From Terfezia claveryi (Eukaryota > Ascomycota > Pezizomycetes > Pezizales > Pezizaceae), in contig WHUX01000024.1 in NCBI GenBank assembly GCA_015179025.1, positions 310,001 to 374,000 of the forward strand: a DNA stretch of 64,000 bases, written 5' to 3'. The translations under genes and the position numbers were made by a program. Each line of letters opens with the position of its first letter. Position 1 is the first letter of the stretch. Below are positions 1 to 64,000 of this stretch, piece by piece. The notes below the pieces were generated by a model. The model worked only from the letters and a program-made list of their open reading frames with translations, searched no databases and was not told the DNA's origin.

Positions 1-712
1 CCAGGTCAATCACATGGTAATTGTGTGGAGAGGCGCACATGTGTGCTTGGGCTGCGGAGGTGATGGGGGTAATTTTTTGGATGGCGGAGGGGTTAGCGGG
101 GTGGTTGTAGAGGAGGTTGCGGTGGATAGCCTGCACAGCGGCAGTGGAGAGGTCGTTGGCAGTGAGGTGCGTTGCGAAGGGAATTTCAAGGGCGTAGCGG
201 AGGGCCCGGAGGCCAGTGGCAGAGAGGGCGTCCAGGATGCGGAATGGTGGGGTGGTTGGCTTTGAAGTCAGGGTGGCCTCGGAGGAGGGGAATTGGTCCA
301 CGTCCATTACATCGGGGTTTTCCTCGTGGCCATGACCATCTTTCCGTTCTTCTTCCTTCCCTACTTTCTCCTTCTCACACTTCTCTTCCTCCTCACCCTC
401 CTCTCCCATCGCAGTCTGCTTCTTCGCCTTCCCATCCTTCCCAGTCTTCCCACCCTGCCGCTTCGCCCTGCTCCTCCCTTCCTCCCTCTCCCTCAAATAT
501 CCTTCCCCAAACGTCTTTATTGCAAGCACACTCAAATCCCTATTGAAATTTTGAATCGGGTTGTAAAACACCTCGCCTCCCCCGGGGAACAGGATTGTAG
601 CCTTCCCCTCGGTGATTGCCGTAAATTCCTTCTCGGCGCCGTCTTCGGTGACTTTGACCTGAGTAGAGTGTGTGGGCTTTGGGCCTGAGGGGGCGGCGAT
701 GGTGCCTGACAT
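1..712 (-). CDS. TRM1: tRNA (guanine(26)-N2)-dimethyltransferase, N-terminal part (cut by window edge)
   Basis: Trm1 uses S-adenosylmethionine to dimethylate G26 of cytosolic and mitochondrial tRNAs. The minus frame from ATG 712 stays open to base 1 (237 codons). It shows the family's N-terminal block in order: ITEGKATILFPGGGEVFYNP, then NFNRDLSVLAIKTFGEGYL, a Lys/Glu-rich low-complexity insert (about residues 75-125), then the methyltransferase-fold entry FRILDALSATGLRALRYALE with the ATGLRALRYA signature, and NYHVIDL at the edge. This order matches yeast Trm1. ATG 712 is chosen because it starts the matching frame. It follows a good acceptor-like CTGCAG, so an upstream 5' exon (for example one carrying a mitochondrial presequence) could exist: an overlapping minus frame reaches back to 941. 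The catalytic core and C-terminal domain lie outside the window. Identity is firm; the exact start is less so. Confidence 0.9.
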   Translation of the reverse strand, partial: MSGTIAAPSGPKPTHSTQVKVTEDGAEKEFTAITEGKATILFPGGGEVFYNPIQNFNRDLSVLAIKTFGEGYLREREEGRSRAKRQGGKTGKDGKAKKQTAMGEEGEEEEKCEKEKVGKEEERKDGHGHEENPDVMDVDQFPSSEATLTSKPTTPPFRILDALSATGLRALRYALEIPFATHLTANDLSTAAVQAIHRNLLYNHPANPSAIQKITPITSAAQAHMCASPHNYHVIDL

Positions 713-1573
713 TTCTGCAGCGGTGCACTTGCTGGGAGGTGGGGGTGGTTGGCGGAGGGGCAGCGAAGCGATTGCCATCGACGAATACTCCAAGAAGTGC
801 GGCGACAGCGATCGCGATGAGCCGAATCGCAGGGACTGGTATAGTCGAGCCTGCTGCTGTGCTTTTGTCCAGGACGGTCTTCTGCACAGCAATCGCACTC
901 GACAGAGCCACATATAGATGTTGCGATTGCAATTGCGTCAAAAGATACCCGCCAGGGAGAGCAGAGCCGCAATGCTCGGCGGTGGGCTGTTTTTTTTTTC
1001 TAAATCAAGATACAAGATAACATACGGAGGCATTCAAAGGAACTAAAACCCCGGGCCTATTATATATATTATCAAGAGGGTTTCATCAACAAGAATCGGA
1101 GATCTAATAATTGTTTGTTCAGTTATCTGGATTAATAAGCCCCAACGGCTTTTTCGAAGGGGCTTTGTTTGAATACCCTTACCACTTATGTCCGATATAT
1201 GTGTATATACTATTTACACTACTCACCCCACAAGAATAACGACGATTGACGGCTCGCATGCAAGATTCATACATCCCACCGGATTCAAGTACATACAAGT
1301 GCCATCCGAAGTTTATGCAGATCGAGTTCACCAGCGTCACTAAGCGTCTCCAAGCGTGAGATTCGCTATGTACCGGGCTAGCGACAAGGCTTGCGACAAG
1401 GGTCAAGCGACCCTACAAAATGCGGGGCAGGCAACACTTCACCCTCATATTTGACTTCCCAGAGCCCAGGTTTTCACGGATAATAATTGGACACAGGTAA
1501 GTGTAACTTCTCGATGAAGGGTGATTATAAGCTCAATATTTTGGCAGCATATAGGTACCCTACATCCGCAACA
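713..1573. other. intergenic, TRM1 promoter side
   Basis: No convincing gene. It holds the upstream region of TRM1, including a run of T at 991-999, and a short hairpin-like stretch at about 1139-1165 (ccccaacgg... gaaggggc). It ends where the transposase relic begins. Confidence 0.5.
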
Positions 1574-2511
1574 ATGGGTCGAGTGAAGCCTAGAAAGCTC
1601 AAGTCAGAGGATCAAAGGGAGTCATCTATTGCTCGAGCACTCAAAGGACTGCAATCTGGACTCTACCCGTCGATTCGCAAGGCTGCCGATATCAATGCTA
1701 TTTCCTATAGTACCTTACAAAGACGTTTTCATGGCGCACAGGACAGAGTAGCTGCCCATGAAGCCCAGCAGCTTGTGACAGCAGCAGAGGAGCGAGCTAT
1801 TGTGCGATGGATATATCAGTTGGAGTTGGCAGGCTTTCCACCTCGCATTGAGCATGTGCGCGAAGCGGTTATGATCCTACAAGGCAGCCCTAACAATCTG
1901 GACCAAGTTATTGGAAAGAATTGGATCACAAGATTCCTTAATCGACATCCAGATCTTGTTGCAAAATTCTCCTCCGCACTTGTTAAAAAATGAATCAAAA
2001 GCTAGCGATTCCCAAAATCCCGAATAGATCAATTTTCGGAAGTTGGGTAGACTTATCTGAAAATTTGATATTCCGGAAGATATGTGGTTCAATATGGATG
2101 AGAAGAGGTTTATGATGGGGCAAATCGGATCACTGTAAGGTTATCTAGAAGGCAGGGAAGAGGAATGATAGGGCTTATGCAAGATGGAAATCAGGAGATA
2201 ATTGCCAGTTATTGAGACTATTTACCGAGAACCGAGATGGGAAAGTATTCTGTCATTGGTAATTTAGAAGGGTGCAAAGTGATATATGATTTAGTTTCAG
2301 CATTTGAATGAAGACTGAAGCATGTGATTATTCATTTGCAGTTTCTCCAAAACGATGGAACGAACCGCAAGCTAGTAAATGGAATAGCTCAAGCAGTTTG
2401 CTCAGATCACCAAGCCTCAAACTACTGCAATACTCCTTACTTCTTATTACCGATGGACATAATTCACATACTACATTGGAGTTCATTAAGTATTGTGAAG
2501 AGGTGAAAATA
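1574..2511 (+). pseudogene. decayed Fot1/pogo-type (CENP-B-like) DDE transposase
   Basis: The frame opening at ATG 1574 gives about 140 residues resembling the N-terminal DNA-binding part of Tc1/pogo-superfamily transposases. A Psq-like helix-turn-helix (SIRKAADINAISYSTLQRRF) is followed by a CENP-B-type second helix-turn-helix (EERAIVRWIYQLELAGFPPR, then GKNWITRFLNRHPDL). The frame stops at 1991. Downstream, pieces of the DDE catalytic domain remain in other frames: DIPEDMWFNMDEKRF near 2070-2110 (first Asp region) and LLITDGHNSHTTLEFIKYC near 2445-2505 (second Asp block). Several frameshifts and an internal loss make it non-functional. I did not find convincing terminal inverted repeats. 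The family is well supported; the exact element name is not. Confidence 0.75.
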
Positions 2512-2649
2512 TGAAGCCATACTGTTTACCTCCACATTAGAACCTTTATATGTTGGCTTGTTTTCTCCTCTCCAGAAAGCATATAGCAAGGCAGTAGATC
2601 AGACACCGCGCTTCTCTTATTTTTTTCTATTTCTTGCCCATTACTGGTC

Positions 2650-2990
2650 GAGGCTCGAGAAGCAACATATGTTCTGGGGCGATTAGGACATACCCACCCA
2701 CTATGCCCCTCGCGGGCAATGTATTTTACTACTGGATTTGGTACAAAACGCACTTGAATTGATAACATTAGAATATACGTACAGTAAGTATCCGTATGTA
2801 TATACAACTAGGCTATCATTGATCCCGGCGCAGGCAGTATCGGCCAAAAGCCGGCCTCGGAGCTGTGGGACGTGTGTAACAGCTGCATCTAAATTGGGAT
2901 CTCCTCCGGGTTATTATCTAATTAGTCCAATTTGTGTTAGTAGGTACTTTGGTATGAACTTCTTGTGTTCTTGATAGTAAGTGGTGAGCA
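2650..2990 (+). repeat. dispersed repeat, copy A
   Basis: This block recurs in inverted orientation at about 12840-13165 and, more decayed, at 7745-7990. Shared landmarks in order are: tatgttctgg, ctggatttggt, cgcacttgaattgat, acaactaggctatcat, gcgcaggcagt, gctgcatcta, gggttattatctaat, agtccaatttgtg. It has no coding capacity that I recognise. It may be the 3' part or a terminal region of a larger element whose body I cannot define. Confidence 0.7.
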
Positions 2991-3327
2991 GCCGCTACTA
3001 TTTCTTCATAAGGATTATTCTCCTCCGTGGAAGTTATAATGCTAGCTGTACTCTGAGAAGAAAACTGTGTCAGAGTACTATTAGTTGTGACAGGAGTGCT
3101 CAGTAGGAATACTTTAACAACTGCTACTCCAAGTGACTCTTGTTTATATTATTTACTATCTAGGGTTAAATACATCAACGTACAGCACATTATATTAGAT
3201 ATATCTAGTCACAAAAAGCACTACGCCCCTCTTCCGGCAAATGATATAGCCAAATACCTTACACAAGTGATTGCTCTCACAAAACAAACCACCCCCCAAA
3301 CCTAAGACAACAAAAGAAGCAATACAA

Positions 3328-4884
3328 TCAGTGATACAACCCATTCCTACGAACCAGCCTCTCCACCCCCTTTCTCTCTTTCTCATAAACCAACCTCCCG
3401 CCCACCCACACCCCCAGGTTATTCCTCTCATCCCCCGCATACACCCACTTCGCAACTCGGTCCTCCCAATCGCCCTGCCACCCAAACAAATCCACTCCCC
3501 CTATCGCCAATCCCTGCTCATCGCCCACTACCACCTCCTCCCCCTCGCTATCCAATCCCACATCCCCCGCCCCATCCACGCTCCCCAACCCAACCAAAAC
3601 CGCATCCCACTCCATCCCCACCTCAAACCCCCCTACCTTCATCTCCAACCCTACCACCCTCGCCCCTCCCCGTGTCGCGAACCAAAGCACCTCTGCAACA
3701 GAAAGCTTATACCTCTCGACTCCCTCCCTCTGCGCCAAAACCCTGCTCACCAACAGGGCCTGTCTCGCCGCCTCCAAGACAGACGGCGAATAACCTCCAC
3801 TAACATCCGTTCCCAACCCTACGTTCACCCCCTCATCCACCCAGTCCCTCACCCTCGCTACCCCACTACCCAGCGCAGAATTCGATATTGGACAATGACT
3901 CAATCCCGTTCTACGAGATTTAATAAGCTTTAATTCCTCCTGGCTCAGATGTACCGCATGAGAGAGAATCGTCCGAGGTGTAAGAAGTCCATGATCATCA
4001 TACACCTTTGTATAACTCCCACTCTTCGGAAAACTCTTTTTTACAAACTCAATCTCGCCTTCATTCTCGCTGACATGCGTCTGAATCGGGATATTCTCCT
4101 CCTTCGCCAATTTCCCTAACTCACTCATCATATCCCCGGAACACGTTACCGCAAACCTCGGCGTCACAATCGGACTAACTACCCGATAATCCGGGTCAAT
4201 CGACTTGATATACTCAATTGTATCCTTCGTATTCGCCATTGCCATTGATACAGATTCGTCCCCATAGTAGTCAGGGCAATTCACGTCCATGCAAACTCTG
4301 CCTATGAACGCTCTTTGTCCCTTTTTGTGGCAGATTTTCGAGAGGAGATTTGTGGCGGGGACATGTATGGTGGTGTAATACGATGCGGTTGTGGTCCCGT
4401 GGGAGAGGGTGCGGTTGACGACGCGGTTGTAGACTGTACCAGCGAAGGTGAGGTCAGAGAAGGAGGATTCAGTAGGGAAGGTGTACGTTGTAAGCCAGTC
4501 GAGGAGGGTGGTAGAGCCGAAGAGGCCGGCATTTGGGTATTGGGAGGCGTGGATGTGCGTATCTGCACTCCCATCAGAATGATATTCTCACTCCTAAGCC
4601 TTTTTTGCCGGGGAGGGGGTACCTATAAACCCCGGGAAGAAAAACCCGTCCTTAGGCGTCTGCAAAACTCTCACACCCACCCACTCTGGGAATTTCGAAA
4701 ACAACTTTTCAGGGCTCTCTACATCTCGTTCAACGAATGCGATTTTCCCAGAGTCGTCAACACCGATCGCACCCTGGTTGATAATGTCTAGGTTGGTGAT
4801 GGTACGGGAGTGGATGAATGTGCCGTAGTAAATTGTTTTTCTAGATCTTGTTCCTGGGGTAAGGGTTGAGGATGTTGTTCCCAT
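3328..4884 (-). CDS. guanine deaminase (guanine aminohydrolase)
   Basis: Two exons on the minus strand, 4884-4623 and 4562-3328, joined across a 60-bp intron (GTACCC...TGCAG). The splice creates FFFPGFIDTHIHASQYPN, which carries the metal-binding HxH of the amidohydrolase fold. The remaining metal and catalytic residues are visible: His in IPIQTHVSENEGEI, His in LSHAVHLSQEEL, and Asp in VGLGTDVSGGYSPS. SENEGEI and the TDVSGG loop are typical of guanine deaminase, which converts guanine to xanthine plus ammonia in the cytosol. The length, about 498 residues, matches fungal homologues. The start at MGTTSSTLTPG is chosen because the following IYYGTFIHSRTITNLDI is the usual family N-terminus; an earlier in-frame Met exists at 5031. 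The C-terminal third is Gly/Val-rich but ends in a normal stop. Confidence 0.92.
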
Positions 4885-5148
4885 GTTGAATGGACGGCTG
4901 TTGGTGGCACGATATCGATGGGCGGCTATCGTTGGTTTATAACTGAAGATGGGGATATCGCACGCCATACGCCGTGCGCCTACAATAAAGATTGTGAGTC
5001 TTGTGAGAGCCCCTATTTTGCAACACTGCAAAGAAAGAATGACGTGAGAAAATCGCGTCAGAAGAGCAACGAAAGTTGAGATAAAGCAGTTTAAGTATAG
5101 TGGTTGATCTGAATCTGGCGGGGTCTAATCTGAATGGAGAGAATAGCG

Positions 5149-5168
5149 TAGTCTGGTTGCACTACCCC
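5149..5168 (+). mobile_element. ultra-short insertion 1 (20 bp) with 10-bp duplication
   Basis: The unit begins TAGTCTGGTTGCAC and is 20 bp long. It lies between two perfect copies of GAGAATAGCG (5139-5148 and 5169-5178). It sits in the gap between guanine deaminase and the next gene. Relative to other copies one G is missing in the head. Confidence 0.8.
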
Positions 5169-5291
5169 GAGAATAGCGGTGATGGGAACCTGCCGCCGCG
5201 CCCCGGAGGCTGTGCCGCCACCTCCCCGTTCGCCGACCAACGACGATCAACACCCGCCACACCCCACTCTCCCCCAGTACGCCACCCCTCA

Positions 5292-6302
5292 TCACCCCCT
5301 AACCTCCCCGACAGCCCTCAACCTCTCCTCCACCCTTTCCAACTCCCTCTCCACCTCCTTCGCCTGCTCTCTGTTCCCCCCCCCCGCCCCCCTCCTCATT
5401 TCCCTCAACCTCAGCACAAGCTTTGACTTTTCAAGCAATAACCGACTCCTCTCCTCCGCTAGCCACACCGGCGTAGGGCTCTCCTCCCGTATTACATTCA
5501 ATCCTTCCACGTCGAGCGGCGGCGGCGATGATGGTGATGTAGACCCAGGGGATCGGGAGATTTCCCTGTCTATTCTGCCCATGATTGGGGGTAAATCTGT
5601 TGCTGCCGCTTGGACCCACTGCTTCGTTTGCCGACCCTGACTAATACTACGGCTCCTCTTCACCCCCGATCTTCCGCCACCAGCACTCTTATTCCCCGCG
5701 GGACTCCTCACCGCGTCCCCCTTCCCCTTCAAATACCTCCTCACCTCCCTCGGCACCTCCTTCCTCGGTCCGCCCCCCACCGTCACCCAACTACTCTGAC
5801 TCCCCACCGTCGTCCCACTCACTCCCCCTGTGGACCAACCCCCTTCACTATTCGCAGTCCCCGGCCTCCCCCCACCATCATCACCACCACCACCACCCAA
5901 TTCCCTCAACCGCTTCTTCTCCCTCTTCCTCATCCTCCCTGGGAAATACGGTTTACTCCCCGGTTCCATCCACCACCTCCCCTCCGCCGCAGGCGGGCTC
6001 ACCCAATTTTCCTCAAGCCCTAACTTCGCTGGGAGAGATGTGGCTGGGGAGGGGGATTTTCGAGGAGGAGGGAGCGCAGGGGAGGGAGGGGAGAGCATGG
6101 GAGGGGGTTTGGGAGGGGAAGTGCAGCGGCCACTGATGTTGGCCGGGGGGGTGGGGATTCGCGGGCAGGGGGCTTTGCCTTTTTCGCGGGTGGTGGGGGT
6201 GCGTGTACTGTAGTCATTGTAGGGTGGGATACGGAAGCAGCAGCAGAGGGAGTGGGCGAGGAGGCGGTGGTGGAGTGGGCTAGGTTGCTGTACCAGGGTC
6301 AT
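5292..6302 (-). CDS. hypothetical Pro/Gly/Ser-rich protein with C-terminal coiled coil
   Basis: Single-exon frame of 336 codons from ATG 6302 (MTLVQQPSPL) to a stop at 5292. The N-terminal half is low-complexity Pro/Ser. Around residues 100-135 is a conserved-looking block (LGLEENWVSPPAAEGRWWME, PGSKPYFPGRMRKREKKRLR). The last 65 residues are charged and helical with heptad spacing (WLAEERSRLLLEKSKLVLRL, then EVERELERVEERLRAVG), so probably a coiled coil. I recognise no catalytic motif. The frame could start farther upstream (Met at 6467), but that extension looks like translated leader. Codon third positions are G/C-rich, unlike the surrounding AT-rich spacers, which supports a real gene. 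Function unknown. Confidence 0.6.
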   Translation of the reverse strand: MTLVQQPSPLHHRLLAHSLCCCFRIPPYNDYSTRTPTTREKGKAPCPRIPTPPANISGRCTSPPKPPPMLSPPSPALPPPRKSPSPATSLPAKLGLEENWVSPPAAEGRWWMEPGSKPYFPGRMRKREKKRLRELGGGGGDDGGGRPGTANSEGGWSTGGVSGTTVGSQSSWVTVGGGPRKEVPREVRRYLKGKGDAVRSPAGNKSAGGGRSGVKRSRSISQGRQTKQWVQAAATDLPPIMGRIDREISRSPGSTSPSSPPPLDVEGLNVIREESPTPVWLAEERSRLLLEKSKLVLRLREMRRGAGGGNREQAKEVERELERVEERLRAVGEVRG

Positions 6303-7588
6303 ATTGGCTTTGTTTATATTGATCGCAGGTAGGTAGGTAGGTGGGAAGTCCGTTGAAATTTTTCCGATGTAGATTGACGCTTTATATAAATGCAGTACAA
6401 GTATGTACTTACTCCCCTCAATTTTATACTCACCAAAACAAGGCCGCGTAAGAAGCGAAATGAGCATGAACCGTCTAAACGGCTGGCATTGAGCACAGAT
6501 ATATATAAATATATATGCCCTATATTACACAAATGATCTTCTAGCCTGTGGCTGCACAACAAACCACTACACTGCACGAAGCGGCATACCGCAGATGATG
6601 CATCGACCAGAGATCGTGCAAGCCCACGAAACAATGCAGTATGATTTTTTTTTTTTTTAAAAATAGTCTTATACCCGCGATCGACCTGGTCATGACGACA
6701 ATGTAGAATGCAAGAACGGGTAAAATTTTTTCTTTTTCGGTGGTACAAGACCTAAAGCACCTACCTATTTTTTTTTTTTTAATATCTGCAGTGGATAGTG
6801 AGCGCTGATCATCAATTGAGGATCATGTCTAGGTATATCTGATATGATATCAATATTAATGTATAGATAGGTGTAACTACCCCACGCCTACACTATAGGT
6901 ACGGTATCCATGTGGTTGTAAATAGAAGGCCATGCATGCGTTGTCCGGCCCGTATTCGACAATTCGATTTCTGCCCCCCATTCTGCGTCCGAGACAAACG
7001 ATTATATGTTTCGATTACTTAACCTATTACAGGTACTACACGTGGGAGTTTAAGTTTATTTTTCAAATTTGCATGGTTCTGATTCCTAGGTCGCCGCGAT
7101 TCGATTCAATAGAAATGGATACATGGGGACAGGGCAATTAAGCAGTACGGAGAGGGCCCCCTGGAGTATAAGCCCTAGTTCAGTAAGGAACGAGTTTCGA
7201 TGGTCCGAATTTGAGCAGATGCATGCGTATGTGTTTTGAGCGATGTGGTGTGCTGATGTGTTGTCAAAAATTTAGATTCACAAAGAAGGGCAAAACTCTT
7301 GTGCTGCTACCTACTGGTTACCTACTAACTAGAGCTACAGTATCACGTAAGTAAAACAAAACAACATGAGCTACCAGATATGGGATTCGCTGACTTCAGA
7401 TGTGTAACTGACGCTATTAATCTCTTGAACCGTGGGCAATATCTATGCACAACCTTATTCATCCATGCATATATCGAAGCGAGAAACCTGAAAAATTTTG
7501 GAAGCGTTTCACCAGATCAGGATTCATACCGACAACCATTCCCAATACATTACCGTAAATTAGACAAGTGGTACAGATACAGACCCGG

Positions 7589-7618
7589 TAGTCTGGTTGG
7601 CACAAGCCTCTCGTAGAG
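7589..7618 (+). mobile_element. ultra-short insertion 2 (30 bp) with 10-bp duplication
   Basis: The unit starts TAGTCTGGTTGGCACAAGCC and ends TCTCGTAGAG. It is flanked by perfect direct repeats ACAGACCCGG at 7579-7588 and 7619-7628. The copy at 60143-60172 has the same length and the same last ten bases, and also sits in a 10-bp duplication, so both boundaries are defined. Confidence 0.9.
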
Positions 7619-7744
7619 ACAGACCCGGTATCAAGTAGGCAGTGCTAGCGGAAAGAGGATTTTTGTTCTAGATGACGAGATTTATTGACAGTAGTGGACA
7701 ATAAGAAGATTTGGGCGTGAATGAGTGAAGTTATGTACATATAG

Positions 7745-7990
7745 ATTATATATGTTCTGTGCCGCTCACGGGCAATTTAAATAATTACAATTTGGTGTAT
7801 AATGCACTTGTATTGATAAAGGTTTACGAGTACTGATTTACCAAAAAAAAAAAAAAGAATTGATAACGGTATACCTAATTGGAGACTGCAATATATTCAT
7901 GTATTTCCCAGTCGATTAGCCCCCCCTCTAACATTCCAATTTGGTTCAGCTAGAGCTGAGAGGTTTTGATCTGTTAGTACTTTCGTATGT
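7745..7990 (+). repeat. dispersed repeat, copy C (decayed)
   Basis: It shares tatgttctg...gctcacgggcaat, aatttggtgtataatgcacttg and gattgataa-like stretches, then cagtcgattag, attccaatttggt and gctagagctgagagg, with copies A and B in the same order. It is heavily diverged, with an inserted A-run at about 7843-7856. Confidence 0.6.
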
Positions 7991-9932
7991 CAATAAAATT
8001 AAGAATTTCAGATTATCCTTAAAGTATCAACAACAACAATTAGAGTAGAAGTTTTTTGCAGACACCTGAAACGAAAATGCCAGTAGTTATAGATGCCTGG
8101 TGAACCGTGGTTTACCAAGCAATTAGAGTATCTGAAATATCATTTTTTAAGCCCGTAAGGTCAGTGACTGGTTAGAGGTCTTTAGTTTGGTAAAAGTTAT
8201 CAGATACAACATAATTGATAGGATTCAGGCTGTGATTTTATAATAGCTTTGTACATTGCCCTTTATTATCAGGTTTGGCCATATCACAACTGTTATAGTA
8301 TCATGCCATTTAATCTCCCATAACTCTATAAAACAGTATATACCTATTGTATAATTCTAGGTAGAATCTGTTTCGTTTTGGTTTAAAATCAAGGAATTAA
8401 AGTACCTTAACAATCTGCATATAAATAAGTACCTGTGATTAAGAAAGTACCATTTTGCACCTTACCTGAATCTCATAAGTAAGTAAGTAATAGCTGGGAT
8501 TTTCTAGGGTAAAAAGAAAACATGCAACAAAATATAGACAAAAAAATATTATAATTATAATTACTCCAAACTTTATTGAATTCTATATAAGCACATCGAT
8601 ATTCAGTACAAGATGGTCTATATAGCCTAAACTATAAGGCTCTGTCTATTAGAACCCCTATGGATAAGAACCCTATAGAGAAGAAACTAATTTCAAATAC
8701 CTGTTGCATAGGAAATGTTGTAGATTTCTACAGTAGCAATAAACTCAGTATCTTTGTCTCCATTCCATTCATTATCAGAGATGAAGGTGATGAGTTGTTA
8801 ATTACACAAGTATGTACTTCATCATTTGAAGGGCTTGAGGTAATTTTTCTGGAATTCCCCTTGTTCAATGTCTGCCATCTCCCACTAATCAACAGGAAGG
8901 GTATGTGATGTGGATGGGGTGGTCAAAAATGACTTTATAGGGTGTTTTTTGAGTTGTAGCAGAATGTTTGTTTGATTCACATTTACTAAATTGAGGAATT
9001 ATATTAATTGCTCGCGACCGGCACAGAGGGTATGCCGCCCGCGAGCGGCCCAGAACATATATGTATGTACTCGGTAGGCCTTCCCTAAATTTCTAGATCT
9101 GCAATACAATAAACCAATCCGACGATGCTCCAAGCGCATGAAAGTGTATAGGAAGAAATTTTTCTTATTCGAGGGATTATACGGTATCATATGCCTTGCT
9201 ACCAACTTGCATAAGCCTGCTACTTTACCCTGATTCCGGCTCTACTACTTTTCTCAACAACCACAGTTCAAAACTCAAGACCGAACGCTCGAGATACTGC
9301 CTTAACGTCTGATTTACATACATATGTATCTATATCTTGTGAGCTCATCAATAATGCATAAAACTCCAAAGGTGCAACAAAGTCTCTGGAGGGTACCTAG
9401 TAGTATCCATCCAGTCTGACCGGGACCCAGTTTTTGCGGTACTTTTCCTCTTCATACCCCCACTGATTTCGATTATCCTATGGAATCCTGAAAAACACGT
9501 TCACCCTATGGACAAGGGCGAGGAGAGTCAAGGCCGTCTGGTCCTTCTCGATGCACGCCGTAGCTCAGACAAAGACATCCAGATCAACGGGCTTAGGGGT
9601 CTACGTCGCTGGTGTTGTTGTCCGCATGTGCCCAACGCGTGGCTCAACCTTATGTTGGCACGCCATCGGCGGCTGTCAACGCTTCGCAGTAATTCTAATC
9701 GCAGGGCATCGTGCTGACCGCGTCGGAAATTAATGTGCGAGTGTAGAGTGAGTCTGTGGCCAGTGTGTCCCGGATAACAGAACAACTTTGGGGAGGGCAT
9801 CCTCGAGTGTCCGTCCTACTCCATCAAACTTGATCAAAACTTTGGCATCGTCCCGCATTACGGGAATGGCAGTGGTATTTGGCGGATATGTGTGTTCATG
9901 GGGCGAAGGTTGGATTCACAGGACCAGCACAT

Positions 9933-10914
9933 TTTTTTTTTTTTTTTTTAAAACTTGGTACTCCTATGCAGCCCCGTTAGGGGGGCTATGAGGAGCCACA
10001 CGGAAACCCGGTGGATTCAAGGGAGAGGCAAGTTAATCTGCCAACCCTACGCAAACTAAGTACACGAACAGAGACGAGGCCCCATGCTGTCATTAACGGA
10101 CTAGCCGATGACCCGAAGGCCTGACTGAGCCTCAACCCCAACTTGACGAAATGAAGAACTTGTGGAAAAGAGATGAACTAAAAGGACTAACTTGTGAACT
10201 GAAAGAAATTATGGACTGAGATCATGAAACTCGTAAATAATCGGAACATTAAGAAATTATGGACTGAGATAGTGTCGGAACATTAAAGATTCTCCTCCCC
10301 TAAGTGAGCTTGCGGAATAGTAGCTCGAACAAGGCCTCCGTGGCCTCGTATGTCTCTTCCCCCTCCTTTCTCCATTCCAGTTTGTCGAGCTCTTCCCAGC
10401 TCCTCCTCTCCCCCACGAGGTCGATCGAAGTGTGGGCATTGGAAGACAATGTGCTCTCCTGTCTCGGTGGGGTGCCCGCATGTGCATTCTGCTGATTCCG
10501 CTTTGCCGATGTGGTGAAGCCAGCTCTTCTGTGGACCTCTGTTCGTTCGCATCCACGTGTAGGCTGAGAGGGCATGTCGTTCCATTCTACTCTTCTCATA
10601 CCGTATCCGGCTTTGGTTCTTGCTTCTTTCCGTGTGGCTTTGGAGGATGCGCGGATGCCCCCTTCTGTTACTGTACGCTCATGGCCCCTGAATGCCCCCA
10701 AATGAGACTGAAAGCTTGCGATCCGATCTGCTTTCTCGTTGCCTGGGATGCCCAGATGACCCCTAACCCACGATAGCTGAAAGTCCCTATGTGGATTAGC
10801 GGTCAAGAGGGTCTTGATTTTCCTCTCAATGCCAGATCTGGGGGGGGAGCCTGAACTCAAGTTGCGGACTGCCTGGATCGCCGCTTGGGAATCTGATAAT
10901 ATCGCTAGCATGGG
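9933..10914 (-). mobile_element. 5'-truncated non-LTR retrotransposon (LINE, Tad1-like) with 12-bp target duplication
   Basis: Perfect 12-bp direct repeats GGACCAGCACAT at 9921-9932 and 10915-10926 bound the insertion. On the minus strand the 3' end is a poly(A) tract (poly(T) at about 9933-9949 on plus), as expected for target-primed reverse transcription. The remaining coding part is the end of the second open reading frame: an RNase H domain (ILSDSQAAIQAVRNLSSG, then LSWVRGHLGIPGNEKADRIA), a helical linker (RMRTNRGPQKSWL) and a Cys/His knuckle (CTCGHPTETGEHIVFQCPHF). Frameshifts break it. The truncation falls inside RNase H, so reverse transcriptase is missing. The 3' untranslated part covers about 9950-10280. 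Clade assignment to Tad1 rests only on the RNase H and terminal knuckle style. Confidence 0.85.
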
Positions 10915-10926
10915 GGACCAGCACAT

Positions 10927-11480
10927 ATGTGGGTAACGAGGACGATGAGGCTCTTGCAGGCCCAGTGGCCCTGGTACTCAAGCGCCGCTTGATGGCGACC
11001 CTCCCATTGCCTCTGGTGGTGACCGGCGCATCTGGGATGTGTGTTCTAACAGAGTGGCACCGACCGCGTGGCTCCCGCAGCATCAGTTCTGTGGACCTGG
11101 GGATCGAGACTCTGAAGCTTGTTGCATCTCGCATGCGTGAGTGGCGCCTACAGAGCGTATGTCCTGACGAATGTGAACTGCCGCACGTGGCTCGGACCAT
11201 ACCACAGGATGTCGAAATAGAGGACGTTCTCCATGAGTGCTCCGCCTGAATATCCGCTGTGCTGTATCCTCTGCCTCCGGCAGGACATGGCCGAAGATCA
11301 GCTGCCTCGGAACCTCACTCTGAAACCCCACATAATTGCTACACGAAGATCGCTACCTTCAGAGAAGTCGGATATGCCACAGGGGGGAAATATGTCTGGA
11401 GTAATGAATCGTGAATGTAAGATGGAAAAGTCGAAATACCCCCGTACTGTATGGGTATTTGCAAAATTTTTGTGGCCTTC
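10927..11480. other. unassigned GC-rich stretch flanking the LINE
   Basis: This is the continuation of the sequence interrupted by the LINE at 9933-10914. Several overlapping frames are open, but none gives a family I recognise. Composition differs sharply from the AT-rich surroundings, suggesting another decayed element. Confidence 0.4.
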
Positions 11481-11499
11481 TTCTTTTGTCAAGCCCAAT

Positions 11500-12010
11500 A
11501 TGGTTTCCGGCTTGTTGTTAAGCTTGGTCGAGCAAAGCCTCAGCGGTGCTATACCTAGAAGATCATCGACATGGGTTCCTATTATGACCGATCCTTCTTT
11601 ATTAACATAGGTCCCTTCATCACCAATGCATTGTGGAGACCTGCTAAAGATAGCATTCGTTCAAAGGTTTTAAACCATTCATGTCCAGCCTGTTTTAGGC
11701 CATATAAAGCTTTGTTTAGCTTCCAATATCAACTTTGCCATCTTCATTGATATCTGATATATAGACATCATGATGAAGTAGTGCTTGCAGATATGCAGCT
11801 ACTACATCCCATTGGCGGATGGCCCATTTCCTGTGTAGAGCATTGACAAATAGGATATTGAGGGTTTCTGGCCTCATCATTTGCGCATATATTTTATCGG
11901 AGTCATAACTCACTCTATCTTCTTGAGTGAATCCCCTCGCTTTGTATTTATCGATGGTTCTATCAGCTTTTCTTTTGATTGCAGACCGATTTTCTATCTA
12001 CAATCTTTGC
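11500..12010 (-). pseudogene. Ty1/Copia reverse transcriptase relic
   Basis: Minus-strand reading gives a recognisable Copia reverse transcriptase start: DKYKARGFTQEDRVSYDSDK, then LFVNALHRKWAIRQWDVVAA (the family's IHQMDVKTAFL position) followed by YLQALLHHDVYI. Past a stop it continues as TKLYMA...NRLDMNGLKPLNE, corresponding to the usual LNKALYGLKQA region. Stops and frameshifts are frequent and no LTRs are visible here. AT-rich codon shifts are consistent with point-mutation decay. Confidence 0.75.
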
Positions 12011-12839
12011 ATTTTTTGGTATTGCATCTTTGCTGATTTTTATGTATATTTCATATCGCTGTAATTGTGCTCTTTCTCGCGCTCGTGCTTTAGCCCATTC
12101 TCCTGCTTGTGGGGAATGTCTGGTTTGCATATCCGTTGGATGGTCATGTTGTGGTTAATTGTCTCTCTTTTTCTGGCGAGTAGTGATATATTCTTTTAGC
12201 TTTCTAGCAGCATCATCATAGGTAATGATCTTTCGCCCTGATGTTCTCGATAGTATTGGAATAGTAGGAAGGCAATGATCTTAGTAGTCAATTGGTCTGA
12301 ACTTGATCAGATTTGGAGAAAGTTAACAATCCTTTGAGATACCAATTCCTTTCCAATCTTCTAAAGTTGACATGGCGTTCTAGTATTTCTTTACATTCGA
12401 ACCTCTACACCAGCATCCTCTATAATAGCATTCACAAACATTATCCAGATCTCTAACCTATTGAACCTTTTACCAGTGGCCTTTCATCAGTATACTCCAC
12501 ATCGCTTGCGATTTGATGATACTTGCTATGACCAATATAAGGGATGGGCTTTTACAGGCTCAAGATTCAGGCAATTGTCAAAACTGGGAGAAAGCTCGCA
12601 TTCGAGTTTTGCAGAAGTATTATTTGGATGAAGATAATAAAAAAAAACTTTGTTGTAGAGATGATTACCAGAAGAGAGGCTTACCGGTAGAGTTCTTTTC
12701 TTCGTAACTGGCAACTACTTAAAAGAGCATTTAATATTATTGGAGATAACAATATTATGTAATAATTCAGCCAGAAGTACAGAGTAAAGTTGGCTACTTA
12801 TGCACTTTGTAAGGTATGGGAAATAAATTCTTAACTTTA
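12011..12839. other. AT-rich spacer, probable further Copia debris
   Basis: No supported gene. Minus-strand fragments may belong upstream in the same Copia relic, but I could not identify a motif with confidence. Confidence 0.35.
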
Positions 12840-13165
12840 TGTCTAGATGAAAAATACTTACTTAAAGTAAAAACATATTAGTTGTGCCCAATCGTATTTA
12901 CTGTACTAGTGGCAACCTCTCAGCTCTAGATTAACGACCACAAATTGGACTATTAGATAATAACCCAATCGACCCAGAGCTAGATGCAGCCGTTACACGT
13001 CCCCATAGCTCCCAGTCCGAGACTGCCTGCGCTGGATAAATGATAGCCTAGTTGTATATATATTTGATATAGGACTAGTTACTGTAATCAATTCAAGTGC
13101 GTTATGCACCAAATCCAGTAATTAAAATACATTGCCAGCGTGGTATGCCGTCCAGAACATGTATT
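12840..13165 (-). repeat. dispersed repeat, copy B (inverted)
   Basis: Reverse complement of copy A at 2650-2990, with the same landmark order: tgttctgg, tactggatttggtgca, cgcacttgaattgatt, acaactaggctatcat, gcgcaggcagt, cggctgcatcta, gggttattatctaat, agtccaatttgtg. Similarity is clear over roughly 300 bp with scattered substitutions. Confidence 0.75.
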
Positions 13166-13872
13166 AATACCCCTCCGATTCTACCAATTATTATCCCAGA
13201 ACATTACAGTTAGCACGAGAAGTAACACAAAGATCCATGTAAGTTAAGGTTGTTTATAAACGTTATCGATACTCCCCTTTGCTCTCTCACATAAATACCG
13301 CGTCCCTATAGGTGTTATATAACCATAGGTACATACCAACGTGGAACAAACATTCCGATAATATATACATATAAAACTCTACCCCTCACTAGGTTGAATA
13401 GAGCGGAGCAGTGGCAAATAGTGACAGATTGGGGCATCCATCCACCCCCAACCTCACAGAACGCACGAATAGCTTGCCGTAAGTGACTGCTGAACTTTAA
13501 TTTGCTTATACTCCCGTGCAATAATACCCTACAGTCACCAATTCCCGTACCTTCCGAGAGCAATTTGATCAATTGTAAATACCCTAGCTAGCTAAACTAT
13601 TTCCCCCACTACCCTAAAGTATCCTAACCACTATTCTTTCGTTGTTTTTTATGGAACCAAATGCGACTGTTGAGGGTAACCTCACCTCCACTCCAATTAC
13701 CCCCAACTTAAATCCATGAGATTGGTCCAACGAAATCGCATCATTTACCATCAATCTCCAAGCAATGCACACCGAAAACTCATCCCTCCACACTAATACT
13801 TTCCCTCCCACAACCCTTTTATCAACTCAAGCTCAAAACGACCTAGCTACTCTTCCTCTCACCCTCCGCCAC
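13166..13872. other. spacer downstream of the zinc-ribbon gene
   Basis: No gene supported. Short open frames on both strands here lack family features. Part of it is the 3' flank of the gene at 13873-15162. Confidence 0.4.
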
Positions 13873-15162
13873 TTATCCCACTCTCCCCTGTCTCGCATTC
13901 CAATACCTCAACTCGCCCACCCTCCCCGCCACCTCCTGCCCCACAACAATATATCTACAAGTCCCACAGACCACCAAATCACACTTCCCACCATTATCCC
14001 CCCTGTCTCCATTCTTCCCCTTACACCTCCACTGATCCCCCTTCTCCTTCCCCAGCACCTTTGCACACCCCACACAATTCTTTCTCCCAGGGTCATTACC
14101 ACTTCCAGCCACAATCTCAAGCCAGTCGTTATGACTATGCCCTCTAAACTCAGCCCTCTCACTATCCCCTGCGATATGTGCATCCACTCCATTTATAGCG
14201 CGGAACTCCCTCCACCAGCGCTTGACTAGGCGGAGATCTCCGTTTGAATCGTAGCTGATACGTACGCAGTCCTCGCAGAGGGGAATTGCACAGGTTTTGC
14301 AGCGGGCACGGAGGGCGTGGGGGGGGTGGTGGGTGCCGCAGCCAACACAAGTGTAGTGTGGGGCGTGTTGGGTGATGTGAAAGCGCGTGTGGAAGGTGTG
14401 AGTGTGTGTGCGGATTGCGATAGAAGGGGCGGTGGCTGAGGAGACGGATGCGGTGTCATCGAAGGCGTCGTAGTAGTTGTGGTGAGTGTTATGGTGTCGG
14501 TGGCCGTAGAAGTGGTCCATACAGGAGCCGGGTTGGCCGTGTCCATACCCTCCGCCACAGTTGTGTTGTCCTTGGTGGCCGTGGTGAAGATAGATGTATG
14601 GTTGAATTTGGGGAGTGGGAGGAGGTGGGGTTGGTGGTGGAGCTGGCGGAGCTGGCGGAGCAGGAGGAGCTGCAGGTGGCGGTCCAAGAACAGCTACTCC
14701 AGGTGGAGAGTAAGGATACGGGTAGAAATAATAACCACCAGGAGCCTGTGCTTGTGGAAGAGCTGGAGTTTGGGCTGGGGCTGGGGCTGGCTCAGGCTTT
14801 GGTGGTGGTGGAGGGGCTGGCACCGGTGCCGGGGCTGGAGCTGGGGCTGGGGCTGGGACTGGATGTTGCTGCAGATACGGGATAGTAGTAGTCACAGCAG
14901 CATAAACGATCCTCGGATCAAACTTTGGAGCTTCCTCCTTTGGTGGAAGTGGTGGTGGTGGTGGTGGAGGAGGAGGAGGAGGAGGAGGAGGTGGTGGTGG
15001 TGGTGGTGGTGGTGGTGGAGGTGGAGCAGGAGCAGGAGGAGGCGGGCCCTGAGCAGATGCAGCCTGAAACGTAACAAGTTGAAACTGTGTTCCAGGGGCC
15101 AACGCAGTTGGAACCATTCCGGCAGGGCCGTTCCAGGTAAAGCTTTGTTGCTGTTGAGACAT
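13873..15162 (-). CDS. proline-rich protein with C-terminal Cys/His zinc-ribbon-like domain
   Basis: Single-exon frame of 429 residues from ATG 15162 (MSQQQQSFTWNGPAG). Residues about 35-80 are a nearly pure polyproline run encoded by a GGT/GGA (minus: CCA/TCC) trinucleotide tract at 14950-15030. Alternating Pro-Ala and Pro-Pro segments continue to about residue 185, then a His/Gly/Tyr-rich stretch. The C-terminal 170 residues look folded and metal-binding: CVGCGTHHPPHALRARC, then CKTCAIPLCEDCVRI, and later NCVGCAKVLG, CDLVVCGTCRYIVVG. The paired CxxC groups suggest two zinc sites. No enzyme motif is visible. Similar Pro-rich plus terminal-zinc proteins occur as unnamed proteins in pezizomycotine genomes; I infer a binding role without knowing the partner. 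Confidence 0.6.
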   Translation of the reverse strand: MSQQQQSFTWNGPAGMVPTALAPGTQFQLVTFQAASAQGPPPPAPAPPPPPPPPPPPPPPPPPPPPPPPPPLPPKEEAPKFDPRIVYAAVTTTIPYLQQHPVPAPAPAPAPAPVPAPPPPPKPEPAPAPAQTPALPQAQAPGGYYFYPYPYSPPGVAVLGPPPAAPPAPPAPPAPPPTPPPPTPQIQPYIYLHHGHQGQHNCGGGYGHGQPGSCMDHFYGHRHHNTHHNYYDAFDDTASVSSATAPSIAIRTHTHTFHTRFHITQHAPHYTCVGCGTHHPPHALRARCKTCAIPLCEDCVRISYDSNGDLRLVKRWWREFRAINGVDAHIAGDSERAEFRGHSHNDWLEIVAGSGNDPGRKNCVGCAKVLGKEKGDQWRCKGKNGDRGDNGGKCDLVVCGTCRYIVVGQEVAGRVGELRYWNARQGRVG

Positions 15163-15779
15163 GGTTCTGTCGAGTAGCGAGGAGTAGCTTTTGTTTGCAG
15201 TGGTAGCAGGCTCTGTGTTGTTTGTTTGTTAGTCTGGCAGACAGATGGTGGAATATGGAGGGGAGCCGGTGGTCTGTAGAGGTAGGCACCGGAAACGAGG
15301 CGATGCCAGAGGGAATATCTCAGTGGGTACGTACTCACAGTCCTCGACCCTTTAGTTCTATGCCGTCAACTGTATCAGTTGAAGGCAGGAAGACCAGAAT
15401 CTGAGTTGACGACGTGAAGGGAGGCGAAGCTGATGAGGATGAATAGGTGAGTAAGCGAGACCCTGGTAGCCAGGCCTCCTGCTGTGCCAACCAGACTACC
15501 TCCTGCTGGGCAGTGGCTTCGCTCGTAACCACCAAGCAACCCGGCGTAAATAATAAGCCCTATGTCACCGATCACAACACGACAACACGGCAACAGCTCT
15601 TCGTCCCACAGTTAACAGCGTCCTTTGATTACATATACAGTTCAAATGAGAATGTCGGGCCACCTAGAAAACCCAGAGAAAACATAAGGAACATTTCTTC
15701 TAGCCAAAGAACGGTGTGGACTTTCATCTCATTTTCAAACTGAAGCGAATACAAGGGCAAACACACGTCACAACTATGT
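15163..15779. other. upstream region of the zinc-ribbon gene
   Basis: Probable promoter and leader of the minus-strand gene at 13873-15162. It contains the ultra-short insertion at 15485-15499. Otherwise nothing recognisable. Confidence 0.4.
15485..15499 (-). mobile_element. ultra-short insertion 3 (15 bp) with 9-bp duplication
   Basis: TGCCAACCAGACTAC lies between perfect 9-bp direct repeats CTCCTGCTG at 15476-15484 and 15500-15508. Removing the unit and one repeat leaves a continuous sequence. Confidence 0.85.
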
Positions 15780-16620
15780 CCTTCAGTCTTGAAATACTGC
15801 CCGAGTACTCTCGTTGGAGTCGTGAGAAAGGGTCACATCTGCCCTTCATTGACCTCGGTGAAAAGCTAAACCTGTTAGGCGTCACAACATCTGTTCCTAC
15901 CCATGCATCCCATCTTTTCAGATCCCTACTACCTAGTCTCATGACGTTCAAGACCTGGCCTCTGGGAAAAACTGTGCACCTCCTATCCGCAGTAGCTCAA
16001 TTGCAGTGCCCTTCAATTGGTTCAATCTATCCCAGCGCATGGGCGATTTATATCAAAGTATCAGTGGTCCAGTGGTATGATGAATCTTTGCCATCAATTT
16101 GTCAGGGGCTTGATTCCGTGTACAAAACAACTGGCGGTAACATTCTCTTTTGCCCACCTGCGAGACGAAGCCCAGTACTTCCCGGAACACTACGGGTTAC
16201 CCTCAACACCCACTTCAAGGGACTGAATAGCTGGCCAGCAACATCCCATGAGGAGCTGTACAGGTACTATAGGCAAGAAAAAAGAATACACACATATATC
16301 TCATCACATCTTTCTTCAATCCAAGATTGAAATGAACTACTTTTTAAATAAACTTCTCCGACCCTCGGTAGAACAAAACTGAGAAAAGCAGCACATGCCT
16401 CATATCACTAATCCAGATCCTCTCTTCTAACGACACCCTAGGGAACTCCTTCCGAATTCTGTAGATGAAATAATATGAGAAAAATGTTTTGCCAATACCC
16501 AGCGTCCCAGTAATTACCCAATGCCATTGGCTAGGTCGGTAGTTATTTGGGTCCAGAGATTCTCATATGCCACTCGAATTATGAGTTTTTGCGGGTTACC
16601 AAACCGAGCGATGCCATTTG
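15780..16620 (-). pseudogene. P-loop NTPase relic, Crinkler/RHS-like
   Basis: Minus-strand pieces in shifting frames give an entry block (LPNGIARFGNPQKLIIRVAY, then ENLWTQI) followed by a Walker A in WVITGTLGIGKTFFSYYFIY and RIRKEFPR. The arrangement of a 'valine-isoleucine-x-Gly-T-x-G-I-G-K-T-F-F' P-loop followed by a hydrophobic Tyr/Leu helix resembles the NTPase module of fungal Crinkler/RHS-type proteins. Stops break everything downstream, so no effector C-terminal domain can be read. The assignment is by motif style only; another STAND-like ATPase is possible. Confidence 0.4.
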
Positions 16621-16674
16621 GCAGCTTGATGTAAGGGTGGTTGAGGTGGGGAGGGGCTGCAGTTTCCAAAATTA

Positions 16675-17585
16675 CAGTGGAGTCTCGATATAAGCAACCC
16701 CCTCGGGACCGGCCACTGGTTTCTTATAACGCGAGGTTTCTTATATCAAGATATATACAAAAAAAACTAGGAAATGTCCGAGTGCGGCATAAAAAACCCC
16801 GTGATACTTGTCTGATGCTGCGTCCTTTGAGCCATGCCTTGTAGACTCTCGATACAAAAGGCCCTCTAACTGCTCTCTTTTCTGTAAACTAAGAAGCGGA
16901 TGTTGAAGACGGAAGAGACGTAAAGTTTCAAGGGCTTCTAGTGCTACCTTATAGGAGATGCTGGGGATATCATCAGAGTCGGAATCGGATTCTTGAAGTG
17001 GAGCGGGCTCATATGTATCCAGAATACGTTGCTCCTCTTCCGCTATTGAATTTGTAACAATTTCTTCATCAGGATTAATGAATTCCGGAAGGTTTGCTCG
17101 ATCAAACCCGGTATGTGCAACACGAATGCAGTCATATATCTCTTCCTCAACCTCATTCAGGTCGTTGTCAATATGCATCGGGGACGGACCGTGGACTTTG
17201 ACCTGACTATGTTGAAAACAATGAGCGAGAGTTGATGGCTTCACACCATGCTTCCATGCGTCAACCACACGAACTGACATCTTTGGTGGCATGATAATAC
17301 CCGCGACAAGAGAGAAGCCAATAATTTATCTCAGAATAGCGAACACAAGCAAGAAGAATAACCCTCGGAGAACTGGTTATGATGTAAACCTATTAAGAAA
17401 CAATTCCTATGCTGTTCTTGATGCGGGGTAACCGTTGCGGCTGATCTCGAGATATAAGAAACCTGCACTTTTGTATGTATTACTAAGCGAATACTTAAGA
17501 AACCTGCTAGTAACAAGGGTTTCTTATTTTCCCATACAAATTTGGGCGGGACCGGAGCAGAGTTTCTTATATCGAGACTCCACTG
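16675..17585 (-). mobile_element. Tigger/pogo-type DNA transposon, internally deleted
   Basis: Perfect 20-bp terminal inverted repeats (CAGTGGAGTCTCGATATAAG) at 16675-16694 and 17566-17585 are flanked by TA on both sides, the target duplication of the Tc1/mariner-pogo group. The terminal CAGT...ACTG is typical of pogo/Tigger elements. Sub-terminal copies of a ttTCTTATATCgaGAT-like motif occur near 16730-16755 and 17445-17460. Only the C-terminal part of a transposase remains inside (16741-17292), so the element at 911 bp is an internally deleted derivative. Confidence 0.9.
16741..17292 (-). pseudogene. C-terminal fragment of pogo/Tigger-type transposase
   Basis: 183-codon frame within the inverted-repeat element. 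Its start, VVDAWKHGVKPSTLAHCFQH, matches the segment after the DDE core of pogo-type transposases, where a helix (ivdAW..vkpsTiaNCFrk) precedes an acidic tail. An Asp/Glu-rich tail follows (QESDSDSDDIPS), also usual for the family. The DNA-binding half and the DDE core are absent. Confidence 0.75.
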
Positions 17586-17640
17586 TAGGCATTTAGGATT
17601 CTTCAGGGCTGAGATAGACAGTAACATCATAGACTCCATC

Positions 17641-18159
17641 TAGAGACATAGGTCGAGCTTATGTAGAAGTGATATCGTGGCACAATGATACCACGCTACA
17701 ACGGTCCATTTTTTTGGAAAAGTTGCACTGGGTATCCGAGCGCAAAAGATAGGTGGATAATACCACGCAAACTGATCTACAAGACTCCATTTTTTTTAAA
17801 AAAAATGCTAAGGATTTACATTGGTTTCAACCACCACATCCTCAGCCAAAACAACATATTCAACCTCTTCATCGGAATCCAACTCTTTTTCCCATGGCCC
17901 AACCACAAGATTAGGTAGCCCTCGTACATGCAGTTGGTGGTCATCATTACCAGTTGGACAAAGTGAAATACTCAGTCTGCTTAAACGCCTTGGTAATTGA
18001 TCTCGCTTATGTTCATGAAGCCATAACCAGGCAGCTGCCACTGCCTATTTTTGCGCTCGGATACCTAGTGCACTTTTTCCAAAAAAATGGACCGTTGTAG
18101 CGTGGTATCATTGTGCACCGATATCACTTCTACATTAGCTCGACCTACAGTATGTCTCT
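17641..18159. mobile_element. non-autonomous inverted-repeat element (519 bp, about 110-bp arms)
   Basis: Outer ends TAGAGACATA and TATGTCTCTA are inverted. The arms then match for about 105-110 bp (for example gtagaagtgatatcg, gataccacgctacaacggtc, ggtatccgagcgcaaaa) with a few substitutions and one 5-bp indel near the outer end. Between the arms a minus-strand frame of 77 codons (17808-18041, MAAAWLWLHEHKRDQLPRRL) ends in an acidic tail. It could be the tail of a lost transposase, but I do not recognise it. Confidence 0.8.
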
Positions 18160-18185
18160 AAACTGGCAAGGACCAGTGGATGCGG

Positions 18186-18220
18186 TAGTCTGGTTGGCAC
18201 AACACCCTCGTAATCCACCT
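18186..18220 (+). mobile_element. ultra-short insertion 4, boundaries uncertain
   Basis: It begins TAGTCTGGTTGGCACAACAC. The flanks GTGGATGCGG (18176-18185) and GTGGCATGCAGG (from about 18221) are similar but not identical, so the duplication is only suggested. The right boundary is a guess. Confidence 0.5.
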
Positions 18221-18279
18221 GTGGCATGCAGGGGTCACATAAGCTATGAGGGGATTTGAACGAATCCCCCATTCTTAGC

Positions 18280-18583
18280 TTATCTGCACCCCAGGGGATC
18301 CCCCCTGCAAATTTCCTAGCTAAGCTTGGCGTCAACCGTAGCAAAAAACGTTCACACCCACATATTTGTACTGGGGAGGGGCTAGTGCAAGCCAGACTAA
18401 TATTTGTATTCATACAGCAGCAATATTCTCAGAGACTTTATTTCTTTGGTGAAGATGGAAGATAGAATCTGATAAGATTCTGCCTATGATAAAGTCACGT
18501 GTGCTGTCTTAAAGTGGCCGATTTAAGACGCTGTCATGTCAGGAGAAAATTTGTAGCGGGGAAATCCCCTGGGGTGCAGATAA
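18280..18583. mobile_element. MITE-like inverted-repeat element, about 304 bp
   Basis: Ends TTATCTGCACCCCAGGGGAT and its inverted counterpart (ATCCCCTGGGGTGCAGATAA) are at 18280-18299 and 18564-18583; similarity continues inward for about 15 bp to AAATTT. No coding content. The target duplication is not clear. Confidence 0.65.
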
Positions 18584-20439
18584 TGACCCCTGCATAGGCG
18601 GATTGCCTCGTTGCCCAAAACCAATCACATCAGAACTATAACTAAATTAAAATAAAGATTTAAGAACATTAAACCCTAGGTATATTCAAGAATTCCTGAA
18701 TACATTTTGGCGGATTGGTCCTCTCTATAGTTTCATCTAATCACAACCATTCTAGGAAAAAGAAAAGAAAAATCGCTTAAATCGCTACTTTAACCCTAGG
18801 TGCTCCAGGCGGGTTCCGCTCGTATCGTCCATTTGGATTTTCTGCTGATATGTCTTATCCAAATCATAGAGAATTTTATCTATGTTTTTGATATGACTCT
18901 TCAAGCCCTTCTAGCTTTCACTTGTGGACACCCGCGAGTCCATCCAACGACCCTTCCAGGAAAAGCATGACGAACATTTGAGCCTCCCGATTTGTGCGTC
19001 GCCTTGAGAAGCACTAGAGGTGAGATTGGAGTTCATATTAGTGAATATTTTGAAGTTCGGGGAATCCGGCTCTTCCCATAGCATACGATGTAATCTCTAC
19101 AACTTCTGCTCACAGGATGACCTCCGGATGCAAGCTTTCTTCCCTCCAGCAGAAATAGTAACCCCTATCAAAGCATTACTGGTATTAAAACCATTGCATA
19201 TTGATAGGTAGCACTTACACTGTAGTTTTGTCAACGCTTTTGAACAGCATCTCGATTCTCTTAGCTACTCCATATGGACACTCAAAGCTCTTTCAGCAAG
19301 TCAACAGGAGAAACCCTCGCTCAAGGCGCATTTTCCTTTTTGGCTATTCTGGAATGCATTTCAGATATCTACTCCATGTGGAAATTCTTAACCTATATGG
19401 CAAGACCAAATTAGGACTAGCTTTTCTGCGTGATACCAGAAAGGGCAGGGCCAAATCAGGACTACCTGGTAGTCTGGTTGGCACAAACCCCACAAAGACC
19501 TACCTGTGTTGTTTCAACCTTAGGGAGTATCGGTACAGTATTTGACAGTACAACCGGTCAGCTAGGTGGGTAAAAGAGGGCTTGATAAGCACAAAAGAAG
19601 GCAGTCAGTCTATTGTTAGTTCACTTTAAATACATAGAATGAACAGTAAATAAAATCCACCTGACACCTTATACCCTGGTAATTTTTATCCTTTGGTAAA
19701 AGAGCACTTTTGAGTACATGTACCCCGTATGATTACGAAACTAATTTGAGATATAACAGGTATTGTATTTATTCGATACCTACCTGTTGACTGCCCTGCC
19801 TCCGTCGGAGTTCTGCTGCCTTATATTTCCCAATCACTCAAACTTCAGAATGTTAACTGCAAAGCAATGAATATTTTTCAGGCTTATCTCCGGTTCACAT
19901 AACTCAAATTGCACTAAGTAGTGTAGTTTGGCGCTTCCTCATATCATCAACTGGAGAACAGATTAAACTGGCATCTGCCTTGAAATTGTGATACCTTCCA
20001 ATCCCGGTGACTTTTACCACCATACATTGAATTTCCAACGTCTTTTGAAGGCAGCTATGTTCGGGGATATCTTGCTATCTTGATTTCTTCATTTATTTAT
20101 GTGTTCAAGCAAGTATTGCTACTGTAGAGTACTACAGCTGTAACTATGTAAGGAGTGTGTATACAAACAAACGAGACCAACCCCATCTACAATATATACC
20201 TAATAACCATAGAGTTCCCAATGCCGATGAAGTCAAGCTGTACAAGCGAAACACCACAATCTAACCCATATGCATGCAATCACAACCCGTAACCAAGAAT
20301 TACCTTCGTCAAAGCCATGGTCTCATCTCACATCTATCGGTCTATACCCAATATCCAACATAAGTAAAACAGAAAGAGGTATCACCCAACTCTACCCCCT
20401 ATCCTCCCTCCTATCCTCCCTCTTACATCTACTATCTGC
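18584..20439. other. gene-poor spacer
   Basis: No gene can be supported. It contains an ultra-short insertion near 19470. Open stretches at 19020-19545 look like remains of coding sequence broken by stops, but match nothing I recognise. The last few hundred bases are the 3' flank of VIP1. Confidence 0.4.
19470..19496 (+). mobile_element. ultra-short insertion 5
   Basis: TAGTCTGGTTGGCACAAACC is followed by about 7-10 further bases. The flanks GACTACCTG (19460-19468) and GACCTACCTG (19497-19506) form an imperfect 9-10-bp duplication. Confidence 0.65.
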
Positions 20440-23400
20440 TTACGTCCCTGCTCCCCCCAGCTTCAACGGCGTAAACCTCTTCGGCAATTTCACCCTATCA
20501 AATTTCTCCCTCAGCCTCTCCACCACCCCTCTCCACTCCTCATGTCTTGTGAGACTCTTCCTCGGATTACATCCAATACAGTGCTTACTATCCAGCTTCA
20601 TATCCAGCGGATCATTACTGTGACACCCTGGGCTAATACTAATCCTAATACTATAACTGCTCTTCTCCCCTCCATCCTCAGTCTTATTCTCACTTTCAAA
20701 CAGCTCAAAGCAGATTTGCGTTAGGTAATCCAGCTCGGGGATACTCGCTCGGTCGATTTTCGTCGGGATGCCACCCTCGATGATACAGTTTAGCAGAGTG
20801 TAAATATGTGACTCTTTGGTGAAGTAAATGAACGACTTGGCGTGTTCGGCGGCTTGCACGGTTTCGAGATCGTTGACGATTTGCTTGATTAAGGGGAGGG
20901 AAGTGAGGAGGCCTATTTCGAGTTTCTCGTGATCGTCGATACCGTATTCTTGTGGAGACACAAAACTACACTCCAATTAGCATATATAACCGAGTTTCAC
21001 ATAGAACGGGTGACACTTACTCAAACAACACTTTAGCCAATTTATACAACTCCCTCAACTTCACCAACCTGAAATCACTCTTCGCCAACGTCTTCCCACT
21101 CCCCGCTGCCCAACTCCTCGTTGCCTCCTCCTCCAGGCTCTGCCTAGGGCTTTGGTTCAAGATACTTCTCCGTCTCAATGCCAGCAACTCCCTCTGGCTT
21201 GGCGCCACCCCACTTTGATCACTTTCCCCATCTCCCTTTACTACCTGGTTTATCGAATCCCCAATAAGCTCAAAGTCCTCACCGTCCAGCACCAGTGAAG
21301 ATGGCATGAAGATTGCCTCCAAAAACGGCCGATTGTGGAGCGCATCATACTTCATCGTATCATACAGCTCCGAAATTTTGCTAGGATCCACCTTTTCGGA
21401 ATCACAAAACTCGACAAAGAGTTTCTCCCAGCGTTCCTTAAAGAGCTCTGGGTCTTCACCGCAGCACCAGCGGTTCTGGATCGATGCAGCCTGAGCAAGA
21501 GAGTTACTGGCAAAGCCAGCGGTTGGGTAGCTTCCAGGACCGCCAGAGGTGAGTGAGGAGAGGGATTCGGATGATGTAGTTCCAAAGATGCGAGCGTAGT
21601 TTTCATGCATGACCCGGCGATGGAACATCATCAAGTCAACAACGTTTTTCATGACCACATGGGGTTCAGGCATATCCTTCGGCCAGGCGAACTGAGGCGG
21701 TGCTTGGGCTCCCTCTCGCAAAAGCAGCTTTAGCTTTTTCTTGACCTTGTCCATTTCATCCTTGGCAGCATTAGAATCGTCAAGAAGATCCTTCCTAACA
21801 TTGATATGTTCCTCTGATAATTCTTTAACATCCAAAAATGACGCGGACCAGATTTGCGCTACTCACTTGTCAGCAATGCTTGAACACATCCAGCCTCAGG
21901 AATTACATACCGCTTGTATAAACTCTCCTCTCACTACTGGAGAAAATAGTTACATCCTCCAAGGCATCTCTATTCATCAAGATCAAATCCTTTCTCATCT
22001 CACTCCCTAAATCCTGACTCTGATACCTCGCCGAGTGGGTTGGTTCTCCCCCCCACTTGATAATCAGCTGTAATTTCTCCAGGCGCCGCTTCGCACGTTT
22101 TGGCTTCGGCAATTCCACAGGCAAGCTCTCGCCATCCGTTGGTTGTTCCCCAGTTTCAGATGAGCATCCACTACTGGACTCACTCCCCCCACATTCCTCT
22201 AGCACTTTCACTTCTTCCTCTGGTTCTTCTTCGACCTTGACAAAGCTCGGCTTAATCTGCACCTTCGTGCCCGGAAAGCCCATCTTCCTTTCTAGTGCAT
22301 TCCTCAATATCGCCAGCTTTGAAAGATCTTCGCAATGTAGGTCGATGGCCCTATTAGTCGCATGGAGAACGTCTTTAAGTCCCTCCTCCAAAATAACCAC
22401 CTCCTCATGGTGACCAGCCAGCAATGCCACAAAAGGCTCCGAATGGAACGTGAACTTGAACTTTTGTTTCGGTGTTCTATCAGCATGCCTCATTATCGCC
22501 ACCATACCCTTCAATTTCCAAGTATGTTGCGGCGCCGCCGGTGGCTCCTCAGGTGAACTATCATCCTTCTGGGAGCTTTCAGCAACAGAGTGAATCGAGA
22601 CGGCATAATCATTTCCAGGGGGCGGCGTGATCTGTGGAGAGATTGCCGCACAGGAAGCCTGTGGATTAGAAGCTTGATGATGGCTTGTAAGCTTACTCAC
22701 GCTTGGGCTTCTGTTCAGGAAGTCCCTGATTGCAGTACGATGCGTATTCATCGTCCTACTCAGCCTTCTCTGGGTCGTGGCCCCATTTTCTGGTGAGCGG
22801 ACACCATCACCAGGCGGTGGTTGAATTCTTGCTTTTGCTGTCTTGTCACCAGCAGCCTTGGTAAACATCTCTCGCAAGATTCTAGAGCAATTATCGTAGT
22901 AAGGATCATTGTCCTTGACGAAACTCCAACCGTTGACATCAATGACGAAGCTTCTTCCATGTATCCTGAGAATATCAAATCCACAAACTGCTTGTCCGAA
23001 AGCTGTCGCTATCCTCGAAGCCATAGCTTTCTCGTCCTTGCTTAGTTGTGCCACAAATCGAATCTCCTTCCCATGAGTGTTGCGCCTAACAAGACCATCA
23101 ACTACCGGGGACTTCCGTGCCTCAGCATGACAGTAGGTTGGGCCCACAGTGTATGCTTTGACATCCTCCGCATTATCCACATCCATAAATTGCTCATAGA
23201 TGTAGCTACCATCCATTCGAATTTGTGACATATTGGGATCATATTCGCTGCTCTTGTTGCCAATTTTCCTGAAAAGTCGCCTCCCTCCAGCCCCACCCTT
23301 GTAGTAGATACGGATGTTATGGTCCTCTCCATTGACCGGCTTTTCTACGAAAGGCTTCCGGAGCAGTTGGCCGTCCACTGAGAGAACTTCTCCATCTTCC

Positions 23401-24932
23401 AGAAGCTCCACTTTTTGGGGGATCTTCCATTCCCCATGTCTTGCAATTTTCAACCCGATAGATTGTTCTAGTTGGAGAAGCACCTCAGGAGCAATGTCCG
23501 GTCCTCCATCCCTGGACACCTCTAATCGCTTTGGTGTTGGTACTCTGATAGCATCAAGAATTCGAAGAACAATGCGGCGATCCCAAAGGATCCTCTGCAT
23601 TGGCAAATCATTGACACAGAAGGGCTTGCGAAGGCGGACATAGGAAATAGCTTTGTCGAGTGGAAATCCGGCGGAGAAGAAGGATATTAAGAAATCACTG
23701 CGGAATATCAGCCGTTTGACCTTTTAGACGTGGGTATGATGATTAATGTGAATGCTACGAAAAACGGCAGAGAAGAGAAAAGAATCTGTTTGTCAGACAG
23801 TTGGGTATATCGTCCTAATTTGGCGATTAGGCAGTGAAACGTATCACCAATACCAGCTAGTAGTATTATCGCCCATGCTTGCTTATGCAAAAGCAAATAA
23901 TAATTTCCGGGATACTGAAAAGCAAAAGAAACTACACATACCATGTTGGCCAACTTTCGACCGCTACATTCGTAAAATGCGTTAGCAATAATAAATCCAA
24001 TCCGGGAGCTCCATCTATGAAAACCTACGTTCATCCAAAATGACCTTGTCTCCAAATATGACAGCTTCAAAATCACCAGACTCCACCATTCGATTCAAGA
24101 TATACCTGCAGGGCTTGCTCCTTGCTTTTACATCCAAAGCACAAACCCCGATACGACCAATTGTTGGTTTCTTCTTGACTGTGGAGTTCCTCTTGCCAGC
24201 TTCGTCCTTGTTTTGCCCTTCTCCAGCGATGCCATTGGATGATACTGGAGCACCCTGTACTGATACGGGCGTTCCACTTCGGGACAATTCCCTCGGTCGA
24301 GCAGGAACTATTGCATTGTTAGCTGGGGGTGCGAGGTTTTGACCAGAACTCCCCTCCTGAACGGGATTCTGAATGTGGTAACCCATTCTTGGGGAGGTTG
24401 ATGTAATTCTTGTCAGTGGATCTGACAGAACGTTCAACAGTGATGTTGCAGTCGTAGCGAGCCCCGTGGGACCAGTGAACGAAACAGAGCGTCCACGGAA
24501 TGTCGGCTTGGGGACTGCGAGGCCTGGGATAGATGTCTCCGCAGGCGGGGATATCTCTAAAATTATTGAGCTAGTCTCGGAGGCGTGTGGCGGAGATGAG
24601 GACCCAGATGCAGAGTCCTGGAAAGAGCTAGAGAATGAATTACGGTGCTGATTAAACGCTCTAAGAACGTTACTGTGGCTCGCAGGGGCGGTAACGACAA
24701 ACGACCCTCGACGCCTTTGCTCAAAGATGGCAGCTCGGGCACCCTCAGTCGAGATAGTCGTAGTTGTAAGGGACGTAGAGGTGATGGGGGTATGAAGAGA
24801 CCTCGACAGGTAGATGTGCTCGGTAGTGACCTGGCGGAGAAGAGCAGGCCGAACTGGCACCAGTCGAGGCGAGGAAGGTGGTCTAGTTGGCACCGAGGAT
24901 GGCACCAAAGGCCGCTCGACCGCCGAGGACAT
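20440..24932 (-). CDS. VIP1: inositol hexakisphosphate / diphosphoinositol-pentakisphosphate kinase (Vip1/Asp1/PPIP5K)
   Basis: Five exons on the minus strand: 24932-24029, 23963-23942, 23697-21911, 21858-21021, 20965-20440. The sum is 4077 nt, 1358 codons plus stop. Introns have canonical ends. Exon 2 is a 22-nt microexon that restores ILDE-PVESWPTC-DFLISFF. Domains in order: a Ser/Thr/Pro-rich N-terminus (1-260), a Rossmann-like pre-domain ([20 protein letters not shown]), an ATP-grasp kinase (about 310-600; [37 protein letters not shown]), then a histidine-acid-phosphatase-like domain beginning [14 protein letters not shown] near residue 711 and running to [16 protein letters not shown] near the end. 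The family makes 1-InsP7 from InsP6 (kinase) and removes it (phosphatase), acting in phosphate signalling, morphogenesis and cytoskeletal control. In the phosphatase signature Ala replaces the common Gly of RHGDRTPKQK. Divergent from UTP21. Confidence 0.95.
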
Positions 24933-26094
24933 CGCTAAGGGGGGAGGGGGGGCAGAGCTAGAAAGTTACGCCTTCGCTATGTAAGTTTAGCGGCCTGGCC
25001 GAATCAAGCTGGCGGTGCCGCAGCGCTCGCGAGGAGGAGCTGCTCTCGGAGCCGCCCTACGCTGTGTCGGGCAGGCCCACGCTGGTTTCCCACTGGGTAG
25101 GGCCGCCTGCAACTGTTTCCCAAGGCACGGAATGCAGAATACTCGTCACTCCCTCCGCTTGCGGGTTTTCTTTTGTTTTTCTTTTTTCTTTTTTTTTTTT
25201 TGCCCTCGTGAGCGTTTTCCCAATCTGTCCGCACCTATTGATACACTGCAGGACTTTGGGGGGGGGGGGGGGCAGTTGAGGAACCTGCTGCAGGGTGTAG
25301 ATGGCGATAATGATGACGATATCAACAACAAGGGTCTATAAAATATATATTCAAAATGGAATGGTGCTCAGAGCTCGAGTGATGTTCACCTGGTGGGTCT
25401 TCAGCAGCGATGGGGGCACGGAGTATGGCATATTTAAATCCTGATCCCTCGACCGTGCGACATGCCCGACATGCCCACCCAGCAGAACTCACAAGCTAGC
25501 TGCGCTGTCAAAAGGAAAGCACTCTAGAATTACTGGCAATTTACTCAAGTCGGGGCTTTTTTGCGAAAAAGCAAAAAGAACACACAGCTGTTGATGTGAG
25601 TAGGTACTCGAGTACGTGGAATTTAGTGTCATATCTGCAGCCCAATAATGATGCCCGTCCTGTCCAGCCAAGTGGCAACAGTGCTCGAGGTCTCGGGGAG
25701 GCCTCGCTTCTGCTCACAGGCTGAGCGAGGCATCCGGTTCTCGCCTTGCTCTTTGCCGAAGGATCGCCCCTGCGTGAGTTGAAGCTGCAGCACAATTGTC
25801 TCACAAAGGCCCCAGGGCCAGTCGAAGTCGAGCCTGACAAGGGGCAGTCGTGATGCCGACTACATAGGTACACACCTGTACCGTTACCTACACGCCTTCA
25901 CATTACATAATCAGGCATCCACGTGACGAATGAAATCTTGGCGCCATAGCCAGGCGCAAAGATAATATTCGATTCTGCATCAGTTCATCCCAAAATATCT
26001 CCCACCCAGTTGCCGCAATTCCTCTCCCAGGCGGCTCGCCTAATTGCACTGAAGCTGTAGAGAAGCCAATCCCCCAAAAGACTCACTGCCAGCC
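24933..26094. promoter_or_regulatory. divergent intergenic region between VIP1 and UTP21
   Basis: About 1.16 kb separating two divergent start codons, so it should hold both promoters. It contains a T-rich pyrimidine tract at about 25165-25200 and a run of 14 or more G at about 25257-25272. No specific binding site can be asserted from sequence alone. Confidence 0.5.
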
Positions 26095-29000
26095 ATGCCT
26101 TCAGTGGCCCAGGCTCCGCCAACAAGCGGCAAAGGACTGAGGTCGCAGACCCCCCCCAAAAGCCGGCTCCACGCATCAGCACCCATTCCCGCATTCTTGC
26201 TCCATACAGGGTAAGACCTTAAAGGAACCTCAATCTTCAGGACCTTTCTAACACGCTTCATCAATAGTCCCTCGGCCATATCACCTCCCCCACCGTTCCC
26301 TTTAGCTGCATTCCTAGAGGCTCCCAAACCTTCCAGATCACCACCTCCGTCGGGACAACCCTCCAAACATACGACATCCGCCGCCTCAACCTTGTCTTTA
26401 TCTCCTCCCCAGCCACTCCCTCCGAGATCCGTCGAGTGGTAGCGTGGAAAGAATACGTCTTTGCGGCATTCGGTGGGACGGTGTCCGACTCAGCACATGG
26501 AGCATGGGTGTTTAAGCGAGGAAAGAAGGTCGCGGAGCTGGACGAGCCCATGGGCGGATGGAATACAAGTGGGTGGAGGAAGATGTTGATCTTTGGAGAC
26601 TGGATTGTTGGGGCATTCGGTGATGGGCAAATAGTTGTGTGGAAGGTTTCTACCAAGGAGGTGCACACAGAGATACAGCCGACAAAAGGCGGGGGGATTG
26701 TCGGTGTCATCCACCCGAGTACATATCTTAACAAGGTTGTCGTTGCAAGGACAGAGGGGGGTTTACAAATCTGGAACGTCAAGACCGGGTACGTCAACTC
26801 CCTCCTCCATCTACAAGTCCTCATGAACTAACGATAGCTATAGGAAACTGATATATACCTGCACCCCCAACCTCGGCGACGCAAAGATAACCTCCCTCAC
26901 AAACACGACACATCTCCACCATATCGCCTTCTCCACCACCACTAGCCAAATTCGCATCCACAACATCCTCGCCGACACAACTCTCTTCACCCTAGGCCCT
27001 AAGCTCCCCCCCACCTCCACCACCTCCGCAAAGCGAGTCGTCTCCCTCTCCTTCTGCACTGACTCCTCTGTCGGCGCCGGGACCTCCCCTGAAGGCAAAA
27101 GAATCACCGCGAGTGGCTCAGGCCGAATTCTCGCAGCAGGCGACACAGATGGCGATATCACTCTTTGGGATCTTGAAAAGCGCCGCATCGTAGGTGTCAT
27201 GCGTGCCGTACACAGCAGCACCAGCGGGGGGATACTCAAGTGTGAGTTTCTAGCAGGACAGAAAATCATGGTCACTACCGGCGGAGATAACAGTCTGAAG
27301 GAATGGATCTTCGACTCACCACATACTATCCTCCCCCGGATCCTCCGCCAGAGAAGTGGTCACTCCGCACCACCTACAGTTCTTGCTTTCCATAATCCCC
27401 AAGAATCACATTTTCTCCTATCCGCATCGCAGGACCGTACACTTTGGGGCATCTCCCTCCGCAACGATGCACAATCCTTCGAGCTCTCCCAGGGCTCAGC
27501 AGGAGTATCACGGAAAGCAAAGAAGGCGAACCTGAAAGAAAATCTGGTTGAGACAAAAGCTCCCTCTGTGACAGCAATCGCCATTTCAGATTCTGACGGC
27601 GCAAAACGTGATTGGGAAAATATAATAACCGCACACCGAGGGGAAACAGCGGCGAGGACATGGCATTATGAAATGAAAAGGTTAGGAAGATGGGTCTTCC
27701 ACACGAGTGATGGCGGGGAAGCCAAGTCAGTAGCTATTAGTGCATGTGGGAACTTCGCGTTCGTGGGGAGCTCGAAGGGGTCCGTGGATATGTGGAATTT
27801 ACAGAGTGGGTTGAACAGAGGCTCGTTCCCACGGAAATCACCTGTGCCCAAGAAAAAGAAGGTCCAGAAACAACCTCAACTTCCCTCCGTGGAATGGAAA
27901 GGCCACACAGGAGCAGTCACAGGTATCATTACAGACGCTACAAACAATTGGGTCGCCACCACCGGCCTAGATGGGAAGATCAAATTTTGGGCCTTTCTGA
28001 CAGGCAAACTCCTTCACGAAATTGATTGGTCCCATACCTCAACCGGCATCACCGCCGCCCGTCTCTACCGCGACAGCGACCTCCTCGCCCTCGCCTGCGA
28101 CGATTTCTGCATTCGAGTCATTGACACGGAAACGAGAAAAGTCGTCCGTGAATTATGGGGTGCTGGTGGCAGAATCTCCGATTTCTGCTTCTCAAATGAC
28201 GGGAGATGGATACTCTCAGCGAGTACAGACTCGGTCCTCAGAATCTACGACCTTCCAACTGGACATCTTATTGATGGAATTCGTACACCGAGTATCATTA
28301 CTTCGTTGGCTTGGTCTGGGAAAGGGGAGTTCCTTGTTACGGGGCATGTCGATTCGGTAGGTGTTGCACTGTGGACGAATAGGACCCTATTCACGCGGAT
28401 CCCCACCCGCCGCCTGAAGGAAGAAGATATCATTGACCTGGCCCTTCCTTCATCCTCCGGCGAAGGGGGGACCTCACTCATCGATTCCGCTATCAACAAT
28501 AATCTTACTACCTCTGAAGATCCAACTGAGGAAGAATCCGGTGTATACATCTCCCGCGACCAGCTCTCAGACCAACTCCTCACCCTCTCCCTCGTACCAA
28601 AAACTCGCTGGCAAACACTCCTCCATCTCGACCTCGTCAAACAACGGAATAAACCTACTTCCGCCCCCCAAAAGCCGAAATCAGCACCATTCTTCCTCGG
28701 TGCGCTCTCGAGCCTGAAGGATGGGAATACTGGGCTGCTACCAAATATAAACCCGCTTTATCCCCCGACGGCAGAGGAAGCGGCGCAGGCATTGGCAGAG
28801 CAAGAGGCAGAGAAATCGAGGATTATGAGACTGGTGAGTAGGGATAGTATGCTTATAAATGGAGCGATGGGGGTGAATACTTCTTCCTTGCTTCGAGCAT
28901 GTGCGGATATATCTAGCCCATCAGAGACAGCGTTTGAGAAATTTGTGGCGCACTTTAAATCCCTGCCTCCTGCGAGTGCGGATCTGGAGATTCGATCGCT

Positions 29001-29382
29001 GGATACTTCATACTGGGTCAACCCAACTTCCGAGGATGATGATGACGAAGATGGTTCACCATCACCAACTGAGTCTGACACTGAACCAGAGGAAATAGAT
29101 GAATTAACAACCTTCATCCACGCACTCACCTTCCGACTTCGTCTCAATCGCGACTGGGATCTTGTCAACGCATGGATAGCCGTGTTTCTCAAAGTCCACG
29201 GCGAGCTGATCATCGAGATATGTTCTACCGCGGAAACTGCGCGGGGAAAGAGGGGGAGGCGCGCAAGGAGATTTAGGGAGGCATTGGTGGAGTTCAGGAA
29301 GGAGGAGAGGAGGGAGGGGAGGAGGGTTGCGGATTTGGCGGGATATTGTGCGGGAGTCGTGGGGTTTTTGAGAAGTCGATGA
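26095..29382 (+). CDS. UTP21: U3 snoRNP protein Utp21 (WDR36 homologue), WD40 repeat protein of the SSU processome
   Basis: Exons 26095-26210, 26268-26788 and 26844-29382, with introns GTAAGA...TAG and GTACGT...TAG. The product (about 1,050 residues) starts its conserved part with RILAPYRSLGHITSPTVPF and FQITTSVGTTLQTYDIRRLN, the hallmark first blades of Utp21. WD40 blades follow (GRILAAGDTDGDITLWDLEK, FLLSASQDRTLWG, NNWVATTGLDGKIKFWAF, RWILSASTDSVLRIYDLPTG). The C-terminal Utp21 domain is present (RAIRLNRD-like RLRLNRDWDLVNAWIAVFLK, then EALVEFRKEERREGRRVADL). It acts in 18S rRNA maturation in the nucleolus. Odd point: the natural ATG at 26095 is one frame off from the conserved exon-1 frame; an 8-C run at 26150-26157 lies between them. 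The start is therefore uncertain. Confidence 0.9.
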
Positions 29383-29915
29383 GTTTTCTTACCTTTTTTT
29401 TTTTTTTTTTTTTTTTTCCTGTGAAAATGTGGATGGTAAGTTATGGACTAGTTAGGTGATGTTTAAGGTCTTTTTTGGTTTAGAAAGGCGATGTTTTGAT
29501 TTTCTACAATTTACTTACCCTGAACCCGGCTTCCTTGGAATGGTATTATTTGCGGCATTTTCTTCATGGGCCAATGACAATGAGAACAATCCTCCCAATA
29601 GCGCCTCTATGCCCGCTAATGGAGGCTTGATTCGGTCCAATGTAGAGTATCAAATATGAGACGTTTCAAAATTTCTGCAGGATATATATGCCTCCCCTGC
29701 TGATTGGTATACATATATGCATGTATGTAGTAGCCAATAATACCGTAACTATAACTTCGATAACCAGACAGCAGCCATTGATTGATTCAGATCCCTGTTT
29801 GATGATACTTGTCGATATGGTAAGATTAAACAAGTCTCAAAAAAATAAAAACAAAAATAAAAATATTGATTTTACAGTAAGTTATAAAAAAATCTCACAA
29901 AAACGGAAAGGCAAA
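29383..29915. other. 3' flank of UTP21 and spacer to tRNA
   Basis: A T tract of about 24 bases directly follows the UTP21 stop (about 29394-29417). The rest is AT-rich with no gene. An A-rich stretch lies immediately 3' of the minus-strand tRNA, giving T runs on its coding strand that can serve as the Pol III terminator. Confidence 0.5.
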
Positions 29916-30013
29916 GGCTCCATCCGTGGTTCGAACACGGGACCTCTCGCAGACAAAGGCTGAGTACTCAGGGTGAACCCTAAGCGAGAATCATACCACT
30001 AGACCAACGGAGC
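29916..30013 (-). tRNA. tRNA-Pro (anticodon AGG) with 26-nt intron
   Basis: The minus strand reads GCTCCGT at the 5' end, pairing with ATGGAGC at the 3' end (one G-U pair), followed by discriminator C. The A box (TGGTCTAGTGGTATGATTC), B box (GGTTCGAA on the complementary reading, here GTGTTCGAACCAC) and anticodon stem (CTCGC/GCGAG) are clear. The anticodon AGG is at 29981-29979. The intron begins one base 3' of the anticodon, at the canonical 37/38 position, covering 29977-29952 (26 nt). The body closely resembles fungal tRNA-Pro. Confidence 0.95.
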
Positions 30014-31074
30014 AATGGATTGATTTTTTTTGTGCCTAAGAACCCTATATTATAATTTGTGTTTGTTTGCAAGGCTATACTAAGTATATATACTGATTAC
30101 ATGTAGGTAGATAAATAAATACATCCGAAATAAAAGTTAACAAAAGAAGAGTAGAATAGGTAAAAGCATTGTAATAGAATTAAGAACCAAACAGGGAATC
30201 CACCTCCCCCACTTCCTCCCACCACCTTTGCTTTTGTAAAAAAGCTTACCACTTGGCTTTAAGATAGGTTCTCGGGAGAGAGAGAGAGATTCCTCTTTAG
30301 TTTCGCTTTATACCTGGTGCATATGGGTAGGGCTGGGAAGGGAAAGCAGACGGCGTAGTGGGTAAGTTGGGGTGAGGGGAGAGGAAAGCAGAGAAGGAGT
30401 GGTGATGGTGTGAGTAGATAGTTCTGCGGAAAGGTAAAGTGATGGGAAAAGTAATGGAGAAAATCGGGAATAAAAATCCCACAAGTACTTGATAGGCCCT
30501 CCAGGATAAAAACCCCCCACCCAACCCAACCTCCCATAACCAAAAGCATAATGAGGGCGCTTCTCAGAAATTGCTCTCTTTTTCACGGGTTAGTGCCTTG
30601 GGCTGAGGTTCCTATGTTGTAGGCTCCTTCAGTGGGCACTGATTTGACGTTAGTTGTAAATGCTAGGTTAAAGACCTTCTAGCGATATATCATGGAGCTC
30701 ATGGGCTCATTAGCAGATCTTCACATCTAAAGGGATTTAACTCTCCCAATCCTTCAAGCAGCCCTACCGTACGTGAAGGAGCTCCGTGGTGAACATTTCT
30801 CTCAACTAATAAATTCCTTTTTACTTTTATCGAATTCCCCTCCCAACCTTTTATGTCACTCCAAGTTAAAAACGAACGGAGCTCAAAAAGACAACAACAC
30901 ACTCAGAGATATCAAATAGTTCGGATTTCTTGATTCGCAACTAAGAAAAAACATAGAGGTATATTGGCGGATGGTATGTAGGCATGCATATGAATGATTT
31001 CCAACATTTCCCAACGAAACTGTGAACAAATATATATGAAAACAGATATCATGAACAGTCTGTAGTGATGATGA
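30014..31074. other. spacer
   Basis: No gene supported. It contains a purine-rich block (gagagagagaga near 30274-30290) and a 300-bp stretch open in several minus frames with no protein-like features. Confidence 0.4.
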
Positions 31075-31512
31075 CTAGGCATCCAACAGGTACGAATTGA
31101 TAACCAGGGCAACCACCACTCCCAATGCCGTTGCCTTCCACGGACCAATCCTTTCAGCATATCTGTATAGCATCAGATACGCAAATATCAGAAACGGTAC
31201 CATCGTCACTGATTTCCTGACACGCTCCGCAGCCTTCTCCATTCTTGCAACACTCCCACCAACCATGTTGTTCATATCCCGGAGTGACATTTGCCACCAC
31301 TGGTTTGCAATGTCGCGTACTTCCGCAACACGCATGGCGGAAACATGCTCAAAGTTCCGTACACTGTTCGAGCCAGCGTTGCGAAGGTCTTGGTCAAATA
31401 TACCAGCATCTGGCTTATGGTTAACATGTCTATCCATATTCATGTAGTTCTTTCTTATAGATCTAATTTCAACCTGGGCCAACTTACTGGCAGATAAGAA
31501 CAAAGCTGGCAA
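31075..31512 (-). CDS. hypothetical small membrane protein
   Basis: Single frame of 145 residues from ATG 31512. The first two thirds are hydrophilic and helical (RNFEHVSAMRVAEVRDIANQ, then WWQMSLRDMNNMVGG). The last 45 residues contain two likely membrane spans, TMVPFLIFAYLMLYRYA and TALGVVVALVINSYLL, joined by a short basic/aromatic loop, so the C-terminus anchors it as a hairpin. There is a usable ATG, no frame disruption and protein-like composition, but no family I recognise. An upstream exon cannot be excluded. Confidence 0.45.
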   Translation of the reverse strand: MPALFLSASKLAQVEIRSIRKNYMNMDRHVNHKPDAGIFDQDLRNAGSNSVRNFEHVSAMRVAEVRDIANQWWQMSLRDMNNMVGGSVARMEKAAERVRKSVTMVPFLIFAYLMLYRYAERIGPWKATALGVVVALVINSYLLDA

Positions 31513-32208
31513 AACAAATATCCGTTTAGGCCAAAACCATTGCTAAAATTAAAGCTCAGGGGTTTTTCAATAAACGTGCCGTGAGTGTGTAGCTGAAAGG
31601 TGAAAACCTAGAAGCCTAAGAAGGTCGATGAAAAGCTGTTGCTTTAGTAGTCTGGTTGGCACACTCCCTCCATGTCTGCCAACCAGACATTGCTTCAGCC
31701 TCATCATGTCACCCTCCTGCAATTTCTGATAATGTACGGTCTACCTTACCGGTATGTACTGTACAATGAATTCTAGAAGGCTAACTTTCTGTGTCTCGGA
31801 ATTACCCTTCATAGGTTGTATGGAAATATGGCCAGCAAGGCTGAGAGAAATAAAGATGTTTAGGTGTCTCAGCTGGTTACGCCATCAACGGGTCAATTAA
31901 TGCAATGCCTAGCACATATAATAATCCTATACAGCATTTAATATTATCTTCATTTCCAATCTAATCAACATAGCATACCACTTCTTCGACATGGTATAAT
32001 TACACTATTGTGGTGAATCCAAAGATTCAAGTCATGGCGCACAAAATTCCCATCTGCACGTTACACATATATAATCACCCGAACAATATGCACATTATAT
32101 AAATTCAAATATTTTCCAAACTAAGGTACATTTACAAATCCATTTTCCCATCCATCCAGGCATTCGAACCCTTTTACCACTGACCCACCCACCTAACCCC
32201 AACTTGAT
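31513..32208. other. spacer with palindromic ultra-short insertion
   Basis: AT-rich, no gene. It holds the 42-bp insertion at 31648-31689 and the 3' flank of the GH131 relic. Confidence 0.4.
31648..31689 (+). mobile_element. ultra-short insertion 6 (42 bp), palindromic ends, 9-bp duplication
   Basis: This copy has the constant block at both ends in inverted orientation: GTCTGGTTGGCA at 31650-31661 and TGCCAACCAGAC at 31677-31688, with 15 bp between. The flanks TTGCTTTAG (31639-31647) and TTGCTTCAG (31690-31698) form a 9-bp duplication with one mismatch. It is the only copy seen with two heads. Confidence 0.85.
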
Positions 32209-33128
32209 TTACAAGCACTGCGAGTAATAATCATTCGAATACTTGCAAGTTGTACCCACAACACATTGTGTCGCACCCGTCCACCCAATCCCACCGCACT
32301 GAGCATACATCTGGGCGGCCGCCCCAGTCGGGGTCGGGGCAGCTGTAGTTGTAGTCGAAGTCGAAGTACTGGTAGATGAAGTCGGGGTTTGGGGTAGAAG
32401 TTGTTGCCTTAGTGGTAGAAGTTGGGGTTGGATGAAGTTGGGGTGGAGTAGCTAACTGGGGAAGAAACGGAACCATCTCCTATGGAGGTGGTTGAGCGAG
32501 CCGGACTCGACATAGACTCCAGAGAGGTACTAGTCCTCGACGGCGGGGTCGTTGGTGCCACCAGAGCGGTTGGGGAGGCGGAGGACTTCCCAAATGCCAG
32601 TCGGCGGAGTTAGTAGAGGTGGAGGGCGACAATTTGGGTGAAATGCCAGAGGGCAACAGTGCCAGCGGAGAAGTCGATGCCGTCTATATATTGTATGTTA
32701 ACTTACTAAAAGATGTTGTGATTGGAAGGAACATACAAGCAAAGTTGTGCCAAATATCCGCCACCCAGTCAACGTTCTACTTGCTCTGACCGCCAGCAAA
32801 CCACCTAAGGTTATTATCAGGGTTAGTAGTTGGGTTTCCGTCGATCCAAGCATACTTCATCTCCGTAAAGTGGCTTTCGAAGAAGTTGACCTGGTGTTCA
32901 TAATTTAGGTTTGGTGGGTTTGGCGGGTTTGTTCCACTCTTCTTCATGGAGAAGTGGTAGTATAACCTCCCAGTTCCCAAGCTTGCGGTGGTTTAAGGGA
33001 TCTCCACATGTCAAAGTTCCACAAGGCAGTGGGGTCGACGGTGATCTTGACTCCTTGCTTGGATACACTGTCTGCTAGGTTCTTGCATGAGGGAGCGATA
33101 TTGACGTATTCAGTGACGGGGCCGGAGT
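32209..33128 (-). pseudogene. GH131 beta-glucanase with C-terminal CBM1, 3' portion of an interrupted gene
   Basis: Minus-strand fragments give GH131 in order: GPVTEYVNIAPSCKNLADS, SKQGVKITVDPTALWN, LYYHFSMKKSGTNPP, EHQVNFFESHFTEMKYAWID and NLRWFAGGQSK. Then come a linker rich in Thr/Ser and an intact fungal cellulose-binding module ([32 protein letters not shown]) ending at TAA 32209. Two frame changes lie between the GH131 blocks; one may be an intron (GTATGT-like sites near 32695), the other is damage. GH131 enzymes are secreted fungal broad-specificity beta-1,3/1,4-glucanases. The upstream end is cut at 33124-33128 by a Gypsy element; the gene's start resumes at 39145-39285. Confidence 0.85.
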
Positions 33129-33222
33129 TGTAATGATATATGTTCATACATTGCTGACCCTCTCCTCTCACTCCCCTGTCCTCTCTATATACTTATGCCA
33201 AGCTTGCCAAGATACCTCTACA
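33129..33222 (-). repeat. 3' LTR of the Gypsy element
   Basis: 94 bp, nearly identical to 39051-39144. It is bounded by the GGAGT target duplication on its outer side and by the polypurine tract on its inner side. Confidence 0.95.
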
Positions 33223-33263
33223 CTGCCCCCTTCTATAAAATAATACAATTACTCAATAAAAAT

Positions 33264-36200
33264 TCATCCATCTGCGCCCTTCTTCACTTTAATGGTGATC
33301 TTTCTAACCCTTCCGTACCTCTCTCTCATTTCTCCTCTTGACATCCTCCATTCCACCGGCTCCAGCCCCTTCATTCTGTGGTAGTTATCTACGCATTCCT
33401 TACTGTCCTTCAGCTGCTCCTTCGATAACCACTCGTTATGCTCATCATCAAATCTTCTCCATTTTACTAAGTATTTCCAATTCCTCCTATTCGTTCCTGT
33501 CCTCTCGTGATCCACTATCCTTTCTACCTCTTGCACTTCCCCATCAGCCACCCGTCTCAGTGGGGGCGGTGGCAATGCCACTCTCTCCGGGTCGCCCTCT
33601 TCCCCTTGCTCCCGCAGATATCTCTTCAGCACTCCTACGTTCTGCACTTCCCCTATCCCCAAGTCCCTCGACAATTCCAGCTTTGCGGCATTCCCTCTTA
33701 CCCATATTACTTTAAACGGCCCCGTATAGCGATGGCGTAGTTTATTACCGTCAGTGACTGGATTTGCATATGAGGATGGCAGGTGGGCTGTGGCCAGCAA
33801 TACGTCATCTCCAGCCTTAAAATCCACTGGTTGTCGCTGTGGGGTTGCTGCTTCCTGCCGGGATTGAGCCTCCCGTAGCATACTCTTAGCGTTGTTGAGT
33901 ATCGTAATGAGGGTCTCCTGGAATGCCTTTGCTGTCTAGCTTCTTGCCATACCATAGCTAGTCCTTGCTTTCACCAGTCCCCCAATTGAGTCCAATGGGA
34001 TGCTTGGGACGTATCCTAGGTCACATTCAAATGGGGAACAGCCTATACTGCTGTGTGTGCTACTATTGTATGCAAATTCGGCTAGGCACAGTATCTTATC
34101 CCAGTTCTCAGCATATCGTGTAGCAAAGGTCTTCAGGTATCTGCCACATATGTCGTTTGCTTTCTCTGCTTGGCCATCTGTCTGTGGGTGGAATGGGGTA
34201 CTAGGGGTTAGGTTGGTCCCTAATTGCTTCCATAGCACTCTCCAGAATTCACTCATGAATCGCACATCCCGATCCGATACAATTTGTGCAGGGACCCCAT
34301 GTAACCTCACGTATCTGTCCATAAACAGCCAGGCGAATTCCTCTGCTGACGTTTCTTCCTTCATTCCGAACCACTGCACCCTCTTCGTCATATGATCTAT
34401 AATTGTCGCAATACAGTTATTGCCTTCCCCTTTACTTGTAGGTAACCCTACTATAAAGTCAATTCCAATCCTACTCCATCTTCCTTCAGGGATTAGCAAT
34501 AGCATTAAGGAACCCCGCTATTTTGATGGCTTCACTCTCTGGCATGTGTCACAAGTACTAACATACAATTTTACTGAGGCCAGCATTCGAGGCCAGAAAA
34601 ACCTTGTATTCAGTACCCCATATGTCCGGCTTGCTCCAAAGTGTCCTGCTAGTTCTGAATTATGGGCCTCGTGGAAGAGTTGATGTCGCAATCCTCCACC
34701 TCGTGGGATGCAGATTTGTTCACCTATGGCTGTCAGGAGTAGGCCTGTCTCTTTATCTATCATGAATCTCTTCTTTCTGCTCTCTACCAGAGTCCCAAAC
34801 TCCTTCCTCAAATCACTTGTTGCTATGCCTTCTTCCTCTTCTTTCTTTATCCATGTAAGAATTGGGCCAAAGTATTTATCTGTGCTATAATTTATTATTA
34901 CCTCCTGTATCCACTCCTCTCCTGACACTGCCATATCTGCTAGCATTACTGCCTCCGTTTCATTGTCATTGTAGTCTGGCCTTCGGCTAAGAGCATCCGC
35001 TACTGCGTTCCGGGCCCCTGGCCAGTACTTAATGTCATATTCAAAGTGTTGTAGAGTGTCCAGCATTCCCATTTGCCGAGTTGACAGTTTCCGCTGACGT
35101 AGGATGTGTTGAATAGAGGCATGGTCTGTGAATATCATAAAGGGTTGGCCGTGTAGGTAGTACCTGAAGTGTATAATAGCCTCCTTAATCGCTAACAGCT
35201 CACGGTCATAGGTAGGGTATCGAGTTTCCACATCCTTGAACTTCCTGCTAAAGTACCCAATAACCTTATCATCACCTCCTTCTGCTGGTGCCTGCATTAA
35301 AACGGCCCCCATTGCGAACTTGCTAGCATCTGTCCTTAAGCTCCATTTCCCCCCTTCTCGGTCTGGTATCGCTAGAACTGGGGCCTCAGTAACCCTCCTC
35401 TTTAATGCTTGAAATACACGTTCACAGTCCGTAGTCCACCTAAATGATTCCTTTGTCTGCTGCCCACATGCATATAGGGGTCTTGCAATCTGAGCATAAT
35501 GGTGTATGAATTTTCTGTAGAATCCTGTGAGGCCTAAGAATTCCTTAACGTGCCGAGGCTTAGTTGAAGTTGGCCACTCCCGTACTGACGCCACCTTTCC
35601 TTCCTCTGTATGTATACCCCATTCATCCACCCAAAAACCACAAAACTCGACCCCTCTCTTTGCAAAAAAACACTTACTGGGCTGCAATTTGAACCCCTCT
35701 TTCCGTAGTACCCCCAGAACTGCTGCCACATGCTCCTCATGTTCCCTCTGCGTTCTACTAAAGGTCAAAATATCGTCTAGGTATACCACTACGTAGCTCT
35801 GCATCTTTCCTTTCCTTAACAACCTATTCATCATTCGCATGAAATGTGAGGGTCCATTGCATAATCCGAATAGTAGTACGTTCCATTCAAAGTTCCCGAA
35901 TTTCGTGGTAAAGGCAGTTTTTGCTCGATCTTCAGGTGCTACCGCTACTTGGTGGTACCCACTTGCTAGATCCAACTTAGTAAACCATGAAGCACCCTTC
36001 AGCCTATGTAGGAGATCATCAATATTTGGTATAGGGTATCTATCTTTCACGGTAATATCATTTAGTCGGCGGTAGTCGATGCACATCCTCAACTTGCCAT
36101 CTTTTTTTGGGACAAATAGTACCGGAGAGGCGAATTCTGAAGTTGATGGTGATACCCACCCTTTTTCTAGTCCGGTCTGTATTTGTCTAAGGATTTCCTC

Positions 36201-37148
36201 ATCTTCGAAGATTGAAGATCGCCACGGTCTATGATTCGGTGTAAGGCCTTCCCTCAGAGTTATCCTAAATGTCTCTCGGGACGCCAGAGGCAGTGACGAT
36301 ACCGGTTGGAACAACACCATATTCTGTGTTATCACTGACCTTATACCTTCCTCTTCTATCTCTCCGAGCCCCTTCCATATATCTCCTTCTAATATATCCT
36401 CCTGTTCCACCCGTCGAACCTCCACCCATATGCCCCTTTTCCACTCCCTCCTCCTGCCTCTAATGATGTCCTCCACAAAGCACAAGTCTATGCCTTCCTT
36501 TGCTGCATCTATCACCCATGCCTCTCTCTTTCCTATTCTTCCCTCGTCTGGCCCCAACCCTTTCAGCGTATGCAGTGTTTGATCTACACTCCCATCTTCT
36601 TTAGGTTCGTCCCAGATCCACATTAAATTTGTTTTATGGTTAATCTGGTGGCGAAGGTTAATGTGCTGCATCCACCGCTTATCTAGGATAATATCATAAT
36701 CCGTCAAGTCATATATAGTAAACCATGACTCATACTTATATGTACCCACTCTTAGCCTTAGTTTAATCACGCGTTTGGGAATTCTTGCTGGGTTATGCGT
36801 GTCAGCTGTTCGTACCCTCATGAACCCCATGTCCTTTTCCTCTATCACCACTCCCGGAGTATGTCTCAAGGCTTCCGCATAGCTCGTGCTCACAAAGTTA
36901 TCTGACGCCCCATCATCCTTCAATATGTATGCACTCTTCTGGCGTGTTTGAGTGTTGTTGGTATTAGACCCCCTCCGTTGTGCTTGCCACCGTGTTGGTG
37001 CTGTCTTAACTTCTGATATATAACCTGTTTTTGGGCTTTTCATTGGTGCTGCTCTGTGATGTCTCTTTTGTGTGGTATTGTGAACATTAAAATCGATTTG
37101 TCCATTGAAACGGAGAAGATTTGCCTTTGGTGAGTAGCTAACATACAA
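33264..37148 (-). pseudogene. Gypsy pol: protease, reverse transcriptase, RNase H, integrase, chromodomain
   Basis: One minus frame interrupted by TAG at 34518-34520 and 33936-33938. In order it has: an aspartic-protease-like region with DDGASDNFVS; reverse transcriptase with VLFVPKKDGKLRMCIDYRRL, LDLASGYHQV and YLDD; RNase H (LRTDASKFAMGAVLMQ, TYDRELLAIKEAI); integrase zinc site (HEAHNSELAGHFG ... CDTCQ); integrase catalytic core (IGIDFIVGLP, VSDRD, TDGQAEKAN); a GPFKVIW-type connector; and a C-terminal chromodomain (VERIVDHERTG, WKYLVKWRRFDDEHNEWL). The chromodomain makes it a chromovirus, which usually targets modified chromatin. Apart from the stops the frame is well preserved. Confidence 0.92.
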
Positions 37149-37255
37149 GTCCTCCGTTTCTATATTATCCTTGTTCCTTACTAATACTTCTATTCCCTTA
37201 TTAATAATATTCCCAATACCATTTCGAGAGACCTCACTAGGGGTACGCTTTGCAG

Positions 37256-38914
37256 CTAAGCGACCCCTCTGTCTTTTGCTTGAACCTCCGCATCCTCATC
37301 ATCGTCCTCAACCTCCGTAATCCTAGCCTGAGCATCACGGCGTGCATGTGATTCAAGGAGTTTCTTATGTCCTGGGCAGTCCTTCTTAACGTGGCCAGGG
37401 CTATGGCAGTGAAAGCATCCTTCTGTCCAGTTCTTCATCGTGGAGCTTGGCTTCTCCTTGGTCTTCCCCTTGCTGCCTTCTACCGTACCCCCTTCCCTTC
37501 TGGGACTTCCCTTACCCGACGCTCCTTTCCGCTCGCCTCTCCCCCGCCCTCCCCCGTACCTCCCTCGATTTGTATTCATAGCATAGATATCCATAGCATT
37601 ACCACCTTCCGAGGTAGTGAGGGGGCGTGCTGGTGTTACGCCAGTAGGTAGATTATCAAACCCTTCAATAGCAATACTTGTGTGGCGATTGTGAATATCG
37701 TCCATTTTGCTGCAGAATGCCATGGCCTGTGTGAGGGTGGGCCTACGTTTTCCCTCCTGTAATGCTACCCACTATACATATGCCCCATAGACCAAGCATG
37801 CGGGTCCACTATTCTTCTCTTTCGTTGCTGCATATTCGATCTTCATGATGTAGCTGTCATAGATGGTTGCATCGAGTTCATCGTTTGTTCTTTCCTTCTT
37901 TACTATCTGTAGCCACAATCTTATTGATCTGAATGTCTCATTGAAGGCTGTCATGGGTTTCTTCGGGTCCCAGGCTAGATTTGCGAATGCCATCTTCAGT
38001 TTGTTGAGGTAATCCATTGGAATGTATTCTTGGGTGAGTCTTTGCTTGAAGTCTTCCCATTCAATCCTGTTCGAGGAGAGCCAGGTCAGCTGTGCCCACT
38101 TCGCAGCTTTCCCAGTCAAGCATTGTATTGCATAGTCTCCCCATGCTCTCGTTGACCCCGTCGTTCCTGTCTCCAGAGCTCGGAGCCCGAAGGCTCGTTC
38201 TAGTGCACATATAAACGTTATCACACTTTCGGCATCATGTTGCCCCTCATACTGTGGTAATCCTGCCACGTTCTTGAACGTAAACCATCCGTGCTTACTA
38301 CTCCTCTCACCCTCTCCCTACTCTCTCTCCTTGTCTCCCCTCTCCTCTCCCCACCCTCTCTCCTTATCCCCTCTCTCTTCCCTCAGCATTCCTCCCCCCT
38401 TTGCTAATTCCACTCTGAGGCGTAGTATCTCTTCCTCCTTAGCCCTCAGTTCCCCTTTCAGTTCCTCACTTGCAGTGCCCCATTGCTTCTGGGCTATCCC
38501 TAGTCCTTGCTCATTCATTTCGAGTCTCTAAGCTTTTTCCTTCCATTGCCTACACTCAAGGCTTGCCTTGGCTACTAGGCGTTGGTAGTAGTCTTCTTTC
38601 TTCTGCATTTCTACATCCAATTCCTCAGCCTTCTTTTTCCACCCTTCCAGCCCCTGACTGGCTTCAGACAGGAGTTGTTGATAGTAGTCTTCTTGTGCTG
38701 TAGCAGCTAACTTCGCTGCTGCTGATACTGATATCTGGGTTCCCTCGTCGATCACCCTTTGCCTCCATTCGTAGAACTGAGGTATACGGTCAGCATATGG
38801 TGTATCGAACGACCCTTCATTGAACAGGTATCCCGGCTGAATCCTCGGTGTGGCCGGAGGTGCCAATGACTTAGGGTCCCTCCATGGGTCCATGTTGTCC
38901 TGGTTGTAACTCAT
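37256..38914 (-). pseudogene. Gypsy gag with zinc knuckle
   Basis: Continuous minus frame from ATG 38914 (MSYNQDNMDPWRDP) to the final stop at 37256, but broken by in-frame TAG at 38528-38530, 38318-38320 and 37772-37774. The N-terminal half is a charged coiled coil (LRAKEEEILRLRVELAKGGG). The capsid-like middle contains AIQCLTGKAAKWAQL and FKQRLTQEYIP. The C-terminus has an Arg/Gly-rich basic stretch and a CCHC knuckle, CFHCHSPGHVKKDC. The pol frame is offset from gag, so expression would need frameshifting or a separate start. Confidence 0.88.
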
Positions 38915-39050
38915 AGTGGAGCTCCTAGAGGTGGATGTCTTGCTTGATAGGTCTAGGCTCCTCTGTTGCCTTTCTATCCACTGTATCCACAGTGTTCACG
39001 AAAACCTATTGGTAACTTATATAGAGTGAACAACGTAGGTGTTGCTACCA

Positions 39051-39144
39051 TGTAATGATATATGTTCATACATTGCTGACCCTCTCCTCTCACTCCCCCG
39101 TCCTCTCTATATACTTATGCCAAGCTTGCCAAGATACCTCTACA
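39051..39144 (-). repeat. 5' LTR of the Gypsy element
   Basis: 94 bp. Immediately downstream in element orientation is the TGGTAGCAACACC primer-binding site. Confidence 0.95.
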
Positions 39145-39285
39145 GGAGTCGTGGATATAGTACCGGTATGGTCCAACTTCAAATCAGTCGAGCCATTGAA
39201 ATGATCATCCCAAAACAACAGTGCCAGCGTTGCAATTGGCAGCTCCTACAAGGAGCGCCGCAGCAAAAGAAAGGAAGGACTTCAT
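39145..39285 (-). pseudogene. GH131-CBM1 gene, 5' portion (signal peptide exon) beyond the Gypsy insertion
   Basis: ATG 39285 opens MKSFLSFAAALLVGAANCNA, a classic secretion signal, followed by GTVV and, after a single-base shift, WDDHFNGSTD. That is the GTVLWDGRFN-type start of GH131. It runs into the GGAGT duplication at 39145-39149 and continues on the other side of the Gypsy element at 33128 (HDSGPVTEYV). One extra T and a small deletion show decay in addition to the insertion. Confidence 0.85.
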
Positions 39286-40356
39286 TTTCACACACAAGAA
39301 CCGGATGTACAGCAGACAACTCAAGAAGAAAATCGAAGGACTGTGTTAGATGTTGGATACCTCTTCGAGGCTTCCATTAGGGTATAATACCGCCTGCCTC
39401 CAATTCCCCTCCCTGCAAAAGAATCCAGTTCAAGTCCTGAACTTAGGCAGTTCCCCATCTTCTGTCCTCCATGACGTGATGCTAATCTTGATATACTCCG
39501 GCTCTCCTCCTGGCAATTATTCCATTGCTACCTACGGGCCCAGCGGGAAAAAACTGGCTACCCTTTCCTTCCCATGGTCTGTAGATCTATATTAGCTGTC
39601 AACGTATAAAATACAAACTAAACACCCCATAAACGAGATAAGGTAAAAACTATTTAGGATGTTACAGAATTTGATAGAGAAAGAAAATCTAACATGGCCC
39701 TTGTATCTGGAGATCACTGGGGCAAGAAAGCTTAACAGGGCCTATGTGGCGGGAGGGGCAATAATTGCGGTGGATTGTATAGCCGTTGTATGATGTACCT
39801 TGCTTGGTGGAAAGTTGAAATCGCGAAGATGAAACGTGCCAGGTATAATTACCATCGCGTCAGTACATATATATGTTATTACTATTCTTGCAACGATGAT
39901 ATATGTATGAGTAGATCTTTCGTTGTGTAAGAGCGGAAGGCATGAGAGAGAGGCAATCTAACACACCCTACGCCGGAGCCTCTGTAAGCAGTTTCATTTA
40001 TTCTGACAATTAACAAAAGCTAGTTGGCTATTCATGACAGGTCAAGGAATAAGCCAAATATTAGAAAGGGTTTCTTAGGAACAGGCAAAGCGCCCAAGTA
40101 AATTGATGAAAACAGAGAGTATATAGATGATATGTGGGAGTTTAGTCCAATTCAGACCCAGCAGCGCGCCATTGCTGCCTCGAATTACAGAGCTCACACC
40201 AATCCTCTCTTGCTAATTCTTAAGCAGTCAAAATGGCTCAATCGAAAAGGTTCCACTGGATGACCCAGTCGGTGCTGGTTTGACATATTCGAGAAAGCTT
40301 CATATGCCGAATGGACCTTGCGAAAATCCCTAGTTGCTAGGTACTATAGTCCACGT
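39286..40356. other. spacer
   Basis: Upstream flank of the GH131 relic and downstream flank of the RNPS1-like gene. No gene recognised; short open frames here lack any family feature. Confidence 0.4.
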
Positions 40357-41508
40357 TTACCGTCTCCTTCCATCTCGACCTCCTCCACCTCGGCGGTCCC
40401 GACTTCTACTCCTGCTCCTGGAGTACTTTCTCACCTTGCTACGACTCCTACTCCTACTGTCACTCCTGGAGCTATAACTGCTGTAACTCACACTCCTCCT
40501 ACGCCTACCTCCTCCACCCCTGCGGGACCGGTATGGCGACCTAGAACGAGACCTTGAAGGAGACCTCGACCTGGAATAGGAAGACCTCAATCGCGAAACA
40601 CTTCGGGACCTCGACTTTGGGCGATACGAGTCTCCACCTCTCCCACCAAATCCGCCACCAATACCGCTTCTACCTCCACCTACTCCTTGACCAGGTCGTC
40701 TGGGTGGTGAACGGTACCTGCCCCCCCCAGCTCCTTTGTAACGGCCTCCGGGACCAGATGGCGTTGCGCTAATGGGAATTGGAATACCTACGGAACCAGG
40801 TATGCGGCGTGGAATAACAATTGAAACTTCGATCTTTGATCCGTCAAGTTGAGATTCATGCATGTGAGCGATTGCGGCTGAAGCAGCGGAGGGCGAATGG
40901 TATAGGAGGTAACAGAGCCCACGATTGGTGTTGACTATAAACAAAGAGTCAGTATAGCCTGTATCAAGAATTTTGCTACCGAGAGTTTCGAATCACAAAG
41001 AATATGATAAACATACAGTGTGGGTTGAGAGGCATGTCGATAAATTTAATATCTCCATAAACTCCAAAGATTTCCCGGATGTGTTCCTCAGTGACATTCT
41101 TTGTCAACTTCTCAATCACAATCTATAAATATATTAGCTACGGTACCTCTTCGGTCTATCCATGTTTGCTACCTTAGAACTCTTGAAAGCACCCCTACTA
41201 CCACTCCTACTTCTGCTTCTTCTCCGACTCCTACTCCTACTTCTGCTAGGGCTTCTGCTGGGACTCCTGTCCCTTGGAGTCCTGCTCCTCGTTCTGCTCC
41301 CGCTCCTGCCCCCAGCTCGTGGGCTATAACTCCTTCCTCTCCTTGGCGTTCGTGAATGTGATCGCATGGGAGTCCTAGATCTTGACCTGGGTGACCTAGG
41401 TGAATACGACTTTCGTCGAGAGACGGGAGATTCTGACAACCGTTTCTCCGACACATGGTCATCTGGTGACCGAGTTCGCGACCGACCACGAGGTGGAGGA
41501 GACGACAT
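40357..41508 (-). CDS. RNPS1-like RS/RRM protein (exon-junction or splicing factor)
   Basis: Three exons on the minus strand, 41508-41173, 41122-41017 and 40934-40357, total 1020 nt (339 residues). Introns run GTAGCA...ATAG and GTATGT...ATAG. The protein has an N-terminal RS domain (1-112), one RNA-recognition motif and a long C-terminal Gly/RS domain. The RRM is read across the splice sites: IVIEKLTKNVTEEHIREIFG, YGDIKFIDMPLNPH, then NTNRGLCYLLYHSPSAASAA and IAHMHESQLDG. The pattern of 'KLTKNVTEEHIxEIFxxYGxIKxIDMP' is the RNPS1 signature. RNPS1 bridges the exon junction complex to splicing and mRNA quality control in the nucleus. The RRM alone could also fit another SR-type factor, but the MP..NP.. 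spacing favours RNPS1. Confidence 0.88.
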
Positions 41509-42072
41509 GGTAAGTTGGGCTGAATTCGGTATCGTTGTTTAGAAAGGTTGATGTTAACGTGAATGAACTGGACGGGTATTATTATTGCCAAGACTGACCG
41601 TGATTGTAATCAAGAATATCACGTGGAGAGCTACGTAGAGCACCACGTGGTCGTTTATAGAAACAATTCGTCTCATGCAAACAATGAAAGCAGCTATAAA
41701 TATTTCTTTTGTTCGACTCCTGCTTAGTGGTTTGGCCCCTAAGTGTGACCAATACTCCTGGTGAAAGAACATCGGTGTTGTACGCAAACACCCCAAAACC
41801 AAAATAACAAGCAGTAACACCGAAACCATACAATTTTCCACCGTGTTGCCCTTGAACCTGGTTGAGTACACCCCAAACAAGAATAATAAAAAAAGCCACG
41901 ATAGATGCAGGAGTAACAAAATAGGATTTCCCAAGTCAAGCATACAGCAAAGAGTTGACAAGAAAATAATAAAGCAGAGCACATGGAACACCTGTATAGC
42001 GATAGCTATACAGTACGACCAAACTGAGATATTCGTACAGCATTAAAAAAAAATACGAAAGCACTACTCTAG
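41509..42072. other. spacer between RNPS1-like gene and PRS gene
   Basis: Promoter region of the RNPS1-like gene and 3' flank of the PRS gene (same strand). AT-rich; nothing else seen. Confidence 0.45.
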
Positions 42073-44027
42073 CTAGTCGAAATGCTGAAAGAGAGCCGAG
42101 ATACTCTCTCCTGGTTGAAATTAGTAACTTCACATGAAGAGTCGGAAGCGGAATGTGCTCACCATGATGGTTTCTTCTTATTGCCTCTGACAGAAGAGCT
42201 GATATGTCCAAAATACGCAATTTGCGACTGCAATTGATCTTATTCACAGGAATCGGGAAGGAGTTCGTGACGATGATCTAGGAGACAAACATTGTTAACC
42301 AAAGCTTTGGATGTGAAAGCACTGAGGTTTCTGAACTTACGTAGTCAATGTAGCTGCAAGCCTCCATTTCCTCCAAACAGTCTCCGCCAAAAACACCATG
42401 TGTAGCAATGCAATACACCCTGTTAGCTCCAGCTCTCTTCACGCAATGCTCTGCCGCGGCAATCCAACTACCCGGCCGATCAATCATATCGTCAACTAGT
42501 AGCACTGTTCTATCTCGCACATGACCCACGAGTGTAATCATCTTTTCTTGGGTCAAACTCGCCACACCAGGCTCCTCTTCGTCATCTGTTTCATTGACAT
42601 CAACAGTCCCACCAAGGGCATGATCATTGGATGAGGTTATTGAGTAAATCGAATTGACCATGTGACATGGAGCTTCCTCCTCTTCATCCTTGACTGACGC
42701 AGGAACAGATGGGTAATCGTCATCCACAATATGACCTTGCACAAGGCGTCCATATGTCACCTCCCTGGCATTATCATCAGTATATTCGTCATCAAAGTCA
42801 TCCTCCGGGTGTGGAGGCAGATGATAATTGTATTCAGTGGATGTTGTTGAGGCTGGTGGCGGCACTTCTGCAGATATGCTGAGATCGCCAATCGCTACTG
42901 GTGGCTCGGGGCTAAGTTCGATGGATGGGGGCCCAGCGCTGCTGCCGGTGTAAGCGAGTGAGGCAACTCCGGTTGCATCTATACTCTGTCCATCCACAAA
43001 GGTTGGGACATCGCGATCCTGCCTGTTCACAAGTGTCTCCGGATTCGGATCCTCATCCCCATCAACAGATTCGGCTGGAGAGTGACGCCTGGAGTGAAAT
43101 TTCGAGGACAAAGCATCATAGTTTGCCCTCCGACGGTCGGTCGTAATAAGAGCAAAATTCAGCTTCAGTGCATCCGCTAGGGAGGTCACCCTGTTAATGA
43201 AATTCGTTAATCGCCAGTTGCGCCTATAAAACCTCCCATTGAATGACAACAGACCTCTTGGTTCCACCGGGATTCTTGCTCACGACTACAGCTTCCTTCC
43301 AATTCTGTACGTTGTTCTTAACCCACCTAGCGATGAGAGGTTCGGCATACAGGTTATCAACAGGCTTGGAGAAAAACCCTTGCATTTGGGATGCCTGGTA
43401 ACAGGGGGATTAGTGCTCCTGTCTATGGTGCCCGGGTTTCAAGCACTCAAACTTACATGCAAGTCCACCGTAATAACATGATTTACTCCAGCTATCGTGA
43501 GAAGGTTGGCAATCACTGTAGAGTGTCCATGCCTTTAGTTTTGTCTCCCTAAGCAAGTTCTATCGAAATTATGCTAAGGCACATACTTCTTGCAGTGATG
43601 GCCCCCCTATGAGACTTTTTCTTCGACTGCTTCGAGTATGGGAAATAAGGCATTACAGCTATCAATTAAAATTAGCAGTGTACCGAGGAGGAACCCATAG
43701 TGGAGTTCCAACCCGTGATCTTGTTTGCAGAGCCACCCTTGCACGCAGAGATCATAATGAGAAGCTCCATGATGCTGTCATTGACACTTCAAGAAGGGGT
43801 TTGTCAGTCCATCACTCTTTATGAAAGTACCGGGAGCTATACGTTTCGCTGCCACTCTGTACGATGAACACATCTTGCTCACGTACTGAGCAACCAATAT
43901 TAACGGAGGTCTCCCCATTGGAGAATTTCTTGAGTTCCGCTTTGCTTGGATTGGTGCCTAGTCGCTCACAGATGGACTCTGTAAGCAAGGGATGAGATGT
44001 TCCCGAAAAGATCTTGACTCTTCGCAT
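42073..44027 (-). CDS. ribose-phosphate pyrophosphokinase (PRPP synthetase) subunit with long internal insert, PRS5/PRS1 type
   Basis: Eight exons on the minus strand: 44027-43843, 43786-43713, 43658-43587, 43515-43457, 43394-43255, 43190-42341, 42277-42163, 42110-42073. The sum is 1533 nt (510 residues), all in frame. N-terminal half: MRRVKIFSGTSHPLLTESIC, FSNGETSVNIGCSVREQDVF, IVQSGSETVNDSIMELL, then the ribose-phosphate loop DLHASQMQGFFSKPVDNLYA. Exon 6 carries an acidic insert of about 180 residues (DEDPNPETLVN ... NETDDEEEPG) before VLLVDDMIDRPGSWIAAAEH. The C-terminus IIVTNSFPI ... LLSEAIRRNHHGESIS is normal. PRPP feeds purine, pyrimidine, His and Trp synthesis. The insert and the altered PRPP loop (DRPGS where active subunits have DTxGT) match fungal Prs5/Prs1-like partners, which work in hetero-oligomers and cell-wall signalling. 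Confidence 0.93.
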
Positions 44028-44693
44028 GGTAGATATGCCGGTGTCGTAATACGATGAACAAAATCTTTGGAACCAATGAATAGATTCCCTAATGTGTCTG
44101 TATAAAGCTGGTAGCTGTAGTGGAGTTAGAGAAAATTTAGTGGGGTTTCGGCATGCCAAGGCATCTTCTCGGTACGCGTTCCAAAACTGGCTTTACAACA
44201 CATGGAAATTTATACTGGCCTATCTACAATGTTTTCGTGAGCCTAAGCTTGATACCGCCCGATACGATTATATGTAGTAGTAAATATATATAGGCAAGTA
44301 CTATGTCTAGTCTGTGTTTGGCTGCATATCTGAGAACTCATATAGGAAGTACGTACGTTGCGAACTCCACACAGACCACATCAACTCCAGTAAGTACAGA
44401 GTACGTATACATACCCGTTTAGTTTGAAAACTAATTAACCTTTAGTTGCTGAAGATATAACAAGCCTACATAGTTTTGTGGCATGCCTAGTCTCGGCTTC
44501 CTTTCATCAAGGACATGGCATTTTATGTATTGGAATTTATCTACAGTAAACCTACTTCTCTTCTATAGAATTGTCTCGTGACTACACTGCTCATATAGTC
44601 TCGTGCCCAGATCTCGTACATATGTTCTCGTTCCAGAAGCTTCTACCTTCCAAACCTTTTTTGGCTAACCTCTAATAGAAACCTGAGAAAGTT
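44028..44693. other. upstream region of the PRS gene
   Basis: Probable promoter and leader. AT-rich, with no other gene seen. Confidence 0.4.
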
Positions 44694-44718
44694 GGGTTCC
44701 AACCTAACATGTAGGGTG

Positions 44719-44845
44719 TGTTAGTACTACATGCACTACATCCGACTAGGCTAGCGGGCTGGGCATGATGTATATAGCGGGAACATGATCCCTTGAGGGG
44801 ACATGTTCATGGTCATGACGAGGAGAAGGAACATACGTTCTATCA
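44719..44845 (+). repeat. 5' LTR of the Copia element
   Basis: 127 bp, matching 46535-46660 except for a one-base indel. TG...CA ends, preceded by the duplicated GGGTG. Confidence 0.92.
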
Positions 44846-44932
44846 GGTTATGAAGCCCTCTGTATCTACCAAATCGCAGATACACCCAAGAAACCTCTTC
44901 CTCCGATCAACCAAACCCCTCCGAAAGTCATC

Positions 44933-45055
44933 ATGGAAGACCTAGAAATCCCAAAAGCCCTTCATCGAGAGACTCTGGTCTTTGACCGTCTCGACAACAC
45001 TAACTACGGAGTATGGAGGAAAAATATGAGGATCCTCCTATCTCTTTGACTTGAT
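44933..45055 (+). pseudogene. Copia gag start
   Basis: The frame from ATG 44933 gives MEDLEIPKALHRETLVFDRL and DNTNYGVWRKNMRILLSL, the 'xFdGxNYxxWrxxMr' opening of Copia gag. It stops at TGA after 40 codons; the rest of gag, protease, integrase and most of reverse transcriptase are deleted. Confidence 0.8.
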
Positions 45056-45229
45056 TAACTATGAGCAACTACCAGACACAAACATTAGCTAGGCAAAGGC
45101 TGACAAGTGGGCTTTCTCAGAAATCTATGTCAGATGCAAAAAACCAACGGAATCCACTACTCCTACTTTCATACAGTAAAGGATACTCAGGACAATAGAC
45201 AGGAAAGAGATTCCAGGAAAGGCCACAAA

Positions 45230-45789
45230 CAACAGAAAAAGAATACTCAGGTACACCATATGTATTCTTCTTACACGGGACTCTAATTTCTTGGTGTTCT
45301 AAACGACAAGGCCTGGTAGCTCTAAGCTTAACAGAAGCAGAATTCATTGCCGGTACAGAAGCTGCGAGAGAGCTAATATGGATTATGGGATTCTTGGAAA
45401 ACCTAAAACTTCCGGAAAAAACTCCTATTCTATACGGTGACAACAAGGGAGCCCTTGCACTAGCAAAACATAGCGAATACCGGCCTCATACAAAACATAT
45501 ACATGCGAGAGAATGATTTATCACTCATATGGTCGAATCCGGACAATGCTTAATCGAATACATTGCTACAAAAGACATGATAGCAGATGCTCTTACAAAA
45601 GCTCTACCTCGAGAACCACATGAGCGTCACGCAAAATCAATGGGCTTATGGTTTAAAGCATCACAACATCATCAATGTGGACTATGTTATGGAGTTTTCC
45701 CCTCTCGCAATCAACTATACCTACATATGAAGAGGGAATCTCACTATGTGGATGAAGGTATTCCTCTCCCAAAAACATTCTGTACATGA
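45230..45789 (+). pseudogene. Copia RNase H with appended C2H2 zinc finger
   Basis: It reads LISWCSKRQGLVALSLTEAE, then FIAGTEAARELIWIMGFLEN, ILYGDNKGALALAKHSEYRP and HTKHIHARE, a TGA stop at about 45514-45516, and FITHMVESGQCLIEYIATKD, DALTKALPRE. These are standard Copia RNase H blocks. After the usual end (HAKSMGLW) the frame continues about 40 residues into CGLCYGVFPSRNQLYLHMKR ESH, a Cx2Cx12Hx5H zinc finger, before a stop at 45789. Confidence 0.82.
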
Positions 45790-45803
45790 ACAAATCAGTG
45801 TGG

Positions 45804-46375
45804 GATTGGAGGGTGTGGGGTATGTTATTCGCTCCGTGGTCCCTAATGACCTAAAATAATCCTAATCTGACAATATAAAATGCAGATTGGAGGGTGTGGG
45901 GTATGTTATTCACTCCGTGGTCCCTAATGACCTAAAATAATCCTAATCTGACAATATAAAATGCAGATTGGAGGGTGTGGGGTATGTTATTCGCTCCGTG
46001 GTCCCTAATGACCTAAAATAATCCTAATCTGACAATATGCAGATTGGAGGGTGTGGGGTATATTATGTGCTCCCTGGTCCCTGAAAATGACCTAAAAAGA
46101 ACCAATTTATCAATTGGATGGTGTGGGGTATGTTATGCGCTCCCTGGTCCCTGAAAATGACCTAAAAAGAACCAATTTATCAATTGGATGGTGTGGGGTA
46201 TATTATGTGCTCCCTGGTCCCTGAAAATGACCTAAAAAGAACCAATTTATTAATTGGATGGTGTGGGGTATGTTATGCGCTCCCTGGTCCCTGAAAATGA
46301 CCTAAAAAGAACCAATTTATCAATTGGATGGTGTGGGGTATGTTATGCGCTCCCTGGTCCCGAATGACCTAAAGG
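45804..46375 (+). repeat. two-tier minisatellite inside the Copia element
   Basis: Tandem units all contain ggtgtggggtatgttat, a gctccSTggtccct stretch and atgacctaaa. Starts at 45804, 45885 and 45966 are 81 bp apart; the next unit at 46042 is 76 bp on. A second type of exactly 70 bp starts at 46112, 46182, 46252 and 46322, the last partial. The types share the core but differ in spacer (aataatcctaatctgacaat versus aagaaccaatttat). Confidence 0.93.
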
Positions 46376-46534
46376 TGTGGGGAGAAACTGGGCTTGAAAA
46401 TGGAAGAAGGCTCATGAAAAAGAGGGGAGGAACGTGAGTTGCATTGCTTCTTTCTTCAAAATGTTTCTTCTACGGTTATTTGATTTTTCTTTCATTTTAT
46501 TATTGTTTTCTTTCATCATGCGCCCGAGGGGAGG

Positions 46535-46660
46535 TGTTAGTACTACATGCACTACATCCGACTAGGCTAGCGGGCTGGGCATGATGTATATAGCGGGAAC
46601 ATGATCCCTTGAGGGACATGTTCATGGTCATGACGAGGAGAAGGAACATACGTTCTATCA
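46535..46660 (+). repeat. 3' LTR of the Copia element
   Basis: 126 bp, followed directly by the duplicated GGGTG that begins the remaining part of an ultra-short insertion. Confidence 0.92.
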
Positions 46661-46711
46661 GGGTGTTGTGCCAACCAGACTAGGGTCCAACCAACCAGAC
46701 TAGGTCCAACC
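46661..46711 (-). mobile_element. cluster of ultra-short insertions 7, split by the Copia element
   Basis: GGGTGTTGTGCCAACCAGAC TA at 46661-46682 is followed by GGGTCCAACC, AACCAGACTA and GGTCCAACC. On the other side of the Copia element the sequence reads GGGTTCCAACC (44694-44704) then TAACATGTAGGGTG. Removing Copia reconstitutes an insertion of about 31 bp between GGGTTCCAACC and GGGTCCAACC, with a further partial copy behind it. Confidence 0.75.
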
Positions 46712-47027
46712 AGACTATTCTCAATTGTAGTGTCATTACTCTCACTTGCAGAAATTAGAACTAACTTGCAATTATATCCAGATCCCGCCCCAAGTCATCT
46801 AGCCATCTACTGTGGTGAGGTATTACCCTACATTCGTGTTCTATGTAACTACCCCATGAATTTTATACGAAGCATTAAGTCGAATTTCACCTCATAGTTG
46901 GAATGAAACTGTACGGACTGTGTAGAAACATGGACTGCTAGAATTGAAATACTTATATAAGTGCTACGCAAACTGGTCCAAAGCTAGTGTGTATTTCATT
47001 ATACCTCTTCGGTAACTGTAGCTAACT
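46712..47027. other. spacer between Copia and the long inverted-repeat element
   Basis: AT-rich, no gene or recognised repeat. Confidence 0.4.
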
Positions 47028-47036
47028 AATTGTATC

Positions 47037-48792
47037 TAGTATCACCAACTGCGTAACGATCGCTACCCACGTGACGATCGGCATGAGGTCCTCCGCACGC
47101 ATGGAATTCTCAATATATTCACCAACCTTTGTAGTATGCCTGTCATGAGAATATTTGATAGAGCCTAAATACACTCGAAAAATCCAAATCTCATATCTAT
47201 AACCAACCCTGATTTACCCTGAAGCCTCTAGAGCCCTCACACATTCACCGCCCCCTACAACCCCTCCGCGTACTATAATCACCCCTCCCACGATAACTAT
47301 CCACTACCATGACCACTACTAGTAGTCATAAGGTCCGCATGAGTGTACTCTATAAGTCCAATTAGTACAGATTTGAGCCGCTCACTGTATGTAGAATTAT
47401 AGGTACCGTAGAATGCCAAAAAATGATATCGTTAGTTTCTAGCCTGCGCAAATCAGGCACTATTCGCAGGATCGCAATCTTAAAGTCTCAAGGTACCTAC
47501 CTATCTGGTCTTTAAGCCTCAAGATGCTATTTTACTTTTTTGGCCTTCAATTCTTTAGTAGCCTCTCGGTTTCCAGGCTTCTCGACTTCAAGGACCTTAG
47601 CACGTGATATAAACTATTTTATGCTCAATATAGGCTCATTTGAAGGGCTGAGGGCCCTTATTCCTTTTGTGATCGAGGCTTCACCTCTATGCCCATACTA
47701 ATAAATACCTTGAGGGTCCAAAGGATTGAATGGATTTCACAACCTCCGCAGATCTGTTTCAGATATTTGAGGAACTAGTGCACAATTCCTTAGGTTCTTA
47801 GAGGCCCTTTTAGTACTCTTCAGCAGAGCTGAGTATGAGGGGCATTGTAGAGGGTTACTAATGCGAAAGTCAGTGCCAGTAGCTGCACCGGCCAGTAGTA
47901 ACAGCACCAGCACCGCACTTGCCGAACACCAGCACTGCACTTGCCGAACATTAGTACTAGTAGTAGCAAAAGCAACAGTTATGGGCCATTAAAGGTCTTG
48001 AGTTCATGCTTGGAATAGAGCTCAAATACAGCTCTTAAATTGGTTGAAACTCAATGCCAGGGTGGTAAACCCAATCAAACTCCCAAACCTTCAAAGTGTT
48101 TAAGCAATAGTATAGAAGTAAAGCCTCAATCACAAAAGGAGATTAAGGGCTTTGAACCCTCAAATAAGCTTATATTAAGCATATAATAGTTTATATCACG
48201 CACTGAGGTAAAAGCCTGGAAACCGAGAGGCTCACAAGTACTGAAGGAAAAAGTAAAGTCGCATCTTGAGGCTCAAAGACCACATAGGTAGGTACCTTGA
48301 GGCTTTAGGTTCACGATCCTGCGAATATAGCTCAATTGAACCTCACACAATCTTTAAAATTCAATGCCGAGTACCTGATTTGTATATGCTAGAAAACTAC
48401 GTAATCTTTTTTTTGCATTTTATGGTACCTATAGTTCTACATACAGTGAGCGGCTCAAATCTGTACTAATTGGGCTTATAGAGTACACTCATCAGGACCT
48501 TATTACTACTAGTAGTGGTCATGGTAGTGGATAGTTATCGTGGGAGGGGTGATCATAGTACGCGGAGGGGTTGTAGAGGGCGGTGAATGTGTGAGGGCTC
48601 TAGAGGCTTCAGGGTAAATCAGGGTTGGTTATAGATATGAAATTTGGATTTTTCGAGTGTTTTTAGGCTATATCCAATATTCTCATGACAGGCATCTACA
48701 GAGGTTGGTGAATATATTGAGAATTCCATGCGTGCGGAGGACCTCATGCCGATCTGACGTTGGTGGCGATCGTTACGCAGTTGGTGATACTA
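47037..48792. mobile_element. 1.76-kb foldback/MULE-like element with about 700-bp terminal inverted repeats
   Basis: The ends TAGTATCACCAACTGCGTAA (47037) and its inverse TTACGCAGTTGGTGATACTA (ending 48792) match. The two arms then stay complementary, with decay, through landmarks such as gaggtcctccgcacgcatgg, ccctacaacccctccgcgta and gcctctcggtttccaggctt, to about 47745 and 48080. A 9-bp duplication, AATTGTATC, is at 47028-47036 and 48815-48823. Long arms plus a 9-bp duplication fit Mutator-like or foldback elements. The core (about 47745-48080) has short imperfect repeats (cacttgccgaaca) and no transposase. Between the right arm and its duplication sits a 22-bp ultra-short insertion. Confidence 0.85.
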
Positions 48793-48814
48793 GGGTGTTG
48801 TGCCAACCAGACTA
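48793..48814 (-). mobile_element. ultra-short insertion 8 (22 bp) at a transposon-target junction
   Basis: The unit ends TGCCAACCAGACTA. It begins immediately after the right terminal inverted repeat (…GATACTA, 48792) and ends immediately before AATTGTATC (48815). The left side of the element has no such filler. Confidence 0.85.
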
Positions 48815-48823
48815 AATTGTATC

Positions 48824-49442
48824 AACTGACTGAATTGTATCTGCAGGTACTGGTTGGCACCCGCAAAATGGTCTGAGGGCCTAAAGAACTCACATTCAAT
48901 ACGAGAGGTACAATTACAATGCCTTCCACTTTGCTTTATATTAGAGTAAGCTAAAGCTAATTCGATGCCATACTAGTATATAGATCCGTAGATTTTCAAG
49001 TCAGCCCAGGCTCTTGATCGAGGAGAAAATCCAAGTTATCCACTCAAAACTCAAAGCAATTGCAAGAGAATACTAATACGTAGACAGTGCTGAGAACCAA
49101 TTGATAGTTAGACAGACATCAAGGCACCCAGAAATTGCATGATGTTTACCATCAGTTTCTGAGCAGGAGACATTTCACACAACTGTTTATATCTCTCAAA
49201 AGTGCAGTTCCCACTACAGGTTAAGTCACGTGATTGCTAAATAGACACAGCGTAATATACATGTGAATGATCTCCATCATTTAAATGCATGTATATTACA
49301 CCTTCTTCCTAGAGCACAAAGTATAAAGTTAAAAAAGCAGAATTTATCTCGGCCTCCTCGATCCTGTTGATTCACTTTCCTCCAATAGGTATTCTAATGT
49401 CACTGATCTGACGCCAAGATTCAATTATGTCGTCATGTTTGA
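48824..49442. other. spacer
   Basis: AT-rich with no gene. A partial match to the constant block, tactggttggcac, occurs at 48849-48860 without visible duplication. Confidence 0.4.
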
Positions 49443-49626
49443 TACCGGGAAAACTGGTGAATAAGAGCCCTTGTCAATATCTTTTGATCTTCCCTTTAAT
49501 GGTAGCAGCGTTACTACTTGTGGTAAAATAGGCAGACTTGGCTACACGATTGTGACTTATTCTACCGCTGTCACTGTTGTGAATTCAACTTTTGACAAGG
49601 GCTCTTATTCACCAGTTTTCCCGGTA
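49443..49626. mobile_element. MITE with perfect 35-bp terminal inverted repeats, TA ends
   Basis: The arms at 49443-49477 and 49592-49626 are exact reverse complements over 35 bp, starting TACCGGGAAAACTGGTGAAT. The outermost TA on each side is the likely target duplication, as for Tc1/mariner-derived MITEs. The 114-bp interior has no gene. Confidence 0.93.
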
Positions 49627-52600
49627 GCTACTTTCATCACAAGCCAAATTAATTAAATACTTGAGTGTGATTCTTACCCAATCAGTACTGCAGGAGGTCA
49701 CATTGAAGCATCTCATGATCACCTCGATCACTCGCATTCGAGAAAACACTTTGGTATATTTGTCCTTTGCTGGCGTGATCTTTTTTTTATCTCAACTTTA
49801 TGCTGGCCCTTTATGAGGAGCCACATATGAACACTTGTGGCAGATCTTGGAAGATACGACGCCTGAGACAAAAACGTCAGATGTCAGGGCCAATACAAGC
49901 CTTGGAAATGCAACCAATCTGAGTCAAGCTCGTGATAATCTAGCCTCAGTCTAGGAGGGACTCCAGGTCTGCTTCGAACGTGGGTATACCAGATATGGTG
50001 ATCATATGAGGCCCTTTGAAAGCGGGATCATAAGTTTACCACAGCCACGGATCGAGGCTCCCAAGTGTGCAAGATCTAGACTTTGGGACCCGGCCTTTGG
50101 GATTTTCTCCTCGGCATGAAAGGTTACTTGCATATAAAAGTGCGGATATGAAGATCATGGCTTCAATATATATGCACCCCAAAATGTACCTCAAAACAAA
50201 CTTGATTATTAATGACCTTGGTACATATATTTGTTCTCGACCCTTATAGGTTGATCATATCGACGCATGCGCAAGCATTTGTTCAACTGCCTAGTTTGCC
50301 ATACATGCCCATTACTTTTTTTCCTTTTTCCATTCTGTCCCTTGTACTGCACTGGCCAGGTACAGACCCATGAATCTTTCATTTTTGCTCTCTATTTATC
50401 TTGCGATTTCTAAAATATCCGAATTAACGTCATCCTTTACCCTAGAGTACCTGCACACAAGCAATCAGGGTCCACATATAGGAGGTAACTATTCCAATCT
50501 GGGAATATCATGGCCTATATGGGCAACTCCGACATGCAGCTCATTCCATTTTGATCCGATGCAGGGTTATGGGATATGTAACTGGATCATTGCCCACCCA
50601 CTCCTCGTTCAACATCCAGCGGCGACTTTTTTTTTTCTAAACCCACCCAGGCCTTTTTTTTCTTCCCACCCTTTGTTCGCCACTTTCAGGAAGCCTTTGG
50701 GCTCTTTCGTCCAAACGTTTGCTTTTTTAATTTCTCCGAAGTTAGCTCAATGTTAGTCGCCCACTAAATGCAAGTTTCACTCCACATGGCGAGGGCTACT
50801 CTGTTCGCAGGAGCCACAAGACTACCACAGGGTAGCTGGGGTCAGACATCACTACACATTACATCCCACACCCATGACCCCCAGCTCTTTATTTCCTCCC
50901 TACTTACCAAGCCAGGGTGAACTCTCCATCCCCCCTCTTGCATGCTTTTGCTTTACTCGTGTGGCCTGCAATTGGATGCCAATCTGTAAGCTGTCATGCA
51001 TCCCAACATGAATTGAGTTTGGCCTCAATCCGGTTGCTTGCCAATTGCATGCATGCCTGCAGCAAACATGCAGTACGTTACTTGTCATCTAAGTTTCAAC
51101 ATCGATACATTAGTGTTACTCCCTCTCTGCCCTGCCTTTTACTTCCCAGGCCATGTGCCATGTGCCGTTTTGAGCCTCTTAAAACACTTGCTGTTAACAC
51201 CATTCCAACCAATGACGGGCATCATTTTCTTTTTCTCCTTGCTGGTGGAAATTGGAATCATTTGATGCTGATAGTCATGCACACGCCGAGATATGGATGG
51301 ATCAAATGGTGGGATTGATATTTTCCATTCATTTTTCGCCTCTTTTTCCATACCTTTGGGTTATATGTGCATTGGGATATCATGTATGATAGTGATTATT
51401 TGTGCAATTTCCATGCTCACAAACGAGACCACAGAATTGGAAATGGAACAACGCAGCGAAAGCTGATAAATTGATCTATTTTCGATCTGGGCAAGCCTAA
51501 GTTTTTCGCCGAAAAACTCTCGCCCCGCCCTCGTCATATTGTTCCACATCCTCCCCCTCACGGCTCTCCCCAGGCTCTTTCACATGTTCCCTGCATCCAG
51601 CCTTGCCTGCGCCCTGGCAGTGAAGGCTCCGTTCCCAACCACTATTAACCTGTATAAATCTTGTTGAGAAGAGAGTCAAAGATAATCCCAACCATTTAAA
51701 GATGTAGAAATCAAAGTCCCCAAATTCCAGGTACCTGAAAGAATAAGCCGATTGCAAAGATAAACAAAAAAAAAACTCCAGAATACATTTGCCTCGCCCA
51801 CGATAATCCTTTCTAATAAAGCGCATAACATAAAACCCAAATTCCCAGATAATGAAACCACACCAAAAAAAAATGATAAAGCCGTGGATTGCAAACCAAG
51901 AGATATGAGGGATAAAAAATAAAGTAAAAGCAGCAGAGAACCACCAACCCCATGTGACAAAATGAAATAGCCCAGAATGAAATAGGATCCTAGTTTTGGC
52001 CGCGCTCGAATCATGCCATATCTGCCATTATAGGTAACAGCTAGCCCCAATTCCTATCGTTGCCGAGGTACATAGCTCGTGTATGGTTAACGAGGGCCGG
52101 TGGGGATAGGTGCATTGATTGGCTGCGCTATTGTCGGGCGAAAATTGATATCGACTGGATAGCTAATGGAAGCAGAGTCAAGGAGTAGGAGAAGGGTTAG
52201 GCATTATATGTGCAAGGCCGGCAAGTCTTCAGCTGGCAGTATTTGCACTCAAAAATAAACCAATGTGGACCGGAGTGACACATCCCGCAGTTCCAGAGTA
52301 GGAGAGTCGACTCGCTCTTTATGATCTTGAAGCTGTGATGGCAGTAACCTGGGATGGCCATTGCTGCTTTCTTTGTTCTGTCGAAGGTATATATGCTTTT
52401 TTTGAGAAGCGAGGGAGTTGGCTACGCCAAGCAGCTGCAAGATGTAGCAAGGTATATGGAAGGACGTTCAACTATCGGGTACTATCGAAGTAGCTGTAGA
52501 TGTATATGTAGATGGGATGATTGATGAGAAAGGGAAGAGGAAGCGGGTGGCGTCAATGGCTTCTGTGGTGATGAGGTTGTAATTAAAGAGGAAAAAGACG

Positions 52601-54545
52601 AGATTAAGCTACTTCAGCAGGGCGGGAAGCAGGCCTACTTATATGATGAGATGACGAAGAAGACCCGAGTGAGGGATGAAAATATCATATGCAGCTGTGC
52701 TGTGCGTTTTCCTTGGTTGGGAAGGGCGAAGGATGGACTCTTGGGATGGATGGATGGGAAGCCAAAAAAGGCCCAAGCCACTGGGTATTGGATTAATTTG
52801 CTGTGAGCTGACCTGTGGTAACCGGGGAAGGCACTGATCCTCCCTGCGCTACGTTTTTGGCGAGATATGGGAATCCACCAGGTTGGCTCGGGCGGGCTCT
52901 TTCATTCGATGTCTGTGGACCAATCGCAAGAGGTCTAAGAGGAAACCAATCCAAACTTACCGGCAATCTCGAAACAAAATCGCAAATACGGAGTATACAA
53001 GCAAATAGTCTGGTTGACAAGCGGCTCAAGATTCTCGGTTATGGTGCCAGCAAATGCCCGCACTGGTCAGACAATTTTGTATCAAACAACCCTCTAAGTA
53101 GGACAGAGCCAAAGGTAATTGGCTGAGCTCGAATTCGAAAATTCATTAGTGGCTCCCGGCCCAGGGTACCAGACTGCCGGGAGGGGTGGGCCTCTGGTTC
53201 ACAGCACTAATGAAGACCAACAATTTGGTACCGTACCCTTTCCGTGTTTCGATAAGGCACAAAAGCATGAAAATGGTACGGTACTTGGACTGATGGAGGC
53301 TGGGATGGACCAGGATCATCAATATCAGATGAGGTTGTAAGGATTCCCTAGGCCTTGGTCGGTGATTCTACGCTATTTAGGCAGGCTGCAATCTCGAATA
53401 AGATGGGACATAAGGTGGGATATCGGGACGGGATGATCACGGCCATTAGGGTGGTGATTCAACAAACCGGACAGAAAACTCTCTCCCTTTCACTGCAGCA
53501 GTGAGGGGATGTGTGGGTGGGATTTGTTTATAGTAAAACAGAAGATTGTTTCCTTGCTTCTTTTTTGCTGGTGGGTCTCGAGCTTTCCCATGGTTTCGCC
53601 TCCGTCTTAGAAATTAGACCTCCAAAGACCGTGGTGGGGGTGGGTGAGTTGGGAAATCCGCAGGTGAAGAAGAATAAGTACGTAGGAATTTGGAGAAGGT
53701 TGGGGTTGTAGCCATACTGGAGACTCAAATGACAAGACAGGACGCCACTCGTGATCCCAGGTCCAGTGAAATGTAGGCCTGGAGAAACGTTCTACATCTG
53801 CGTCTGAATCTGTGACATTCAATCTATATTCTTGCACCCTAAGACTTGTGAGACATGCCCTATCGGTCTCACTTCTTTCACCACGGCTAGGAGAAACTCG
53901 CTCTGCAATAATGAAACAAATCTCCCACATATCGGGTTTCCTCTTCCCCTAAGCCCCAATCTAAGACCTCAGGGCATCACCATAGCCGCTAGCTCGTACA
54001 TAATTGTCGCTCCCTTTTTCCCCAACCCACCCACTCCATCCCCACCGTGCCCAAGCCAACCTCTGGCCCCTGCCGTCAATCCCTGCATCTCTTGGATCTA
54101 ATGCACAAAAGGGAGAGCGTCCTCGCCATGCCCATGCAAATGCCCCCCAGCCCAGATTCGCTGCAAGGCATGGAAGCTGAACCGAAAGGTCGGTAGCTAG
54201 GCGTGCGTCTTGATTCAGGTTAGTGCGTTGCCGATTCAATAATGCCGCTGCAGGTCGATCGTTTGGGTATGTTTGTAATCTCCTGCTGCAAACGAAACGA
54301 ATTGAAACAAGGATATATAAAATCACAAAAAAAAAAAAAACATAGTCAATTTAAGCTGGTATATAATCCGCACAGATCGCGCGGCAGTTATCCTTTCATG
54401 TTTTAACTTTTGGTGTCACGAGTCACGAGGACGGAGCGAGCTGCCATAATCGGGAACGAATCTGACAGCCGGCGGGATCTAGAAGTGGTGAGTGTCCTTA
54501 ATGTGCTAGTTCGCCAAACAAAGATCAAGTGCTTCTGAAGCCCAC
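49627..54545. other. long gene-free region
   Basis: Nearly 5 kb with no gene I can support. Several frames of 60-130 codons occur, including a hydrophobic minus frame at 51676-52050, but they lack starts, conserved motifs and coding composition. Contains ultra-short insertion 9 at 53003-53016 and T-rich tracts near 50620-50670. Confidence 0.45.
53003..53016 (+). mobile_element. ultra-short insertion 9 (14 bp)
   Basis: AAATAGTCTGGTTG lies between perfect 6-bp repeats ACAAGC (52997-53002 and 53017-53022). The copy at 57102 has the same AGCAAA bases in front of its TAGTCTGG. Confidence 0.6.
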
Positions 54546-54821
54546 TCATTTCCTCCTTCGCAGCCCCTGTAGCTGACCAAGAATCAGCTTCCGAAAACTT
54601 GTAGACAATCTCAGGTGAGGCTCATCGGGGAGCCTGAGTGCGACTCGAGTGAGTCGATTCTTCCAGGGATGGTAGCTGAAATCTAGTGCTTTGTCCCATG
54701 CGACTGGGATGGCAATGAGGAGTGCTATTGAAGTCTCTGCCATGGGAACCCATGCATGTTCTATGTAATCAGGAAGACCTCCGTGGTGCTCTGACACTTT
54801 ATGATAGGACAAAAGAAACAA
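54546..54821 (-). CDS. possible gene fragment, 91 residues, unrecognised
   Basis: The frame MFLLSYHKVSEHHGGLPDYI ... LSTSFRKLILGQLQG has protein-like composition with no low complexity, but I do not recognise a family. It has no obvious partner exon. It may be part of a broken gene. Confidence 0.25.
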   Translation of the reverse strand: MFLLSYHKVSEHHGGLPDYIEHAWVPMAETSIALLIAIPVAWDKALDFSYHPWKNRLTRVALRLPDEPHLRLSTSFRKLILGQLQGLRRRK

Positions 54822-57454
54822 TTGATGACGACGGGCATTAAAACATTCATGCGGTCATAGGGTCAGACTATCCACCTCTTATTGGATCGTGAGGTGACGG
54901 TGGCACAATTTCATGTCAACCTTAGATTTTATGATATCCACAGAAGCCTGTTCCATGAGAATCTTGTGGGTTTAAGCGTAGAAAACATATGCCTAAAGAG
55001 AAAGAATCAGATATGGGGAATATGATCAACTTGTTCATCTAGAATCTCTCATATTAATTTATCGCTCCATGATCACCCGTGACCCTTTACCAGTGTGTAC
55101 AATGCCCCTTGTGCCACCCTCTCTTGCATACCTCGTATATTAAGCTATGGCATTTTAGGCATTCGGGCCTTGAATCATGGCTAATCAAAAATGGAGGAAT
55201 GATTTCTCGATAAGTTGAGATGTGACAGTATGTATTATCCACAGGAATATGCGAATAACTCGCCGAAAAAACCTGTCCGGCAAGAATGTAGGTCATTGTC
55301 TTTTGAGATGGAGCTTCAAGGCAAATACTTTTTACGCATGTAGTGCAGAGAAAATGCATGCAATTGGGTGCTTGTTCACTCGGTATCTGTCCACACATAC
55401 ATCACACTGAAATTTAACGACTCTACTGCTCTGTGATGACTTTCTTGGATGCGACTGGAAATCACCACCTGCCATAGCCGTATTTTGTGAGCCTGGTATA
55501 ATCCCGTATATCCTATTCCACAAGAGGTATGTCGTGTGGCGTAATGCCCTGAATCCGCTCCATGGAAGGGAGTTATTATATCTATTGATCTTTTCCATAC
55601 AGCACTTTGGTGATAGCACGTAGCTGAGGGTCATGATCATGCACCATTGTAGAACCTGACCTTGACTGGTAGGTATACCAGCACGCGGAATTATGTGAAT
55701 AATTTGATAGGTCAGTGTGGGTGTGCCTGCTTGAGTCTGGAAGTGCCAGGTTGGGCGTTCTCGGCTGATATGCTAGATTCAAAGGATGGAAAGCTGGGCT
55801 CTTTGGCACGGATAAACTAGAATCTTGTGCTCGTGGAAGTCCAGCAGTGCTTCGTCCAGGTGCAGCCCCTAATGGACTGGTATTTGTCGGTGCCAGAGGC
55901 AGTCAGTAATATAACGGCAGCGTTTTGCTCTCCTGTTGGCTCCTCTTTTTTTTTTTTTTTTTTTTTGTCTATACATCTGTGGAGCCTTAGGCTCCCTAGT
56001 TGTTGCTGGGCTGAGATCAAAACAATTATTAATAACCCCGCTGTCAGGTGGTAGTCTCTTATTCGCCGCCAATCCCTCTAAATTGGTGGTAATTATGATT
56101 GCTGTATCGATGTATGCATTCACCTCCGCCGGGCAGCCGCTCTTCTCTATAAGGTGGTGGTTGGTGTACCTAGAGAGGACGGCGGAAATTGTAAGGGCCC
56201 AGCCCCGATTCTAGGCATTGGCGTTCCCTTTCGTAGAACACACAGGCCCCCAACGGTACTGAGAGGAAACCTCCCTCAATATACTTTCTCTACCATGTTG
56301 TGGTGGTGTACTTGATACCCGCAGACGTTCTATATTCTCGTATTTTATCATTACCGGTTGCTCTTTTGTATTAAACGTCGACCAAGTCACCAATCCAGGG
56401 TTTCTCAGAAGATAATCTCATATTCTAGTCATGACCCATAATAGTCTTTTATGACGTCTTGTATGGAGGACCCATGAATGCATCCATATCCCACCTGACT
56501 GGGGCCACATTCGAGCACAGAAATTGAACCTTTTCCAGGCATTGCTCCCCGTTGCTCCCCCATTTGTATTGTTCAGCTGTTTCACTCGCAGCTCTACCTT
56601 CTGTCTTACCTTCCATGCTTTCCGATCTGATGCAAACATAGGTACAAAGAAGACTTCCAGATTCAAGGGCGCTTTGGACACTAGGTCATTATCCACTGTG
56701 TCGCTCCCAGAGGATCTCTTCGAATTCTGCTCTGATCTCGTCCTATATCCTTTCCCCTCTATTACATCACTCAGTTGACCGCAAACATACATAGCAATAA
56801 GGTATTGGCCACTCCGTACCTTCATTGGAGGTATTCCAATAAATTGACGGAGCACGAGGGGATACACCAATTGTATAATCATAGGTAGTTCCAAGACTTA
56901 GAATATCATCCGGTGAAATAGCCTACTTTAAAAGAGGTTGCTATTTAATGTCTCCCATCATTTGTACCTATACAAAGGAAAGTTCACGTTTTTTACGCAG
57001 TAAAAATTAAAGGTTGTTGTGATTAGGTTGCATTGGATTGCTGCAGCCACAATATTCTTAAAATAGGTTCATCTTTTCTAGAACAACTTTATCGAAGCAA
57101 ATAGTCTGGTTGGCACAACAGCCCTGCCCCGTTTGATGTAACGATAGCAAAATGATAACCGATAAGGTGTTTCTTCAACTTCATAGTGGCCTATAATAGA
57201 CCTTTGACATTGATTTGCTTTTCATTTTTCGTTTTCTAGCTATTACAGCTCGCCATGGGAAATAGTACATATAAGCGGAATGCAGCAGACCATTACAAAT
57301 AAGAGGTATATCAGAAAGTCTTGTAATATTGCATGTCAGGAAACTTAAAAGGGACGGTGAGAAGTGTCAGTTTAATAATTTAATTTCACAATATATTTCG
57401 TGAGCCGCAAGTAGTCTTATCCACGAGCAGTCATCTGTCCTCCATAAATCTTCA
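54822..57454. other. region with decayed coding remnants, unassigned
   Basis: Minus-strand pieces suggest former genes: a Cys-rich block at 55100-55400 (CGQIPSEQAPNC, CTTCVKSICLE, CLKCHSLIYEVC) and a helical block at 56418-56894 (FASDRKAWKVRQKVELRVKQ). Stops and frameshifts separate them, and I cannot name the families. A T-run lies at about 55948-55967. Confidence 0.35.
57102..57146 (+). mobile_element. ultra-short insertion 10, boundaries uncertain
   Basis: It begins TAGTCTGGTTGGCACAACAG. The left flank CGAAGCAAA resembles CGATAGCAAA at 57147-57156, but imperfectly, so the right boundary and duplication are tentative. Confidence 0.45.
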
Positions 57455-57720
57455 AATCCCGTCTTCATACCCTTTCTGCCGGTGATTGTTGTTTCCTAGC
57501 TTCCCTGCTGCTAGCACATCCGGACCTTGTAATAGGCCGAATATTTATTCCAGCATTGAATGTATCACCAGCCCCCACTGGGTGCACTATTGCGTTACAG
57601 TTCGGGAGAGGTCCAATCTCTAGCATAGTCCACAATACTTCCTCATGGCGAGATTTTCGTCCTGAGAGCTATTGTCGCAGTCTGGTTTTTTGGTGATCCG
57701 AGGATGCGACTGCGTAGCCC
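57455..57720 (-). pseudogene. PfkB-family sugar kinase relic (C-terminal signature)
   Basis: The minus strand reads MLEIGPLPNCNAIVHPVGAG and DTFNAGI, the PfkB signature with the catalytic Asp of GAGDTF. After a one-base shift it continues IFGLLQGPDVLAAGKLGNNN, the helix that follows this motif in ketohexokinase-like members. The N-terminal ribokinase fold is not recognisable. Substrate cannot be inferred. Confidence 0.65.
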
Positions 57721-57817
57721 AGCAGTGTTGCTATCATGCAATCCACTGGAATAGTCTGCCAATGTACAACATGAGGCATCCAGCACTTCCTAGGGACATT
57801 ATTCCGATTCGGTTTAT

Positions 57818-59399
57818 TGCTTGACCTGTGCCTTTCGGAGCCCTAGTTGACGTCTTCTGTACTTGATGTCAAGGAGGGGAGATGGGAATTTTGAGTGAGC
57901 CTCCCGTGCAGTGGTCAGGATACCTTGTCCAGGGGCAGGAACACTTCGACTGATCTTGTCCATAGTGGTAACAGTCATTGCCAAATACCATAGATTGGGA
58001 CACCCATTTCCAATGCCAGCTTGGCATTCATGATGAACTCACAACTCTGAGACTCCATAAATCTAGATCTGGTAGTGGTGCCAACCAGACTAGTAGTAGT
58101 GGTAGGGAGTGACATTTCCGCTGGTCTTCCATGAGCGAACTCCTTCTCGGCATTGCTATGGCTTGCATATCGGCAAACTCATATGAACCATCCCCTGGAA
58201 ATCGTGAAAATCACCAACTATACAGATTCTGGCCTTTCCTTCTATTACGGAATCAACAACGATGTCTAGTGATTCAACAGTGGTGGCACATGCTCCAATA
58301 GGCGTTTTAATGGGCCTAGATGAAGACAAAAGAACATGTTAACCCAAGCAGCCATGGTATTGATGAAGGACTCCGGCAAAATATCCTTTTGAATAGGCTT
58401 ATCCATCCATCTATCCTTGTACATTCCCCTGAGAGCCGTCATACCACCTACACCTGAACCAATGCAATTACCAACCTCCAATAAATGGACATTCTTGTAA
58501 AATTCGTATGGATCTATCACACCGACAGAAAAAAATGCTTTGGTGGCACTGATCAGAACATAGAGGGTAACAGGATCGACCTGGGAAGCAATGTCCTCTA
58601 GAATGCCATATTGTTTGCCGTCCGAACTTGTTGGAATTTTGCTAGCAACTGAAGATCGAATTTAAGTGCCTTTGGGACGAGAATAGAGGCACCCTTCTTC
58701 AAACGCACAGTGTATTCACCTGTTTTTGAGATTTCAAAGATATCCACCTTGTCTCCATGATGCCTCTTGAACTCTTTTGCAGCCTCCTTAGAGGCTTCAA
58801 ATTGTTCAAGGCCCTCCTCAATGACAACTTCTTGGAGAGCTCCTTCTTCTTTGGGTCGTACTCGCCAAAAAGCTCGGACTCGATCAAACGGATTCCTGAG
58901 TGCTCAAGAATATGCTTCTCATACTTGGTCTTTCATAGGCTCATCGGGGACTTGGGTAGCTGGCCCTGCTCAACGTACCGCTGCCATGATTGGCACAGAT
59001 GCAACAGGGGCAGCTGCTGAAGCTTCTGGTACACCTGACGGTTCAGAAGCTGATACTACTGGCTCTTCCGGTTGGAGTTCAACATCGTAATAAATTTCCT
59101 TTACATCCTTGTTGTAGCAGAGTATTTGGGAGTGCAGCATCATATGAATCGTATTTTGCAGCTAAAGTCCGTCGGCCATCCCCCCCCCAAGTGTATCTAA
59201 TCCCACCCCTTTATATATAATGGAATCCATGGGTTTACCAACCAGAAGGACCAATATGTTCCGTAGCTTTTCTTGAAGAATCACATCTTGTGATTCAATC
59301 CTCCATTTATAAGCCCAAGGTGGACAAGAGATTTTGAGCCGTGCGCAAAGCTTACCATCGTATTGGGCTTGCAAATTGGTATGCTAGAAGCTCCACCAT
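57818..59399 (-). pseudogene. fatty acid synthase alpha subunit (FAS2) relic with internal deletion
   Basis: From 59399 the minus strand reads VELLAYQFASPIRW, IESQDVILQEKL, RTLAAKYDSYDAA, ILCYNKDVKEIYYDVELQPE and an Ala/Pro linker ending AAAPVASVPIMAAV and QVPDEPMK: the N-terminus of Fas2 up to the acyl-carrier domain. At about 58925 it jumps to [20 protein letters not shown], the start of the ketoacyl synthase region, so the carrier and ketoreductase domains are missing. It continues through [73 protein letters not shown] (active Cys present) and [20 protein letters not shown] to [12 protein letters not shown]. Several frameshifts and stops make it dead. It lies divergent from FAS1, the gene-pair layout known in fungi. 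Confidence 0.9.
58079..58095 (-). mobile_element. ultra-short insertion 11 (17 bp) inside the FAS2 relic
   Basis: TGCCAACCAGACTAGTA lies between 7-bp repeats GTAGTGG (58072-58078 and 58096-58102). It interrupts the part of the ketoacyl synthase region that normally reads as a Thr run before a GFMESQG block; here the relic has that Thr codon run on both sides of the insert. Confidence 0.85.
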
Positions 59400-59827
59400 T
59401 AGGATCTAACTAGATACCCCACGTCAATCTTCCCTTTTTTTGAGGAACTGTCAGAAAATCTACGTCAACTCATGTTCCTGTTCTGTATGTATATTTGCCC
59501 CTAGGAAATATTATGTACGTAAAGAATAATCTGGTTATGGGTACTGTGTAAACCAGATGTGCCTAGGGAAGCGAATTGGATACACAGGTAAGGCAATGGG
59601 AAAGATGGACCCTGACCTGGCACAAGATCAATTCAAATTGAGAGATCGCACGACAGCAGGCCAATCGTCCCCAGGGAGAATAAGGAGTAAGGAAGGTCGA
59701 GGTAGATGTGGCTCGATATCCCTCCCTCATATGAAGAACCCCGACCTCTAGGCCAGGGCTTGGCTTTCCATTCCCGTGTGCATATTTGTTGGGAGTCTAG
59801 TCCCAATTGAAATAGCTTTCATGACGG

Positions 59828-59841
59828 TGCCAACCAGACTA
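59828..59841 (-). mobile_element. ultra-short insertion 12 (14 bp)
   Basis: TGCCAACCAGACTA lies between perfect GACGG repeats (59823-59827 and 59842-59846). This is the minimal form: the constant block alone. Confidence 0.75.
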
Positions 59842-60142
59842 GACGGGTATACGACGAGGCTAGGTATATGAGGGCAGAGAAGTGAAATGGTAGGTGAAGG
59901 TAGTCTACTTCGGACCATATTCTTATTGACCTTCTGCCTGCGTATGCATGTAACATCTCACGATGACGATGCATTCCAGAGAAATTGGAATGAACATTAG
60001 TTGAATTTGCTGCTTGCGTCCTTTTTAACGCTCGCCCCTATAGCACTGAACTTAGGAGGTTGTGAATTGTGAATCTTTTGAGCGGAGTTTCTCTCGACGT
60101 CAGGCGTTCGGCTATATGCAAACATTGGATGAATTGTGTCTC

Positions 60143-60172
60143 TAGTCTGGCTAGCACTAGCCTCTCGTAGAG
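60143..60172 (+). mobile_element. ultra-short insertion 13 (30 bp) with 10-bp duplication
   Basis: It begins TAGTCTGGCTAGCAC and ends TCTCGTAGAG, with perfect 10-bp direct repeats ATTGTGTCTC at 60133-60142 and 60173-60182. It has the same length and right end as insertion 2. Confidence 0.9.
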
Positions 60173-60883
60173 ATTGTGTCTCGGGCACTCTTCACGCTGC
60201 AAATAGACTAGTAGCTATGCTTATCGCTGATAAGGATTAAGGGTCCCTGAGCACTAAAAACGGCAGCTGGCGTAAAAACGGGTTTGGTCCCTCCAGTCCT
60301 GTCCCAACGTTTCCTCCATTTTTGTCGACTAAGATCCTGCACTTCAGAACGTCACCAATTGTGCACATCAACCAGAGCAACGCGGGCGGATTCGTTCCTG
60401 AGGTTGCATCAGCCAGGGTCAAGACCCCTACATACATACATAGGTCCTTGCCAACCAACCATTCTAGGTCTTAGCAGCCCACCGCGTCTCCAGACGGAAC
60501 CATTGTGATAAAACTCTGGCGTTGGGGCAGTTGGGTTCTCAACAAACTTCATTTATGAAAATTTAATATTATTTTTGTAGAGCTCTCGCATGATTTGCCC
60601 CTTCTATGCAGTTGGCCGGCTGTTAACGTAACGTGATGTCCCCCCTGCGTAATCCGCATATCCTAGTAGCACACTGCTAGTGAGGTATCCTCAATGAGGC
60701 AGCCATACAGGAACTCTCCAACCCCCTCTCAACCCCACCTCTCGCATCTCCTTACTCTCCCGTTGTTGGCTAGCCATCAACTTCTGGAATCTTATTTCCC
60801 TAATTCTCACGAGCGCTGCAATTACAATCCCCACGACTTGTCTGGTGTCTGTCGTTGGTCTTTCTGTAGTTAGTTCCATTAAG

Positions 60884-60955
60884 GTGAGTTTCAATTGTTC
60901 TGTGATTCCTGCCTCCAGGGAATGAGAGCTAATATTATCTTAAATACAATTCCAG
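60884..60955 (+). other. probable 5'-UTR intron of FAS1
   Basis: GTGAGT at 60884 and TTCCAG ending at 60955 frame a 72-bp segment with pyrimidine-rich 3' end, directly upstream of the FAS1 start codon. Leader introns are common in highly expressed fungal genes. Inferred from splice signals only. Confidence 0.5.
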
Positions 60956-60998
60956 CCACGATACTCTTGCCAACGACACCTCGTACATATCGTTCAAA

Positions 60999-63900
60999 AT
61001 GTATGGATCCGCAGGAGCAGCTACTGGTGCATCTACCCCGCACTCTGCTTCTTCTCTAAGACCCCTCGTTGTTGCTCATGGACCTCTTGAACATGCTCTC
61101 TTGATACCCACATCTTTACATTTCCATGCATCATCACTCCGAGAGCAATTCCTATCAACATTGCCGGCTGCCACTGAGGAATTGGCATCAGACGATGAGC
61201 CAGCATCTACTGCGGAGCTGGTAGCGCGGTTTTTAGGCTTTGCTGCAACACAGGTGGAAACTGGAGAAGATGATGCCCAAGGCAGCTACGAAGAGGTTTT
61301 AAAGCTTGTTCTAGCGGAGTTTGAGGGGAGGTTCCTTCGAGGGAATGAAGTTCACGCAGTAGCTGCGAATCTGCCAGGGAGCCCATTGAAACGTCAGAAT
61401 GTGGTGAAGGCGTATTATTCCGCTCGTCAGTCTGCTAACCGACCAATCAAGCCACATGAATCCGCACTATTCCGAGCAGCTTCTGAGGGAGATGCTGGTA
61501 TATATGCAGTTTTTGGTGGCCAAGGAAATATTGAGGAATATTTCCAGGAGCTTCGTGAAGTATACGCAGTCTATAATGGTTTGGTTGAGGATTTCATCAC
61601 AAAATGCGCTCAGACCTTGTCTACACTATCGAGGGACCCAAAAGCTGGAAAGGTATATTCAAAGGGGTTAGATATAATGAGGTGGTTAGCCGATGAAGAT
61701 GCAACCCCCGACCTCACATACCTTGTTTCGGCGCCTGTTTCGCTGCCTTTAATTGGGCTTGTTCAGCTTGCTCATTACTATGTAACCTGCAAGGTTCTCG
61801 GAAAGGAACCACATGAGCTTCGCTCCAGGTTTTCAGGTACTTCTGGACATTCTCAAGGTGTCATCACAGCTGCAGCTCTAGCTACAGCCACCACTTGGGA
61901 TTCTTTTGACAAGGTCTCACGGGATGCATTAACCGTACTGTTCTGGATTGGGTGTCGATCCCAACAAACCTATCCTCGGACATCACTCGCTCCTACAACA
62001 TTACAAGATTCCGTTTCTAATGGAGAGGGTGTACCAAGCCCTATGCTGTCTATCAGGGACTTGCCCATTGCGCAAGTTCAGCATCACGTTGATATCACAA
62101 ATACCCATCTTCCAGAAGACCGCCATGTCCATATTTCTTTAATCAATGGTGCCCGAAATGTCGTTGTCACTGGTCCACCTCAATCGCTATATGGTCTAAA
62201 TCTCTCTCTCAGGAAAGTCAAAGCACCTACCGGCCTAGATCAGAACCGAGTTCCTTTTACAGAACGAAAAGTTCGCTTTTCTTATCGTTTTCTTCCGATC
62301 TCCGCACCTTTCCACAGCCCATACTTGAGCTCAGCCGCAGAGATTATTGATGAAGACCTCAAAGACATCAAGACCTTCACGCGACAGGCCTTGGGAATAC
62401 CGCTTTATGAGACCTTTGCTGGGAATAATCTGCGGAACCAAAAGGGTCCAGATAATATTCTTCCAGAATTAGTGAGAATGATTACCAATCTGACAGTACA
62501 CTGGGAGAAAGCCACAATCTTCCCACGAGCTACCCATATCCTCGATTTTGGGCCAGGTGGTACCTCAGGGCTTGGTGTTCTCACTCATCGCAATAAAGAT
62601 GGCACTGGCGTGAGAATTATTCTCGCTGGTGCCATGGAGGGAACAAATACCGAAGTGGGATATAAGCCGGAACTGTTTGATAGAGATGAGGAACACGCCG
62701 TGAAATTCGCAGAGAATTGGTTGAAGGAACATGGCCCCAAGTTGATCAAGACCAAGCAGGGGAAGACATACGTTGATACTAAGTTCTCTAGGCTATTGGG
62801 GCGCCCACCATTTATGGTAGCTGGGATGACTCCGTCCACCGTCCCTTGGGATTTCGTAGCTGCAACGATGAATGCTGGATATCACATAGAACTTGCTGGT
62901 GAGACCCTCTCTAATTCTATAGTAGTTACAATTACTAAATCTTGCGGTCACAGGTGGTGGCTACTATAACGAGAGGCTCATGACGGAGGCATTGCAGAAA
63001 ATTGAAGCCAATACCACTCCCGGTATTGGTATCACCGTCAACTTGATCTATGTTAACCCCAGGGCAATGGCATGGCAGGTCCCTTTGCTCCAACGGCTCC
63101 GTAGTCAAGGTATCCCAATCGAGGGTATGACAATTGGGGCCGGTGTTCCCTCTCTAGACGTTGCGAATGAGTACATCCAAACTCTCGGTCTGAAGCATAT
63201 TTCATTCAAGCCTGGATCGGTTGATGCTATTCAAAATGTGATCAACATCGCAAAGGCAAATACTACTTTCCCCGTTATCTTACAATGGACTGGAGGTAGG
63301 GGTGGAGGGCATCACTCCTTTGAGGACTTCCATCAACCAATCTTCCAAATGTACTCTAGGATTAGAAGATGTAAGAACATCATCTTGATTGCAGGAAGTG
63401 GTTTTGGTGGTGCGGAGGACACATACCCATACCTCACTGGTGTTTGGTCCACCAAGTACAAGTATCCACCCATGCCATTCGACGGTGCTATGTTTGGAAG
63501 CAGGATGATGACTGCAAAAGAGGCACACACCAGTTACATGGTAAGATTCAGCACAATATTTGTCTCCAGCTATAGTTGCTGATGTCGTATAGGCCAAGAA
63601 AGCAATCTGCGAGGCAGAAGGAGTTGATGATAAGGACTGGGAGAAGACATACAAGGGACCCGCCGGCGGTGTCATCACCGTCAGGTCGGAAATGGGTGAA
63701 CCTATCCATAAGCTTGCTACAAGAGGTGTTAGATTCTGGTAAGCACTGTAGCTCTATGGAAGTTTCTGTGGAGGTTTGCTAATACATTTTTCATACTAGG
63801 GCTGAGATGGACCGAACGATCTTCAGTCTCGACAGGGCTAAGCGTGTGCCAGAACTGAAGAAGCAGAGAGACTATATCATCAAGCGACTCAACGCCGACT

Positions 63901-64000
63901 TCCAGAAGCCATGGTTTGGCCGTAATACCGCTTGTGAAGCCGTCGACCTTGAGGATATGACCTACGCCGAGGTTGTCCGACGAATGGTCGAACTCATGTA
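60999..64000 (+). CDS. FAS1: fatty acid synthase beta subunit, N-terminal part (cut by window edge)
   Basis: Exons 60999-62898, 62954-63540, 63593-63738 and 63800 to the edge, with canonical introns of 55, 52 and 61 bp. The frame is uninterrupted. The acetyltransferase domain is clear: [12 protein letters not shown] near residue 190, then [17 protein letters not shown] with the active Ser at about 285, and [16 protein letters not shown]. The enoyl-reductase domain begins near residue 600 ([69 protein letters not shown]), the FMN-binding part. The window ends in the region before the dehydratase domain. The beta subunit forms the cytosolic alpha6beta6 complex with Fas2 and supplies acetyl/malonyl loading, enoyl reduction and dehydration. 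A Fas2 relic lies divergent upstream, so the working alpha subunit must be elsewhere. Confidence 0.96.

Follow-up and report, generated by a model that had tools for sequence, protein, structure and literature searches.

The 72.6-Mb genome of Terfezia claveryi contains 3,193 exact copies of the 14-mer TAGTCTGGTTGGCA, where 0.52 would be expected from base composition, and the reversed 14-mer, taken as a control, has 0 occurrences genome-wide. These copies belong to units of about 10 to 34 bp which all have one end in common, the widest sequence shared there by every unit being TAGTCT (AGACTA-3' on the other strand), and which are often flanked by a target duplication. We consider the chances to be even that what has been copied here is a nuclear mobile unit of ultra-short size (about 26-34 nt). 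The contigs reach 1.1 Mb, and the contig of the window (the whole stretch of 64,000 nucleotides that was analysed) has nuclear genes. This means that we are not dealing with mitochondrial DNA.

In the window, 17 matches to TAGTCTGGTTGGCA with at most 2 mismatches were found, against a mean of 0.54 and a maximum of 4 in 100 dinucleotide shuffles. The recurrent short block which an earlier note had described there is real, and the genome-wide count shows that it is larger in scale. Ten matches are exact (7589, 15485, 18186, 19470, 31648, 46669, 48801, 57102, 58079 and 59828); they account for ten of the positions listed in that note, whose 46666 is in fact 46669, while its 5149 is the variant TAGTCTGGTTGCAC, its 53006 has one mismatch and its 60143 two. 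We redrew the units of the window assuming a 9-bp duplication with at most 1 mismatch (Table 1), and obtained 16 rows, 8 with the duplicate and 8 without (18186, 19470, 46669, 46704, 48801, 53006, 57102 and 59828). The window has no Rfam match at the gathering threshold and no tRNA gene. Searches of the literature for the 14-mer, its complement or their 12-mers returned only papers titled on other subjects, and no matching description was found in the literature on micro-MITEs, solo TIRs, Terfezia, truffle MITEs and hairpin elements. The mating-type locus of Terfezia claveryi is reported to be free of transposable elements (PMC13152902).

Table 1. Units of the window, as redrawn under an assumed 9-bp target duplication.
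Feature	Positions	Strand	Remarks
TAGTCTGGTTGCAC-subfamily unit, 21 bp	5149..5169	+	9-bp duplication AGAATAGCG either side
Full-length F2 unit (..AAGCCTCTCGTAGAGA), 31 bp	7589..7619	+	9-bp duplication CAGACCCGG
Short unit TAGTCTGGTTGGCAC, 15 bp	15484..15498	-	9-bp duplication AGCAGGAGG
Fixed-end copy, no recognisable duplication	18186..18199	+	exact 14-mer
Unit TAGTCTGGCTTGCACTAGCCCCTCCCCAG, 29 bp	18371..18399	-	9-bp duplication TACAAATAT; absent from the list of the earlier note
Fixed-end copy, flanks partly alike but without a 9-bp duplicate (1 mismatch allowed)	19470..19483	+	exact 14-mer
Two-ended foldback unit, 42 bp	31648..31689	+	inverted TAGTCTGG/CCAGACA ends; 9-bp duplication TTGCTTTAG/TTGCTTCAG, 1 mismatch
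Three-copy cluster, interpreted as nested insertions	46669..46717	-	
10-bp unit inside the nested cluster	46693..46702		9-bp duplicate at up to 1 mismatch
Fixed-end copy, no duplication found	48801..48814	-	exact 14-mer
Fixed-end copy with one mismatch, no 9-bp duplicate	53006..53019	+	
Fixed-end copy, only a 6-bp flank repeat	57102..57115	+	exact 14-mer
Short copy, 12-14 bp, within a CACTAC repeat	58081..58092	-	9-bp duplication, 1 mismatch
Fixed-end copy, only a 5-bp flank repeat	59828..59841	-	exact 14-mer
F2-like unit, 31 bp	60143..60173	+	9-bp duplication TTGTGTCTC

A 9-bp repeat lies within 60 bp in 46 of 88 exact copies of the 14-mer that were chosen by position, as compared with 1.74% of 20,000 random window positions; the other 42 have no recognisable 9-bp duplication. 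The flanking direct repeats described in the earlier note are thus far commoner than chance, but the spread of 5-10 bp attributed to them has to be given up: the length of the duplication has a sharp peak at 9 bp, the longest exact flank match being exactly 9 bp in 36 of 143 copies versus 0.02% of 5,000 controls. At two paralogous empty sites, the target is present in a single copy. The target site is approximately two-fold symmetric. This symmetry is modest, about 2.7 sd (over 76 sites the mirror correlation is 0.47, for a permuted mean of 0 and an sd of 0.17), and the preferences without a mirror partner include A at -4 and G at 12.

LINE-type duplications usually vary in length; as the present one is fixed at 9 bp, an integrase or a transposase fits better than LINE-type machinery. 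Severely 5'-truncated LINE or SINE copies resemble the truffle units in having one end fixed, the other truncated, and target duplications, and a variable 5' truncation with a fixed 3' end is indeed what we observe, with stops mainly at discrete points. However, LINEs and SINEs have an internal promoter or a LINE-derived tail and are at least about 80 bp long, whereas the truffle units have no such promoter or tail, are complete at 26-34 nt, which is too short for an internal promoter, and have a duplication of fixed length.

The far end of the units is not random: most of the stops are defined by hairpins, and their maxima are discrete. The opposition of a fixed end and a variable end in the earlier note holds, with this restriction on the variable one. 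In three subfamilies the full lengths are discrete (26-27, 31 and 33 bp), the end being the closure of a terminal mini-hairpin, and in shorter copies the truncation falls mainly in the terminal loop or 0-1 nt past it. The sharpest length class is that of 14-15 bp, with 18 of the 46 duplication-bearing copies chosen by position. For F1, a set of 18 rows was picked by the 33-mer itself, and is hence informative only in that copies do not extend further; it has 10 rows of exactly 33 bp, 2 of 32 bp (one of them, L141, is a duplicated segment of another row), 1 of 29 bp, 1 spurious row of 21 bp and 4 without duplication. When 20 F1 copies were picked by the first 25 bases of the subfamily, a duplication of at least 8 bp was found in 13, and 10 of these 13 measure 26-29 bp, two of the 10 being one duplicated segment. 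F2, picked by its first 22 bases (28 copies), has 18 copies with a duplication: 8 at 31 bp, including 7589..7619, 7 at 26-28 bp, none at 29-30 bp and 3 outside the predicted classes (32, 34 and 35 bp); a wider F2 pattern gave single further copies at 25, 29 and 30 bp. In F3 (24 copies), 16 have a duplication, with 11 at 25-27 bp, 3 at 22 bp, 1 at 20 bp and 1 at 34 bp, the last one alone being outside the predicted classes. The prediction for F3 followed the sight of three of its copies (26, 26 and 22-23 bp). In the 19 copies that came after it, 12 have a duplication (8 at 25-27 bp, 2 at 22 bp, 1 at 20 bp and 1 at 34 bp), so that the predicted lengths were seen again in 10 of the 12 fresh duplication-bearing copies.

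These lengths bear on the idea that short double-stranded TIR fragments were pasted by one-ended transposition, a transposase joining one side and end joining closing the other. In bacteria, one-ended transposition of the Tn21 type leaves true duplications around a segment of which one end is fixed and the other variable, a signature that the units match, and apparent junction fillers are found in some copies. Random fragments, however, should not give discrete lengths and loop-defined ends, and we regard this explanation as improbable.

Some units have two ends. With both ends exact, we counted 50 palindromic units, which are foldbacks of 23-58 bp; a less strict rule makes 10 of the 88 position-selected copies two-ended. 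An inverted end lies within 60 bp in 8 of the 46 duplication-bearing copies, and the other 38, whose duplication has at most 1 mismatch, are one-ended. Two arms derived from a single end sequence are compatible with 43 of the 50 two-ended units. No copy of the flank in inverse orientation, as expected from snapback on an attached strand, was seen; the palindromes thus call for priming from two sides or for a free donor. A 53-bp palindrome was considered as the full-length parent of one-ended F1 and rejected: it is missing from the 50 two-ended units, and the search pattern would have caught it.

The foldbacks could themselves be the mobile form, as micro-MITEs of a Mutator-like (MULE) family of which the one-ended copies would be damaged members. 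The 50 exact two-ended units would then be accounted for, and the 9-bp target duplication is that expected of a MULE. MULEs are present in the genome, with 21 domain matches at 20 loci, and the three loci where termini are readable (L070-L072) have duplications of 9-10 bp, but none of these termini is TAGTCT, and no TAGTCT-bounded element was found at ten of the 20 MULE loci (L070-L078 and L047). Moreover, the one-ended majority of the duplication-bearing copies does not have TIRs at both ends, and the F1 palindrome has no exact copy among the two-ended units. We find this origin very improbable. At L070 and L074, micro-insertions occur in both MULE arms.

A longer parent, of which the units would be truncated copies, had been suggested. 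We compared 219 copies all-against-all from the shared end (127 of them with at least 300 bp of downstream sequence, 95 with 1,000), and no long parent emerged; nor did the block prove in these copies to be the core of an ordinary long repeat. Matches exceed 67 bp in 10 pairs. Eight of these correspond to duplicated, nested, tandem or MULE-arm sequence, where the upstream sides match too (L012, L033, L039, the L070 arms, L071/L077, L092/L093, L122/L141 and 46702/46717 of the window); the other two are a second L122/L141 match and the MULE arms L070/L074. Long-range pairs with matching 9-mers, sought at short loci, gave one weak, unlike match and none that was convincing. There was no match to a Merlin-type transposase, and none to the P-type RNase H domain, for which the controls were equally silent. 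At least 150 hAT matches were found; the target duplications of hAT elements are 8 bp.

These searches weigh on the explanation by excision scars, in which a DNA transposon of the cut-and-paste type, ending in TAGTCT and making 9-bp duplications, leaves its end overhang or overhangs together with the duplication, the non-transferred strand being cut at a distance of 15 or about 29-33 nt inward from each end, like the 17 nt of the P element. A fixed 9-bp duplication and a symmetric target suit a DDE transposase; a single-stranded overhang stops exactly at the duplication and would give the precise boundary of one-ended copies, and retention of both overhangs would give palindromes, with which the same 43 of 50 two-ended units are compatible. 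P elements are a precedent for the long staggered cut within the end and for end fragments left with the target duplication at vacated sites (PMC7776569). For P-type elements, however, long parents are known, and the duplications of a zebrafish P-like element are of 8 bp (PMC10983969). Among the 219 copies compared here, sharing over 67 bp is confined to the special pairs listed above, each of several subfamilies would require a rare or vanished parent, and the hairpin-defined end points are not predicted. We hold scars to be rather unlikely, though they are the main rival explanation. Should the units be scars nonetheless, they would be thousands of records of long-overhang excision, and the cut positions of a transposase would be readable from sequence alone.

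The class of explanation put forward in the earlier note, an enzyme by which a single end, of RNA or DNA, is pasted into staggered breaks, is supported. We propose that a putative dimeric endonuclease or integrase would make a symmetric break with a 9-nt stagger, where the AGACTA-3' end of a putative free hairpin RNA (or single-stranded DNA) of 26-34 nt would be engaged. The new strand would be synthesised from the TAGTCT end inward, and would either run off the far end of the donor or stop and fold back at a hairpin; its loose end would then be joined to the other side of the break. If priming took place on both sides, the two-ended palindromes would result. We slightly prefer a hypothetical RNA donor, copied as in target-primed reverse transcription, to a DNA donor. 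To the fuller reading, we give a little less than an even chance: the free 26-34-nt hairpin RNA or single-stranded DNA would be the replicating unit itself, spread by target-primed copying at symmetric 9-bp staggered breaks with loop-defined dead-end products and no kilobase-scale parent, and would be the smallest known nuclear mobile element. The lower size limit of nuclear mobile elements would then fall to about 26-33 bp, and organelles would not be alone in having mobile hairpin elements. Insertions this short evade repeat-finding programs as commonly run. Whether replicators or scars, such units may therefore escape notice elsewhere, and small indels with 9-bp duplications could be due to them.

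Among known systems, Paramecium IESs are TA-bounded, and the mitochondrial double-hairpin elements of Allomyces and other fungi, which are the nearest known structures, measure a few tens of bases and have two adjacent mini-hairpins and many dispersed copies. For the latter, an RNA intermediate has been proposed, and the Allomyces elements are reportedly without flanking duplications (PMC2800124), whereas the truffle units are nuclear and have a 9-bp duplication. The GC clusters of yeast mitochondria (GC42 etc.) are likewise short palindromic mobile units for which copy-and-paste is discussed, but they are mitochondrial and their flanks are only AG or ACT (PMC4478555). The short solo-TIR IESs of Paramecium are also tiny nuclear insertions derived from transposable elements, and their size distribution first peaks at 26-28 bp, but they are removed from the somatic genome and are mostly unique-copy (PMC3464196).

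In several subfamilies of the truffle units, the stretch from the TAGTCT end to the terminal hairpin can be drawn as a second mini-hairpin, the cleanest double hairpin being that of F3, TA[GTCT cgatc AGAC][CCTC gta GAGG]. The fold energies of nine typed units are unexceptional (z from +0.6 to -1.8). On folding, two adjacent clean hairpins were obtained in four of the nine only (F2, F2b, F3 and F4), F1 and F1b have a clean terminal hairpin with a weak second one, and F7, F8 and F9 are without a two-hairpin fold. Finally, in the unit 60143..60173 of the window, the substitutions improve the pairing of the first hairpin (GGCTAG-CA-CTAGCC), as judged by eye from the sequence.

The earlier note had claimed a family of very short insertions sharing one end and flanked by target duplications, and this family is real. 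The 14-mer common to the units has 10 exact copies in the window and 17 at no more than two mismatches, where shuffles give 0.54; in the whole genome (72.6 Mb in 794 contigs, the window being bases 310001-374000 of C157) it has 3,193, against 0 for the reversed control and 0.52 expected from composition. The flanking repeats were measured on 88 exact copies chosen by position, structure being ignored, from the window and the outside loci L001-L030, L050-L069 and L102-L121; this set covers most, not all, of 100 places on contigs C1 and C2, near-locus-end copies and identical repeats being excluded. A 9-bp duplicate (at most one mismatch, within 60 bp) flanks 46 of the 88 copies, as against 1.74% of 20,000 positions drawn at random from the window. 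The other 42, which have no recognisable 9-bp duplicate, may reflect decay, nested insertions or longer structures that went unseen. In a set of 143 copies, which takes in loci picked because they are two-ended, the longest stretch over which the flanks match exactly measures 9 bp in 36 copies, 10 bp in 11, 8 bp in 7, 7 bp in 10, 6 bp in 6, 5 bp in 12, 4 bp in 9 and 11-13 bp in 6, with none in 46; a 9-bp match is the longest at 0.02% of 5,000 control positions, and a 5-bp match at 5.9%. A single target copy without the unit is present at two empty sites that are paralogous (L095 compared with L006, 84% identity, and L070 with L006, 83%).

The constant end itself is short. When each 6-mer is scored for the recurrence of the preceding 9-mer 8 to 60 bp downstream, TAGTCT stands out (such a recurrence goes with 68 of its 283 occurrences, the overall rate being 1.3%); only ACGCGC has a higher rate (15/59), several others coming near on smaller counts. 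Since TAGTCT also heads families which do not run on as TAGTCTGG, the common end is only about 6 bp, and the block of 14-15 bp represents just one family, a large one. Among the families with another continuation is TAGTCTCGATCAGACC, with 363 exact copies genome-wide (reversed control, 2). The smallest units that have a clean 9-bp duplication measure 9-12 bp.

In 76 sites whose 9-bp duplication is exact, the base preferences on the two sides of its midpoint mirror one another, as with C/G (positions 1 and 9), T3/A7, A-1/T11 and A-5/T15. The correlation is 0.47 (sd 0.17 under permutation), though the preferences for A at -4 and for G at 12 lack a counterpart. This symmetry lends modest support to a dimeric enzyme cutting both strands alike, and together with the fixed 9-bp duplication it points to a staggered-cutting dimer.

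The far end is discrete within subfamilies. Among the 46 duplication-bearing copies chosen by position, the insert is 14-15 bp in 18, 25-36 bp in 22, more than 40 bp in 3, and 12, 16 and 23 bp in one each. Subfamily F1 (TAGTCTGGTTGGCACAACACCCTCC-ACA-GGAGG) has 24 exact copies genome-wide, several inside duplicated segments; five of the loci fetched have one common context and two another, and L141 nearly repeats the first of these. Six contigs have one and the same F1 insertion between near-identical flanks (L122, L127, L132, L133, L137, L141), in a multi-copy segment carrying the unit. In the 18 distinct rows found by the F1 33-mer, L141 included, exactly 33 bp separate the duplications in 10, 32 bp in 2 (duplication starting with G; one is L141) and 29 bp in 1, with a spurious 21-bp assignment in 1 and no duplication in 4; as the 33-mer itself picked them, this demonstrates only the absence of run-on. 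For a second sample the criterion was the first 25 bases, and 20 of the 232 copies so defined were read: a duplication of at least 8 bp is present in 13, ten of which, two being one duplicated segment, are 26-29 bp long and end within the loop or one base beyond, the others measuring 23, 32 and 38 bp.

For F3, TA[GTCT cgatc AGAC][CCTC gta GAGG], we predicted a length of 26 bp and a stop at 22-23, drawing on F1 and on three F3 copies already known (26, 26 and 22-23 bp). Sixteen of 24 copies have a duplication: 11 of 25-27 bp (in the four that are 25 bp long the duplication starts with G), three of 22, one of 20 and one of 34 bp. For the 19 fetched after the prediction the figures are 12, namely 8, 2, 1 and 1. 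F2 was sampled on its first 22 bases, which 195 copies genome-wide share; 28 of these were read, 20 of them new. Among 18 with a duplication, eight are 31 bp long (six with the identical end GTAGAGA), seven 26-28 bp, none 29-30 bp, and three 32, 34 and 35 bp. A wider pattern allowing CCCC variants gave four copies at 31 and single ones at 25, 29, 30, 32, 35 and 46. The far ends thus lie mainly where the terminal stem closes, or within its loop or 0-1 nt past it, and seldom in the far arm of that stem. Judged by eye, the 15-bp class in F1 ends one base beyond the first loop (GTTG gca C), as does the 12-bp TAGTCTCGATCA in F3; in F2, with the hairpin preferred by folding, the corresponding point falls inside the loop. 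In the window unit at 60143, substitutions give the first hairpin better pairing, which is suggestive but a lone case.

The discrete maximum lengths point to a discrete donor, not to fragments of a longer sequence, and the stops at loop ends to a role of hairpins while the strand is made or the donor processed. On a donor of 26-34 nt, RNA or DNA, synthesis would start at the TAGTCT end and run inward, and the far side would be closed by end joining, which agrees with apparent fillers at some far junctions. The strongest rival is that the units are excision scars of a TAGTCT-ended cut-and-paste transposon cutting far inside its own ends, for which the P element, with the 17-nt stagger mentioned in PMC7776569, offers a precedent. 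A longer parent was looked for by comparing 219 copies from the common end (127 with at least 300 bp downstream), and none was found: matches beyond about 67 bp are only duplicated segments, nested or tandem copies and MULE (Mutator-like element) arms. A long-range pair search, mostly on short loci, gave one hit, unlike; a rare parent element may exist. The genome has 21 MULE domain matches at 20 loci, ten of which were inspected; termini were readable in three, which start GAGATAAC, GAGAAAACC and CGGACTGACT and have duplications of 9-10 bp. The arms of two MULEs seem to have been homogenised after insertion, as the same micro-insertion is at mirrored sites in both (table). There are at least 150 hAT dimerisation-domain matches genome-wide, and many of these contain few stops or none.

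Genome-wide, 50 units are two-ended in the sense that two exact inverted 14-mers lie no more than 30 bp from each other; they make up about 3% of all exact ends, and some are identical pairs and possible duplicates. By a simple test 43 are compatible with two arms from one end sequence, although 18 of the whole 50 have a short arm of just 14-15 bases, too little for judging its subfamily; 7 are mixed or nested, at least one of the 50 is two adjoining insertions, and none is a full F1 palindrome. By a looser rule (inverted AACCAGACTA within 60 bp), 10 of the 88 position-chosen copies are two-ended, 8 with a duplication.

Most similar in look are the fungal mitochondrial double-hairpin elements. 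Those of Allomyces are described, in the passages that concern them of PMC2800124, a paper on sponge hairpin elements, as lacking flanking duplications and as possibly moving via RNA; yeast GC clusters have AG or ACT flanks in the corresponding passages of PMC4478555. Neither class is nuclear and those passages report no 9-bp duplications, whereas the truffle units are nuclear and have them; we therefore refuse membership in either class and keep the likeness. Nuclear units of this sort were not described in the literature searched, which left out most subscription journals. The window carries Utp21, 69% identical to that of Kalaharituber pfeilii, and a fungal-type fatty acid synthase beta gene; it therefore belongs to the nuclear genome of T. 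claveryi or of some very close relative.

Coordinates of features in the window and at other loci (L, genomic loci read outside the window; C1, another contig)
Feature	Location	Strand	Remarks
Utp21 protein	window 27199-29382		100% identity over 727 aa to Terfezia claveryi Utp21
Ty3-type LTR retroelement, in pieces	window 33264-38269	-	gag-like, RT/RNase H, weak integrase and chromo-domain frames
Units of 31 bp each	window 7589, 60143
Three successive copies	window 46669-46717		each seemingly inserted in or beside the previous one
Two adjoining insertions	C1:16783		own duplication each
Micro-insertion in both long inverted TIR arms of a MULE	L070 146/201 and 7619/7674
Micro-insertion in both long inverted TIR arms of a second MULE	L074 517 and 7512
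58-bp tandem repeat starting with family end TAGTCTRGTTGGCA	L033 1678-1794		same stretch in L060
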